The notes below the pieces were generated by a model. It saw nothing but the letters and a program-made list of their open reading frames with translations. It did not search any database and was not told the origin of the DNA. Shown here one piece after another: positions 1-64,000 of a stretch of DNA of 64,000 nucleotides (within the stretch, counting starts at the first letter, position 1; each line of letters begins with the position of its first letter). The position numbers and the translations under genes are program-made. Origin of the DNA: Tetradesmus obliquus (taxonomy: Eukaryota; Chlorophyta; Chlorophyceae; Sphaeropleales; Scenedesmaceae); contig CP126206.1 of NCBI GenBank assembly GCA_030272155.1, positions 1-64,000 of the forward strand, given 5' to 3'.

Positions 1-210
1 CCCTAAACCCTAAACCCTAAACCCTAAACCCTAAACCCTAAACCCTAAACCCTAAACCCTAAACCCTAAACCCTAAACCCTAAACCCTAAACCCTAAACC
101 CTAAACCCTAAACCCTAAACCCTAAACCCTAAACCCTAAACCCTAAACCCTAAACCCTAAACCCTAAACCCTAAACCCTAAACCCTAAACCCTAAACCCT
201 AAACCCTAAA
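1..210. repeat. Telomere, uninterrupted CCCTAAA repeats
   Basis: Perfect head-to-tail CCCTAAA heptamers, about 30 units, with the C-rich strand reading 5' to 3' from the first base. This is the orientation expected at the left end of a chromosome. The heptamer is the Arabidopsis type, found in land plants and many green algae. It is not the TTTTAGGG octamer of Chlamydomonas. Confidence 0.98.
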
Positions 211-390
211 ACCTAAACCCTAAAACCTAAAACCTAAACCCTAAACCCTAAAACTAAACCCTAACCCTAAAACCCTAAACCCTAAACCCTAAACCCTAAC
301 CTAAAACCTAAAACCTAAACCCTAAACCCTAAACCTAAACCTAAACCCTAAACCCTAAAACCCTAAACCCTAAAACCTAAACCCTAACTC
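211..390. repeat. Degenerate proximal telomere repeats
   Basis: The heptamer gives way to variants such as CCTAAA, CCCTAAAA and AACCTAAA mixed with normal units. The mixture ends where the retroelement fragment starts. Variant repeats at the inner edge of a telomere are normal, because they are no longer renewed by telomerase. Confidence 0.95.
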
Positions 391-395
391 TGTTC

Positions 396-719
396 ATGAA
401 CAGGCTGTTGGACAGAGGTTACCCAGCACGCCAGCTGCAAAGCTGGTTTGCTGCTGTGGATCGTTCATGCCGCACTGCACTGCTCAGCCGCCCGCCAGGC
501 AGACGGCAGCAGCGTAGAGGTGATGCCCCAGTGCTTGTCTTGCCTAATGGGCAGTTTGAGATGACAGCACGTATTGGTGTGGTGCTGAACCGCGTGTATG
601 CGCAGTACAAACATCACGCAGAGGTGTCGCGGATATTTGGGGGCCCTGCAGCACGTGTTGTAGTTGCCTACACCAAAAACAAATCCATTGCATCGCGCCT
701 GATTCGCGCGCGGCACTGA
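396..719 (+). pseudogene. Reverse transcriptase C-terminal fragment, Penelope-like
   Basis: The 107-residue frame carries the pattern seen at the end of Penelope-like RTs. An N-R-L-L-D-R-G-Y-P block comes near the start, and the end matches the thumb pattern of an aliphatic run, A-Y-x-K, then R-L-I-R-A-R-H. The frame stays open a few codons upstream into the last telomere-like bases, so the ATG at 396 is internal and not a true start. Palm and finger motifs, including the catalytic aspartates, are missing, so it cannot be active. The stop directly after the RT end means no C-terminal GIY-YIG nuclease. This fits endonuclease-deficient elements or the green-algal clade with an N-terminal nuclease (Chlamys). 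Classification is by pattern recognition and has not been searched. Confidence 0.7.
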
Positions 720-914
720 AGTTTAAGTGCCTTGCATATGCTTGCATTTACCATGCTTGCATGCTGCTTGCCATGCATGATCACATCACATGGCAGCATC
801 GTACTTTCACTGCCAGAGGCAGTACACGTACAGCTGGCACTGTCAGTGTCATTGTCAGCTGTACTGCTCGTTCGTGAGCACTTACATCTAGCCTTACACG
901 CATGTGGTCTACGC

Positions 915-955
915 AGGATCTGATGAGGCTGTCAAAAGCCGAAACTAGTCATCCT
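915..955 (+). ncRNA. Hammerhead ribozyme, unit 1
   Basis: The conserved core CTGATGA lies at 920-926. Stem II GGCT/AGCC is 927-930 with 937-940. GAAA is at 941-944, and the cleavage triplet GTC is 948-950, with cleavage predicted after C950. Stem I AGGAT/ATCCT pairs 915-919 with 951-955. Stem III is minimal (AC/GT, 944-945 with 948-949). Very short stem III type I hammerheads are typical of Penelope-like elements and retrozymes. ACTAGT (944-949) is self-complementary, so two copies in a dimer could form a more stable double hammerhead. Confidence 0.92.
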
Positions 956-1139
956 TGTTAAGGACTTCACGTTCGTCTAAGGCTCCTTACGTACCGCTGC
1001 CTGGGTCGCTGACAACCACTTGCTTGTTTACAATTGACAAGAGGCAGTACACGTACAGCTGGCACTGTCAGTGTCATTGTCAGCTGTACTGCTCGTTCGT
1101 GAGCACTTACATCTAGCCTTACACGCATGTGGTCTACGC

Positions 1140-1180
1140 AGGATCTGATGAGGCTGTCAAAAGCCGAAACTAGTCATCCT
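1140..1180 (+). ncRNA. Hammerhead ribozyme, unit 2
   Basis: Core CTGATGA is at 1145-1151 and predicted cleavage is after C1175. Every core, stem and loop base matches unit 1. Cleavage at 950 and 1175 would release a 225-nt monomer. Confidence 0.92.
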
Positions 1181-1364
1181 TGTTAAGGACTTCACGTTCG
1201 TCTAAGGCTCCTTACGTACCGCTGCCTGGGTCGCTGACAACCACTTGCTTGTTTACAATTGACAAGAGGCAGTACACGTACAGCTGGCACTGTCAGTGTC
1301 ATTGTCAGCTGTACTGCTCGTTCGTGAGCACTTACATCTAGCCTTACACGCATGTGGTCTACGC

Positions 1365-1405
1365 AGGATCTGATGAGGCTGTCAAAAGCCGAAACTAGTC
1401 ATCCT
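1365..1405 (+). ncRNA. Hammerhead ribozyme, unit 3
   Basis: Core CTGATGA is at 1370-1376 and predicted cleavage is after C1400. The sequence is identical to units 1 and 2 throughout the ribozyme. Confidence 0.92.
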
Positions 1406-1589
1406 TGTTAAGGACTTCACGTTCGTCTAAGGCTCCTTACGTACCGCTGCCTGGGTCGCTGACAACCACTTGCTTGTTTACAATTGACAAGAGGCAGTAC
1501 ACGTACAGCTGGCACTGTCAGTGTCATTGTCAGCTGTACTGCTCGTTCGTGAGTACTTACATCTAGCCTTACACGCATGTGGTCTACGC

Positions 1590-1630
1590 AGGATCTGATG
1601 AGGCTGTAAAAAGCCGAAACTAGTCATCCT
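1590..1630 (+). ncRNA. Hammerhead ribozyme, unit 4
   Basis: Core CTGATGA is at 1595-1601 and predicted cleavage is after C1625. There is one change in loop II (GTCAAA to GTAAAA). All catalytic bases and stems are kept, so activity should be retained. Confidence 0.9.
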
Positions 1631-1710
1631 TGTTAAGGACTTCACGTTCGTCTAAGGCTCCTTACGTACCGCTGCCTGGGTCGCTGACAACCACTTGCTT
1701 GTTTACAATT

Positions 1711-2314
1711 ATCCACTGCAGCTTGCGGGATGTCAGTGTGCAAGCCCAGCTGCTGCTGCGCCTGCACCCACACCACCACTCCTGCCACCATGCTGTGCGC
1801 TGCAGCCACCAGCTGTGCGTAGGTCAGCTTCATGCCAGCTGCGAGCAGCTGCTTCGCCCAGTGCAGTGGCACAGCTGGAACCTGCAGTGCGCGCTCAGCC
1901 ACTGCTGCTGTTGCAACTGCCGATGGGTTATGGCGCAGCAGCCAGGTGACTGCCTGCAATCGCTGCTGCAGTGACTTTCCAGCCCTGATGACACTGGCAA
2001 GAGCTGCTTGTGCTGTCTCCTCTGCGTTTGGTAGTGGTGGTGGTGGTGGTGGTTGCGCTGCTGCTGCTGCTGCTGCTACTGCTGCAATCTTTGTCGAAGA
2101 TCAATCCAAGGCTGACGGTCCGCAGTTGCCTGCTGCTGGCTGCCAGGCAGGCTAGGCCCTGCAGGCCCAGCTGCCGACAGCAGTAAGGCAGAACGTCGGA
2201 CACTGATGCGTCGCCATAAATGGACAGAGCGTGATCCAGTATACAATATGCACCTGTAACCAAAAACGCTACAGCGCTAGGTCTGGGGTCGATGTGATCA
2301 GGCCTACTAGACAA
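1711..2314 (-). pseudogene. F-box-like family gene, truncated by the retroelement
   Basis: The reverse strand encodes an F-box-like start (roughly V-L-P-Y-C-C-R-Q-L ... L-A-A-S-S-R-Q-L-R-T, about 2190-2130), then a Ser/Thr-rich spacer. A second conserved-looking block follows, with A-V-T-W-L-L-R-H and W-V-Q-A-Q-Q-Q-L-G. The two blocks lie in different frames. The switch falls inside the CCA/GCA microsatellite at about 2035-2080, so it is a repeat-length frameshift or sequence error. At the 3' end the frame runs straight into ribozyme unit 4 at 1710, and the C-terminus is lost. The family name is tentative. I recognise the F-box-like pattern but no specific function. Confidence 0.5.
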
Positions 2315-3008
2315 ACGTCGGAACCTTGGCAGGCACGAGCTGCAGTTGCAGGTGCTGCTTCAGATGGCAGGTACAACTGTCCTTAATGAATTCCAAAAAA
2401 CTCGATCATGATCAGCTAGTTACCCATCGCCCAGAGTCGTGCCCACAGTTGCTAACGCTGCAGGTACCCGCCGCGAAATAACAATTTCAAAAGACCAACA
2501 GACAGCAAGCGCAGTTGTTTCAAAGATCAATCATGGCTTGCGGATATCATCTGGCTGCCACCTGAGGTTCTTTCAACACAAACAGGTTCAATTGCATACC
2601 TCTGCTGGAGTTGTACTGGGTGTGTCCCTGCTGGTCCTGGACCAGTGGTCCAGCCTGGACTCTGCAGCAACGTGCACAGCTAGTGTTCACTAAATGTGCA
2701 GGATCAAACGCTACTGTACTAAAACGAGCTGAAGAATTGCGGCGCGGATTCAAACGTCCAAGCCAAGCGCATAGCACCAATGCAATCGCTGCACCGTGTG
2801 ACAGCCGCAGAGCGCGCATGCATAGCTCACTTCAACGCAAAGCAGCAATGCAGCCGTGTCAGCGGCGGGTCTGTGACAGAGGAATTCAGTTTGTGTGCCT
2901 ACTTTCTTTAGGACTGTCAGGCTGGCGCCAGTGATACTAGCCGGTGATAGTTACACAAAGGCCAAAACATCGCCCGTTTGGTGAGCCATTGCCAAACCAT
3001 TACAGGCT
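2315..3008. other. Intergenic stretch, nothing recognised
   Basis: Short frames are present on both strands, but none has a recognisable domain, splice-phase partner or repeat relation to its neighbours. Composition is less CAG/CTG-rich than the genes further in. Confidence 0.6.
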
Positions 3009-3188
3009 CACTGGGCAACGATGATAGTAATCAGGCCAAGGCAAGGACTATCTATGCAGCTGCAGCTGGAGGTAAAGGGCATACACAGCCCGCAGCGTGA
3101 TACTTAGTAAGCTGGCCCCACATGCGCATGGTGCTGCTGCATAGATAGTCCTTGCCTTGGCCTGGTTTGCTATCATCGCTGCCCAGTG
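3009..3188. repeat. Fold-back inverted repeat, possible MITE
   Basis: Arms 3009-3060 and 3136-3188 are inverted copies with about three mismatches and one indel. The inner 27 bases are perfect (ending CTATGCAGC on the left arm). The central loop is about 75 bp. The structure would form a long hairpin as RNA or single-stranded DNA. No clear target-site duplication was found, so a MITE origin is only one possibility. Confidence 0.8.
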
Positions 3189-3327
3189 CAGCTGCGCGAC
3201 GCAGCGCCTTCAGCATACTCCACCGCTGAACCAGACACTGCCATGCAGCACCACATGCCGCCGTATCTCATTCGGCTGTGAATGCTGCTGGCAGCACTGC
3301 CGCAGCTCCTGCAGCGATCCGCGCCTC

Positions 3328-5560
3328 TCAATTGTCGCCGCAGCCACGCAGCAGCGGAGCCCACAGCTGCTGGCACGCCGGCTGCTGGCACCGTATGCCT
3401 GGCAGCTTCTTGTTGTGGTGAGGGCACAGCCACGTCAGCTGCTGCTGCAGCACCTCCCGCTTTGCTGCCCGGCTCATCCTGGTGTTGGCCAGTGCGGCTG
3501 TTGCAGCATGCAACTGGCGCAGCATGCAGGCCACGTCGCGCCGTTTATTCACCAGAGCCAGGCCGAGCCGCAGCACCTGCGGCGCTGCTGCTGCTGCTGC
3601 TGCCGCAGGCGGCTGCCCTGCAGGCAGCGGGCTGCCGCCGGGCAGCGTCTGCAGCACTGCTGCCCAGTGCTGTGCTGCATGGCTGGCGTAGCTGGTGCCA
3701 TGCACGATGTGCTGCGAGGGTAGGTAGCAGGCGCTGCCATCACCTGGCTGCACAGCTACCAGCAGCGGCCACACCCCAAACAGCGACTGCTCCAGCTGCT
3801 GCTGCTGTGGCGCTTCTGTCCGCTGCTTTTTCTGCGCTCCAGCGGCCGCTTGCAAGGACTCCTTCCTCTTCTTCTGCTGCGGCTGCTCCTGCTGCTGCTG
3901 CTGCTGCTGCTGGCAGCTGTAAAGCCACATGATTATGCAGCTGGTTGCATCGTCGCCATCAAGGTGAGGACAGACATCATCCATCCGTGGAGTCACAAAA
4001 AGCCGGTGAAATCGGCTGCTGCCGCTGCTGCTGCTGCCGATCAGTGCGCGCAGGTCCAGCGAGAAGCCTGGCGGGAAGAGCTGCGCCACTGCTGCCTGCG
4101 TGGACACTGCCCGCGGGCCCAGGTTGGGCACCTGGCAGCAGCAACAAGGCAGTGCGGCGGCAGCGGCAGCAACGACTAAGCATGATAGTGCTGCAAGCCG
4201 TCTAAACACACACACAGCAGGTGCAGGTGACACACATGCGGGCCCAGGTTGGGCACCTGGCGGAAGCAAGGCAGTGCGGCGGCAGCGGCAGCGGCAGCGG
4301 CAGCAACAACTAAGCGTTATAAAATGGTAAGAGGCATGGAGGCGCATTAGATATCCTCATCGCCACACACGTCCCATGCCTCAACTTACGCGGGGTGTTG
4401 AGTGAACACACCACGCGTAGCTCATTCCTGCATTCACTCATTCAGCATGATAGCGCTGCAAGCCGTCTACACACACAGCAGGTGCTGGTGACACACACGC
4501 GGGCCCAGGTTGGGCACCTGGCAGCAGCAAGGCAGCCACAACGGCAGCGGCAGCAAACAATAGGCATGGTGGTGGAGGTACAAGCGGGTGTTGAACACAC
4601 CCACAGTGGGTGCTGCTGCAGCCTGATATGCTGTGAGGAGCATGCACCGCACAATATATGAGGCTGCTGCGGCCTCGGCTGCCGCCAAGTCTGCCGGGAC
4701 CCGGTTCACACTGCCGACCAGTGACTGAAGAGCACCAGGCATCGCAGGCGATGGAGGCTACCTGGCACACGCCACCGAAGGAATATCAAATAAGCCATGT
4801 ACAACGTTGCTGTTGCGGTGGTGTTGGGGGGGCTCGGGTTTTGGGTGGGCGAGCCCCAGAATATCTGTGACAATTCATTTGTATGCAGCAAGGCGCAGGC
4901 ATAAGTAAATACATCGTGCCTTGGCAGCCAACCTGCCCCTAGGCTGCTCACCAGGTGGCGCTCCAGGGCTGCTGCCAGGGCCTGGTAGTAGGCCTGCAGG
5001 ATGTGGCACAGCTGCTCCTTGCTGGCCTGCTTGCCGCATGTACGCAGTGTCTGCTCTAGGCCACACCTGCAGGGATCAAGGCAGCAGCAGCGGTAGCATT
5101 GGGATGCCAGCGTGTGTTGCATACATGCTTTGCTTTCTCCTCAGGCCAGGCCACGTCTGTGGGAAACTGCGACAGCAGCGGCAGCGGAAGCATTAAGCTG
5201 CCAGCGTGTGTTTGCATGCATGTCATGCGATGGAGCTTAGCATGGTTCAAAGGCAGATAAGTTAACAGCATGTGGTCACGTGGTAGTTACCCAGTGCTGG
5301 CAGCTGCTTAGTTATGTACAAATAAGCCGGCACCACCAGCAGTAGTCAAATACGCAAGTCTGCATTAGAGGCATGCACAAAGACGTCGAGCAGGCTCTCT
5401 AGCAGAGACAATAACAGTTGCAGCAGTTGGTGCGCATGCAGGCCTTGCAGGATTGACCAGGCATGTTTGTTGCAAGTCAGTGTGCAGGCCACATCTCGGC
5501 GTGCACGCTGGATGGTACCGGGCACTCAACACCAACACAACAGCCATGCGCACGCCACAA

Positions 5561-5598
<38 letters not shown>

Positions 5599-6263
5599 GC
5601 AACATCCCTAGACCACAGCCTGCCCAGGAGCACCTGCAGGAGATACTCCCCTCCCCTCCAACATACACAGCAACACCAAGCCCAATCTACACCCGATGGA
5701 CACCGAAAACCGTGCCATCCTTCGAATCACTCACTTGGAGTGAATCACCTTGCCGAGCGCGTAGCGCATGCTGCCCGCACCGCCACTGAAGAAGCCCGCC
5801 GCGCCGCGCTTGTTGTAGGACAGCTTGGTGACATCATCAGGGGCAAAGCCAGGCAGCAGCGCCAGCAGCGCCGCCAGCGCAGCAGAGGGGCTGAGTGTGC
5901 CAGCTGCTGCTGCTGCTGCCACTGCTGCCGCAGTCGCTTCAAACGCTGCTGCTGCTACTGCTGTTGCGGTGCCGCTGCTGGTGCCAAACGTCGCATCCAG
6001 GAGGTTAGCAGAGCAAACGGTGCTGCTCTGCTCTTTGGCGGCAGAAGCTGCAGCTCGCGTAATCCTGGTGCTGCCGCCCCTTGTGCTGCAGCTGCTGCTG
6101 CCAGTGACGCTGCTTGCAGCACTGCTGCCGCCGCTGGTTCCTCCGCTGCTGCTGCTGCCACTGCTGCTGCCGGGAGCGCCTGGCGTGAAGATCAGCGCGA
6201 CATCCTGGAAGGTTAACCGGCTGTAGTCTGAGAGCTCCTTCAGCAGCGGCTCCACGAAGCCCT

Positions 6264-6313
<50 letters not shown>

Positions 6314-6479
6314 CAAGGCAGTGTCCTAGCCACCCTTAAAGCCACTTAATCTGCATGGCAGTGCGCTGCTGGCTGTGCTGGGTTATTGTCTGCTGCTTGA
6401 AGATGCCACAATCATCACACAGAGCAGCAGCAGCTCGCGCTCTCACCTCCTGCAGAGCAGCCTCAAGTGACAAAGCTCC

Positions 6480-6510
<31 letters not shown>

Positions 6511-9500
6511 AGGTACTGCTTGGCCTTCTTTGAGTCGCCCTTGCCGGCGGTTGCCAGAGTGAAGGTGAGTCCACTGAGCATGTCAGCGGTCCTTTGGCCC
6601 CATCGAACAGTGTGCTCGCGCACCGGGCCAACGCTGGGTGCAGTTGGGCTCAGCTGCGCCTGCAAAAGCAGCAGCAGCAGCAGCAGCAGCAGCGGCGCCG
6701 GTTCTGTTCGCAGGAGTTCAGCAGCAGGTGTTTACGCCAGTCGGCCTGTACTGCGCAACCGTGCCGTTGCTGAAGCCTGCAGCAGACGCAATGCGGCGTT
6801 GGCCTCTACACCACACCATATGCACAGCAGGTGCAGTAAGCTGTGCACAGACTTCTCGGCTGCCCAGGCACATGCCAGGACCAGCAGCAGCAGCAGACTT
6901 TTATAGCTGCTAGCTTATTCAGTGTGCAAATGCAATAGCAACACGGGCGCATACAACTGCAACGGCAGCAGCTGTTTTACCAGCACCCAGTCATTTGCTA
7001 GGTAGGCTATTAGGCCGCGCTCAGGCTCCACAACGTGCAGCAGTCTCGCTGCTGCACTGGCAGCAGCAGCGCTGCCGGCACCTCCTGCTGCCGCTGCTGC
7101 TGTTGCTGTGTGCAGCTGCCGCACCAGCTGCAGCCATGCAGCAGGCCCCACCCTGTCCTCAGTAAGCGGCAGCTGCAGCAGCGGATCTGTGCAGTCAGGC
7201 AGCGGGCAGCCCAGCACATACACTACCAACACATCACATCCAGGGACAGCAGCAGCAGCAGCTGCCAGCGCTCCCTGCGCAAGGGGCTGACCGCTGCCGC
7301 CTGCTGCTGCTGCTGCTGCTGCTGGCTGCCCACAGCTGCTGCTGCTGCCAGTGTTTGTGCCCGCTGAGCTGCTGCTGCTGCTGCTGCTGCTGGTGGTGCT
7401 GCTGGGGCAGTAGCTGGGGTTCAAAGCAGGGTTCACTTTGAACACACGCAGCTGCTGCTCGTATAACAGCCCCAAACGCTCCCCAGCACGCTGCTGCTGC
7501 TGCTGCTGCCCCTGCTGTCTGCAAGTTGTGCGTGCAGTGCCGGCGGCTACGTCATCAGCTGCTACTGCTGCTGCTGCTGCTGCTGCATCAGGGCACAGCA
7601 GTGAGCCCTGCGCTGCAGTCTCCAGCAGCTCCGCATGCCACTCGCTGCCAGCAGGCACGATGCACTGCAGCACGCGCATGGTGCCTGCATTGCCTGCGTG
7701 CTGTGCTGCTAGCTGCTTGCAGCGCTGCAGGAACTGCTGAGGCTCGCTGGCCTGCAGCGCAGCAGAAACAAGCCAACGCATGAGTTAGGGTGCTGCAGCA
7801 GCTGTGCAGCTATGCTTGCAGCCCCTTGCAACTCCGTTTTGCGGGCCTGCAGCGCAGCAGAACAAGCCAGCCTATGAGTAAGGGTGCTGCATTTGGCTGC
7901 GTTTTGTTGGCCTGCCCAGCGCAGCGCAAGCATGCCCAGCACCAGCACAGTGAGGAAGCAGTGTGCTGCGGGTTCTGACGCATGTGGTCAAAGCAGCAGC
8001 TGCTCAAGGCATGAAAGGCTTTTGAGAAGCCTCCAGAGAAGCATCAACACGATGAGTAGGCGGTGTGCTGCAGCGCTGACGCAGGCGGCCTGCTGCTTGC
8101 AACGCATCGGCTACTCGTGGCGTGACAGGTGGTTCAAGGCAGGCCAGGCAAGCACCAGTACAGTGAGTAGGCAGTGTGTTGAAGCGCTGACACAAGCGGC
8201 CTGCTGCTTGCAAAGCAGCAGCTGCTCGTGGCATGAGGTGCTGGCTGGCCCAGCAGCCACACCAAACAGCACAAGCAGAACTACGGCTGTTCACACTACT
8301 CCCACCCCTCACCTGCATCTGCGTGAGCTCCACTGATCATGTTGTGGATTTTGAATCACCTGCATCTGCATCAGCTTGATCTGCATCTGCATCTGCATCA
8401 CCCCTCACCCCTCACCTGCATCTGCGTGAGCTCCACGGCTGTGCTCGCCGCACGCACCACACGCCAGCAGCGCACCATAACCACCTGCACGGCAGCAGCA
8501 GCAGCAGCAGCAGCAGGCTTGCAGCAAGCATCGCTCGCTGGCATGTAGCATCACGGCAACACAACGCAACACAAGTGATGCGGCTGTGGCATGAACAGCA
8601 GCACACACAAGGCAAGGCTTCTGCCCGTCACAACAAGCAGCGACCGCTGCGCCTGTCTGCAGCTGATGCGTGCCCGCTGCAGCTGATGCGTGCCCGCTGC
8701 AGCTGCCGCCAGCAGCACCACCCAGCCAGCAGCCCACCTTGTGCCTCATGTCGGGAGGCACCGCATCCTGCAGCTGCTGCGCTGCCTCTTCAGTGTCAGC
8801 AGCAGCCAGCAGCTTCCCCCGCTTGCCTGCAGGCAGCCTGTCTAGCATCAGCAGCGGCAGCAGCGGCTCCTCAGGCAGCGGCCCCTGCTTGCGCCGCACC
8901 GCTGCTGTTTGCTTTTTGTTCTTCTCCTTTGCTGGCTGCCGAGCTGGCTTCTTCTTCTGCGTTGCCTTGCCAGGCTGTGCTGCGGCTGTGGCTGGCTGCT
9001 TCTGCTTCTTGCTGAGCTGTGCTGCAGCTGGCTGCTCTGCAGCGGGCCTCTTGAAGCCAGCCACCGCCTCGCCTCGTTGCTGTTGCTGCTGATCCTCTAT
9101 ATCGGCAGCAGCTGCTGCTGCGCCCTGCCCCTCGCCCTCTGCCTGACCCTTGCTGCTGCCGCTGCTGCTGCTGCCAGACACCTCCACAAAGGCCAGCACT
9201 GCCTGCGCCTCCCCCATCAGCGCAAAAGGGCCGCGCGGCGCATTGCCGCCCCACTCGTCAGCCGCTGCTTTCGACTCCGTCGTGGCACCACCGCTCTTGC
9301 CTGCTGCACCTGCGCCTGCAGCTGCTGAGCCAGCCCTGGCAGCAGCAGCAGCAGCTGGATCGTTGTAGCCGCCAGCCAAGCTGCCTGGCAGGCTGCAGCC
9401 AGGCAGGCTGCCCGCAGGCACAATCGTGCCCAGCTCCCACTCTACTGTCTGGCTGCTGCTGCTGTCTACGTTGCTGCTGCTGCTGCTGCTGCTGCTGGCA

Positions 9501-9774
9501 GCAGCTGACGGAGGCGCCTTGCATGCAGCAGCTGGGATGTGCACAATGTGCGGCAGGGGCAGCACGCTTCGGGTGGTCTGCATGCCGCTCATGTCAGCTG
9601 CTGCAGCTGCTGCTGCTGCTGCTGCTTCGGCGCCTTGGCTACCTCCGCTGCTGCTTGCTGACCCAGTGACTGCAGCTGGCTGTATGCTTTGCTGCCTGCT
9701 GCTGCTGCTGCTGCTGCTGTCCTGGGGTGGACCGTGGCACCAGGCCCAGCGCTCGTAGGTGGTGCCAGCGTCCT

Positions 9775-9838
<64 letters not shown>

Positions 9839-10908
9839 GCACGCAGAGATGTCAAATTCTGATCTGCCAGTATTGCAGCAGCAGCGCAAGCAAGTGCCAC
9901 TTGCAGCATGGGCTGATAGCACGTGTTTATGTTCACGCGATCAAGCAGCTGCGAGCTCACCGGCAGCAGCAGCTCAACGGCACAGCACTGGCACAGCAGC
10001 AGCAGCTCACCGGCAGCAGCAGCAGCAGCTGCGAGCTCACCGGCATGCCATACACGCTGCATGCTGGCATGTATCAGCTGCCAGGATGGCTGCTGCTGCT
10101 GCTGCTGGTGCAGCACGCCACTTGCAGCAGCATGTCGCAAGCATGTCTCAGTCAGGAGCCGATGCGGCATGTCACATATGCGCTGCTGCTGATGCACACG
10201 TGACCAAACCCACGACAGCTCCAAAGCAGTGACGAGCATAGCAGGAGTTGAGCAAGAGGCTAGCCGAGCAGTGCCGACACAGCCAGTACCCATACGCAAC
10301 ACTGCTGTGTTTAAGTTGTTGCTGCCCAGGCCTGCTCACCTTTGGCAGGTGCTGCCAGCGGCCCCTGCAGCTGGTTCCACCAGCTGCCATCTGCTGCTGC
10401 TGCTGCTGCTGCTGCTGGCCAGGCATGGGGCCCCTCCATATCCGCGGGCTGTCTGCTGGTAGCCACAGCCCTCCTGCATGCTCGTGGCCCTCGAAAAAGA
10501 TCAGCAGCCTGGCAGCAGCAGCAGCAGGGCCCGGTAGCAGCAGAGACTCCAGGCTGCTGCTGCTGCTGCTGACTGTGTTGCTGGCTGCTGGCCCTGCTGC
10601 TGTCCCTGCTGCTGCTGCTGCCTGCTTGGCAAGGATATCAGCCAGCTGCTGCAGCAGCGCCTTCTCATCGGCTGTGCCTGCAGCAGGCAAGCCAGCAGGC
10701 AAATGCTCAGCAGATTTTGAGTACGCATAAGGCGGGGTAATGAGCCAGATCCGGCTTAAAAACCCTGAGAATATGGGTTAGAGGCCACTGCTGGGCAAAC
10801 TGCTACTAGGCATTGTTCTTTTCAGGGTACAGATGGCAGGCCGTCACCTGGCAGCACCATGGAGGGCCTGGTGTGATGCAGGACAGGCGCAGATGCAAAC
10901 ACCAGCAG
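3328..10908 (-). CDS. Large multi-exon protein of unknown function
   Basis: Nine reverse-strand exons join with matching phases and GT/AG borders: 10908-10848, 10677-10340, 9772-8738, 8484-8416, 7751-6981, 6659-6447, 6261-5735, 5066-4952 and 4131-3328. They total 1310 codons plus stop. Acceptors are CTG tracts ending in CAG, seen as CAG tracts on the given strand. The 10677-10340 exon holds a block L-I-F-F-E-G-H ... L-W-L-P-A-D-S-P-R-I. Together with V-L-D-T-L-D-A-W-C in the upstream part, this resembles a chromo/Tudor-like barrel; that is weak inference. The 9772-8738 exon has a Lys-rich, nuclear-signal-like stretch. The rest is Ala/Ser/Gln-rich with unfamiliar conserved-looking islands. I do not recognise the protein. 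Confidence 0.6.
4110..4535 (-). repeat. Acceptor array, 3 copies, before the last exon of the unknown gene
   Basis: The segment 'CTG tract, CCAG, GTGCCCAACCTGGGC' occurs three times on the reverse strand, near 4520, 4255 and 4131. Only the copy at 4131 continues into a long exon. The others run into CACC-rich intron sequence. Confidence 0.8.
7740..8240 (-). repeat. Acceptor array and paired ~110-bp intron repeats
   Basis: Copies of the region around the acceptor at 7751 (GCGCTGCAG|GCC on the reverse strand) recur near 7849 and 7913. A ~110-bp intron block, TGAGTAGGC(G/A)GTGTG and following sequence, occurs at 8052-8130 and again at 8161-8236. Confidence 0.65.
8304..8440 (-). repeat. Donor-side duplication with CATCTG hexamers
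   Basis: The exon tail GAGCTCACGCAGATGCAG|GTGAGG at 8416 has a second copy at 8306-8333. Between them lies a short TGCATC-type repeat tract derived from the same edge. Confidence 0.7.
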
Positions 10909-10910
10909 CT

Positions 10911-10968
<58 letters not shown>

Positions 10969-11049
10969 ACTGCCAGCAGGGGCACACACGGCGGCTGCCA
11001 AGAGTGCGCCCTCTGGGGCCCTGCACTGTGCTGTGTCTGTTGGGTTTTG

Positions 11050-11330
11050 CTGCTCACCTAGCTGCGCCACCGCCACCAGGCGGGCAAGGCACCACGCAAA
11101 ACACTGCTGCTGTGCACTGTGGAGCCGTGCTCAGCTGTGTTGGTGGCTTGAGGCTGCTCACCTGGCTGCACCACCGCCACCAGGCGCGCAAGGCACCACG
11201 CAGGACACTGCGCTGCTGCTGTGCGCTGTGGAGCCGTGCTCAGCTGTGTTGGTGTTTGAGGCTGCTCACCTGGCTGCGCCACCGCCACCAGGCGTGCAAG
11301 GCACCACGCGTCCAACGTGTCCAGCACCAT
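11050..11330 (-). repeat. Donor array of exon 11361-11270, 3 copies
   Basis: The tail that reads W-C-L-A-R-L-V-A-V-A-Q-P followed by GTGAGC recurs at intervals of about 105 bp further into the intron on the reverse strand (ending near 11160 and 11057). Only the first copy is joined to a complete exon. Confidence 0.85.
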
Positions 11331-11363
11331 CAACCGGCCATCAGGCGGCAGGCCCAGCGAGCT

Positions 11364-11430
<67 letters not shown>

Positions 11431-12728
11431 ACTCAAGTTCGACGCTGGATGCTTACGTGAGTGCATGCCTGCATGCTGTTGAACGGCAGCAGTACAGCCT
11501 TCGGCTGCTGAGCAGAACACTCAGGGTGGATAATGCAGCGCTGCTGATGGAAGCATACCGCCAACCAGTGCACCTGCAACATCACAGCACGCCACCACAT
11601 GGAGGAGCTGAGTTCACTTTTCAGACCCAATCAACAACATAGCTATTTGAACTGTACGTCTGTAGCTTTAGCCAGTTGCAAAACACTCTGCCTTTTTAGT
11701 TCACATCACAGCACGCCATCACATGGAGGAGCGCCTGTGCAGCACTCGCTTCAGCCGCTGCTGAGGATCTGTGCCTGCCAGCGGCAGCAACCCTGCTGTT
11801 GCTGCCATGGCTCCAGGCGGCCAATTAATTCATAGATTATGTTGCGTCGCCATGGCATCAGAAACTGGAAAGTTACGCAGCTGGAAAGCCACAAACGACA
11901 GCAGAGCCACACCACAAACCACAACCCCAACAACTTCAATTTGTAGAGTATGCATCACCAGCCAACATGTCAGTGCCCTGGGGAGAAAGGACCTGCACAG
12001 CAACATCGCCTAGCCCTGTGCCCCGGCCCTGTGTCTATTTATTAGACCTGTGCGGCTTGCAGCAGTAGCTACCCTGCCGCTCACTTGCAAACGTCTGCAA
12101 ACGTCTGCCCAACTGCCCTGAGCATATGAACCAGGTCTGCGCTGGCTGCAGCGCCACCCCACCCTTCTCACCTGCAGATGTCTGCCAGGGCCTCGGGCGC
12201 CACGCTGCATACTTGGTGCGCTGCTGCGCAGACGTCGCGGTTGTTGTAGAACACTGCGGGCGGCAGGCGCGGCACTGCGCTGCTGCTGTTGCAGGCAGCT
12301 CCAAGCATACCTGCTGCTGAGCTGCTGCTGCTGCTAGTCCAGACCAGGCCGCCTAGCTGCCCTCTGTGCCAGCAGGAGCCAGGTTCACCAGGTATGGGGC
12401 CATGCCAGAGGCGCTCGCTACTTGCAGGAAACTGGTGCGGTTGATTCTTCCACACATCATCGCTGGGCAACGTCAGATCCAGCTGCAGCTGGTTGTCCTC
12501 CTCGCAGCAGGCCTGCACATTGACCTCTACCTCGTGGAATGTAGTTGCAGAAGGGTGTTGAAGCAGCACTGATAGATGCTGGCCACTGCTGCTGCTCCTG
12601 CTGCTGCTGCTTGCCCTGCCTGGCAGGACTGGCAGCTGCTGCTGCTTCTGCTGCGCTGCAGCTGCAGGAACGCCGCGCGTAAAGCCTACACCTAGCACCG
12701 TTAGCCGGTTGCACCACTCGTCTAGCAT
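11270..12728 (-). CDS. Probable 5' exons of the unknown reverse-strand gene
   Basis: Exon 12728-12172 starts with ATG (M-L-D-E-W-C) and ends TGCAG|GTGAGA in phase 2. Exon 11361-11270 begins after a CTG tract plus CAG and fits that phase. It encodes S-L-G-L-P-P-D-G-R-L-M-V-L-D-T-L-D-A-W-C and ends before GTGAGC. Its outgoing phase (1) does not match the incoming phase (0) of the 10908-10848 exon. A short exon, an indel or another start is therefore missing between the two parts. The layout suggests one gene, transcribed away from the KDM3-like gene. Its promoter would lie in 12729-13387. Confidence 0.5.
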
Positions 12729-13387
12729 ACTGGCACAGCATGCAGGTGGTTCAAGTCATGCAATTCGGGCACCCGTGAACTTGCACTTTGGGGACTACCT
12801 GGGGCCTGGAAACGCCTTAATCGGCTAACTGTAAGCAAGCATTACCGCAAATAATGATCTACACGCCGCAACCCTGATCATTTTCGGAACTTGAATACCA
12901 CCAACTGTGACAGTGATACCAGGTTGGTGACACCAACAGCAGGGTACCGTCCAGCCGCAACCGGCTACATGCGATCTATGGTGTTGCTTTCGACTCCAGC
13001 TGAGCACGTTCCAGGATGGCATGCAGTGCACATGCGAGTGAGGCACCGGCTGGGCCACTCTGAGCGGGGCGGGAGCCCCAGATCAAGCTAGAACTGCGAA
13101 TCGGTGCGGCATTGGGTCATTTTTGCACCTGCAAGCAGTCTCTGCATGTTGGCCATGTTCGCAGCTGGTCATGCTGTGCATTGAGCCAGTCGCTGCAGCG
13201 TGTGCCTACATGCTTTCAAGCCTCCAAATTTTTCAGCTGAGTGCTTGATACATGCTGATCATGATCTGAAAGGCATGAGCTTATGACCTGGCGCGATCAA
13301 AAATTTGAACTCCACCGCTGCAGGTGCCCCTTCAGCCTTCAACCGTATGAGCTAGCGAAGTCGCTGCTGCACAGATCGTGCATAACA
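12729..13387. promoter_or_regulatory. Divergent intergenic region between two gene starts
   Basis: About 660 bp separates the ATG at 12728 (reverse) from the ATG at 13388 (forward), so both promoters must lie here if those starts are right. The region is relatively poor in CAG/CTG tracts. No TATA box or other element can be assigned with confidence. Confidence 0.4.
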
Positions 13388-14099
13388 ATGAGCCAGGCAC
13401 CTACTGCGCCGGCGAGAGCTGGCAGCATCCCTCTGACGGGCAAAGAGAACTACAAAAGGAGAGCAGCCGCAGCAGGAACAGCAGCAGACAAGCAGGCGGC
13501 GCCAGCAGCAGCGGGGACTCTCTCTTCTGCCATGCTACAGCAGCAGCAGGAGCAGCCAGCAGCACAGCAGTCACTGGCAGCTGCAGCAGCACCGCCCCTG
13601 CTCACAGCAGCAATGCTGCCTCCTGGCACAGCAGTGCAGACTGTGGCTGGCATGGGCCAGCTGTGCCTCATCCCATTTGACACCCCACCTGAGGTGCTAC
13701 AGCTTATTGCTGACGCAGTAGCGGCATCAGCAGACTCCCTGCACAGCCCAATGTGGCAGCAGCGGGCTACAGCTGCTGCTGCTGCTGCAGCGCAGCGGGC
13801 CCAAGACACAGCAGCGCAGCAGGAGCAGCTTGCTGCAGCAGCACGGGAGCAGCAGGAGCAGCTCGCTGTAACAGCAAAGCAGCAGCAGGAGCAGCTCGCT
13901 GTAACAGCACAGCAACAGCAGGAGCGGCTCGCTGCAGCAGCACAGCAAGAGCGAGACACAGCAGACGAGCAGGCATTAGGAGCAACAGCAGCAGGCACCC
14001 CTGCAAGTGACGCACCTGCAGGGGAAGCAACCGCTGCAGCAGCAGCGCCTGATGGCGTAGATGTGGCTGACGCAGAACTAGCTGGTGCAGCAGGCGACT

Positions 14100-14136
<37 letters not shown>

Positions 14137-14224
14137 GCCCAGCAGCACCCAGCAGGAGGATCTTTCTGCTGCAGGCAGCGGCCGCTCCAGCCGCTTCACG
14201 CGGCAGCGGTCCAAAGCTGCCGGG

Positions 14225-14259
<35 letters not shown>

Positions 14260-15306
14260 AAGCAGCGGGGGCGCAGCTGGTGGCGGGGCGAAAGGCAAGC
14301 GCAGCATTGCAGAGCAGCAGCAGCAGCAGCAGGTTGAGGAGGCGGCAGCTGCTGAGGATGTCGAGCCAGTGGCCGACGCACCCAAGCGGCGCAGAACGCA
14401 GCAGCAGCAGCAGCAGGGCGAGGAGGCAGCAGCTGCTGCAGTTGATCCTCAGTCAAGCCAGCAGCAGCCAAAAACAAGGGCAGGCAAGAAGAGCAATGCT
14501 GCTGGCAGAGCAGCCAGCAGCCAGGCCGCTGCAGCTGACAAAGGCACATACACAGCAGTGGATGGGCCAGGTGGTGCTGTGGATGCACCTGCTCCCGCAG
14601 AGCCACTTCCTGCAAGCGCTGATGAGCAGCAGGAAGCAGCAGCAGCAGCAGCAGCAGCGCCTGCAGCTGCTGCCAAGGCAGGCGGCAGGGGCCGAGCAGC
14701 AGGTCGTGGCCAGCCTGCTTGTGGTAGGGGTAGGGGTGGGGGTAGGGGTAGGGGCACTGCCCCAGCAGCAGCAGCAGCAGCAGAGGCTGGTGAAGTGCCT
14801 GCAGATGAGGCGCCGGCAGCAGCTGCAGCTTCTGGTAGGCCCAAACGCGGCACTGTTCTAGTAGCAGCAGCAGCAGCAGCAGCAGCAGCGGCACAACCTG
14901 GTGAAGTGCTAGCAGCTGAGGAGCCAGCAGCAGCAGCAGCAGCAGCCAAGCTGCCAGCAAGCCGCAGCCGCCGCTCAGCAGCCAGCAGCAAGGCAGCTGT
15001 TGCTGAAGCAGGCGCAGCAGGCACTGCCGGCGCTGCAGAGCCGGGTGCAGGAGAGCCAGCAGCAGCAGCAAGCACCGGCAACGATGCCGCTGCTGCTGCT
15101 GCCAGCAATGCACCTGCTGGCCGTGGCAAGAAGCCTGCGGCAGCACCAGCAGCAGCAGCAGCAGCGTCACGCGGCCGCGGCAACAGCAAGAACGCAGCAG
15201 CAGCAGCAGACGGCACGCCTGCAGCAGCAGCAGCTGAAGACGTGCCAGTGGCCATGATTGAGGACGAGCCGGAGGCAGCAGAGCCAGCAGCAGCAAGCAC
15301 CAGCAG

Positions 15307-15342
<36 letters not shown>

Positions 15343-16446
15343 CAAGGAACCCTCAGGCCGTGGCAAGAAGCCTGCAGCAGCAGCAGCAGCAGCAGCAGCG
15401 CCATCTGCGCCACGCGCAGCACGCGGCAGCAGCAAAAAGGCAGCAGCCGCAGCAGCAGGCGGCAAGCCTGCAGCAGCAGTCGCTGCCGACGTGCCAGTGG
15501 GCACGATCGACGCTGAGCCGGAGCGCTGGCGGGCCGCATCCGAGTTCACTTCCTCTGGGGCTTGTGAGGCGGGCAGCTGCGGCCTGCCTGCTAAGGATGC
15601 TGAGCTGGAGGCTGCTGTGGCTGCTGCTGGGCTGCCTTACCTGGCGCGTGGGGCTGGGCAGTTGCGGTTGGAAGTAAAAAATCACTTCCATAAGGTGGAT
15701 GTGAACTGCGGGGCATACCAGCCGGGACATGAGACTGGCCACTCGGTCAAGCTGTACAGGCAGCAGGTAAGGGTGTGCTAGGGTTGATTGTGGTATTGGT
15801 TGCAGGTGCTTGAAGCGTATGCGTCCAACAAGGTTTTGCAGAGTAATGCTGGCTAGTGTTGGCTTGGGCTGTTTGATTAGGTAGGCTGTGGACCGCGCTG
15901 CCTATCAACCGGGGCAGCAGACTGGCCACTCTGTCAAGCTGTACAGGCTGCAGAAGAGGGTATGCTGGCATGTTGGTTGTACCTGGTTGCCAGGTGCTGT
16001 TGTCCTGAAGCTTGTGCGTCCAACATGGGTTGAGTCACTGCTGGCTCATTGTTGGCTTGGGCTGTTTCCTGAGGCAGGCTGTGGACCGCGCTGCCTATCA
16101 ACTGCGGCAGGAGACTGGCAGTTTGTCAAGCTTTACAGGCAGCAGGTGAGGGTGTGCTAGGGTTGATTGTGGTATTGGTTGCAGGTGCTTGAAGCGTATG
16201 CGTCCAACAAGGGTTTGCAGAGTAATGCTGGCTAGTGTTGGCTTGGGCTGTTTCCTGAGGCAGGCTGTGGACGGCGCTGCCTATCAACCGGGGCAGCCCA
16301 CATGGCACTGTGCCAAGCTCTACACGGAGCAGGTGAGGTCAGGGCTCTTTCATGTGCTTTCCTGCAATGCCTACGTTACTTTCCAGGTGTATCACAGTCT
16401 GTACTACTCTATATCCTCAAGGTCCACTGCCCATCTAACTGCGTAC

Positions 16447-16481
<35 letters not shown>

Positions 16482-16561
16482 GCCCTGCAGGAGGTGGACA
16501 GCCAGCTGCAGCTGGTGCGGCAGAGCAACTCCTGCCATGACTGCCCATCCAATCCTGCGTA

Positions 16562-16596
<35 letters not shown>

Positions 16597-19197
16597 CCGC
16601 CCTGCAGGAGGTGGGCGGCCAGCTGCAGCTGGTCCAGCTGAGCACATCCTGCCACGACTGCCCATCCAATCCTGCGTATTCTGCTGCTGCTGCTGCTGCT
16701 GCTGCCGCTCTGCAGGAAGTGGACGGCAAGCTGCAGGTGGTCCAGCTGAGCACATCCTGCCACGACTGCTTATCCAACTGCGTACCTCCTGCTGCTGCTG
16801 CTGCTGCCAATGCTGCTGCCACCGCCCTGCAGGAGGTGGACGGCCAGCTGCAGCTGGTGCAGCTGAGCACATCCTGCCACGACTGCCAGCACCAGCACGT
16901 GCGCTGGGAGTGCCCCACACACACCGGGCGGGGCAAGCCATCCTACTGCAACAGGTGTGGACTGGTGGGGATAGGGTGGAGTGCTGTGGGGTGCGCCTGC
17001 AATGTAGTGGGATGGGGCTGCACGGCACACACCACGCGGGCGCAATCCTGCTGCAACAGGTGCGGACTGGTGGCACTGGTTCTGCCCTTTTTCTTTTTTG
17101 CCTGGACTGTCCCTCTACTTCCAGCTCTTCACTCCATTGTATGTGGCTATGAGTGCCCCACCCACGTGGGGCGGGAGGCTCAAGGCGTCATACTGCAACA
17201 TGTGCAAACTGAGGGCTGGGCTGAGTCAAGTGGCATGGGCTTGGCTGGCTGCGAAAAGAGCAAGGGTCCGCAGCAGCAGCAGCAGCAGCAGCAGTGCCTG
17301 GATGCTTTTGATGTGTGCTGAGGTGTCTGCTACCGCTCCCTGCATGTTCCCTTTGCCTGCACACCAACCCACATCCAAGTGTTTGCCCCCACTGTGTCTC
17401 TCGCGCCGCGCAGCCGCCTGCATTACCGCTACCGCCACAGAGATTTGGTGCTCAAGGGTGTGCATTGTGTTCTACGGTGCTCACTCTCCTTTTCTGGTGT
17501 CAGACCTTGTGTTCAACCTGTTGTGGCTCATACCGTCCAAGATGGTGCCAGGACCCATATGTAACTATCCTCTCTCTCATAATTGCTTTCAGCATCTCTG
17601 GCCTGCACACCACCTCGCACCTATGTGTGTTTGCCACCACTGCTGTTTGCCACCACTGCTGCCACCACCACCGCATGACTGTGCCGCAGGTGCCTGCACA
17701 TCCGCTACCGCCACACTGCTGCCAGCATCGCAGACCTGCACACCACCTCACATCTGTGTCAGTTTGCCCCCGCCGATGTTTTCTTCACTCGCCTGGATTG
17801 TTTGCTCGCCGCAGGTGCCTCCACAACCGCTTCCGCGCCACCCCCTTCAGCATTGCGGACATGCACGCCTCCTGCCCGCTCTGCCGCGGCATGTGCACGT
17901 GCAAGAAGTGCCTAAGGCAGCCTGAGCACGCAGGCAGGCTGCCCACTGGCCTCTACTTGCAGGATGCAGCGGCGATGCGTGTTGCCGGGGGCTATGTGGT
18001 TCGTACAATTGGCGGCTGTCTGGCTGAGTGGCTGGCGGCGCAAGATGCTGAGGTGGGTTGGTGACCGTTTTTGAGAAAGGATAGTTACATGTGGGTCCTG
18101 GCACCATCCTGGTTTGATGGTGTGACGGGGATACCCGGTGTGACAGTCTGCTGCCTGGTGTGGCGGCTGTGTGGGCGTGTGGCTGGCGGCGCAGGATGCG
18201 GAGGTGGGTTGGCGAGGGTTTAATGGTTTGACGGGGATGTGATAGTCTGCTGCCTGGTGTGGCTGCTGTGTGGGCGAGCTGCTGGCAGCGCAAGAGGCTG
18301 GGGTCGGCTGGCGAGGTGTGTACATGGTGTGCCGGTCTGCAATTTGGTGTGGCTGTCTTGCCGAATGGCTGGCGGCGCAGGAGGCTGAGGTGGGTGCTGT
18401 CGTGTGGATAGTTCAAGTGGCAATGTGCTGCGTGGCGTTTTTGGGTGATGTGTGTTGTGTGGGTGCGGGCATGGCAGCGGAAGCTGAGGTGGGCTGGTGC
18501 GCGGGGTGGGGCGGGTGATGGCCTCCCACCTGGCGAATGTATCATGCCCATATTGTGACCTGGTGCAGGTGGCTGGGGTTGTGTGGGCAAGTGGCTGGCG
18601 GCGCAGGTGGCGGAGGTGCGCTGGCGAGGGTTCGTGGGCGTGGCGGCGGCGCATAAGGCCAAACTCTTTAAAAACAAAAAAAAACATTTGTTCGATTTTT
18701 GAGGTTGGCGCTGGCTGCTGATGTGGCGGCGGGGGTGGTGTGGCAAAAGCGCAGCATGCATGATGCTTGCAGAGTCATTGCTGCATGCTGCTGCGCGCCT
18801 CCCCTCAGCGCTGTCTTGCGTAAACATGTGCATGCTGCTACTGCTGCGCCTGCCGCTGCTAAGAGCGTGCTGCAGGCAACGCTGCTGTGCCTGTGGAGGC
18901 GATGCTGGACCTGTTCACAACGCCCCTGCAGCAGCTGCTGCTGCTGCTGCTGCTGCTGCTGTACCCTGTTGCTGTAGGCGACTGCTGCCGGCTTTGCTGC
19001 GCTTGAGGCCGTGCCTGTGGAGGTGATGCTGCACCTGCTCGCAACACCCCTGAAGCTGACTTATCATTTGTCTGCTGCTGCTGCAGGCGGCTGCTGCTGC
19101 TGCAGGCGGCTGCAGCCGGCTTTTCTGCACTGTAGGCTGTCCCTGTGGAGGCGATGCTGCACCTTATAACGAGACTCCTGCAGCTGATTATCCTTTG

Positions 19198-19259
<62 letters not shown>

Positions 19260-19748
19260 AGGCGTCGTCTGCCGGCTTTGCTGCGCTGGTGGATGTGCCT
19301 GTGGAGGCAATGCTGAACCTGCTCACAACACCCCTGCAGCTGACTTATCCTCTGTCTGCTGCTGCTGCTGCTGCCGCTGCTGCACCCTGCTGCTGTAGGA
19401 GTATGCTGCCGGCTTTGCTGCACTCGAGGCTGTGCCTGTGGAGGTAATGCTGCACCTGGTAACAAGACTCCTGCAGCTGATTTCCCATGTGCCTGCTGCT
19501 GCTGTTGCTGCAGGCGTCTGCTGCTGGCTTCCCTGACCTGGAGGCCGTGCCTGTGGAGGTGATGCTGCACCTGGTAACGAGATTCCTGCAGCTGATTTCC
19601 CATGTGCCTGCTGCTGCTGTTGGTGTAGGCGTCTGCTGCCGCCAAGTGCGTGCTGCAGGCAACGCTGCTTCGCCTGTGGAGGTGATGCTGCACCTGCTCA
19701 CGACACCGCTGCAGCTGACCACTCCTGTGCATGCTGCTGCTGCTGTAC

Positions 19749-19783
<35 letters not shown>

Positions 19784-20841
19784 GGCAGGCATTTGCTGCC
19801 GGCTTCTCTGCACTGCAGGCTGTGCCTGTGGAGGTGATGCTGGACCTGCTCACAACACCCTTGCAGCTGACTTATCCTCTGTCTGCTGCTGCTGTAGGCG
19901 TCTGCTGCCGGCTTTGCTGAGCTGGAGGCTGTGCCTGTGGAGGTGATGCTGGACGTCCACAACACGCCTGCAGATGACTTATCCTCTGTCTGCTGCTACT
20001 GCTGCTGCTGCTGCTGCTGCTGCTGTAGGCGTCTGCTGCCGGCTTCACTGACCTGGAGGCGGTGCCTGTGGAGGTGATGCTGGACAAGGAGCGCCTCAAC
20101 TGCGACAGGTGAGAGAGGGCTGCAGGTTGGCCCTTGAGTCTTGCCCTTGATATCCTTGCAGCATGGTGTGTTTTGTTTTTTTCTGCAGAGGCACTAGAGT
20201 ACTGGTACAAGGATGATCCTGCACTGCAGGCACAGCCGCAGCGCTGCCAGCATCAGCAGGGCAACGCTGGTTGCAGCTCTCCCAGCACATTTGTGGCACC
20301 AGCTGCCCTCGTCAGCACTGTGACAGGCAGCAGGTTGGTTGTGCTGCTGCCCCTATGGACGGCTACCTGTCGAGTTGCGCTTCAACTGCACCCTGGCGTA
20401 TGCTCTTATGCTGCGCTGCCAGCATATTCGAAACACCTGCTGCTAGCATATGTGTGATGCGGCTCCTGCGAGTGATCTTTCCTGCTGTGCTGCTGTTATG
20501 AGGAACTGCCGTCTTAATTGACCTAAATGAACATGTTGTGCTCTATCTGCTGCTGCTGCTGCTGCTTCTGTTGAGGTGTGCCACCAACCTGGTTGGGCTG
20601 GCAGCGCACTGCAGCAGCTGCGAGTGGGACCTGTGCACCAGCTGCATGCAGGAGCTGCGGCAGCAGCAGCAGCAGCCAGATGGCGCTGCTGCTGCTGCTA
20701 TTGCTGCCAGCAGTGCTGGGAAGTTTGAGTGGACGTGCTGCAATCCAAACTGCAGCGCGCCGCAGCAGCCGGCAACACCACCCACGAAGCGCCAGCAGCA
20801 GCAGGGTGAGGCAGCCGCTGCTGCAGGCCCTGCTGGCGATT

Positions 20842-20881
<40 letters not shown>

Positions 20882-23079
20882 CAGCCCTGCCAGCCCAACC
20901 AGGAGCAGCAAGCGCCAGCGCAGGCTGACCCAGAAGCTGAGGGACAGCCTTGACCCAGTGGCAGCCACAGGCCAGCAGGCCATGCAGGAGCCAGAGCAGC
21001 CAGTGGCTGCTGCTGCTGCTGCAGCCACAGCAGCACAAGGCGCGGCGGCTGCAGCAGCAGCAGCAGCGCCCGGCTGCAGCGAGCACGTGCACGGCAAGGC
21101 GCTGGGCTGCCTGCCTGGTGCTGCTGTGCTGGAGCTGCGGCTGCTGCTGCCGCAGGACCTGGTGGCTGGTGCTGCTGATGCTGCTGATGCTGCTGCTGGT
21201 GGTGGTGGCGAGGCAGTGCCAGGGCAGGCAGCGGCAGTGCTGCAGCAGCTGAGGGAGGTGGCTCAGGTGAGAGGAGTGTGGTGCGCAGTGTCTGTCATAG
21301 GTGTAGAGGCTGCAGCCAGGCTGCATGAAGCTCATGCCGTGCTGTGCACAAGGAAGGAGTGGGTTGTGTGAACCTTTGGGCTTGGGCAGGCAGCAGCAGT
21401 GCTGCATCAGCTGCAACCCGCAGCCGTGACCCACCACACACGCCGACAGTCCGACTGTGCAACATGCACTGAGCACTGCCGCTGCTGCCGCTACCGCCCC
21501 CTCCTCTTGCTGCTTTGCGCATGCAGGCGTATGCCGAGACTGCTGACCAGCCGCAGCTGTCAGACTGCCCCCTGCTGGCCCTGGCCGGGCCCCCTGAGCT
21601 GCAGCATCAGCTGCAGCAGCGGCTGGCCAGCCTGGCCTGCCCTGACGGCTCACCGCTTACCTTGGATCTGCTGCTGTCTGAGCAGTGGTGGGCGGTGCTG
21701 CCTGCTGCTGTACGTGATGTGTGGCGGCGCAAGGCCAACAGCCGCGTCTGGCTCTTCACGCCAGCCGCCAGCGACCTGGAGTTACAAGCAGCAGCAGGTA
21801 GTGAGGCAGATAGGGCCGCAGCAGCAGCAGCAGCAGCAGCTGGGGGTGATGATGATGGTGGGCTGGCGGCTGTTGACCGGCTGGCGTGGGCGCTGCTGGT
21901 GTGGTGGGCGCGCTGGCTGGAGGGCGACCCCATCATCGTGAGGGAGCTCAAGGTAAGGCTGGGAATGGGTTGCTGCTGTTGAAACGTGTTTCTTTTGCTG
22001 CTTTAATGCTGGCTGGCTGGCAACATCCATCATCGTGAGGGACCTCAAGGTGCGGCTGGGCGTCATGTTGTGGCAACCGCATGTGTTTTATCCCGTCCAT
22101 CCTTTTCAACTGGCAAGTGAACCCATTATTGTGCGGGAGCTCAAGGTGCGCTGTTGCGTGGGGTTGCATAGTTGACATGTATTGTTTTTTTTGGTTTGTT
22201 TGCTTGGGGGCGGGCGACCCCATCATCGTGCGGGAGCTGAAAGTGCGGCTGGGCATGGGTTGCTGCTGTTGCAGCGTGTTTCTTTTGCTGCTTTAATGCT
22301 GGCGGGCGGGCGACCCATCATCGCGCGAGACCTCAAGGTGCGCTGTTGCGTGGAGTTGCATAGTTGACATGTGTTGTGTTTGCATTGATTTGTTTGCTTG
22401 CGGGCGGGCGACCCCATCATCGTGAGGGAGCTCAAGGTGCGGCTTGACTTCATATTGCGGCAACCGCTTGTGTTTTGTGCCATGTGGTGCTGCTGGTGAC
22501 ACTCATGCTGCTGCTGCTGCTGCCGCGCTCAGGGCCGCATCCCCGCGGACCCCGAGACCATGCCGCACTGGTGCTGCTGGTGACACTCCTCCTGCTGCTG
22601 CTGCCACTGCTGCTGCTGCCGCCGTGTGCAGGGGCACAATCCGTGGGACCCCGACACCTTGCTGCACTCGTGCTGCTGGTGACACTTCTGCTGCACTGGT
22701 GTTGCTGTTGACACTCCTGCTGCTGCTGCTGCTGCCACTGCTGCTGCCACTGCTGCTGCTGCTGCCGCTGTCAGGGGCTCATCCCGTGGGACCCCGAGAC
22801 CATGAAGCGCGCGCTGGCTGAGGGCAAGGGCAGCCTGGACCAGCGTGCTGCTGCTGCTGCTGCTGCTGCTGCCGCTGCCACTGCTGCTCCTGCTGCCGTG
22901 TGCAGGGGCGCATCCCATGGGATTCTGACACCATGCTGCACTAGTGCTGCTGGTGACACTCCTGCTGCTGCTGCTGCTGCTGCCGTGTGCAGGGGCACAT
23001 CCCGTGGGACCCCGAGACCATGCTGCACTGGTGCTGCTAGTAACACTCCTGACACTGCTGCTGCTGCTGCTGCTGCTGC

Positions 23080-23119
<40 letters not shown>

Positions 23120-24761
23120 GCTGCTGCGGTCAGGGGCGCATTCCGTGGGACCCTGAGACCATGAAGCGTGCGCTGGCTGAGGGCAAGGGCAGCCTGGACC
23201 AGCGCGTGGAGATCATCAACTGCGTAGATTTCCACGTGGACGAGAGCATCAAGCCAGCCGCCTTCTTCACGGGGTGAGTGTATAGTATAACACATATTTT
23301 GTGTGTGTGCTTGCCGGATTTGGCGTGGACCAAGCCGCCAAGCCAGCAGCCTTCTTTCCGCGCTGCTGCTGCTGCATGACTTGCGTTTGATTTCAGCCTC
23401 GGATGTTTTGGTGAGGTTTGAGTGTGCCACGATCCACGTGGACCAGCGCGTGGAGATCATAAAGGCGCCAATTTTCACGTGGACGACGGCATCAAGCCGG
23501 CTGCCTTCTTCACGGGGTGCATGTTATGATTTGCGTGTGTGCTTGCTTGGCACGTTTGGTGTTGAAGCAGCAGCGCGGACCCAGCCATCAAGCCAGCAGC
23601 CTGCTCTACGGGTGCGCGCAGCTGCGTTTGGTTTTAGTCTCGGATGTTTTGGTGGGGTTTGAGTGTGCGGTGGTCCATGTGGACGCGCGCGTGGAGATCA
23701 TCAACTGCGCCGACTTCCACGTGGACGAGAGCATCAAGCCGGCCGCCTTTTTCACGGGGTGAGCGTTCCAATTTGCGTGTGTGCTTGCCGGATGTAGTGT
23801 TGACCAAGCCGCCAAGCCGCCAAGCCAGCAGCCTTCTTTCCGCGCTGCGCGTGTCTTCTGCTGCCTGACGTGTCTTGCGTTTGGTTTCAGTCTCAGATGC
23901 TTTGGTGGGGTTTGAGTGTGCCGCACTCCACGTGGACCAGCGCGTGGAGATCATCAACTGCGCGACTTCCCCGTAGACGGCAGCATCAAGCCGGCTGCCT
24001 TCTTCAAGGGGTGTGTTTGGCGTATCTGCCGCATTGCTTGCGTGCGTGCTTGCCAGTTGTGGTTTTTAAGCGGCATGTGGCACCCTTCACATGGAAGGCA
24101 TCATCAAGCCCGCAGCTTGCTTCACGGGGTTTGCGAGCTTCTGCTGCATGTCTTGCGTGTGTGCTTGCCGATTATAGGTTTGAAGCAGCAGTATGGCGGC
24201 TTTCATGAGGACAGCAGCATCAAGCGCGCTGCAACCCTTTGCTGCATTGCCTCAGGCAGCCGGCAGCCTTCTTTACTGGTGCACACTGCAGCAGGCAACA
24301 GAGGCATGGACTGTGCCGGCTTTGCATCGGCGAGTTTCTCTAGCACCGCAGGTTGCTGTTTTGGTGTATCTCAAGTACAGCATGCGCCGCACTCACCCCT
24401 AAACTGTGCCGGCTTTGCTTCCGCTAGTTTTGGCAGTACCACAGGACGCTGCTTCGCTGTGTCTAAGTACAGCATGCGCCGGACTCGCCACCTTGCCTTG
24501 CAAACCACGCCCTGCTTCGAACCGCCTCCAACCCAAACAACACCAACCCGTATCATCAATTTCTGTTTGCAGCTACGCCAAGGGCTTCTGGCGCGGGCCC
24601 AACACTCACCACCTTGTGTTGCACAGCCGCGCCCTACCTTGCACCGCCTCCCACCTGCTTTGTCAACTGCCTTGCAGCTACGCCAAGGGCTTCTGGCGAG
24701 GGCCCAAGGGAGGCGCCTCCAGCAGCGCAGCGGCGGCTGCTGCTGCTGCCGGCGGCGGCGG

Positions 24762-24793
<32 letters not shown>

Positions 24794-25733
24794 CTGAGCC
24801 GCTGATGCTCAAGGTGAAAGACTGGCCGCCAGGGCAAGACTTCAGGGGCGAGCTTCCGCGCCACATGATGGTGAGAAGGGGCACTGTGGGCACCTAAACT
24901 CTTTGCAGAGAGGTGGTTTATGTTGGCCAGTGGGCGTTGCCTGCTCCCATGATGGTGGTGGTGGTGGTGGGCCGGGGCCGTTGCCCCTCACATAATCATG
25001 AGTAATCCTGCCGCCTGGCTCTGCTGCTGCATCAAGACGCTGCTTCATCACTCTTTATTGGTTAATTCATAATGAGGCTGCTGCTGGGCCTACAGCAACC
25101 CCCGGCTGGGCCGCACGCCTGTCGACGTCCCTTCTGCTTCACCTTGTTTCAATTGGTGGCCCCTGCATGTCTGTTGTTCCCTGCAGGATTTCATCGAGCG
25201 GCTGCCGCTGCGCTTCTACACCGACCCCCGGCTGGGCCGCGGGCCGCTCAACCTGGCCAGCATGCTGCTGCCTGCTGACAACCCCACAGACCTGGGGCCC
25301 AAGGGATACCTGGCCTACGGCAGGTGGGCTGAGGTTTGTCTTTCAGCATGTTCTGCTTCACTGCTGTTGCTGCTGCTGCCGGCCGAAACCCCCACATACC
25401 AAGGGATCCCTGGCCTACGGCAGGTGGGCTGAGGATTGTCTCTGTCTTCCAGGCTCTATCCACTTGGTATGTGCTGCTGGCCAGCATGCTGCTGCCCTCA
25501 GACAACCCCACAGACCTGGGGCCCAAGGGCTACCTGGCCCACGGCAGGTGGGCTGAGGTTTGTCTGTTTCTCCAGGCTCTATCTACTTGGTTTGTGCTGC
25601 TGCCCAACATGCTGCTGCCCGCTGACAACCCAACATACCTGGGGCCCAAAGGGACACCTGGCCTACGGCAGGTGGGCTGGCGTGTACGTGGTTGAGGTTT
25701 GTGCTTCAACATGTCCTGCTCGGTTGCTGCTGC

Positions 25734-25792
<59 letters not shown>

Positions 25793-27574
25793 TTCGGCAA
25801 CCCCATAGGCCTGGGGCCCAAGGGGTACCTGGCGTACGGCAGGTGCGCTGTGCTGTATGTGTGTGCGTCACTCAGCTCTATGCTGGGCAGCTGCTGCTGC
25901 TGCTGTTGCTGCCTGCTGACAACCCAACCGACCTGGGGCCCAACGGATACCTGGCGTATGGCAGGTGGGTTGTGCTGTGTGTGTTCAGTGTGTGCGTCAC
26001 TCAGCTCTTTGCTGGACAGCTGCTGCTGCTGCTACTGCTGCTGCTGCTGTTGCTGTTGCTGCCTGCTGACAACCCCACAGACCTGGGGCCCAAGGGGTAC
26101 CTGGCCTACGGCAGGTGCGCTGGGTGTACGTGGTTGAGGTGTGTACTTCAACATGTCCTGCTCGGCTGCTGCTGCTGCTGCTGCTGCCATTTGGCAACCC
26201 TACAGACCTTGGGCCCAAGGGGTACCTGGCTTATGGCAGGTGGGTTGTGCTGTATGTGTTCAGTGTGTGCGTCACTCAGCTCTTTGCTGGGCAGCTGCTG
26301 CTGCTGCTGCCTGCTGGCAAACCAACAGACCTAGGGCCCAAGGGTCACCTGGCCTACGGCAGGTGGGCTGAGGATTGTCTGTGTCTTCCTGGCTCTGTCC
26401 ACTTGGTTCGTGCTGCTGGCCAGCATGCTGCTGCCCTCAGACAACCCCACAGACTTGAGCCGAAGGAATACCTGGCGTACGGCAGGTGGGTTGAGGTTTG
26501 TCTTTCAGCATATCTTGCAAGATAGCAATTGCTGGGTCGCTGCTGCTGCTGCTGCCGTTGGCCGATGACGCCGCAGATCTGCGGGCAAAGGCTATTTGCC
26601 ATGTGGCAGTTGGTGGGTGATGTTTCTGGTATTTTGTATCTGCTGCTGCTCACTGACAACCCCGCCGACCTTGCGCCCAAGGGATACCTCGCATACGGCA
26701 GCAGTGCTGTGCTTTGGGGCTTGCTTGTGCTTCCTGTTGATGTTGGGGTTTGCCCAGAAAGCATCTGAGGTTGGATCTGAATGCGTCAGCCGTGTCAGGG
26801 ACCTAGATCTTGACAGCTACCTGGCATACGGCAGGTGGGCTGGCGTACGGCAGCGCTGGGGCAGCGCACCATACATCACTTTGCAGGTGCTGCTGGTTGT
26901 GGATGACAGCAACTGTGCAGGGCTGTCTGTTGTGCTGCTGCGGTTTATGTGGTTGTGTCGGCGACAGTAAGCCTAGGCTAGGGCTGGCAACTTTGCTGGA
27001 AGCGTGGCCTCACACACATGAACCGCATGTAGTCAGTGCTCCACGTGCACCTCTGCACCTCACAGCGCAGCACGCGTGCAGCAGTGACGGCAGCCAGGCT
27101 GTCACTGCATGCTATTGTGGAGGACGAATTTAGTATAGTGTGCCATGGTGTGGCGCGCCACTTGTCACAAATTTAAGCACTGGCATGACACAGTGCTTCC
27201 GAACTTTTGCACGCCGAATTTTTGTGCGCCCTGAGGCTCAACCACTGACTGGCTTCGTAGTAACGATAGCGCTGCTCTCGGCTGCCCAAAGCCTGCTTCA
27301 CATACGCTGCTGCTGCTGCTGCTGCTGCGCCAGGTGGCGCGAGTGCTCTGGCGAGGGCGACACTGGTACCATATTCATGTGCCGTGCAGTCCGGGCCGAA
27401 CTCACAAAGCAATGCCCTGCGTTTCTTCCTGCCGTGCTGCTGCTGCTGCTGCTGCGCAGGTGGCGCGAGTGCTCTGGCGAGGGCGACAGCGTGACCAAGA
27501 TGCACGTGGACATGACGGATGCTGTGAACATCCTCGTGGACCAGCAGCCGGGCGGCGATGCGCTGCAGCGCGGC

Positions 27575-27610
<36 letters not shown>

Positions 27611-30600
27611 CAGCCTGCGGGGGTGCGCTGCGGCGATGCTGAGCCAGACAAGGAGGCGGGGTGAGTGGCTGGCTTTTGGTGGGCTAGTGTTAGTGGAAGT
27701 GTTTCCATGTGAGTGTGTGCGTGGCGCGTGTGGGCATGGTGCATCCATATGTGTTCACAATGTATGTGCTGGCATGAATGCGCGTGTGCTTTTGCATGCG
27801 TGTTGCGGCCGTGTGTGTATCGTGTGCATTTGATGCCGTGAACATCCTCATGGACCAGCAGCCCGGCGGCGATGCGCTGCAGCGCGGCGCAGCAGCAACA
27901 GCAGCAGCAGCAGCAGCACAGCCTGCAGTGGTGCGCTGTGGAGATGCTGAGCCGGACAAGGAGGCGGGATGAGTGGCTTTGGCTGGCTTTGTGGGCTAGT
28001 GTTTGTGAAAGTGTCTCAATTTGAGTTTGTGCGTGGCGCGTGTGGGCGCGGTGCATCCGTATGTGTTTGCAATGTATGTGGGGGCATGAATGTGCGTGTG
28101 CGTTTGCATGCGTGTTGCGGCCGTGTGTGTATCGTGTGTGTGCCTTTGATGCCGTGAACATCCTCGTGGACCAGCAGCCGGGCGGCGACGCGCTGCAGCG
28201 CGGCGCAGCAGCAACAGCAGCAGCAGCAGCAGCACAGCCTGCAGTGGTGCGCTGCGGAGATGCTGAGCCGGACAAGGAGGCGGGGTGAGTGGCTTTGGCA
28301 GGCTTTGTGGGCTAGTGTTTGTGAGAGTGTTTCCATGTGAGCGTGTGCGTGGCGCGTGAGGGCACGGTGCATCCGTATGTGTGTGCTGGCATGAATGCGC
28401 GCGTGCGTCTGCATGCGTTTTGCGGTCACGTACATATGTGTGTTTATCATGTGCGTGCGTTAAATGCGCGCGCAATGGCAGCCGGGCTGCGGGATACCGG
28501 GAGGGACGTGAGCCGCACGCTTGTGCACAGGCTCGCTGCGGCAATTTTGATAAACAACGTTGAGCCAGACAAGGAGACTGGGTGAGTGGCTGTGTTTTGT
28601 GAGCCTGTGTTATCGGGATGTGCGTATTTGTTTGTGTCTGTGATGCGCGCAAGCGTGAATGTGCGCGCGTTTGCAACTGTTTGCATGTGTTACGTGCCTT
28701 ATGTGTGCATGTGTTGTGTTCGCGCGCTTGTAAATGTGTCGGTTTGTGCGCATGCACGCGTACATGCCATGCAAGGCTTGCGATTCAATCAGGCAGGTCA
28801 CCTGCACCGGGTGCTGTATGCGTGTGGACGGTGTTTGGCGGCGCGATGCGCGCTTGCGCGTGTGCGCGCGTGTGTGCGGAGTGTGAATGTTTGCACAATG
28901 TTGGTGTGGTGTGTCCGCACATCATCAGTGATGCGCGTCTGTCTCTGGCACATGCTTACGCATGCTTAACGGATGCGCGCGTAATATGCGTGCATTGCGT
29001 GTGCGCGCCCGATGCTACGAGTTCAATGCACATGTGCTTTTTTAAATGCACCTGATGCATGCTCTATGCGAGTACGTGTGCATGCGTTGGTCAGGCGTAT
29101 AGCTACGCTGAGCTGGACAAGGAGGCTGGGTCAATGGCTGGCATTGTATGCGTGTGCATGTGAGGATGTGTGCATGTGCTGGTGTTTGAGATGCATGCAA
29201 GCGCGCGTGCTAACGTATGGGCGGCGTGCGTGCTGCTGCCTGTGTTTGCACAAGTGTGTGTGCGCGTCTTTCGGTAGCACGTGCCCTCGCCTGCGTATAA
29301 GCATTAATCAATGCGTGCGGGCGCCGCGCCCGATAGGGGCCCTATCCTGTTGTATGCATGTACTATAATGCATGGCATGCATTGCGTGTGCGTGCACGTG
29401 CAAAGCGCGCCTGATGCTGCATGTGCGTGCACTTGTGCGTGGCGCATTGACACCCGCGCTTGATGCCTGCTTCATGTGTGCGCGCGCACCTGCGTTGGTC
29501 AGACGTATGTGCGTGAGCCATGCCGCATGTCAAGTTGATGCGTGTTCACGGTATGCGCGTGTGTACCTGTTCAGCTTGTGTTGCTTGTGCTTGACGCGCG
29601 TGAACATCAACCGCGCGTATGCCTTGTGCACTTGATTTACTTGTGCTTGATGCGCGTAAACATCAATCGCGCGTATATATGCGTGTGTGGTGCATGTGAT
29701 CATCGTGGTGTGCGTGTGTGCGTGTACGCGCGTGCGCGCGTGCGTATGCGTGTGCGTGCATGCAACACATGATGTGACGCGTGTGCGCGTGATGTGTGTG
29801 TTTTGCGTGTGAGTGCGTGTTGCGCATTCGAGCTGTATGTGTATTTGTGCCTCACGCCTCAAGGCGTCTGCGCGTACATGGAGCGCGATGCCTGTGGTGA
29901 TTGCGTGAGACGCGCCTGATGTTTGCTTGGCACGTCAAGTGTGTGGAGTTGCGCATGTGGCGTTGAGCACGCGTGTATGTGCATGATTGCGTGCGCATGT
30001 TTGCGCGTGGAAGCGCACATGAGCGTGCCTGGTTATGCATGCACGTGGTGGCACGCGTGTGCGCGGATGCTGTTTTTCGCTCGCTTGTGTGTGCATGGTT
30101 CAGTGTTTATGTGTTGAAGTGCATGTTCGCGCGCGTGGTGCTGTAGCGACGTGCCCAGGCTCAACGCCTTACTGGCTGGCGCTGCGCCTGTTGCACCTGT
30201 CGCGCCACCTCCCTCACCCCGCTGCTGCCTCCTGATGTGCTTCTGCAGCTATGGCATGCAGCGCTCAACTTACCAGCAACGTTGCTGCTGCCTCCTGCCG
30301 TGTGCCTCTGCAGCTACGGAGGCGCTGGCGCGGTGTGGGACACTGCCTGTGCATTGCCTCGTGCCTGGCCACCATTATGCGCACCCCATCCAATTCATTT
30401 GCACACGCGCACTTCTGCTTTGCTCAATTGACATACTTTTCCATCGCCCTGCATTTGCATGCGCCACCTCCAGCACCCTGCTGCTGCCTATTGCCGTGTG
30501 CTGCTGCAGCTACGGCGGCGCGGGCGCGATGTGGGACATCGCGCGCCGCAGCGACGTGCCCGCGCTCAGGACGCCACTCCCAGCTCACCAACAACCCTGC

Positions 30601-33355
30601 TGCTGTGCTGCTGCCTCCTGCCGTGTGCCTCTGCAGCTACGGAGGCGCTGGCGCGGTGTGGGACACTGCCTGTGCATTGCCTCGTGCCTGGCCACCATTA
30701 TGCGCACCCCAACCAATTCATTTGCACGCGCGCGCATCTGCTTTGCTCAATGGACGTACATCTTCATCGCCCTGCATTTGCATGCGCCACCTCCCTCACC
30801 CTGCTGCTGCCTCCTGCCGTGTGCTGCTGCAGGTATGGCGGCGCTGGTGCGGTGTGGTACATCGCGCGCCGCGCTGACATGTCCACGCTCAACGCCTTCC
30901 TGGCTGGCGCTGCCTCCTGCCGCACGGCCATGCTGCTGCAGCTACGGCGGCGCTAGTGCGCACACTCTCGATGCTCTCACACCCTTCACCGGCTGCACCT
31001 GATGCCATTTCCTCAACACGTGTCACCTCTCTCACCCCTCTGCTGCCTGCCGACCTGCAATCAATCGCCGTGTGCCTCTGCAGCTATGGCGGCGTGGCCG
31101 CGGTGTGGGACACTGCCTGTGCATTACCTCGTGCCTGGCCATCCAAAAGCATTTGCACGCGCGGACTTCTGCTTTGCTCGATGAACGTACATCTCCATCG
31201 CCCTGCTTATGCATGCGCCACCTCCCTCACTCTGCTGCCGCCTCCTGCCGTGTGCTGTTGCAGCTATGGCGGCGCTGGCGCGGTGTGTGGGACATCGCGC
31301 GCCGTGCTGACGTGCCCAAGCTGAACGCCTTCCTGGCTAGCGCTGCCTCCTGCCGTGCTGCTGCAGCTACGGCGGCGCTGGCGCGCACACTGCTGCTGCT
31401 CTCAATCACACCCTTCACCTGTTGCACCTGATGCCATCTTCTCAACGCGTGTCACCTCTGTCACCCCTCTGCTGCCTGCCGACCTGCAATCAATTGCTGG
31501 GTGCTGCTGCAGCTATGGCGGCACGGGCGCTGTGTGGGACATCGCGCGCCGTGCTGACGTGCCCGAGCTCCGGACGCCTTCCTGTCTAGCGCTGCGCCCG
31601 TTGCACCTGACACCATCTTCTTAACAGGCTCCACCTTCCTTACCTCGCTGCAGCCCCCTGCTGCGCTCCTGCAGCCAGCAGCGACGTGCCCGCGCTCAGG
31701 ACGCCACTCCCAGCTCACCAACAACCCTGCTGCTGTGCTGCTGCCTCCTGCCGTGCTGCTGCAGCTACGGCGGCGCTGGCGCGGTGTGGGACATCGCGCT
31801 CCGCAGCGACGTGCCTGTGCTCAGGACGCCACTCGCAGCTCACCAACAACCCTGCTGCTGTGCTGCTGCCTCCTGCCAAATACCTGCAGCTACGGCGGCG
31901 CTGGCGCGGTGTGGGACATTGCGCGCCGCAGCGACGTGCCTGTGCTCAACGCCTTCCTGGCTGGCGCTGCGCCCGTTGCACCTGACACCATCCCCTTCAC
32001 ACGCTCCACCTTCCTTACCCTGCTGCTGCCCCCTGCTGTGCTGCTGCAGCTAGCAGAGACGTGCCCGCGCTCAGGACGCCACTCCCAGCTCACCAACAAC
32101 CCTGCTGCTGCCTCCTGCTGTGCTGCTGCCTCCTGCCATCTGCTGCTGCAGCTACGGCGGCGCTGGCGCGGTGTGGGACATTGCGCGCCGCAGCGATGTG
32201 CCCGCGCTGAAGGACTTCCTGGCTAGCGCTGCCGGGGACTTCACGCACAACGGCAAGCCGGTGGCGCCCAAGGCGTGCAGCGGCGTGGCGCTGCAGCCCG
32301 TGATGAGCCACGTGTTCATGCTCAAGGAGGCGCACAGGTGAAATACGACGGCAGAGAAAGCGTGTTGGTAGTTTCTCTGCGCTCTGGCAGCGCAAGTTTG
32401 GGCAGCTGCACAGCTCGTGACGAGCCACTTGTTCATGCTTGGGGAGGCGCACAGGTGGGAACGGCAGATGTTATGTGTTGGTGTGTTGTCTGTTTGCTGG
32501 CGGCTGCAGCGGCGTGGGGCTGCAGCCCGTGATGAGTCACGTGTTCATGCTCAAGGAGGCGCACAGGTGCGGAATGAGGTGATCTGTTGTTGCAGCCGGT
32601 CAACGGTTTCAAGCTGGTTTTTGTTGACTGTCAGCGCAAGAGTCTTGTGCAGCTGCGTAGCTTGTGATGAGCCATGCGTTCATGCTCAGGGAGGCGCACA
32701 TGTGGGACTAGCAGGGAATGCACTTGGATATGTGTCTTCCTTGTTACACCCGTCAAGACACATTTGTCATTTTTGGTGAGCAGGTCAATGTGTTGATGTT
32801 CTTTCTGTTCTGTGGTAGCGCAAGACTACAGCTGCGTAGCTTGTGATGAGCCACGCGTGCCATGCTGGGCGAGGCGCACCGGTGAGAGCGATGAACATGT
32901 TTGGTGTTCTGTCTGTCTGCTGGCGGCTGCAGCAGCGTGGCGTGGTGTTCATGCTTGGGGAGGCGCACAGGTGCGGAGTGCTCTTTCCGCTAACACTTTC
33001 GTAACAAGACAACCAGCAGCTTCGGCCTTGGTGTCGGCCCTGGTGTGCGCGTATGCGCAGCTGCACAGCCGGTGTGGCGTAGCTGGCAGCTGCTGCTCGC
33101 CATATATGACAGCACGGGCCACTCGCTGCCTTGATCCCTGGCTCACATTCCCCCGCTTGCTGCTGCTGCTGCTGCTGCTGCTGCAGGGTCTGTGCTGGCA
33201 CAGCAGCAGGGCGTGGCACTGCTAAACTTTCAGCAGCACTCAACTGGCTTGCCTTGCTGATGCTGCTGCTGCTGCTGCTGCTGCTGCAGGGCTGCGCTGC
33301 TGGAGCAGCATGGCGTGGAGCTGCTGCACTTTGAGCAGCACCTGACTGGCTTGCT

Positions 33356-33398
<43 letters not shown>

Positions 33399-35107
33399 AG
33401 GGCTGCACTGCTGGAGCAGCATGGCGTGGAGCTGCTGCACTTTGAGCAGCACAACGGCGAGGCAGTGTTCATCCCTGGCCTGTGCCCGCACCAGGTCAGG
33501 AACCTGGCCAGCTGCTGTAAGGTGAGGCAGGGAGAAATTGCTACAGTAATGCTGCTCATTGTTGCATCAGCTCGAGCCGCAGTCCAGCAGCAGCAGCAGC
33601 AGCAGCAGATGTGTTACAGCAAGGGTCAGGCGGCTGGCGGCTGCGCGCACCAGGCCAGCAACCTTGCAAGCTGCTGCAAGGTGAGCGGGAGGGCAGTGTT
33701 GCATGGTGCTGCCTTGTTGTATGGTTGGTGTATAGAGCAACGGCAGGAGCAGCGGGGTCGCGGCAGCAGCAGCAGCAGCAGCAGCTGTGCAATAGCAAGA
33801 GTGGGGAGGCTGGGGCATGCCGTCTGTTGCAGCCGGGGCTCCTGCACCAACACAAGTGCTGCCACGTGCATGCTGCTGCTCAGGCAAACACAGATGATGG
33901 TGTGGTGTGGCTGGTAGTGTTTGCACCTGCCTGTCACAGCAACCGACAGCAAACATGGTATCCGGCGAAACTGTCCATAGACGTCAGGCAAGTGTTTTCC
34001 AAGCCCCCATCAGCAACTGTTTGCTGTTCACAATCCACCCAGCTCCACTGTCTGTGCTTTCTTGTGCATGCGCCTCACTGCTGCTGCTGCTGCTGCGCAG
34101 ATCGCGGTGGACTTTGTGTCGCCGGAGAACATGGCCACCTGCTTGGCGCAGCGCGAGACGTGGCGGCAGCTGGACCTGGCGGTCGGGCAGCCCACGCTGA
34201 CAGGAGAGGTGAGCTAAGCTCACTGAGCTTTACACACATTGTTGGCTGGAGGTATGCTGTGCTCTGCCTGTGCTGCGGCAGCTGGGCCTGGCCTGGCGCT
34301 TGGTCAGCCTATGCTGACGGCAGTGTTGAGCACGGTCGGTGGTGGTATGTGCTGTCATGGCTTTTGCTGCGGCTGCGTGTGATGTGGCAGCCGGACCTGA
34401 CGGTAGGGCAGCCCACGCTGACGGGAGAGGTGAGCCGTGTGCTGCCTCTGGAATGTGACGTTATTGGTTGTGTTGAGCGGCACTCTATGCAGTGGACCTG
34501 GCTGTGGAGGAGTTTACGCTGACTAGAATGGTGAGCTAGGCTGGTTGTTTGCGTTGATGGCTATTGTTTGCTGCTGGCAGCGAGTGCTGCTGGCACATGT
34601 GATGCGGCTGCTGGGCCTGGCTCACGGGTACATCCCACTCCACTGGATGGGGGAGGTGAGGTGCACACAGCTTCTTGCTGCTGTTCAGTTGCGCGGCCAT
34701 GCGTTTTCCCTGGGCAATTTGTGGAATGTGAACGGCTGATGTTGTGGGCTGAAGCGCAGGCAGGCGCGTTGGTGTGTTGTGACGCGCACAGGCATGTGTG
34801 TGTTTAGCAGAGCTCTCAGGGGTGTGCCAGCGGTGCTCGGCAAGCAGCTTTTGGGCTTGTCATGCTGTGCATGGGCTGACACGCAGCTGGTGAGCCAGGG
34901 ATAGCCAGCGCAGGGCACTTCTGGTGGTAGCGTCTTGGCACGGCAGGGTGCACCGCTGCATGCAGCTGCCCGCACTTCCAGCAACAATGTCCATCCTGCT
35001 ACTGTTGTTGCTGCTGCTGCTGCTGCTGCAGGACGCGCCCGAGCCCAGGGAGCGCGAGCACGCTGAGAAGCTGCAGAGCCAGCTCATCCTGCTTACTTCT
35101 GGCTTTC

Positions 35108-35154
<47 letters not shown>

Positions 35155-35683
35155 GCTGCTGCTGCTGCAGGACGTGCCCGAGCCCAGAGAGCGCGATCAC
35201 GCTGAGAAGCTGCAGAGCCAGCTCATCCTGCTGCGGGGCGCACTGGCAGCACACCGGCTGGCGCTGGCGCCGCAGCAGCTGCCGCTGGAGCCGCCAGAGC
35301 CGGAGCTGCCTCAGGCTGCTGCTGGCGGGCGCGTGTTCAGGGCGCCCGCGCTGCAGCAGCAGCAGCCGAAGGCAGAGGAGGGCAGCGGGGGTGAGAAGGA
35401 AGCTGGCAGGAAGCCACCGCAGAAGCGCGCACGAGGTGGCAGCGGCCAGCCTGCTGCTGCTGCAGCAGCAGCGGCGGCGGCTGATGACCAGCAGCAGCAA
35501 AGCGGCAGCAGCAGGCAGGCAGCTGGCAAGCGTGGCAGGGGCAAGGCTGCGCAGCAGCAGCAGCAGCGGCAGCAGCAGCAGGAGGCCGCTGAGGCATCGG
35601 GGGAGCAGCCGCCAGCTGCCAATAGCAAGCAGCAGCAGAAGGGCGCGAGCGGCGGCAGCAGGCGTGCCGCAGTCCGCAAGTAG
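13388..35683 (+). CDS. KDM3: KDM3/JMJ25-type JmjC histone H3K9 demethylase
   Basis: Exons: 13388-15766, 16833-16954, 17815-18052, 20029-20108, 20576-21266, 21527-21952, 23134-23273, 24678-24870, 25187-25323, 27460-27660, 32152-32337, 33401-33521, 34101-34208 and 35171-35683. All borders are GT/AG, all phases agree, and they give 1844 residues. Residues 1-793 are Ala/Gln-rich and probably disordered. A Cys-rich 4CXXC/RING-like finger spans 808-866 (CHDC ... CPLC, C, CKKC). A second Cys cluster lies at 938-963, as in plant IBM1/JMJ25. The JmjC core has iron ligands H1484 and D1486 (T-K-M-H-V-D-M-T-D-A-V-N) and H1628 (C-P-H-Q-V-R-N-L). The C-terminal tail is Lys/Arg-rich and probably nuclear-targeting. 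The family removes methyl groups from H3K9 using Fe(II) and 2-oxoglutarate. An optional 69-bp exon, 16264-16332, keeps frame. The start is the first ATG of the frame with a plausible protein context. Confidence 0.88.
15690..16332 (+). repeat. Donor array of KDM3 exon 1, 4 copies, ~190 bp
   Basis: The exon tail (…K-L-Y-R-Q-Q|GT) ends at 15766 and recurs ending at 15953, 16145 and 16332. The second copy has lost its GT. The fourth keeps an AG in front and a GTGAGG behind, so 16264-16332 could act as a 23-codon cassette exon in frame. Confidence 0.9.
16430..16900 (+). repeat. Acceptor array, 4 copies, ~110-118 bp (zinc-finger exon)
   Basis: CTG tract, CCCTGCAG, then the exon head E-V-D-x-Q-L-Q-L-V begins at 16491, 16608, 16715 and 16833. 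Copies 1-3 stop at the CHDC half-finger and return to intron sequence. Only copy 4 continues through the rest of the finger. Confidence 0.92.
16905..17840 (+). repeat. Donor copies then acceptor copies in the zinc-finger intron
   Basis: The exon tail ending Y-C-N-R recurs near 17012-17070 and 17153-17200. Decayed heads of the next exon (R-C-L-H-x-R) appear near 17414 and 17692 before the intact one at 17815. Confidence 0.75.
18005..18640 (+). repeat. Donor array, 6 copies (G-C-L-A-E-W-L-A-A-Q tail)
   Basis: The intact tail ends at 18052. Five further copies lie at roughly 18160, 18255, 18345, 18460 and 18580, most still followed by GTGGG or a close variant. Some share flanking intron sequence (CTGCCTGGTGTGGC), so the unit includes intron. 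Confidence 0.88.
18860..20108 (+). repeat. Acceptor array, ~10 copies, 100-140 bp
   Basis: Each unit is a CTG tract ending in TAG or CAG, followed by a head matching A-S-A-A-G-F-x-x-L-E-A-V-P-V-E-V-M-L. Copies start near 18863, 18976, 19098, 19262, 19400, 19514, 19629, 19786, 19899 and 20029. Only the last continues to L-D-K-E-R-L-N-C-D-R and a GTGAG donor. Some copies have stops or frameshifts. Confidence 0.92.
21923..22445 (+). repeat. Donor array, 6 copies, ~98 bp (D-P-I-I-V-R-E-L-K)
   Basis: The tail GACCCCATCATCGTGAGGGA and following GAGCTCAAG|GT is intact at 21952. It recurs near 22050, 22145, 22245, 22340 and 22437 with the same downstream intron blocks. Copies 3 and 5 share one flank, and copies 1 and 4 another, suggesting two-unit duplication steps. 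Confidence 0.92.
22530..23160 (+). repeat. Acceptor array, 6 copies (I-P-W-D-P-E-T-M head)
   Basis: Heads follow CTG-tract acceptors near 22532, 22631, 22774, 22904, 22992 and 23134. Copy 3 extends further (to D-Q-R) before collapsing into a CTG tract. Copies 1, 2, 4 and 5 switch after ACC(A/T)TG to a shared CTGCACT-type sequence. Only copy 6 gives the full exon. Confidence 0.92.
23200..24275 (+). repeat. Donor array, 5-6 copies, ~245 bp
   Basis: The tail D-E-S-I-K-P-A-A-F-F-T-G followed by GTGAG is intact at 23273. Copies end near 23518, 23759 and 24010, with decayed ones near 24130 and 24275. The ~245-bp unit includes a shared intron block (TTGCGT(T/G)TG, AAGCCAGCAGCC). Copy 3 is nearly perfect; others have in-frame stops. 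Confidence 0.9.
24560..24710 (+). repeat. Acceptor duplication, 2 copies, 105 bp
   Basis: TTTGCAG|CTACGCCAAGGGCTTCTGG starts at 24573, and CTTGCAG with the same head starts at 24678. The second leads into the full exon. Confidence 0.9.
25250..26835 (+). repeat. Donor array, ~13 copies (L-G-P-K-G-Y-L-A-Y-G)
   Basis: The intact exon ends at 25323. Further copies of the tail CTGGGGCCCAAGGG plus TACCTGGC and GGCAG|GTG(G/C)GC end near 25422, 25550, 25670, 25840, 25965, 26115, 26240, 26363, 26487, 26608, 26702 and 26834. Spacing varies from about 95 to 170 bp because of internal CTG tracts. Most copies keep the GT donor. Confidence 0.93.
27325..27480 (+). repeat. Acceptor duplication before the HxD exon, 2 copies
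   Basis: CAG|GTGGCGCGAGTGCTCTGGCG starts at 27334 and 27460 (126 bp apart). The first diverges just before the iron-binding H-V-D. The second carries it. Confidence 0.9.
27520..29130 (+). repeat. Donor array of the HxD exon, ~5 copies, ~317 bp
   Basis: The exon part D-A-V-N-I-L-V-D-Q-Q through D-K-E-A-G|GTGAGT is intact to 27660. Near-identical copies lie at 27829-27969 and 28146-28286, with tails only near 28550-28581 and 29110-29128. None of the copies includes the H1484/D1486 codons. Confidence 0.92.
28290..30140. other. Alternating purine-pyrimidine (TG/CG)-rich intron tract
   Basis: This part of the 4.5-kb KDM3 intron is dominated by GTGTGCGCGTG-type sequence, densest at about 29690-29765. 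Such alternating tracts favour left-handed Z-DNA. It sits exactly between the donor array and the acceptor array. Many long frames here are by-products of the simple composition. Confidence 0.8.
30235..32215 (+). repeat. Acceptor array, ~15 copies (Y-G-G-A-G-A-V-W-D-I head)
   Basis: CTGCAG|CTACGGCGGCGCTGGCGCGG-type heads recur about 15 times, for example at 30250, 30313, 30510, 30637, 30833, 30942, 31082, 31262, 31367, 31512, 31763, 31890 and 32152. Several carry on to A-R-R-S-D-V-P-x-L, then return to CTGCTGCC intron sequence. Some share larger blocks, such as the segment with ACTGCCTGTGCATTGCCTCG. Only the copy at 32152 reaches D-F-L-A-S-A-A-G-D-F and a donor. Confidence 0.92.
32290..32975 (+). 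repeat. Donor array, 6 copies (S-H-V-F-M-L-K-E-A-H tail)
   Basis: The intact tail ends at 32337. Copies end near 32454, 32567, 32701, 32881 and 32971, each ending GAGGCGCAC(A/C) and most followed by GGTG. Decay increases with distance from the exon. Confidence 0.9.
33165..33450 (+). repeat. Acceptor array, 3 copies (L-L-E-Q-H-G-V-E head)
   Basis: CTG tract, CTGCAG and the head start at 33187, 33290 and 33401. The first two end at CAGCACTCAACTGGC or CAGCACCTGACTGGC and return to a CTG tract. The third continues to the distal iron ligand exon. A decayed donor copy of that exon's tail lies at 33645-33681. Confidence 0.9.
34150..34545 (+). repeat. Donor array, 4 copies (V-G-Q-P-T-L-T-G-E tail)
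   Basis: The intact tail ends at 34208 before GTGAGC. Copies end near 34325, 34430 (still GAG|GTGAGC) and 34531. The last two remain valid-looking donors. Confidence 0.85.
35015..35240 (+). repeat. Acceptor duplication before the last KDM3 exon, 139 bp
   Basis: CTG tract, CTGCAG|GACG(C/T)GCCCGAGCCCAG starts at 35032 and 35171. The first copy runs to A-E-K-L-Q-S-Q-L-I-L-L and then leaves the exon. The second is the full last exon. Confidence 0.92.
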
Positions 35684-36097
35684 GCAGCACACGTCCTGGT
35701 GTTGGCCCAGCAGCAGCTGCTCGCGCCACTAGAGCCGGAGCTGCCGCAGGCTGCTGCTGGCGGACGCGTGTTCAGGGCGCCCGCGCTGCAGCAGCAGCAG
35801 CTGAAGGCAGAGGAGGGCAGCGGGGGTGAGAAGGAAGCTGGCAGGAAGCAATCACAGAAGCGTGCACGAGGCGGCAGCGGCCAGCCTGCTGCAGCAGCAG
35901 CAGCGGCTGAGGATGAGCAGCAGCAAGGCGGCAGCAGCAGGCTGGCAGCTGGCAAGCGTGGCAGGGGCAAGGCTGCGCAGCAGCAGCAGCAGCGGCAGAA
36001 GGCGGGCGGTGACGCATCCAGGGAGCCAGCTGCGGATGGCGAGCAGCAGCAGAAGGGCGCGAGCGGCGGCAGCAGGCGCGCTGCAGGCCGCAAGTAG
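35684..36097 (+). pseudogene. Duplicate of the KDM3 last-exon tail, with its own stop
   Basis: About 0.4 kb directly after the stop at 35683 repeats the C-terminal exon from E-P-E-L-P-Q-A-A to the end (…R-K, stop at 36097). The Ala and Gln runs differ in length and the frame is still open. It has no acceptor of its own and would lie in the 3' UTR, unless the first stop is bypassed by splicing. Confidence 0.85.
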
Positions 36098-38113
36098 GCA
36101 GCGCTTGCATAGGAACAGCGCACATGTTTGGTGATGCAGCTTTCCAGGTGTTGTGTCTTACGTAGAAGCGTGTGTGTGCTTTTGCTCAGCAATGGTGGTC
36201 CCACAACACACTGCAACCTGCGGTGCGGAGAGGTTGCGGCGCGAGTTTGTTTCAGACAGTTGTGTGAGTTGTTGCCAAGTCTTTACCAGTTGTAGCAAGC
36301 AGTATGCGTTGACATGCAATGGTGCGTGAGAAGGGAGGCAGGCCATGCTGGGCTGTGTGGCATCTCTCTGCAGGAGCCGCGCATTACAGTGCTGTTGGGT
36401 GTTGGCACTGCATGTGCTTGGATTTGAAAGCAAGCCCAATGACAAGCCGTCTGATGGGTTCTAACGGGTGCCACCCACTACCGTGTACATGTAACAAGAC
36501 AAACTGATCTGGCTCCTTCCGTTGACAAGGAATGCATAGGTAGCACCTTCCTTCTTGTATGCGGAGTTACATGTGCATTGTTTGTGAATGACGTTCAACT
36601 AGCAGTGTTATAACGGCAGTCGTCGATGAGTTGAGGCATCCACACACAGTGTTGTGGTCAGCATGTATGCTTGGCCCCCTGGGCAAGCTGAGCATGTTGC
36701 ATTCAACTGCAACACCACATGGCCGCAACTATCATGGCGTAACTATCCTTGTTGGGAATGTGTTTGCTAGCGAGACATGGTCAAGCTGTACTGGCTGTGT
36801 CTGCCACAGCCTGCGGTTGCCATGTGGCATGTACCACATATAGTAATGGAATGATCAGCCTCTGCCAAGCTGGCCTTCAGGCAAGGCAAGTTGCCAGCCT
36901 GATCAGTCACTCATGATCTTGAGCGAGAAGCAACTGTCATGCACCAGATGTGCACATACGGCATGCATGACAGCATGAGCGTACAAAAAATACTGATTCA
37001 GTCGATGCTGCTGTTCGGATGTTGTGAATGCCAAAGAAAACACTGGGGTGCCCAGCCTGGTACTACCTGGTCCTGGCAGGACCTCAAGAATGGTGGTATT
37101 GCACTGTAGAGCTGGCTGCTGTCTTGGGTCGACAAGGTATCGTTCACCCAGCAGTGTAGCATTGTTTGCAGTCAAAAGCAGCCCGCAGTCACCAGGCATG
37201 GGGTTGAGAGCGTCATGTTATCGGTGTTTGTGCCACCTGCGCCGTCCCCTTCGACATTTGTTTCATCGACGGTCATCAATCAGTCATAATAGGTTGCGTA
37301 GCAGGCTTGCACGAACTGCAGGCACAGATCAGTTGTAGTGCAGTGCACCTGGTGTATCGTGTGCGGTTGAAGAGCAAGTAAACATGCATGTTATGGTATA
37401 AAAGAGATTGGATCAAAGAAACCGGGGAAAGGAAGGTTCAAGCGTATTGTAGTGGGTCTCTCTGCGCCTCTACGCAGCCGTTTGACGTCGTGCTCCTCTC
37501 AAGATATCATCAAGGTATGAAAACTATTTACATGTTCTGCAGCCGGTTGATTCGCGCGGATCCTGCACTGCGCATCTTCACTGCAGTGGACTGCTGCTGC
37601 ACTTGCATGCTGTGTTTGTGGCAGGCAGTTCTAGCTTATCTATGCAGCCAAGACAAAAGTAAAACGTGCATTGTCCACCCGGCAGCATCAGGCATAGCAG
37701 TTGGGGTGTGGGTGCCTCAGAGCCTGCAGTGTTTGTTGTGTCCAAGGTCGGCACATGTGGCAGCAGCAATTTGGGTGTGCGGCCAAGGCAGCATGACAAC
37801 AGCAGGAACAGCAGGCACACATGCAGTGTTCTGACTGCATGAGACATCACCCTGTACAGCTGCACAACTATAGGTCTGCTATCACTCACATGGCTTCCTG
37901 CATGATCAGCAAGCACAGGCGCTGGCTGCCATGAACAAGCACTGCCATGAACTGACGTGCAAGCTGATTGATTGTGCATGCCTGTGTCAGAGCAGCCTTT
38001 CATGGTGGGACTTCAGAGTTTCCTGCACTCTGCTGCCTGCCTCCATCATGCAGCACAGCTCAGCTGCCCTGTGTGTGCCCTGTGTGTGCTGCCCTGTGTG
38101 CTGCTGTAGTGCA
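36098..38113. other. Intergenic, nothing recognised
   Basis: About 2 kb with few CAG/CTG tracts. Short frames on both strands have no recognisable domain. It should hold the KDM3 3' UTR and the promoter or untranslated exons of the next gene. Confidence 0.5.
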
Positions 38114-38277
38114 ATGGGCCACTCCAAGGCTGTGCTCAGGATCAAGGCGCGCAACAGGCTTGCCGCCCAAGCTTCGGTTGCCAAGCGCAAAAGGATGAGG
38201 ATGGGTGACCAGTATGTGGAAGGGCAGCAGGAAGGAGCAGCAGATGGGCAGCAGGATGGTGCAGATGGCGCCCAACA

Positions 38278-38310
<33 letters not shown>

Positions 38311-40694
38311 GCCAGGAGCAGCTGCAGGCGATGAGCTGCTGCTGCAGCAACACGATACAGTGCAGCTACATGAACTTGCTGATGTGGCTGCTGCTGCCGC
38401 AGCTGCTGCAGCAGCAGGAGGAGCTGGGAGCATCACAGCAGGCGTAAATGGGCTGGGTGGTGCATCAGGGCTGCAGCAGCTGCAGGTGGGCCGAAGCAGA
38501 GCCAGGCATTGCTGCATGTGCTCCTGTTGAACAAACCATCAGATGCACCTGCCGCGCGACGCAAATGCTTTGTACAGCAACGCTTGCCTCCCGCGATAGG
38601 GGGCACCTGCTTACTGCCAATGCACCAAAGCACTACACTGCCGTGCATTCTCAGGTACCTGGCAATGGCCGCCCAAAGGGTTTGTTCATGCGGCATACGC
38701 AATGCACTACAGATGCGCTGAGCGTTGTTTGCAGTGAGTTGCTTCTGCTGTGATGTCGCCTGCAGCGCACCAACGCTATTCCGTTTGACCACACTGTGTG
38801 CTGCTGCTGCCGCTGCTGCTGCGATCGTGCCTTTGTGCAGGCCCAGCTGCGCATTGGCAGCAGTGGCCGCGGCCATGACAGTGGCCAGTGCTGCGACTGG
38901 GCTGCCTGGGAGATGCCTGGGCGGCTCACAATTCAGGTAAGCCCAGTGGGGGACAATGCAGAGCAGCAGTGCAAGAGTCGGCATTGTGTTCCATTATGTT
39001 CACTCTCCTTTTCTGGTGTCAGACCATGTGTTCACCCTCTTGAGGCTCATTTGAGATGGTGCCAGGACCCACCTGTAACAATCCCCTCTCAATGCAGAGC
39101 AGCAGTGCCAGCAGCAGTGCCAGCAGCAGTGCATTGCTGTGCGCGTGTGCTTTGGACTTGGCGCAGCAACGAAGCAGCAGGTATAGCATTAGCTTGACCC
39201 AAGGCTCGGCCTATGCGGCCAGCAACATACAGCTGGTGCAGGCAGCACCAGCCTCTCGTTGTGCCAGGAGTCCCTCTCCTGCGCCAGCAGCCAGCCTCAC
39301 ACAGTCACAGCCGGGGCCGGGAGGGGGGGGGGGGGGGGGGAGGGCGTTGATGCTATGGCTTGATGGGTAACATGCTGACATACTTACTGCTTGGTGTGTG
39401 TGCCTGCTGGCTGTTGGTGCAGGAGACGGACTCCTGGCACAACCAGCCGCTGGTGCTGCCCAGCAGCCAGCCTCACAGTGTGGGGTGCACACACACTCAC
39501 AGCCTGGTGTACCTGCCTGCTGCCTGCTGGTGCAGCAGTAGCTTGCAACCAGTAGCTTGCAATCAGTCAAACCATAATTCTGTATTTCAAATTTGCTGGC
39601 GCAGGAGATGGACTCCTGGCACAATGAGGAGCTGGTGCTGTTCCAACTCGTGTTGCACTGCTACGGCATGCATTCTGATGTGCTGGTGTGTGTGCACGTG
39701 CTGCCTGCTGTGTCTGCTGTGCCTGCTGTGCCTGCTGGTGCAGGAGATGGACTCCTGGCACAACGAGGGGCTTGTGCTGCCTCCCTTTGTGCTGGACTGC
39801 TATGCTGCGCTGCTGGGAATGGGCAGCATCTCTGATGCCGCGGATTGGCTGCAGATGCATGCCGCGCTGGGCAGCAGCAAGGAAGCCATGGGGGTGAGCT
39901 GCAGGCAGCATGCTGCAGGTTTACGGCAGCAGCGCATCGCACACTTGTTCTCATGCAGACTGGCTGCAGATGCATGCCGCGCTGGGCAGCAGCAAGGAAG
40001 CCATGGGGGTGAGCTGCAGGCAGCATGCTGCAGGTTTACGGCAGCAGCGCATTGCACACTTGTTCTCATGCAGACTGGCTGCAGATGCATGCCGCGCTGG
40101 GCAGCAGCAAGGAAGCCATGGGGTGAGCTGCAGGCAGCATGCTGCAGGTTTACGGCAGCAGCGCATTGCACACCTGTTCTCATGCAGACTGGCTGCAGAT
40201 GCATGCCGCGCTGGGCAGCAGCAAGGAAGCCATGGGGGTGAGCTGCAGGCAGCATGCTGCAGGTTTACGGCAGCAGCGCATTGCACACCTGTTCTCATGC
40301 AGACTGGCTGCAGATGCATGCCGCGTTGGGCAGCAGCAACGAAGCCATGGGGGTGAGCTGCAGACAGCATGCTGCGGGATGCCGGCAGCAGCGCATTGCA
40401 CACTTGTTCTCATGCAGAGTGTGCAACAGCGTGCGGCGCTGGGCAGCAGCAAGCAAGATGGGGGTGAGACAGCAAGACAGCATGCTGTGAGATGCCTGCA
40501 GCATGCTGCGTCGCAAGCAGCAGACTGCACCCTTGCTGTTATGAAGAGTGTGCAACGGCGGATGAGCTGCATGCATGCTTTTTATGTTGTTGGTGCTTGG
40601 CTTTCACATCTGCTCAGCGCACGGATGCGGTTGCATCCCGGGTCCAGCATTTGACGCTGCTTCACAAGTAACCACTTTACATCCGTACTCTGGC

Positions 40695-40738
<44 letters not shown>

Positions 40739-43511
40739 CGTCCCTGCTGTCCTGGCTGCTGCCCACGCTGACTCCTGACAAGAGCTGCGAGGGCTACGAG
40801 CAACTCATCAGCGAGACAGCCGCCACGCTACACCCGCTGCTGCAGATGTGAGCGGCAGGCAGCAGTGCAGTGCTGCAGTGCTTCAGCAGCGATAGCTGGC
40901 GCAGCTGTGCAAGTGCAGCAGCTAGGAGCTACCCCAACAGCCGCTGCACGCATGAGCAGGTGCATTTTTTATGGGTGCTGCAGGCCTGACTGACTCACTG
41001 ACTGACTGCATGCCACCCTGCCACCCTGCCACTCTGCCACCCTGCCAGGCCTCCCTCCCAGGTGCTGCTGCAGGCCACTGCCAGCAGCTGACCTGCTGTC
41101 CTGCCTGCCTGCCCGCTCGCCTTCCCTGCCCTACCAGGCCTCCCTCCCAGGTGCTGCTGCAGCCAGCCATCACGTGCCTTACTGTCCTGCTGCCTGCCTG
41201 CCCGCCTGACTGCCGCCGTGCCACCCTGCCACCCTTCCATGGCAGGCCTCCGTCCCAGGTGCTGCTGCAGGCCTGCCTGCCTGACTGATTGACCAACTGA
41301 CCGACTGACTGACTGACTGACTGACTGACTGACTGACTGACTGACTGACTGACTGACTGACTGATTGACTGACTGATTGACTAGCCGATTGCCACCCTGC
41401 CACCCTGCCAGGCCTCCTTCCCAGGTGCTGCTGCAGGCCACTGCCAGCAGCTACGGCGCCCTGGCCAGCGCCCTGCAGCAGCAGCAGCAGCAGCAGCAAC
41501 AGCTGGCAGCAGGCCAGCAGCAGCTGGCGCCTGGCCAGCAGGGCGTGCCTGTGATGGATGCACGCGGGCAGCACAGCAGCTCACAGGTAGGTGGGGCGCA
41601 GGGCTCGGCGCTAGCTGCAGTGACAGCAGGTGCTTTTTTGGTATTTCATCGCATGCGTGTGTGTAGTTGGTATGCTGCGACGTGTGCAACCAGCAGTTTA
41701 GCCATAGCCCTCAGTATAGTTGTGATGTGCGGGTTTTACCAACAAGTTGCGTCTGCACACCGCATTGCTTGAAGATGCGTGAATGTGCACCTTACTCTAT
41801 GAATTCGTCGTTTTTGCACCGCACGCCCCTCCTCAGGACGTGGCAGACTGGCTGCGCCGGCAGCAGGCGGAGGGCAGGCTGGCTGCCGCAGTGCTGATGC
41901 CGCAGCACACATGACTGTCTGTCACAGCTCGTTGCTGCTCAGTTTTCTGCATATGCACCTGCCTGCTGCTTTCAGGACGTCGCGGACTGGCTGCGCCGGC
42001 AGCAGGGGGAGGGCCGGCTGGCTGCTGCGGTGCTGATGCCGCAGCACAGCTGTGAGGCTGGCGTGGCCTTTGCCAAGCGCGTGCTGCATGCACACATGCC
42101 TGTGGCTTTTCCCGCGCTGGGCGCTGGCGGCTTCCGGGAGGCTGCCATGATGCGCGGCACGGGGTTTGCCAAGCTCAACTTGCTGCTGGAGCTGGCCGTG
42201 GCACGGTGGGCGGGGTTCAGGGTTTAGGTTTTGCTGCAGTGTGAGCGACACAGCTTGCTGCTAGTTGCCTGGCTTCCGGGAGGCTGCCATGATGCGCGGC
42301 ACCGGCTTTGCCAAGCTCAACTTGCTGCTGGAGCTGGCCGTGGCACGGTGGGCGGGGTTTTAGGGTCTAGGGTTTGCTGCAGTGTGGGGCCATGCGCTTG
42401 TGTAGGTGGCGCTGCACTGCTGCCATGATGCGCGGCACTGGCTGTGCCAAGCTCAACCTGCTGCTGGAGCTGGCCGTGGCACGGTGGGTGGTGTTAAGGG
42501 TTTGTTCAGGGTTTAGGGTTTGTGGCGGTATGGGGGCATGCACTTGTGCAGGTGGTGCTGCACTGCTGCAGCTTCGGCAGCAGCACTGCTGGCATGGCTT
42601 TGGTGGTGGGCGATGAGAGGAGGCCAGAACAGGCATCATGTACGGTAACAGGCATCATGTACGGTAACAGGCATCATGTACGGTAACAGGCATCATGTAC
42701 GGTAGGACAGCTTGGTGCTAGCTGCAGCAGCTGCATGCAGCATGCTGCAGCAGCACGCTGCCTTGCATGGGTATACAGGTACACTGCTGTTGTGGGCTGC
42801 TGCTCAACAGGCATGCTACAACCGTGCTGGCTGCTGCTGTGCTAGGTAGGCCACTGTGGCCAGGGACAGCATTGCGGGACGCAGCAGCCTGCCGCCACAC
42901 TGCTGCTGTCTCTGCTGACCAACATGCTGCAACACTGCCCTGCCGGCTGCTGGCTGCTGCTGTGCCAGGTGGGCCACTGTGGCCGGGGACAGCAGCCTGG
43001 CGCCACACATGCATATACTGCTGCTGTTTCTGCTACTCAACAATCATGCTACAACCGTGCTGCCTGCTGCTGTGCCAGGTGGGCCACTGTGGCCGGGGAC
43101 AGCATCGCGGCATGCAGCAGCCTGGCCCCCCTGGGCAGCCCCGAGGGCTATGCTGCGCTGGCAGCAGCAGTAAGGGCTGTCCTGGTGGGCAGTGCGCGTG
43201 CTGATGCATGCGTGGCCAGGGCAGAGGAGGCAGCAAAGCAGGCAGCACTGAAAGCAGCTGCGGCACAGGCAGCCAAGCCCGGCAGTGCAGCAGTCAAGAA
43301 GGCAGCAGATGCTGCCGCATTGCTGGCTGGGGCTGCCAGGCAGCATGCGCAGCAGGCAGAGCAGGCTGCGGAGAGTGTAGGGGCCAGCAAGGACGCTGTG
43401 GCGGCAGCAGGCAAGGCAGCAGAGGCAGCAGATGCGTCTGCTGCAGCTGCGGCAGCAGCTCTGGATGCAGCAGGCTTTGGTACAAGCACGGCAGCTGCAT
43501 GCCGCACCCCT

Positions 43512-43554
<43 letters not shown>

Positions 43555-44181
43555 GCATTGACGATGAGGCGCTGGTGATGCGCGTGCCGTACATCTACAA
43601 CGCCAACCCATGTGACAGGGGCACCGCAGACGACTCACTGCTGGCAAGCTATGAGGCGCTGGGCCTGCTGCAGCACTTCCCCGCCACAAGCGGCAGCAAA
43701 CTCAAGACGGTGCGTGCTGTAACCTGGTGTCTGCGTCACTAGGGTTATGCCGCATACGCAGCTTACACTCTCTGTGTGGAATGTGACTGCTGCAATGACC
43801 TGACCATGACGGTGCGTGCTGCAGCGCGGGCTGACTGGGCAGACTGGACCAGGACTAGCAGTGGCAGCAAATGCAAGCAGTTTGCTGCCTCCAGACGCAT
43901 GCTTGGCAGGAGCGGCTGCCACTATCTGCGTGTTGTTTCTTGTAAATTTGACGGCTCATCAGTGTGTGTTGAATGGGTATACGCCTGTTCGGTGTGGGGC
44001 TGCCAGCTTGACGCACCCTCTGCAGCTGTATCATCACCAACGTCGCTCATGGGAGCTGCTTGGTAAGCTTCAAAACACCATCATCATCACACACGTGCTT
44101 TACAGCAAAACCCTCAGCTCCTTTCTGCGCTTGTGCTGCACCTGTAGGGGTTCACTTGGCTGACAGCCAGCCCAGCAGCGG

Positions 44182-44232
<51 letters not shown>

Positions 44233-47200
44233 GCCCCAGTGCCAGCACCACCGCGGGCCGCCTACCGCCTGTGTACGGCTGCCACGCCACCAACACCAGC
44301 GCACAGCTCGACCTGGACGCTGCCGCGCAAACCCTGGCAGCCGTGCCTGCTGCTGATGCCACGCTGGTGCAGCTGCTGGACGATGGCCTGGGCGCTGCTG
44401 TGCGCGCCTTTGGCAGGCCGCAGCCCCTGCCGGCTACGGAGCACCGGCTGCTGGAGGCGAATCTTTTTGGCATCCTGCTGCCTGTGATGATCCTCAGGTG
44501 CGGCAGGGGGCAGCAGGCAGCACGGGCAGGGGCAAGGGTTGCAGATCTGATGGGATAGGTGTGTCTTGCATGCGCCGCATTGGGCATTGCTGTGACCTGT
44601 AGGGTCAACGAGGCAGTGTGCATTATCAGGTGCATGTCAGCTGCTGGACGATGGCCTGGGCGCTGCTGTGCGCGCCTTTGGCAGCCCCAGGCGCTGCCGG
44701 CAAGGGAGCACCGGCTGCTGGAGGCGAATCTTTTTGGCATCCTGCTGTCCGTGATGATCCTCAGGTGCGGCAGGGGGCAGCAGCAGGGTCAGGGGTTGCC
44801 GATCTGATGGGATAGGCGTGTCTGGCGCGTGCGGCACAGGGCAATTGGACGTGCAGGGGCATAGACCATTCTGCTGCCAGTGATGCTCCTCAGGTGAGGC
44901 AGGGGTTGAAGATGCTCCTCAGGTGAGGCAGGGGTTGAAGATGCTCCTCAGGTGAGGCAGGGGTTGAAGATGCTCCTCAGGTGAGGCAGGGGTTGAAGAT
45001 GCTCCTCAGGTGAGCCAGGGGTTGAAGATGTGGCATGGGTTGAAGAGCTGGGACAGGCGTGTCTCGCATGTGCGGCATAGGGCACTGCTTTGACCTGCAG
45101 GGGCATAGGGCATTCTGCTGCCAGTGATGATCCTCAGGTGAGGCAGGGGTTGAAGATGCTCCTCAGGTGAGGCAGGGGTTGAAGATGCTCCTCAGGTGAG
45201 GCAGGGGTTGAAGATGCTCCTCAGGTGAGCCAGGGGTTGAAGATGTGGCATGGGTTGAAGAGCTGGGACAGGCGTGTCTCGCATGTGCGGCATAGGGCAC
45301 TGCTTTGACCTGCAGGGGCATAGGGCATTCTGCTGCCAGTGATGATCCTCAGGTGAGGCAGGGGTTGAAGATGCTCCTCAGGTGAGGCAGGGGTTGAAGA
45401 TGCTCCTCAGGTGAGGCAGGGGTTGAAGATGCTCCTCAGGTGAGCCAGGGGTTGAAGATGTGGCATGGGTTGAAGAGCTGGGACAGGCGTGTCTCGCATG
45501 TGCGGCATAGGGCACTGCTTTGACCTGCAGGGGCATAGGGCATTCTGCTGCCAGTGATGATCCTCAGGTGAGGCAGGGGTTGAAGATGCTCCTCAGGTGA
45601 GGCAGGGGTTGAAGATGCTCCTCAGGTGAGCCAGGGGTTGAAGATGCTCCTCAGGTGAGCCAGGGGTTGAAGAGCTGGCATGGGTTGAAGAGCTGGGACA
45701 GGCGTGTCTCGCATGTGCGGCATAGGGCACTGCTTTGACCTGCAGGGGCATAGACCATTCTGCTGCCAGTGATGCTCCTCAGGTGCGGCAAGGGCCAGCA
45801 GACAGCAGTGGCAGGGGGTACATGGCTACAGCCAGGACAGGCGCATCTGACAAAAACAGTCCATCAAGCAACATGCTGACCTTCAGAGTCCATGGAGCGC
45901 AGGTTGTGCAGCAAATGTGGGCACCCTTGCCCTCACCTCTCGTCAGGCTGCAGCCGGCATTACTTCTGGGCGCAGCTACTCCCGTCACCAGCTCCCCACA
46001 ATCAAGAGCGCTTACAAATGGTGTGCATCTTCTGTGCTGCCCCTGTCTTTGTTTTTTTTTTCATTCCTACCGCTCACTTGTGGTGCAGCACGAGCCTGAC
46101 CAGCAGGCGCTGGCACTGCGAGGATGTGGGTCAATGCGGCGCTTGGTGGCACGAGCCGCAACTGCTGTGCATAACTTGGACCTCACCTCTATTTCACAAA
46201 CAACAAAACACTCTTTATTTCAATGATATATCCTATGTTGCTGCCTGTTGCACCTGCAGCACCAGCTTGACCACCACCCGCTGGCACTGCGAGGATGTGC
46301 GCCTGGGCGGCGCTTGGTGGCACAGGCCGCCACTGCTGTGCATAGATTAAGCCTTGCCTCCCACACACCATGTGTACATCCTCTGCTGCTGCCTGCTGCT
46401 GCTGCAGCACCAGTCTCACCACCACACGCTGGCACTGTGAGGATATGGGCCTAGGCGCCGCTTGGAGGCACAGGCGGCAACTTGGGTCTCGCCCACCTTT
46501 CTCACAGAGTAAAAAATGTATTGTCTGATATCTACTCCTCTGCTGCTGCCTGTTGCTGCTGCAGCACCAGCCTGACCACCACATGCTGGCACTGCGAGGA
46601 CATGGGCCTAGGCGCCATGAACTGAATGGCATGGGGTAGACAGGAATCGAGAAGCATATGTCATACTATCCTCGCGCTGTGCTGACCCTGCCTGCTGCTG
46701 GGTTGTGTTGCTGATGCACCTGCAGCACCAGCTTGACCACCACTCGCTGGCACTGCGTGGACGCGGGCCAATGCAGCGCTGGGTGGCACAGGCGGAAACT
46801 GCTGTGTGTAAATCACGCCTCGCCTCCCCCCGAACAAATTGTCTTGTTGAAATGTGTATATCCTCTGCTGCTGCCTGTTGCTGCTGCAGCACCAGCCTGA
46901 CCACCACACGCTGGCACTGCGAAGACATGGGCCTAGGCGCCATGAACTGCATGGCATGGGGTGCCCCAAAGCTGTGGCTCCTAGCCACCACGCAGCCAGC
47001 AGCGCAACGATTGATCGACTTGCTGGCAGCCAAGCTGGGAGGGCAGCAAGCTGCGCCGCGGCAGCTGCTGCACAAGCAGCTGCTGTTCCACCACATTAGC
47101 CTACAAGAGGCCCTGGGCTGCGGGCTGGTGCCGTTTGTGCAGCAGCCGGGCACTGCGCTGTTCACACTGCCCGGGCTGCACTCGCTGCATGTGACGGTGT

Positions 47201-47442
47201 CGGCTGGATTCAGCGTGGCTGTGTCCGGCAACAACTTCTTCAGCAGCAGCAGCAGCTTGCAGCAGCACGTGGAGGCGCTGGCTGCTGGGCCGCACGGCTC
47301 GCTGCTGTTTCCAAAGGTGGTGTCACACAGTGGCTGGGACAGGGGCCATGTTGAGGCTCGGGAGCGGCTGGGGGCCCTGCTGGTCAAGTTGGGAGAGGCG
47401 CAGCACAGCGCAGCAAAGCAGGCCACGGCCAGGGAGCTGTAG
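38114..47442 (+). CDS. JmjC-domain protein (KDM4/KDM5-like core), 876 aa
   Basis: Exons: 38114-38485, 38841-38936, 39744-39893, 40738-40847, 41448-41586, 41976-42205, 43079-43709, 44148-44497 and 46890-47442. Phases agree at every junction. The acceptor at 41448 was chosen by frame and is the least certain. The last exon holds a JmjC core: R-W-H-C-E-D (H702, E704) then A-W-G-A-P-K-L-W. The distal H793 precedes A-G-F-S-V-A-V-S-G-N-N-F, spaced as in KDM4/KDM5 proteins. HxE rather than HxD separates it from the KDM3-like neighbour. No JmjN, PHD or ARID domain is visible; the N-terminal 690 residues are unfamiliar and partly Ala/Gln-rich. A histone or protein demethylase/hydroxylase role in the nucleus is likely but the substrate is unknown. 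Confidence 0.75.
39239..39300 (-). repeat. Inverted copy of an exon head
   Basis: The reverse complement reads CTGGCGCAG|GAGAGGGACTCCTGGC, matching the forward acceptor copies at 39422, 39605 and 39744 (E-x-D-S-W-H-N). It is the only clearly inverted exon-edge copy I found. Confidence 0.85.
39323..39340. repeat. Poly-G run of 18
   Basis: Eighteen consecutive G, flanked by further G-rich sequence, just downstream of the inverted exon copy. It could form G-quadruplex structures and is also a place where read errors are likely. Confidence 0.95.
39410..39800 (+). repeat. Acceptor array, 3 direct copies (M-D-S-W-H-N)
   Basis: GCAG|GAGA(C/T)GGACTCCTGGCAC starts at about 39422, 39605 and 39744. 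The third continues to the complete exon. Confidence 0.9.
39841..40470 (+). repeat. 115-bp array, 5 near-identical copies plus one diverged
   Basis: The exon tail A-D-W-L-Q-M-H-A-A-L-G-S-S-K-E-A-M-G is followed by GTGAGC. Tails end near 39893, 40008, 40122, 40237 and 40352, with a diverged copy near 40465. Copies 2-5 also keep CATGCAG in front (AG|ACTGG). Each is therefore bounded by both splice sites, as a ~50-nt mini-exon that would shift the frame if included. Confidence 0.93.
41020..41450 (+). repeat. Acceptor array, 4 copies, with a (GACT)n tract inside
   Basis: The block CCAGGCCTCC(C/T)TCCCAGGTG and following CTGCTGCAGGCC recurs near 41048, 41137, 41245 and 41410. The last leads into the exon at 41448. 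A (GACT)n microsatellite fills about 41281-41383 and has clearly expanded within one unit. Confidence 0.88.
41820..42490 (+). repeat. Acceptor pair, then 3 donor copies, of exon 41976-42205
   Basis: The head GACGT(G/C)GC(A/G)GACTGGCTGCG starts at 41836 and 41976. The tail K-L-N-L-L-L-E-L-A-V-A-R|GTGGG ends at 42205 and recurs ending near 42348 and 42483. Confidence 0.9.
42627..42705. repeat. 19-bp tandem repeat, 4 copies
   Basis: AACAGGCATCATGTACGGT repeats four times inside the intron with essentially no divergence. Confidence 0.93.
42830..43100 (+). repeat. Acceptor array, 3 copies (GTGGGCCACTGTGGCC head)
   Basis: Heads begin near 42845, 42967 and 43079 after TGTGC(C/T)AG. Only the third opens into the long exon. 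Confidence 0.9.
44376..44775 (+). repeat. Donor duplication of exon 44148-44497
   Basis: The last ~120 bp of the exon (L-L-D-D-G-L-G-A-A-V … G-I-L-L-P-V-M-I-L) and its GTGCGG donor are repeated, ending near 44765. The copy has a few substitutions that break the frame. Confidence 0.92.
44877..45795 (+). repeat. 29-bp minisatellite built on a 5' splice site, in 215-bp higher-order units
   Basis: The unit GATGCTCCTCAGGTGAGGCA plus GGGGTTGAA carries CTCAG|GTGAG. I count 17 CTCAGGTGAG sites. Blocks of 3-5 units are joined by a spacer (GGACAGGCGTGTCTCGCATG…) that recurs at 45051, 45266, 45481 and 45696, exactly 215 bp apart. The unit derives from the donor edge of exon 44148-44497 (ATCCTCAG|GTGCGGCAGGGG). 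Confidence 0.95.
46075..46920 (+). repeat. Acceptor array of the JmjC iron-ligand exon, 6 copies
   Basis: CTGCAG|CACCAGC-type heads start near 46088, 46259, 46408, 46565, 46727 and 46890. Each encodes T-S-L-T-x-x-x-W-H-C. Copies 1-3 keep H-C-E-D but diverge afterwards. Copy 4 has a stop after A-M-N. Copy 5 has H-C-V-D (Glu lost). Copy 6 is the full exon. Confidence 0.93.
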
Positions 47443-47695
47443 GCTGCTGCTGAACAACCTCTTCAGCAGCAGCAGCGGCGGCGGCGGCGGCCTGCAGCAG
47501 CACGTGGAGGCGTTGGGTGTGCGGGCCGCACAGCTCACTGCTGTTCCCTGAGGTGCTGTACAACTCCTGACATGTCAGAGCGTGGCTGGGACAGCGGCCA
47601 TGTTGAGGCTCGGGAGAGGCTGGGGGCCCTGCTGGTGAAGCTGGGAGAGGCGCAGCACAGCGCAGCAAAGCAGGCCGTGCTACGCTAGTAGCCAG
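47226..47695 (+). repeat. Tandem duplicate of the JmjC gene's last-exon tail
   Basis: The segment from the Ser run through E-A-R-E-R-L-G-A-L-L-V-K-L-G-E-A-Q-H-S-A-A-K-Q (stop at 47442) is repeated directly downstream to about 47690. The copy has frame changes. Confidence 0.9.
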
Positions 47696-48480
47696 GGAGC
47701 AGTAGGCTGCAGTGTGTACTACACTGTTGGCAACAGTAGCAGCAGTGGCAGGCGTGACAACCGTGTTTTGCTGTTGATAGGCATACGTGTGCCACAATGC
47801 ACTGGTGTGCTGCTGCAGCAGCGTTCCACTTGGGTGCAGGTGTACAGAGCCTGTGCGCGCTGCTGTAGGCCTCGCAAGACCCTGCAAGCAAACACGGATG
47901 TGCTGATGCGTCATCGTGCTGTACATTACAACCTTATCGGGCTGAAGTGTTTATTTGTTTCTGTAGTTGTAGCTGAGCAGCAGTGCACTACAGCAGTGGG
48001 TTGGTAGGCGTAACTGCATGTACATGTGTGTTATACTATAGTTGGCTGCAGCCACCAGCTGCTGGCGCACACAAACCATTAGTTGCGGGTGTTGCTTGCG
48101 GCTGACCGCTACGAGTGTGTGTGGCTCGTAGTGCAAAGCAGTCCTTCATTGGCATCACCTAGTACACACAATTCTGGTTGGCGCCATAGTGTGGCGCTGC
48201 ACTCAGCATCATCCTGTTACCAAGTGTGGAGCTGCACTGTGGCGCTGCACTGATTCCCCGCGGCCTTTCAGTATGGCTTGCACACAGCTGTGCTCACAAC
48301 AGGCATGCATGCAGTCCGCGGAGGCGGCCGCCAAGCCTTTGACAGGTGTACACATGTGCGCATTGTACACATGTGCGCATTGTAACAGACTCTGTGCCCT
48401 GACCTGAGTCACCAGTTCCCAATCACAAAAATTAGGGCCACAGGCCCGCCTACTAAAGAGCCAGACACGGCTCATTACAG
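47696..48480. other. Intergenic, only short repeats seen
   Basis: No recognisable gene. ACACATGTGCGCATTGT (17 bp) is duplicated at about 48347-48382, and GTGGCGCTGCACT/GTGGAGCTGCACT repeats occur near 48190-48250. Confidence 0.5.
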
Positions 48481-50581
48481 ATGCGCAAGCTGGGGCGACT
48501 CGCAGCCCCTGCTGCAGCTGCTGAGGGAGATGAAGGCAGTCTGGGTCCATGGCGTCAAGAGCGTCGCAGTCGAGCTTGGCCCGGCAGGCCTGTTTGGGCA
48601 GCAGCTGCGCGACTGCCTACATAAAAAGTTCCTGCTGCGGCTGCAGCAGTGGAGTGTTGGGCACGCAGCTGCTGCCATTCTGTCTGCACTCAGCCCCAGC
48701 TTAGCGCAAGATGCTGACCGGATGCAGGCAGCAAGGTCTGGCAGTGGGCTGCAGCCACAGCTGCAGATTGGGAGTGTCCGGCAAGCTGTGGGTGGCACCA
48801 TGGGCGGTAAAGCACTTGGAGCACCCATGCAGCAGCTGCTGCTGAGTGGAGCCTGCCGCTACAACTCAGCGGTGAGTTGTGTGTGCACGAGTGCAGGTGT
48901 GGCCATGCATATGGCCTCGTGTGGCCATGCTTTTTGACGAGCGTGCATGTCATGCATGGTGCTTGCTATGTGTCATCAGATCAAACACAGCATGTCTCTT
49001 TCACGTGCATGTGTTTCACACTGAATCTGCTGCTGCTGCTGCTGCTGCCGCAGGAGGTTGTGCTGCAGGCATGCGTTGTTCAGCCGCTGCTTGAGCCCAT
49101 GCGCATGCCAGATGACGTAGATCTGGAGGCTGAATGGCAGCTGGCCTTTGTCCGCACGGCTTTGCAGGCCGGCCGCCCTGGCATGGCTTGCAGGAAGGAT
49201 GTACAGGAGATGCATGCCCTGATTACCAGCAGCAGCAGCCTGCCCTTCTTCATGGAGCTGGCTGTGTGTCTGGTGGACAGCCGGGCTGTCTACCCTAGTT
49301 CAGTGGCAGCCCGGCTTGGGAGGCGCAGATGCTCAGGGCTCAGCTGTGCGCAGTGTCTGCTGGTTTGCTGGCGCACTGCAGCTGCAGCTGCTGCAGCTGC
49401 TGGAGGAGCAGCTGCAGCCAGTGTCCAGCCTCACCAGGCTGCATGCCAGGGTAGTGGGTGCTCTAGACATAGAGCTGGCCAGCCTGGTGAAGTCTGAGGT
49501 GTGCAGCAAGCTGGCGGGCGGCAGGGGCCTTGCCATGGTGAAGCTCGCTGATGAAGGCGTGCAGCAGCTCTTGAAGGACCCGCAGCCAGGGCAGCCGCAG
49601 CCAGCGGCCACGCTGTGTGCCAACGTGGTGGCAGACAGGATTGCTGCTGCTATCAAGGTCCCAGAGCTGTGTGACAGGGTGCAGCTGTTTCAGCAGAGCT
49701 CAGCCATGGATGCTGAAGAGCTTTGCACACGCGTGCTGTCGCCGCTGCTACTGCCGCAGCTGCTGCAGTCTGTCACGCTTGCTGCTGCTGCGGCTGCAGC
49801 AGAGCTGCCAGTGCTGGACAGCATGGGGCTGAACCCATTGGCTGCAAGGGGCCTGGATGCACTCAAGCAGCGCAAACTGGTGAAGCTGTTCGCTTATGTG
49901 TTCAAGGTGTGTGGCAGACGAACAACAATTTTTTTGTGAACAGTGGTTGAGGTGTTGCTCTATGCATGCATTCTGAGTATGCCTGCTGGTGTATGCGTGC
50001 TGATGTATGCTGCCTGATGTACACACGCAACAGCTGTGTGCATTGTGCTGTTTTGGCAGTCTTGTGTCTGCACAGATATTCATGTCGTGTTGCTGCTGTC
50101 TTGCAGGAGAATGCTGCAAGCCACTCTGGCCCGGTGCAGCTGGACCTTCGCCTGCTGCAGAGTCTAGTGAACAAGCTGCTGCAGCTGCCAGTGGATGTTC
50201 TGGCACGGAGCAGCATTGCTCTGCCGCAAAGCCAGGAGGAGGATTGGAGCAGCATGGAGCTGCCACAGGAGCAGCCGCAGACGCCTACACAGCAGCTCTC
50301 TTCAGGCAGCAGCAGCGCGCTGCCCCTGCAGATGACACCTCTGCTCATTGACCTGCTGTTCTTGTTTGTTGATGGCGAGGCCTACCTAGACATCACCACC
50401 CTCAACGGGTCCGAGCAGCGCTACAACTACCTGTGGCGCCTGGCTGACAGGCTGCATACAGGCCGGTACTTCAAGGGCTCACCCAAAGCGATTGTGGAAA
50501 CAGCAGTGGCTGGTGCTGGAAGGGGACAATGCAGCTGCAGCGCTGCCGCGAGACCGCAGCAGCAGCAGCAACGGCAGCAGT

Positions 50582-50647
<66 letters not shown>

Positions 50648-52788
50648 GTCTACGGTTGTGTGCAAGGCTTCAGCATGGACAGCGGCAAGTGGGATGCGAA
50701 GCTGTTCTGCATCCAGGAAGGCACGTTGTGCAGCCTCGAAAAGTGCTGCCAGATGTCAGATGAGCAGGTGGGCTCTGACTGTGGCACTGATACACAGCTG
50801 CTTAAGCGGAGGCACTGCACTGTAGTGACGATGCTGTGCCTTGTTGCAGGTGCTCTAACTGTGGCACTGTTACACAGTTGCAGCTAAAGCGCAGGCATCG
50901 TACTGTAGTGACGATGCTGCTTCTTGTTGCAGGTGCTCATGGCCCAGGTCGGCGGCGCGTGCGGCGTCAGCCTGGCCAAATTCCACCTGGAACACCTGCC
51001 GCTGGTGCAGTCATTGGCTGCGATTCATGCTGCTATGTGTGACTTCCACACTGAGCTGCAGCGGCTGGGTAAGCCGCTGGACGACTCTACCCCGCTGTTG
51101 CAGAGCGTCTATGAGGGGCATGGCCCAGAGTGGATAGTATACGTGCTACCCAGCAACAGTGCCGTTGGACGCCAGGTGCGCAGAGCTGTTGCAGCTACAA
51201 GTGCAGCAACAACAGGACCAGGATGATGCTAAGCAGGATGATGCTAAGCATGCACTGCATGTTGCACTGCCCGTTGTACTAGTGCATCCTGCAGTTGAGC
51301 TCCTCGGCAATATTACTTTGAAAACATATGCCAGTGCCAGTGATATTTAAAAATGCACCAGAAAAAGACACGCGGGCTTCCGGTGATACCGGGCTTCCGG
51401 TATTTATATACAAAAAACTCCTGCCGGCTTCCGGTAAGTTTTAACGAAGGTGATGTTAGGAGCAACACGGTATGCTTTGATGCTGGCGGACTCCGCTTGC
51501 TGACATGTATGTTGCTGGCTGCAGGAGCGCGTGTTTGCTTACACCCCACAAGGCGGAGCCACCTCTCCAGACGCAGTCGAGCAACGCACTGTGTTCAATG
51601 AGGCAGGCTTCCTGCAATACACCAAGGCAGTGCAGCAGGCAGCAGCAGCTGGCACAGCTACGCCGGCTCCAGACAGCAAGCTGTCTCCCAACCGCCAGCT
51701 CAAGCTGCTGCACTGGGTGAGTCATGCTGCTGAGTACTTGGGCTGGCCCGCCAGTGGCCCTGAACGTGTTGCGCATCATCCTGATGCCTGCAAACCTGCC
51801 AACATAATGGAGCAGCACTCTCTTCTGTTGCCGCCCCAGTGGAGTGCGGGCCCGACGGCGTGATGCTACGCCTTGACGGGCAACATGGTGATCCTGATGT
51901 GTGCGTGATCCTGATTTGTAAAGATGGACAGTCTAGCATGAAGAATGCAAAGCTGCGCACCTTCAAGCATTGCTTGTCCAGGAGACCTCCCGCCCAAGGT
52001 CCCCCGGCGTTCCAAGTGGGCTGTCCACGCAAGCACTGCTGTCCAGCATCATGGCATCATAGCATCATGCGGAGTTCTCATCTGTAAGCGCAAAGAAGCC
52101 TGTGTGCGTTGCTCTGCTGTGCAGGTTGACGCCCGCGAGCCGCAGAAGCGGCGGCTGCGCGAGCCTGACCCTTTCAACGATGACTACGGGAATGAGAGGC
52201 CAGCACAGCGCATGCGGCACCAGGAGGACGCACCAGCAACACCAGGAGGACGCGCAGACGCAGCAGCGCTGGCGCCGCCGCCACCTGCAGCAGCAGTGCC
52301 GCCGCCTGCAGCAGTAGCGCCGCCGCCAGCAGCAGCGCTGGCGCCGCCTGCAGCAGTGCCGCCGCCTGCAGCAGCGCTGGCGGGGCTGTCAAGGGCTCAG
52401 CTGGCAGCGGCAAAGGCGATGTTTTTCGCAACACAGAGGCTGCAGCCGGGGCCACAGCGCTGGAGATTCGGCGGCCAAGGCACAGGCTCAGATGTTGAGG
52501 TTGTGCTGCACGTCAACGCGCAGCAGCGAGCAGGTGGGCGGCTTCTGCTGCACTGCAGTGTGTGTGTTGGCCGTATCTTCCTTTTGCATGTTGCATGTCC
52601 TCCTATGTTTTGCATGCCTGCTCATGCTAGCTGTGGACATGTGGTGTGCGGCTGCTCAGCATTGGATGCTTGTGCACTGTGTTGGTGCTGCTTGCACTGC
52701 AAGTTACGTGGCACCTGTCTTTGCAGCCTATGTCACCTTCCAAGATCAGCCATTCTTCAAGCTGGGCCCTCTGGGCAAGGCGGTGTGA
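48481..52788 (+). CDS. Unrecognised multi-exon gene with frame breaks
   Basis: Exons with matching phases: 48481-48871, 49054-49263, 49304-49906, 50107-50767, 50933-51175, 51525-51716, 51840-52021 (approximate end), 52125-52533 and 52727-52788 (stop). The 5' end is open. Three frame problems occur. One lies between 49263 and 49304 and is repaired only by a very short 40-nt GT-AG intron. One is near 50490, where a +1 shift is needed before W-L-V-L-E-G-D. One is at the 51840 junction. Protein-like islands include L-F-V-D-G-E-A-Y-L-D-I-T-T-L-N-G-S-E and S-V-Y-E-G-H-G-P-E-W-I-V-Y-V. A long poly-Ser/CAG run sits at about 50550-50645. No family was recognised. It may be a decaying gene or contain sequence errors. 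Confidence 0.45.
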
Positions 52789-54941
52789 AACGTGTGCGTG
52801 GAGGCTAACCAGGCGAACAGGCAGCTTGCAGAGGCCGATGTACTGCATCCAGCGAGCGTGTGGCACAGGCGCTCGCAGCGAGTGGCGGTTCAAGGCAATC
52901 AAGTGAAGGTGATGGCGGACAACGCCTGGACGCCGGTGTGTGACCTGTGAACAGCATGTGAGGTGTAGCTTGACGTCACTGCCGCCATTGCCAGGGCTGA
53001 CAGTGTTGGTGTATTTACTGGTGTGCCGGTGCCATAGGTTATGGGCTGACAGCCCCACTTCATCTGTGTATCTTATCCTGGCTACAAGCTTGCTGGCTAG
53101 CATTGCTTTGGTGTTACACCAGCCAGTGGCGTGCTGCACCTTTGTGGTGCATCTTTGTGGTGCGGCAATGGTTGTGCATGGGCGTTCTAAGAATTACGCA
53201 GGCCGACTCAGGTGCGAGTTGAAAGTTGGGTCAACTTGAAGTTGAAGTTTCGCACAGCAATGACAGTCATCATGATGGGAGTTGCACATTGCAGAGGTGA
53301 AATGTATGCTCCAAGCAGTGTTTGTGGAACTGTGTGCGGCTATCACCCGTGCCGACGGTCCAACTCAAGTCGTGGGCCAGATATGGCAGCTCTTACGCAT
53401 CTGCTGTTCAAGGGTGATGCTGTATAAGAACGACTTTACTGGCTGTTTCGGGACGCGGCGTTGGGGCGATGTACATGAATGTGAAGGAGCGGCCGCCAGT
53501 GGCAGCAGCCTGCAGCATGCTGTGAAGCAGCAGCAGCCGGCGGCAGCAGTGGCCGCGTGATGCAGCGGGTGATGGGGAGGGTGCGTGCTTGCTGGACGCA
53601 CAGTACGCGGGCAATGCTGCAAGAAAAGCGCAGGGCAGGCCGTAAAGCCTACAATGTTGTTTCTGTATGGCGGCCGCTAAAGATTGTAACTGCTTGGTGA
53701 CTGGGCCACCATCTACACCAAGGCAGGGGTGTATGTGATCTTTAATTAGCGGCAGGGGGCTAAACATGACCTGCTGGCAGCAGCGATGGTGGCTTGATGA
53801 TTCATCGATGATTGCCGCTTGGCTTGATGAGTAACATGATGATGATGATGATCGATGATTGCCGCGATCACAACTTGAGCGGCTGTGGCAGACTGGGCTG
53901 GCGCGCACTGCGATCAGGGTTGCCACCAACAGCAGCAGGGTGGACTTCGGATTGTTCCATTCGCGCTCACCGACATTAAAGGCTTTTGTTTGACACTGAC
54001 AGTGGTGCAGGAGACTTCTTGGCACATGGTGATGGCTCAGCCAGCTGTCCGACAGCACCGCGTCAAGTGCGGCAGGCACGTTTCTGTTACTGGCCATGTT
54101 GAGGTGCAGGCTACAAGTTACTTGATGAAATGATGGTAACAGGTGGTTATCCATGTGATTGTCATAGCATGTGCGGACGCCATTTCTGCAGGATGGTGTA
54201 CCGCCCCCAGGCAGTCACTGCCACTAAGTGGCTTCTGAAGGGGCAGCAGCAGCAGGCCCAGTTGATGAGCGCGACGAAAACAGGTGGCCCCATAGTAAGT
54301 TTTTAAAACCATGTGAAGTGAACGTCTTAACCCCGAACAAGCACTTGCATGCGCCAGGTAAAGCAACAGGGCGTGTCAGATTCAAATTTCGAACAAACCG
54401 CCCCCTCAGGCCATACTGTGGCTCGCCCGCAGATTCTGCCATCGAACACCACAAAAGAGATCTTCAACCGGGTTGTGTGGCGAGTTTCGAATTTATGCGC
54501 CTCATCAAAGCCCTCCTCCGTACCTCAGTAGCACGCCAGGTGGTGGTTGAGCACAGGACTTCGCAGCCATCTCACTGGTAGCTACAGTGCCTTGTTAGTG
54601 AGTTGATCATACTTCGAAGATCATCCTCGGCTGCTAAGGTGCAAGCTGGGCGAGCAGGAGAAGCCGTTGAACATGGCTGATTGTGAAGGTGCGCCAAAGC
54701 AACCGCTGGCACATCTAGGGGCACGCTTGGAAGCATACATGATCTGGTTGAAGGTATTTGGCGTGTTATAACGTGATATCGTCGAGCATCCTTGCGTCAG
54801 CGCCAGGTGTCACCCAATAAGCAGTAGCAGCAGCAGCAACCTCAGCACCAGCAGGGGCAAGTGCAGCTGAGTGCGAAACTAGGCAGGCGTCAACAACGCT
54901 GCTCATCACAAGTGCTGCGTTTATTGTTTTTCTTCTTGCAG
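52789..54941 (+). other. Mostly non-coding, with two weak coding candidates
   Basis: A frame at 53282-53560 (ending in a Gln/Ala tail) and one at about 54349-54531 look somewhat protein-like but have no recognised domain or secure splice partners. They could be 3' exons of the preceding gene or remnants. 53820-53870 has a small ATGATG tract and a repeat of CGATGATTGCCGC. Nothing else is supported. Confidence 0.3.
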
Positions 54942-56419
54942 AGGCACAGCAGTCAGTACTGCTGCAATCGCCAGTGCTGCCCCTGCTGCTGCACCACAGC
55001 AGCATACACACAGACCTGCACACAATACTGCGGCTATGCGGCACCAGCAAGGCCATCCGGGCAACAGTGCTGCAGCTGTGCAGGGGCTTGCTGGATGTCA
55101 GCTTTGCCACCAGCAGCAGGCGGCAGGCGCAGCGCTTTGCGGCGTGGGTTGCTCAGCACGGGCAGCTGATGCGTGCCCTGCGCATCAGGCCTGGCATGCA
55201 CCACACCCACGCAAAGATGTACGGCATCTGCCGCACACAGGCAGAAGCGCAGATTGAAGCGGCACTCAGCTTGACAGCAGCCGCGCTGCTGCAGCTGCAG
55301 TCACAGGGCGAGCAGGGCGGCCTGCAGCTGGCGGAGCTGCAGCTGCCGTCTGTCGGCGCTGCAGCACACAGCGTGCTGCAGGCTCTGCCTGCCAGCACGC
55401 TGCACAAGCTGACCGTGCGAGAGAGCTTCACCGTTGCACGCCAAGCCAGCGTTGATCCCGGCAGCCTTGCGGTGATGCGCCAGCTGCAGTGCCTGTCGAT
55501 CAGTCCCGTGGTGCATTTGGAGCAGCTTCTGCAGGTGCTCCCAACGCTGACGGCATTGACGCGGCTGGACCTGCGTTGGCACTGCAGCGGGTGGCCCCCT
55601 TCCCTGCAGAGGAGTGCAGCAGAGCAGTTCAGCGAGTTGCTTCCAACGCTACCAACACAGCTCAAGGAGCTGCACTTTTCCCAGCATCAGACTTATGATC
55701 TGCCCCCGCTACTGCAGCTGGCGCACTTGACAGCGCTGACCAGCCTGACTGTGAGCTACGCAGGCGCAGATTCGCAGCTGCCGCGGCAGCTGCGGGCACT
55801 GGCGATGACAGCGGCGCGCAGCATGGGCCCAGTGCTCGCCTGCACGCAGCTGCAGCAGCTGCGCCTCCGCCGCAGCGAAGCAGATGCAGCGGAGCTGAGC
55901 AGGCTTGCGGGCCTCTCCACCCTCACCCACCTCGCTATTGAGTACGAGTTGCTGCACGGCTCACGCGGCGCGGCGGCTGCAGCGGCGGCGGCCTGGCCGC
56001 TGCTTGCAGGTCAGCTGGTATCGCTGCGCATCCGGGACGCGCAGGCGGGGCGCATGAGTGCGGCCTCGCTGCTGCAGATACAGCAGCTGTCGCGCCTTAC
56101 GTGCTTGAGCATCGAGTGGAAGCGCTGCATCGTGCACGACGGCAGCCCTGCGCTGCCGCTGACAGCTACTGAGCTGGCTGGTGTGCTGGCAGCACTCAGT
56201 GAGCTGCGCACGCTGGAGCTGAGCACACAAGATGGGCGTCACCCGCTGCTGCTGCCCTACAGACCAGCAGCAGCAGCAGCAGCAGTTGGGGTGGCAGGTG
56301 GTGGGCATCAGCAGGCAGGTGTGTTGCAGCAGCAGCCTGCTGCAGCAGTAGCAGCAGCAGCGGTGGGTGTGGCAGGTGGTGGGCAGCAGCAGGGAGGTGG
56401 ACCGCAGCAGCAGCCTGCT

Positions 56420-56457
<38 letters not shown>

Positions 56458-57483
56458 TGTGGGTGTGGCAGGTGGTGGGCATCAGCAGGCAGGTGGACCG
56501 CAGCAGCAGCCTGCTGCAGCAGTAGCAGCAGCAGCGGTGGGTGTGGCAGGTGGTGGGCAGCAGCAGGGAGGTGTGCCACAGCATCAGCCTGCTGCAGCAG
56601 CTGGCGGCCAGCATGTCCTGCTGCAGCATGCAGCAGGGCATATTTGGGCGGCGCTACCTCAAATGCTGCACCCGCAGCAGCAGCCAGCTGCAGTTATTGG
56701 CGGCCAACAGGCCATGCAGCAGCATGCAGGGGGGCTAGGATGGCTGGGAGCACCTCTACCGCTGCACCTGCAGCAGCAGCAGCACCCTGCACAGCTGAAT
56801 GCAGTTGTTGGTGCGCATCAGCTGGCAGTTCTGCCACAGCTGCAGCCGGCCGCAGCCGCCGGTGGCCAGCAGGTGATGATGCAGCAGCAGCAGCAGCAGC
56901 CAATCGGGCATGTCTGGGCAGCACCACCTCAACTGCTGCACGCACAACCTCCACCAGCAGCAGCAGCAGCAGCAGCACCGGGTGTGGAAGTTGCTTGGCA
57001 TCAGCTGGCAGGCGTGCCGCAGCAGCAGGCATTTGCAGCAGCTGGCGGACAGCAGGTCATGCTGCAGCTGGCAGGGGGCCAAGCCTGGATGGTGCCCCCT
57101 CAACTACTGCAGCAGCAGCAGCAGCAGCAGCCTGCACAGCTCATTGCGCATATTGGCGGGCATCCGCAGGCAGCTGGCCAGCAGGCAGGTGGCCAACCAG
57201 TCATGCAGCAGCATGTAAGGGTGCTGGGGTTGGTGGTGCAAGTTCAACAGCTGCACCCGCAGCAGCAGCAGCAGCAGCCTGCGCAGCATAATGCAATGGC
57301 CGGGCAGCAGCAGGCAGTTGGGCTGCAGCAGCAGCCAGCCGCAGCAGCTGGCGGCCAACCAGTCATGCTGCAGCATGCAGGCGGCCAAGCCTGGGTGGTG
57401 CCTCCTCAACTACTGCAGCCACAGCAGCAGCCTGCACAGCTTAATGCAGCCATTGTTGAGATGGGCCAGCTGTGGCAGCCCCA

Positions 57484-57522
<39 letters not shown>

Positions 57523-58105
57523 CGCGTTGGTGCATGAGCTCGAGCTCGACGCCCCCCGTGCCCCAGCCATGCGCATGCTGCCTGTCACTCGCGCCATTGC
57601 CGGCCTGCCCCACCTACAAAGCCTGAAGCTGAAGTGCCCCGGGCTGGGGCCTTGCTGCGTGGACCCGCTGACTCAACTCACGCGGTTGAGTCGCCTCACC
57701 ATCTCGGGGCCTGAGTTTGATGACGAGGCGTGCATCAGCCTTGTGCTCAGCCTCACTGGCCTGCGGCGGCTCAGCTTGGCCGGTGATGCATCGATCAGCG
57801 ATGTGAGCCTGGTGGCCATTTCCAAGGTGCTGACTCCGCTGACGGAGCTGAAGCTGCACAACTGCCGGGGGCTGAGTGAGCGCGGGTTTGCGCAGCTGAC
57901 GCGGCTGCGGCGGCTGCGGCTGCTGTGGGCGGAGCAGATTGATGAGGAGATTGAGGAGGTGGCGGCGGCGGTGCTGCGGCACACGGCGCGCGTGCCGGGG
58001 GACGATGATGATGTTGATGGTGGTGGTGGCGGTGGTGGTGGTGGTTATGAGTATGATGCTGACTTTGATGGCTATGAGGCTGCTATTGATGGCATTGGTT
58101 GGTGA
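54942..58105 (+). CDS. F-box/LRR-like protein with a large Gln/Ala-rich insert
   Basis: The frame is open from a good acceptor (TTCTTGCAG, ending 54941) to the stop at 58105, about 1050 residues. The upstream exon and true start were not found; no ATG near the beginning is convincing. The N-terminal ~60 residues look F-box-like (I-L-R-L-C-G-T-S-K-A-I-R-A). They are followed by LRRs (L-x-x-L-x-L pattern) to about 56230, a low-complexity insert (56259-57520), then further AMN1-like LRRs (L-T-R-L-S-R-L-T-I-S-G; L-R-R-L-S-L-A-G). The end is acidic and Gly/Tyr-rich. F-box/LRR proteins usually recruit substrates to SCF ubiquitin ligases, but the F-box match here is weak. Confidence 0.7.
56259..57525 (+). 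repeat. In-frame repeat insert within the LRR protein
   Basis: First come four units of ~65-120 bp encoding V-G-V-A-G-G-G-(H/Q)-Q-Q plus Ala/Gln runs (56278-56580). Then follow about six looser ~65-residue repeats with G-G-Q-x-V-M-L-Q-H-A-G-G-x-A-W and P-P-Q-L-L. A (CAG)n run ends the block at 57485-57522. The frame is kept throughout, so the insert is probably translated. Confidence 0.9.
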
Positions 58106-58475
58106 GGTTCTTATATGATGGTGGTGGTGGTAGTGAGGATGATGAGTATGATGCTGACTTTGATGGTTTTTTGGCTTATACTGATGGCATTGGTTGGTTC
58201 TAATATGATGGTGGTGGTGGTGGTTATGAGTATGATGCTGACTTTGATGTCTATGAGGCTGATGCTGATGGCATTGGTTGGTGAGGTTCTAATATGATGG
58301 TGGTGGTGGTAGTGAGGATGATGAGTATGATGCTGACTTTGATGGCTATTTGGCTGATACTGATGGCATTGGTTGGTTCTAATATGATGGTGGTGGTGGT
58401 GGTTATGAGTATGATGCTGACTTTGATGGCTATGAGGCTGATACTGATGGCATTGATTGGCGAGGTTTGATGATG
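58030..58475 (+). repeat. Tandem copies of the LRR gene's coding tail and stop
   Basis: The final coding segment E-Y-D-A-D-F-D-G-Y-E-A and stop is repeated four more times after the stop at 58105 (near 58144, 58228, 58322 and 58406). Alternating spacings of about 95 and 84 bp imply a two-unit block was duplicated. Confidence 0.92.
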
Positions 58476-60192
58476 GTGGTGGTAGCTGGTAGCAGCAGCA
58501 CAGCAGCAGCATGCTGTGGCATCTCATGCTGCTGCTGCCCGGTGCATGCAACGCTGCTTGACATTTGTGTTGTGGTGGCTGCTGCGGGGTGCTGCTGTCA
58601 TATATCGTGTTTGGTTTGGTGGCAAACCAGCATGGCACCCAGCCAGGAAATGTGTGCATACTATGCAGCGGTAGTACCGCTGCAGCACTGTTGCTGAAGT
58701 CCGGCCCGCTGCCGGGCAGCGGCTGATAAAGGGTCATGTGTGGCGTGGGATTGCTCTCCTTCATTGTCAACAGTCGGTTGAGTCAGGGCACACCATCCTG
58801 GGACTGACTGCATGTCCGGGCTTGTTCTTCTGGCTTTGTTTTTAACATGCATGCATGCCTAACCTGCAGCTCTCTGCTGCTGTTGTGTACGGCTCTGTGG
58901 CTGCAAAACTCTCAATAACACATGCCCTGCTCTGTCTCTGTTCAAAGACAACGACCCTTGATGTGAAACAACGTTGTTTGTATGTTTGCACCACAAAACA
59001 AAGTTGCGTTGTGCTTGGTGACTGGCTTGTGTTGGTGCAAATTGTTAGCACTGCTGTGCTGCACCTGGTTGCAGCCAACTGGCGTATCGGTGTGACGCGT
59101 GCACCAGGCTTCTTGACGCTGTCGTGATGTGGTGCTCAGCTATGCTGTGCGGAGATGACCATGATGTGGCATGCCATGTTTAAGATGGATGGCTGCACTA
59201 CACACTGCTCAGCAGAGTGACTGGAAATCCAGTGGATGGCTGATATAGTGGTTGCTCAATGAGCCTCAGGACAGTGTCATTGGCTCGAAAACGGGCTGTG
59301 TTCCGGTGGTGTAATACACAAATCGTGGAGTCAAGTGACTAGGGTTTGCACCAATCAGGACGCTGAAGAAGGCAGCTGCGCACAAGCAGCTGCAGGGTTT
59401 TCCTTTCGCGCAGTTCATTTCAATTACCAGCTCAACATATGCAGGGCCATGACAGTGCATACCCTCCAGCTCTGTCACCTGAGGTGCACAGCAGCTGCTG
59501 TTGAAGCTGGCAGCATCCAGTGCCCGAGCCTTCACAGCATACACAGATGCTAACAAACCCTTGAAGCCCGTAGTGAAAGATAAATTACTATTTATTGCAA
59601 TAATTGCGCGGCTCAAGCGATTCCAAGCTGTGAGCAGAGGCCAGCGACCCTTGTCGGTGGCACTGCACAACGTCTGTCTGTGTAGGAGCATCAGCTCGTT
59701 ACAGAGTTTTGATCAGTCAGTATGTGGGCTTTTCACTAGTGATACGCCTACGTTGAGGGTGACACAAAACCCTCCTGCCACGTGAAGGGTGCTTCTACGT
59801 TCACCCTTGTGCACCGATCGCAGCCCAGACCACGCACTTCAAGCTGCTGATACGTTGAAGCGAGTCATCGCAGGCTGGCAGCACTGACTGCAACACGGGC
59901 TTTCTCCTGCTTCAGCAGCGCCCCAAGTCTTCCTGCTTTGTTGCCCCCTGCTTGTGCATTTCGCCCGCCAAAGTTCAGACACGCAAGTCTTGCTGCCCCA
60001 AATTTCGCATTCTTACTTCCCATAAGCTCTCGTCAACCTTGCGTGAAGTAACAGCGGGGGTGCACAGTGGTCAGCCCACAGCGTGATTAAAGCTCTGCCG
60101 GGACCCTCAGAAGACCGACCTTTGTTTTGGAGGCTTTCCAGAACAAAGTCAGGACGCACTCCCACACAGCACCAGCCAGATCATCTTGCCGA
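58476..60192. other. Intergenic, no gene recognised
   Basis: It should contain the LRR gene's 3' UTR and the aconitase promoter. A 141-codon reverse frame at 59266-59691 has no recognisable feature. Composition is more even than in the genes. Confidence 0.5.
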
Positions 60193-61522
60193 ATGCTGTC
60201 TTGTGCCAGACAAGCGGTGAAACACCTGATACGAGTAAGCTTGACTCCAGAAGCAATAGCCTACAAGTCAACGGACCTTCCTGACAATTTGCTGCTGTGT
60301 CATGCAGCCCGCAGCTGTGCCACTGGCAGCCAGCATGTCCAGCCTCGCAGGCATGGAAAAGGTGCGTCCCAGGCCATCCGCGCAGTCGGAACAGCAGCAG
60401 AATGGTGAATGCTGATGTCGTGGTCCTTCTGCAGGTGGCCATGAGCCGCTTCGAGGCGGAGGAGTTCATCAATGATCGCTACACGGCCATGGAGCAGCGC
60501 CTGGCGGTGAGCGGGGCTTGCTGGATGCAGCTGGCGCCAAAACAGCTGTTCCGACATACTCATTAAGCGATTGGTTGCCTTCCTGCAGATCGTGCGCAAG
60601 AGGCTGAATAAGCCCCTCACACTGGCCGAGAAGGTGGGTTGCTGCAGGCCTGAGGCCCTGGCAAATCACTGTACAGCTGCAGCAGCATACATAACAGTAG
60701 CATTCGGTTGTGATCACCAGTTCCTGCGCACAGCTGTGCAGCTGCAGCAGCAGTGTCTGCTGTGGCAGTTGTGGCGCCCTGCCTAGTCAGCACACCTGGG
60801 CAACAGCAGCAGCAACAGCAGCCGCCATCTCTGTGCCTGGCAAGTCACAGTGTGTGTCGCATCATGGCAGTGCACTCTTGGTTGCCGTGCTGCAGCAGCA
60901 ACAGGCGGCACATACAGTAGTAGCAAAGTGATTGCACGGCACGAGCCTGTGCAGGCGGACAGCAGCAGCAGCAGCAGCAACAGTGGTAGTGGGCAGCTGT
61001 TGAGCAGTGATATGCATCGCTCTGCAGTCCCAGGGCAGCACACACTGCATGTGCTGCAGTTTGTGTGTGGCTACAGGCACGGGCCTTGCAGTGTGGAAGT
61101 GTAGGGCATCACACCCCACTTGCAGTCCTGCTGTGCAATGCTACGGCTCACATGATGCTGCTGCTGCCGCTGCTGCTGCTGCTGTTGCTGCTGCCAGGTG
61201 GTGTACGGGCACCTGGATGATCCTGAGGGCCAGGAGCTGGAGAGGGGCGTGTCATACCTCAAGCTGCGCCCAGGTACGCTGTTTGTGTTTGTGTTACACT
61301 GTTTCGTGCTGCTTGCCCTGCAGCTGTTGTTGCCCAAGGGATTGCATGTAAAGGTTTGCCTTTGTTGCTGCCTGCGTGAATGGGATTGACCGGGCTGGAA
61401 CGCTGCGTGTCATACCTCAAGATGCGCCCAAGTAACAGGGGCGATTATGTATGACAAGGTTGTCATGAGAAGGGCGTGCGCTTACAGCAGGCCAGGTTGC
61501 CGTACAGGCCCCCAGAGTTGGC

Positions 61523-61574
<52 letters not shown>

Positions 61575-61655
61575 AGCTGCCGGCAGATCGCGTAGCCATG
61601 CAGGGCGCCACCGCGCAGATGGCCATGCGCATCCTCTGACCTGACGTACTGCCGC

Positions 61656-61694
<39 letters not shown>

Positions 61695-62555
61695 ACCGCG
61701 TGGCCATGCAGGACGCCACCGCGCAGATGGCCATGCTGCAGTTCATCAGCAGCGGTCTGCCCAAGACCATGGTGCCCTCCACCATTCACTGCGACCACCT
61801 CATCGAGGGCACCACCAGCCCACAGCCTGACAGGTGCGGAGGGTATCTATTGCTAGCAAGGCTAGCTTGGTGGGGTTTCGAGGGGCTTGGCAAGCAGCCA
61901 TGCATTGCACTAATGTTGCCCTCCATCATCCACTGCGACCACCTGATTGAGGGCACCACCAGCCCACAGCCTGACAGGTGTGCAGGGTTTAGGGTTTGGG
62001 TTTATAGGGTTTTAGTGGTGCATTGCCTCCAGCGGTGCATGGCAGCAGCAGTGCCCTCCACCATCCACTGCGACCACCGGGGGGCACCACCCCCCCACAG
62101 CCTGCCAGGTGCGATCTGTGTTAGGGTGTGTGTGTCGCAAGCAAGGCTAGTGTATTCAAGGAGTTTGCAGGCAGCTGTGAAATGCCATGGTGCCCTCCAC
62201 CACCCACCGCAACTGCAGCTGCACTCAGCGAGAGGCACCAGCTCCGCACAGCCTGGCAGGTGTAGCTGCATGGCAGGTGTAGCTGCATGGCAGGTGTAGC
62301 TGCATGGCAGGTGTAGCTGCATGGCAGGTGTAGCTGCATGGCAGGTGTAGCTGCATGGCAGGTGTAGCTGCATGGCAGGTGTAGCTGCATGGCAGGTGTA
62401 GCTGCATGGCAGGTGTAGCTGCATGGCAGGCAACTTGCGCCAGCTGAGAGGCTGTTGCAGCACCTAGCAGCAGCAGCCATTGCTTTGCAGCCAAATGTGT
62501 GGGCGGCAGGCTGGCAGAGGGCTGGAGACATGCAGCAGGGAGATGCTGGAATGCC

Positions 62556-62596
<41 letters not shown>

Positions 62597-64000
62597 CACC
62601 CCTGCTGGCACCCAAATCGTGAACGCTGCTGCTGCTGCCGAATCAGATAATAACATTTCTGCTGCTTCGTTTTCATCTGTGCTGCAGGGACAACTCGTTC
62701 GATGGTGAGGCCGACCTGAGCCACGCCAAGGACGTGAACGCTGCCGCTGCCGCTGCCGCCAAATCAGATAATGACATTTTTGCTTCTGTTGACTCATTTG
62801 TGCTGCAGGGACAACTCTTTCGGTGGTGAGGCCGACCTGAGCCACGCCAAGAACGTGAACGCTGCCGCTGCCGCTGCCGCCAAATCAGATAATGGCATTT
62901 TTGCTTCTGTTAACTCATTTGTGCTGCAGGGACAACTCTTTCGGTGGTGAGGCCGACCTGAGCCACGCCAAGAACGTGAACGCTGAGGTCTACTCCTTCC
63001 TGGCCAGCGCCGGCGCCAAGTACGGCGTGGGCTTCTGGAAGCCGGGCAGCGGCATCATCCACCAGGTGATTGTCATTTCAATGTTATTGTGTTATAATGT
63101 CATGTGCATTGTTTGGTTCGGCGCCAAGTACGGCGTGAGCTTCTGGAAGCCGGGCAGCGGCGTCATCCACCAGGTGATTGTCATTTCAATGTTATTGTGT
63201 TATGTCGTCATGTGCATTGTGTGGTTTGGCGCCAAGTACGGCGTGGGCTTCTGGAAGCCGGGCAGCGGCATCATCCACCAGGTGATTGTCATTTCAATGT
63301 TATTGTGTTATAATGTCATGTGCATTGTTTGATTTGGCGCCAAGTACGGCGTGGGCTTCTGGAAGCCGGGCAGCGGCGTCATCCACCAGGTGATTGTCAT
63401 TTCAATGTTATTGTGTTATAATGTCATGTGCATTGTTTGTTTTGGCGCCAAGTACGCCGTGGGCTTCTGGAAGCCGGGCAGCGGCGTCATCCACCAGGTG
63501 ATTGTCATTTCAATGTTATTGTGTCATAAGGTCATGTGCATTGTTTGGTTTGGCCAAGTACGGCGTGGGCTTCTGGAGGCCGGGCAGCGGCGTCATCCAC
63601 CAGGTGAATGTCATTTCAATGTTATTGTGTTATGACGCCATGTGCATTGTTTGTTTTGGCGCCAAGTACGGCGTGGGCTTCTGGAAGCCGGGCAGCGGCG
63701 TCATCCACCAGGTGATCGTCATTTCAATGTTATTGTGTTATAATGTCATGTGCATTGTTTGGTTTGGCGCCAAGTACGGCGTGGGCTTCTGGAAGCCAGG
63801 CAGCGGCGTCATCCACCAGGTGATCAGCACTACAATGATGATAATATGTACCATCTTTATCACTGGATGCTCGACGACCTGCGGCAGGTTGCTTCCGCCT
63901 GAATGACTGCTGCCTGAATGACTGCTTTGACAGCTTGCTTGGCAGCCAGCGGCAGGCTGATGCTGTTCTGCTTTCTGCATGCTTGCCGAATGAACTGCTT
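60193..64000 (+). CDS. ACO2: Mitochondrial aconitate hydratase, 5' part (partial)
   Basis: Exons in matching phase: 60193-60234, 60308-60361, 60435-60506, 60589-60633, 61198-61273, 61695-61833 and 62930-63065, giving the first ~188 residues. The rest lies beyond the window. The start [14 protein letters not shown] is a typical short basic transit peptide. Family blocks are unmistakable: [44 protein letters not shown] and [18 protein letters not shown] and H-C-D-H belong to the active site. Aconitase interconverts citrate and isocitrate in the TCA cycle using a 4Fe-4S cluster; the cluster cysteines are not yet reached. The full enzyme is usually ~780 residues. Confidence 0.93.
61198..61440 (+). 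repeat. Donor duplication (V-S-Y-L-K-L-R-P tail)
   Basis: The exon tail GTGTCATACCTCAAGCTGCG ends at 61273 and is repeated at about 61407-61432 with a damaged donor (CCCAAGTAAC). Confidence 0.85.
61585..61715 (+). repeat. Acceptor duplication ([11 protein letters not shown] head)
   Basis: A first copy (GGCAG|ATCGCGTAGCCATGCAGG) lies near 61587-61640 and contains an in-frame stop. The intact head starts at 61695 after a CTG tract and CCAG. Confidence 0.9.
61749..62260 (+). repeat. Donor array, 4 copies ([10 protein letters not shown] tail)
   Basis: The intact tail ends at 61833. Copies end near 61978, 62108 and 62260, each followed by GGTG. Decay increases with distance: copy 2 changes one residue, copy 3 loses the L-I-E segment, copy 4 is badly altered. 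Confidence 0.92.
62255..62430 (+). repeat. 17-bp minisatellite built on a 5' splice site, 10 units
   Basis: GGCAGGTGTAGCTGCAT repeats 10 times from 62255 with no divergence, plus a partial unit at 62425. It begins at the GGCAG|GTGTAG edge of the fourth donor copy. Confidence 0.96.
62680..62970 (+). repeat. Acceptor array, 3 copies, exactly 121 bp apart
   Basis: GTGCTGCAG|GGACAACTC-type heads start at 62688, 62809 and 62930. The first two run to A-K-(D/N)-V-N-A and then to a GCTGCCGCTGCC tract. The third continues to the full exon. Confidence 0.96.
63013..63822 (+). repeat. Donor array, 8 copies, 108-bp period
   Basis: The tail [12 protein letters not shown](I/V)-I-H-Q|GTGA ends at 63065, 63173, 63281, 63389, 63497, 63603, 63711 and 63819. 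One step is 106 bp because of a 2-bp loss. The other half of each unit is the first ~55 bp of intron. No acceptor AG precedes copies 2-8, so the array is a series of alternative 5' splice sites. Confidence 0.97.

Follow-up and report, generated by a model that had tools for sequence, protein, structure and literature searches.

Intron gain by AGGT duplication, in which a new intron arises from a duplicated AGGT segment of an exon, is described in two reports (PMC3443670, PMC4974935). The second of these (PMC4974935) also describes a tandem duplication in potato RdRp that spans an acceptor edge, covering the end of an intron and the beginning of the following exon, one event that gave a new intron in one gene, and cites Gao and Lynch (2009) for short internal gene duplications that include exon-intron structure.

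In Tetradesmus obliquus, as in AGGT-type gain (PMC3443670, PMC4974935), local tandem duplication supplies extra splice sites and the protein is unchanged; unlike in AGGT-type gain, existing edges are copied and the intron is lengthened, and the donor and acceptor in use do not form a duplicated pair. As in potato RdRp, the tandem unit crosses an exon-intron border, but in 30 of 54 introns and by many events at donors and acceptors that built arrays, in contrast to the single potato event (PMC4974935). Unlike internal gene duplications as cited there, the copies are half-exons retained within introns, with as many as 11 at one edge. Intron content has been changed lineage-wide, as by introners (PMC9860276), yet the sharing between genes expected of introners, with near-identical intron sequences dispersed over many genes, was not found: 0/54 donor probes hit a randomly chosen intron from a different gene, and querying the genome with a piece of the aconitase array recovered that array only, by a method that may miss repeats. 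Boundary-crossing duplication is known singly; its density here is new.

The window, the whole stretch of 64,000 nucleotides that was analysed, comprises positions 1 to 64,000 of the forward strand of T. obliquus contig CP126206.1 (GCA_030272155.1). A curated set of 54 introns on ten contigs was defined via protein homology in KDM3, aconitase, adaptin (five introns, picked by hand) and ten TCP-1/cpn60 loci; it holds no intron from an RNA polymerase stretch (L036), and a minority of the adaptin and second aconitase places were sampled for it. An enlarged set of 57 introns, used for some counts, has three doubtful ones in addition. In the copy totals, the repeat, spacing and indel data, the dN/dS values, the far-end signal counts and the curated straddling counts, the donor of CCT-delta (L032) stands at its corrected position; in the other curated edge counts it was set on a copy. 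For the TCP-1/cpn60 junctions, 8 of 76 Pfam matches were excluded as copies ahead of junction choice, pairs beginning at one read-through match in CCT-delta (L032) were left out, and 39 neighbouring match pairs were tried, one of which was without a valid junction. A second, noisier sample consisted of 67 introns called by a gene finder in randomly drawn 10-kb samples, with 188 predicted introns in total. The arrays in the window are as follows.

21912..22482 (+), donor-edge array of KDM3 intron 21953-23133, 5 copies of ...GAGCTCAAG/GT
22524..23205 (+), acceptor-edge array of the same intron, 5 copies, ending at intact exon 23134-23273
23195..24233 (+), donor-edge array of KDM3 intron 23274-24677, 4 copies
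24567..24708 (+), single acceptor-edge copy in the same intron and intact edge of exon 24678-24870
25253..26843 (+), donor-edge array of KDM3 intron 25324-27459, 11 copies of ...GGCCTACGGCAG/GTGGGC
27331..27498 (+), single acceptor-edge copy in the same intron and intact edge of exon 27460-27660
27518..29220 (+), donor-edge array of KDM3 intron 27661-32151 (4491 bp), 4 copies
30140..32234 (+), acceptor-edge array of the same intron, 11 copies, ending at exon 32152-32337
32276..32981 (+), donor-edge array of KDM3 intron 32338-33400, 2 copies
33187..33453 (+), two acceptor-edge copies in the same intron, ending at exon 33401-33521
33475..33686 (+), single donor-edge copy in KDM3 intron 33522-34100
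62624..62985 (+), acceptor-edge tandem array in the aconitase gene, period 121, 3 copies, outside the 54-intron set
63012..63824 (+), donor-edge array of aconitase intron 63066-64199, period 108, 7 copies besides the intact edge

The last of these introns extends beyond the end of the window.

The sequence-only reading had claimed tandem units straddling exon-intron borders in every long gene. Such units were confirmed: donor-edge copies were found in 22/54 curated introns, acceptor-edge copies in 22/54 and either kind in 30/54 (68 and 43 copies, respectively), the copies lying within single introns as judged by protein homology. "Every long gene" was overstated, adaptin and three of the ten TCP-1/cpn60 loci (L029, L030, L031) being without an edge copy; 54821-58102, a 1094-codon stop-to-stop frame whose LRR matches fall below curated cut-offs, is also cited against it. 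The proposed KDM3 layout, a donor array followed by an acceptor array in most introns, agrees with the presence of both copy kinds in 5 of the 7 KDM3 introns examined. Donor-edge copies match the preceding exon and those of acceptor edges the following one, and the splice dinucleotides are often retained, as had been stated (GT in 63/68 donor-edge copies, AG in 41/43 acceptor-edge copies). The orientation reported earlier, with donor arrays extending downstream and acceptor arrays upstream of the intact exon, was also found: donor-edge copies occurred in the intron downstream of their own exon in 21/54 cases and in the upstream intron in 0/30, and acceptor-edge copies in the upstream intron in 22/54 and the downstream intron in 0/30, counts for which the CCT-delta (L032) donor had been set on a copy. 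Self-matches touching the 54 introns were direct in 279 cases and inverted in 14, and local self-matches (<3 kb) across 337.6 kb numbered 803 direct vs 8 inverted; inverted edge matches within an edge's own intron were seen for 0/54 donors and 2/54 acceptors. Successive edge copies were spaced by at least 87 bp, by 80-160 bp in 81/111 cases and by <80 bp in 0/111, and the periods leaned weakly towards multiples of three (remainders 0, 1 and 2 in 45, 37 and 29 cases). The pattern is real and extends outside the window, where edge copies were found at 7/10 TCP-1/cpn60 loci and in 24/67 of the noisier gene-finder introns.

In the 54-intron set, repeats made up 53% of intron sequence, and intron length was correlated with repeat-covered bases (rho 0.83). 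All 20 introns longer than 614 bp carried repeats, and the 18 repeat-free introns had a median length of 336 bp. These data support tandem duplication as largely accounting for intron growth here, with many units including the intron's own edge; to this extent the earlier proposal that introns grow mainly by repeating their own edges stands, but not in its treatment of the edge as a special growth point. Since the intact edge of every array can be recognised from the protein, intron growth can be read stepwise in this genome, and long introns with edge copies show how it can proceed by small steps, which raises the question of how the cell chooses the correct splice site.

Complete proteins were obtained from the exon-proximal pieces. 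KDM3 joined from these pieces can be aligned with human KDM3B as far as and including the JmjC region (E 2.6e-35), and aconitase joined from exon-proximal copies alone aligns gap-free over 355 residues, across six introns, with a solved aconitase. In CCT-alpha, the junction peptide over an intron with four donor copies and one acceptor copy is gap-free against the two CCT-alpha chains listed. The Pfam profile was matched by ten TCP-1 junction peptides across copy-bearing introns; the span was equal in six and differed by 1, 1, 2 and 5 in the other four, and one of the ten was derived from a copy. Splice-site scores at least equal to that of the used site were found for 42/66 donor copies and 17/42 acceptor copies. 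Since copied sites in many cases equal the used one in strength, splicing would have to choose by position, which fits exon definition: protein homology implies that the sites nearest the exon are used whatever their strength, and this is presumably the choice made in RNA. Tandem donors and acceptors in housekeeping genes are a natural experiment on the choice among equal splice sites.

A coding use of the copies was rejected in view of frameshifts (20/23 exon-part indels shift the frame), the usual lack of a second splice signal at the copy's far end (6/68 donor and 0/43 acceptor copies; random points gave higher rates, 0.17 and 0.08) and the rarity of in-frame inclusion free of stops (4/66 donor, 4/42 acceptor copies). 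Tandem duplication of whole exons with both splice sites was rejected on the same second-signal counts and on the wrong-side counts of 0/30, obtained twice. Selection against copied splice sites was not seen: their dinucleotides mismatched at 7/221 positions in the 57-intron set, half as often as codon positions 1+2 (ratio CI 0.16-0.96), so they may even be retained slightly in excess.

The observations are probably best explained by random tandem duplication on a local scale, with selection on the protein as the filter. Short segments of the genome would be duplicated frequently, in tandem and locally, with breakpoints roughly indifferent to exon borders, and selection on the protein would determine which duplications survive. 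A duplication within an exon would usually break the protein and one within an intron would be neutral; one over a single exon edge would be neutral if the exon-proximal site (first donor or last acceptor) were still spliced. Every surviving event would lengthen the intron and leave a copied half-exon whose splice site looks functional. The orientation would need no special mechanism, because the protein is unchanged only when the first donor or last acceptor is used, and surviving arrays would look edge-centred since exon sequence stays recognisable and edge copies are therefore visible longest. As to the duplication step itself, fill-in at paired nicks is our guess. Schiml, Fauser and Puchta reportedly described tandem duplication at adjacent nicks in plants in 2016; such events would give short direct tandem duplications and are a candidate here on unit sizes only.

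The neutral-decay component of this explanation does not fit all data. Coding content had been said to decay with distance, which holds weakly: the nearest copy was less diverged than the farthest in 14/21 arrays (2 ties), and its exon part was longer than that of the farthest copy in 9, equal in 7 and shorter in 5. Between intact edge and nearest copy dN/dS was 0.18 (CI 0.13-0.24, 44 arrays; TCP-1 0.14, aconitase 0.15, KDM3 0.37), against 0.53 in a simulation in which the intact edge was constrained and the copy evolved neutrally; between adjacent copies it was 0.27 (CI 0.21-0.32). Exon-part divergence was decoupled from that of the intron flanks, the exon parts of older donor copies having diverged at codon positions 1+2 roughly 2 to 4.5 times less than simulated from the flanks. 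Neutral decay as a complete account is weakened by the low dN/dS and by this decoupling, though the 46/108 copies whose intron flank was found on its own still fit it (divergence at positions 1+2 0.72 of the neutral expectation, CI 0.41-1.07). Stop-creating changes made up 4 of 278 nonsynonymous changes (expected about 10.6). That half-exons within introns should show so low a dN/dS is puzzling and deserves a separate test.

As to the strong preservation of the exon parts, copies might be maintained rather than decaying, by exchange with exon edges (conversion, unequal exchange) or by selection, both evolving in a protein-conserving manner; this is possible but rather unlikely. It would account for the dN/dS values below the simulated 0.53, for the decoupled flanks and for the low dinucleotide mismatch, as well as for CCT-delta, where the peptide GGASPEVEVGYQLSKWSKTLR is retained in 6/6 copies ending in the 12-base word searched and the nearest copy differs by 11 synonymous vs 1 nonsynonymous changes. 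Mismatches were, however, not clustered as expected of conversion tracts (p 0.10), so that gene conversion is not proven, and by our own reasoning simple two-way conversion should not lower dN/dS below about 0.5. The frame-shifting indels, the missing second splice signals and the neutral fit of copies with a detectable flank also speak against maintenance. The closest sister copies (14 pairs, from the 57-intron set) look neutral by positions 1+2 vs intron (65/638 vs 61/533), though position 3 gave 52/319. A shared, exchanging pool of edges and intronic copies, in which introns would grow by edge duplication, copies would be kept protein-conserving and splicing would read the innermost sites only, is possible but again rather unlikely.

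Compared with random duplication filtered by selection, an edge hotspot is unlikely; junctions would then be preferred duplication sites from which introns grow, with CTG-repeat acceptor tracts, chromatin or transcription-linked breaks among the conceivable causes. At face value edge families were in excess, with 50/62 against 31.3 +- 3.6 expected from geometry, 21/23 against 11.5 +- 2.1 among those that include a match of 90% identity or more, and 9/10 against 3.6 +- 1.5 at 95% or more, where identity may stem from the exon part (these three counts rest on 57 introns, three of them doubtful). The excess recurred in two-copy families (20/30; 10.8 +- 2.2 expected) and in predicted introns (93/111; 62.2 +- 4.8 expected, assuming a 300-bp starting intron), where families with at least three pairs numbered 20 edge and 4 interior. 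In simulation edge copies remained detectable for longer than interior copies, and we read much of the excess as due to this; the caveat in the sequence-only reading that detection bias might contribute was well placed. When exons were removed, so that edge and interior families were both judged by intron sequence alone, 18/46 curated, 22/29 random predicted and 66/93 of all predicted edge families were no longer seen. The remaining edge and interior families numbered 20 vs 10 in curated introns, which still favours a hotspot, but 3 vs 4 in the 67 random predicted introns and 12 vs 10 in all 188. A tandem pair straddled the donor in 20/54 and the acceptor in 15/54 curated introns, and interior positions averaged 0.31 (difference 0.01, CI -0.06 to 0.08), so special growth at edges is unproven; the comparison is not fully independent of edge events, because interior straddling consists partly of copy-copy pairs descended from them. 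In random predicted introns straddling was likewise no commoner at edges (donor 7/67, acceptor 13/67, interior mean 0.16), and in the 57-intron set the exon share of the duplicated unit was spread broadly about one half.

Repeat-rich regions are a known assembly hazard, but collapsed or expanded repeats are a very improbable source of the arrays, given copies that differ mutually and carry indels, the same pattern in unrelated genes on several contigs, and intact proteins from the exon-proximal copies.

In aconitase, copies were annotated as additional exons by a gene finder after retraining on its own predictions, which should serve as a warning to annotators.

Exons were told from their copies by protein homology. 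In KDM3 (window 21.5–34.2 kb), the joined exon-proximal pieces match human KDM3B through the JmjC region (E 2.6e-35, with gaps), and Pfam reports a JmjC domain. The aconitase pieces, split by six introns of which five bear copies, match a solved aconitase over 355 residues with zero gaps (E 8.3e-181), and the CCT-alpha peptide spanning a five-copy intron also aligns gap-free. By this homology, the remaining copies are intronic. The exons predicted for the KDM3-type gene also encode a zf-4CXXC_R1 zinc finger (approximate placement, window ∼15039–21500), and a tract of alternating sequence rich in TG/CG, about 1.7 kb long, was seen by eye midway in the longest KDM3 intron (window 28386–30120).

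Pfam PF00118, searched against the genome, yielded 76 matches to exons, eight of which were excluded as copies because they repeated the same profile positions. Reading frame, splice consensus and spacing along the profile guided the placement of TCP-1/cpn60 junctions. With the introns of KDM3 and aconitase and five of adaptin, 57 introns were obtained; three doubtful ones were removed, leaving 54 curated introns from ten TCP-1/cpn60 loci, KDM3, aconitase and adaptin. For 52 of these 54, the first version of a gene finder hit the donor and the acceptor exactly, though it was partly trained on them. A retrained version, which labels some copies as exons, was applied to random 10-kb stretches (19 drawn; 17 whole and half of one used) and predicted 67 introns.

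The curated set supports the view that introns lengthen largely through tandem duplication. Repeat-free introns (18/54) have a median of 336 bp and a maximum of 614 bp; all 20 introns above 614 bp bear repeats. In total, 20 905 of 39 327 intron bases lie in repeats, and intron length correlates with repeat-covered bases (rho 0.83). Among the 67 predicted introns from random samples, edge families (duplicates including an exon border) were found in 24 and interior families (duplicates within the intron only) in five.

Of the 54 introns, 22 have donor copies, 22 have acceptor copies, 30 have at least one kind and 14 have both; the copies are present in seven of the ten TCP-1/cpn60 loci, KDM3 and aconitase, and absent from the five adaptin introns. 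The splice dinucleotide is retained in 63/68 donor and 41/43 acceptor copies. Successive junction copies are spaced by at least 87 bp (median 132 bp; 80–160 bp in 81/111). The orientation described in the sequence-only reading, with donor arrays downstream of the exon and acceptor arrays upstream, is strict: wrong-side copies number 0/30 for donor edges and 0/30 for acceptor edges, and median relative intron positions are 0.41 and 0.78 (57 introns).

Duplication of a unit crossing the donor would leave the protein unchanged solely with use of the first donor, and of one crossing the acceptor solely with use of the last acceptor; because the protein would be preserved in no other way, this orientation would need no special process. 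Use of a copy would be in frame and stop-free in 4/66 donor and 4/42 acceptor cases. Copied sites score at least as high as the used site in 42/66 donor and 17/42 acceptor cases; strength alone is therefore insufficient, and position probably settles site choice. Exon definition would select the innermost sites, whereas intron definition would not.

The same reading held that introns grow mainly at their own edges, and here the evidence divides. At face value, edge families exceed geometric expectation (50/62 against 31.3 ± 3.6 in 57 introns; 20/30 against 10.8 ± 2.2 for two-copy families; 93/111 against 62.2 ± 4.8 in predicted introns). However, its caveat that interior duplications are harder to see proved apt: in simulation they fade from detection first. 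At a divergence of 0.20 per lineage, detection is 0.525 for interior duplications and 0.775 for each edge kind; at 0.25 it is 0 for interior duplications, and 0.575 and 0.225 for the two edge kinds. When only intron sequence is considered, edge families number 20 and interior families 10 in curated introns; the corresponding numbers are 3 and 4 in random and 12 and 10 in all predicted introns. Tandem pairs straddle 20/54 donors, 15/54 acceptors and 31% of interiors (difference 0.01, CI −0.06 to 0.08), a test of incomplete independence because copy–copy pairs may also straddle interior points. An edge preference in duplication is thus unproven and at most modest.

Simple decay of the copies would leave nonsynonymous differences at about half of synonymous ones (simulated dN/dS 0.53 with the observed intron spectrum). 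KDM3 taken by itself is compatible with such neutral decay (0.37, CI 0.23–0.70). The closest sister copies also speak for neutrality (0.102 at codon positions 1 and 2 against 0.114 for intron), as do those copies whose intron flank can be detected (0.72 of neutral expectation, CI 0.41–1.07). Observed dN/dS is nevertheless 0.18 (CI 0.13–0.24) between intact edge and nearest copy and 0.27 (CI 0.21–0.32) between adjacent copies, and TCP-1 (0.14, CI 0.09–0.22) and aconitase (0.15, CI 0.09–0.27) are incompatible with neutrality. The youngest donor-copy bin agrees with simulation from intron flanks; in older donor copies, exon-part divergence at positions 1 and 2 lies about 2 to 4.5 times below it. 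In CCT-delta, one peptide is identical in 6/6 copies matching a 12-base end word. Simple neutral decay therefore does not fit all the data. Coding use of the copies was rejected (20/23 exon-part indels frameshifting, no second splice signal), and conversion was not accepted as proven, the mismatches showing no clustering.

Intron gain through tandem duplication has been described (PMC3443670, PMC4974935). Among open-licence titles and abstract openings on intron growth or gain, no report was found of introns built genome-wide from edge copies; evidence for this apparent novelty is weak, because the literature covered was open-licence papers.

The window is the opening 64 kb of a 4.41-Mb contig and starts with CCCTAAA telomere repeats. 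The genome, 104.66 Mb in 17 contigs, resembles what has been published for Tetradesmus obliquus (size 109 Mb, GC 57, intron length 462 bp on average, PMC5966456). The window's GC content is 0.60, that of sampled stretches mostly 0.53–0.59, and the sequence is rich in CAG; together with genome size, these features point to a green alga. Further tandem repeats were recorded:

Window 815–1710: four near-identical 225-bp units near the telomere.
Window 44882–45794: 29-bp minisatellite in 215-bp higher-order units, the unit with donor-like CAG|GTGAGG and far shorter than those of edge arrays.
Window 62254–62430: 17-bp unit, 10.4 copies, AG|GT in each, probably within an aconitase intron.
Random internal sample L022, 1–3959: 274-bp satellite, 14.45 copies.

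Of the 27 young tandem arrays in the 32 stretches sampled (337.6 kb), 9 show a copy-number fraction of 0.4–0.6, possibly by chance, whereas simple duplication would be expected to give whole copy numbers.
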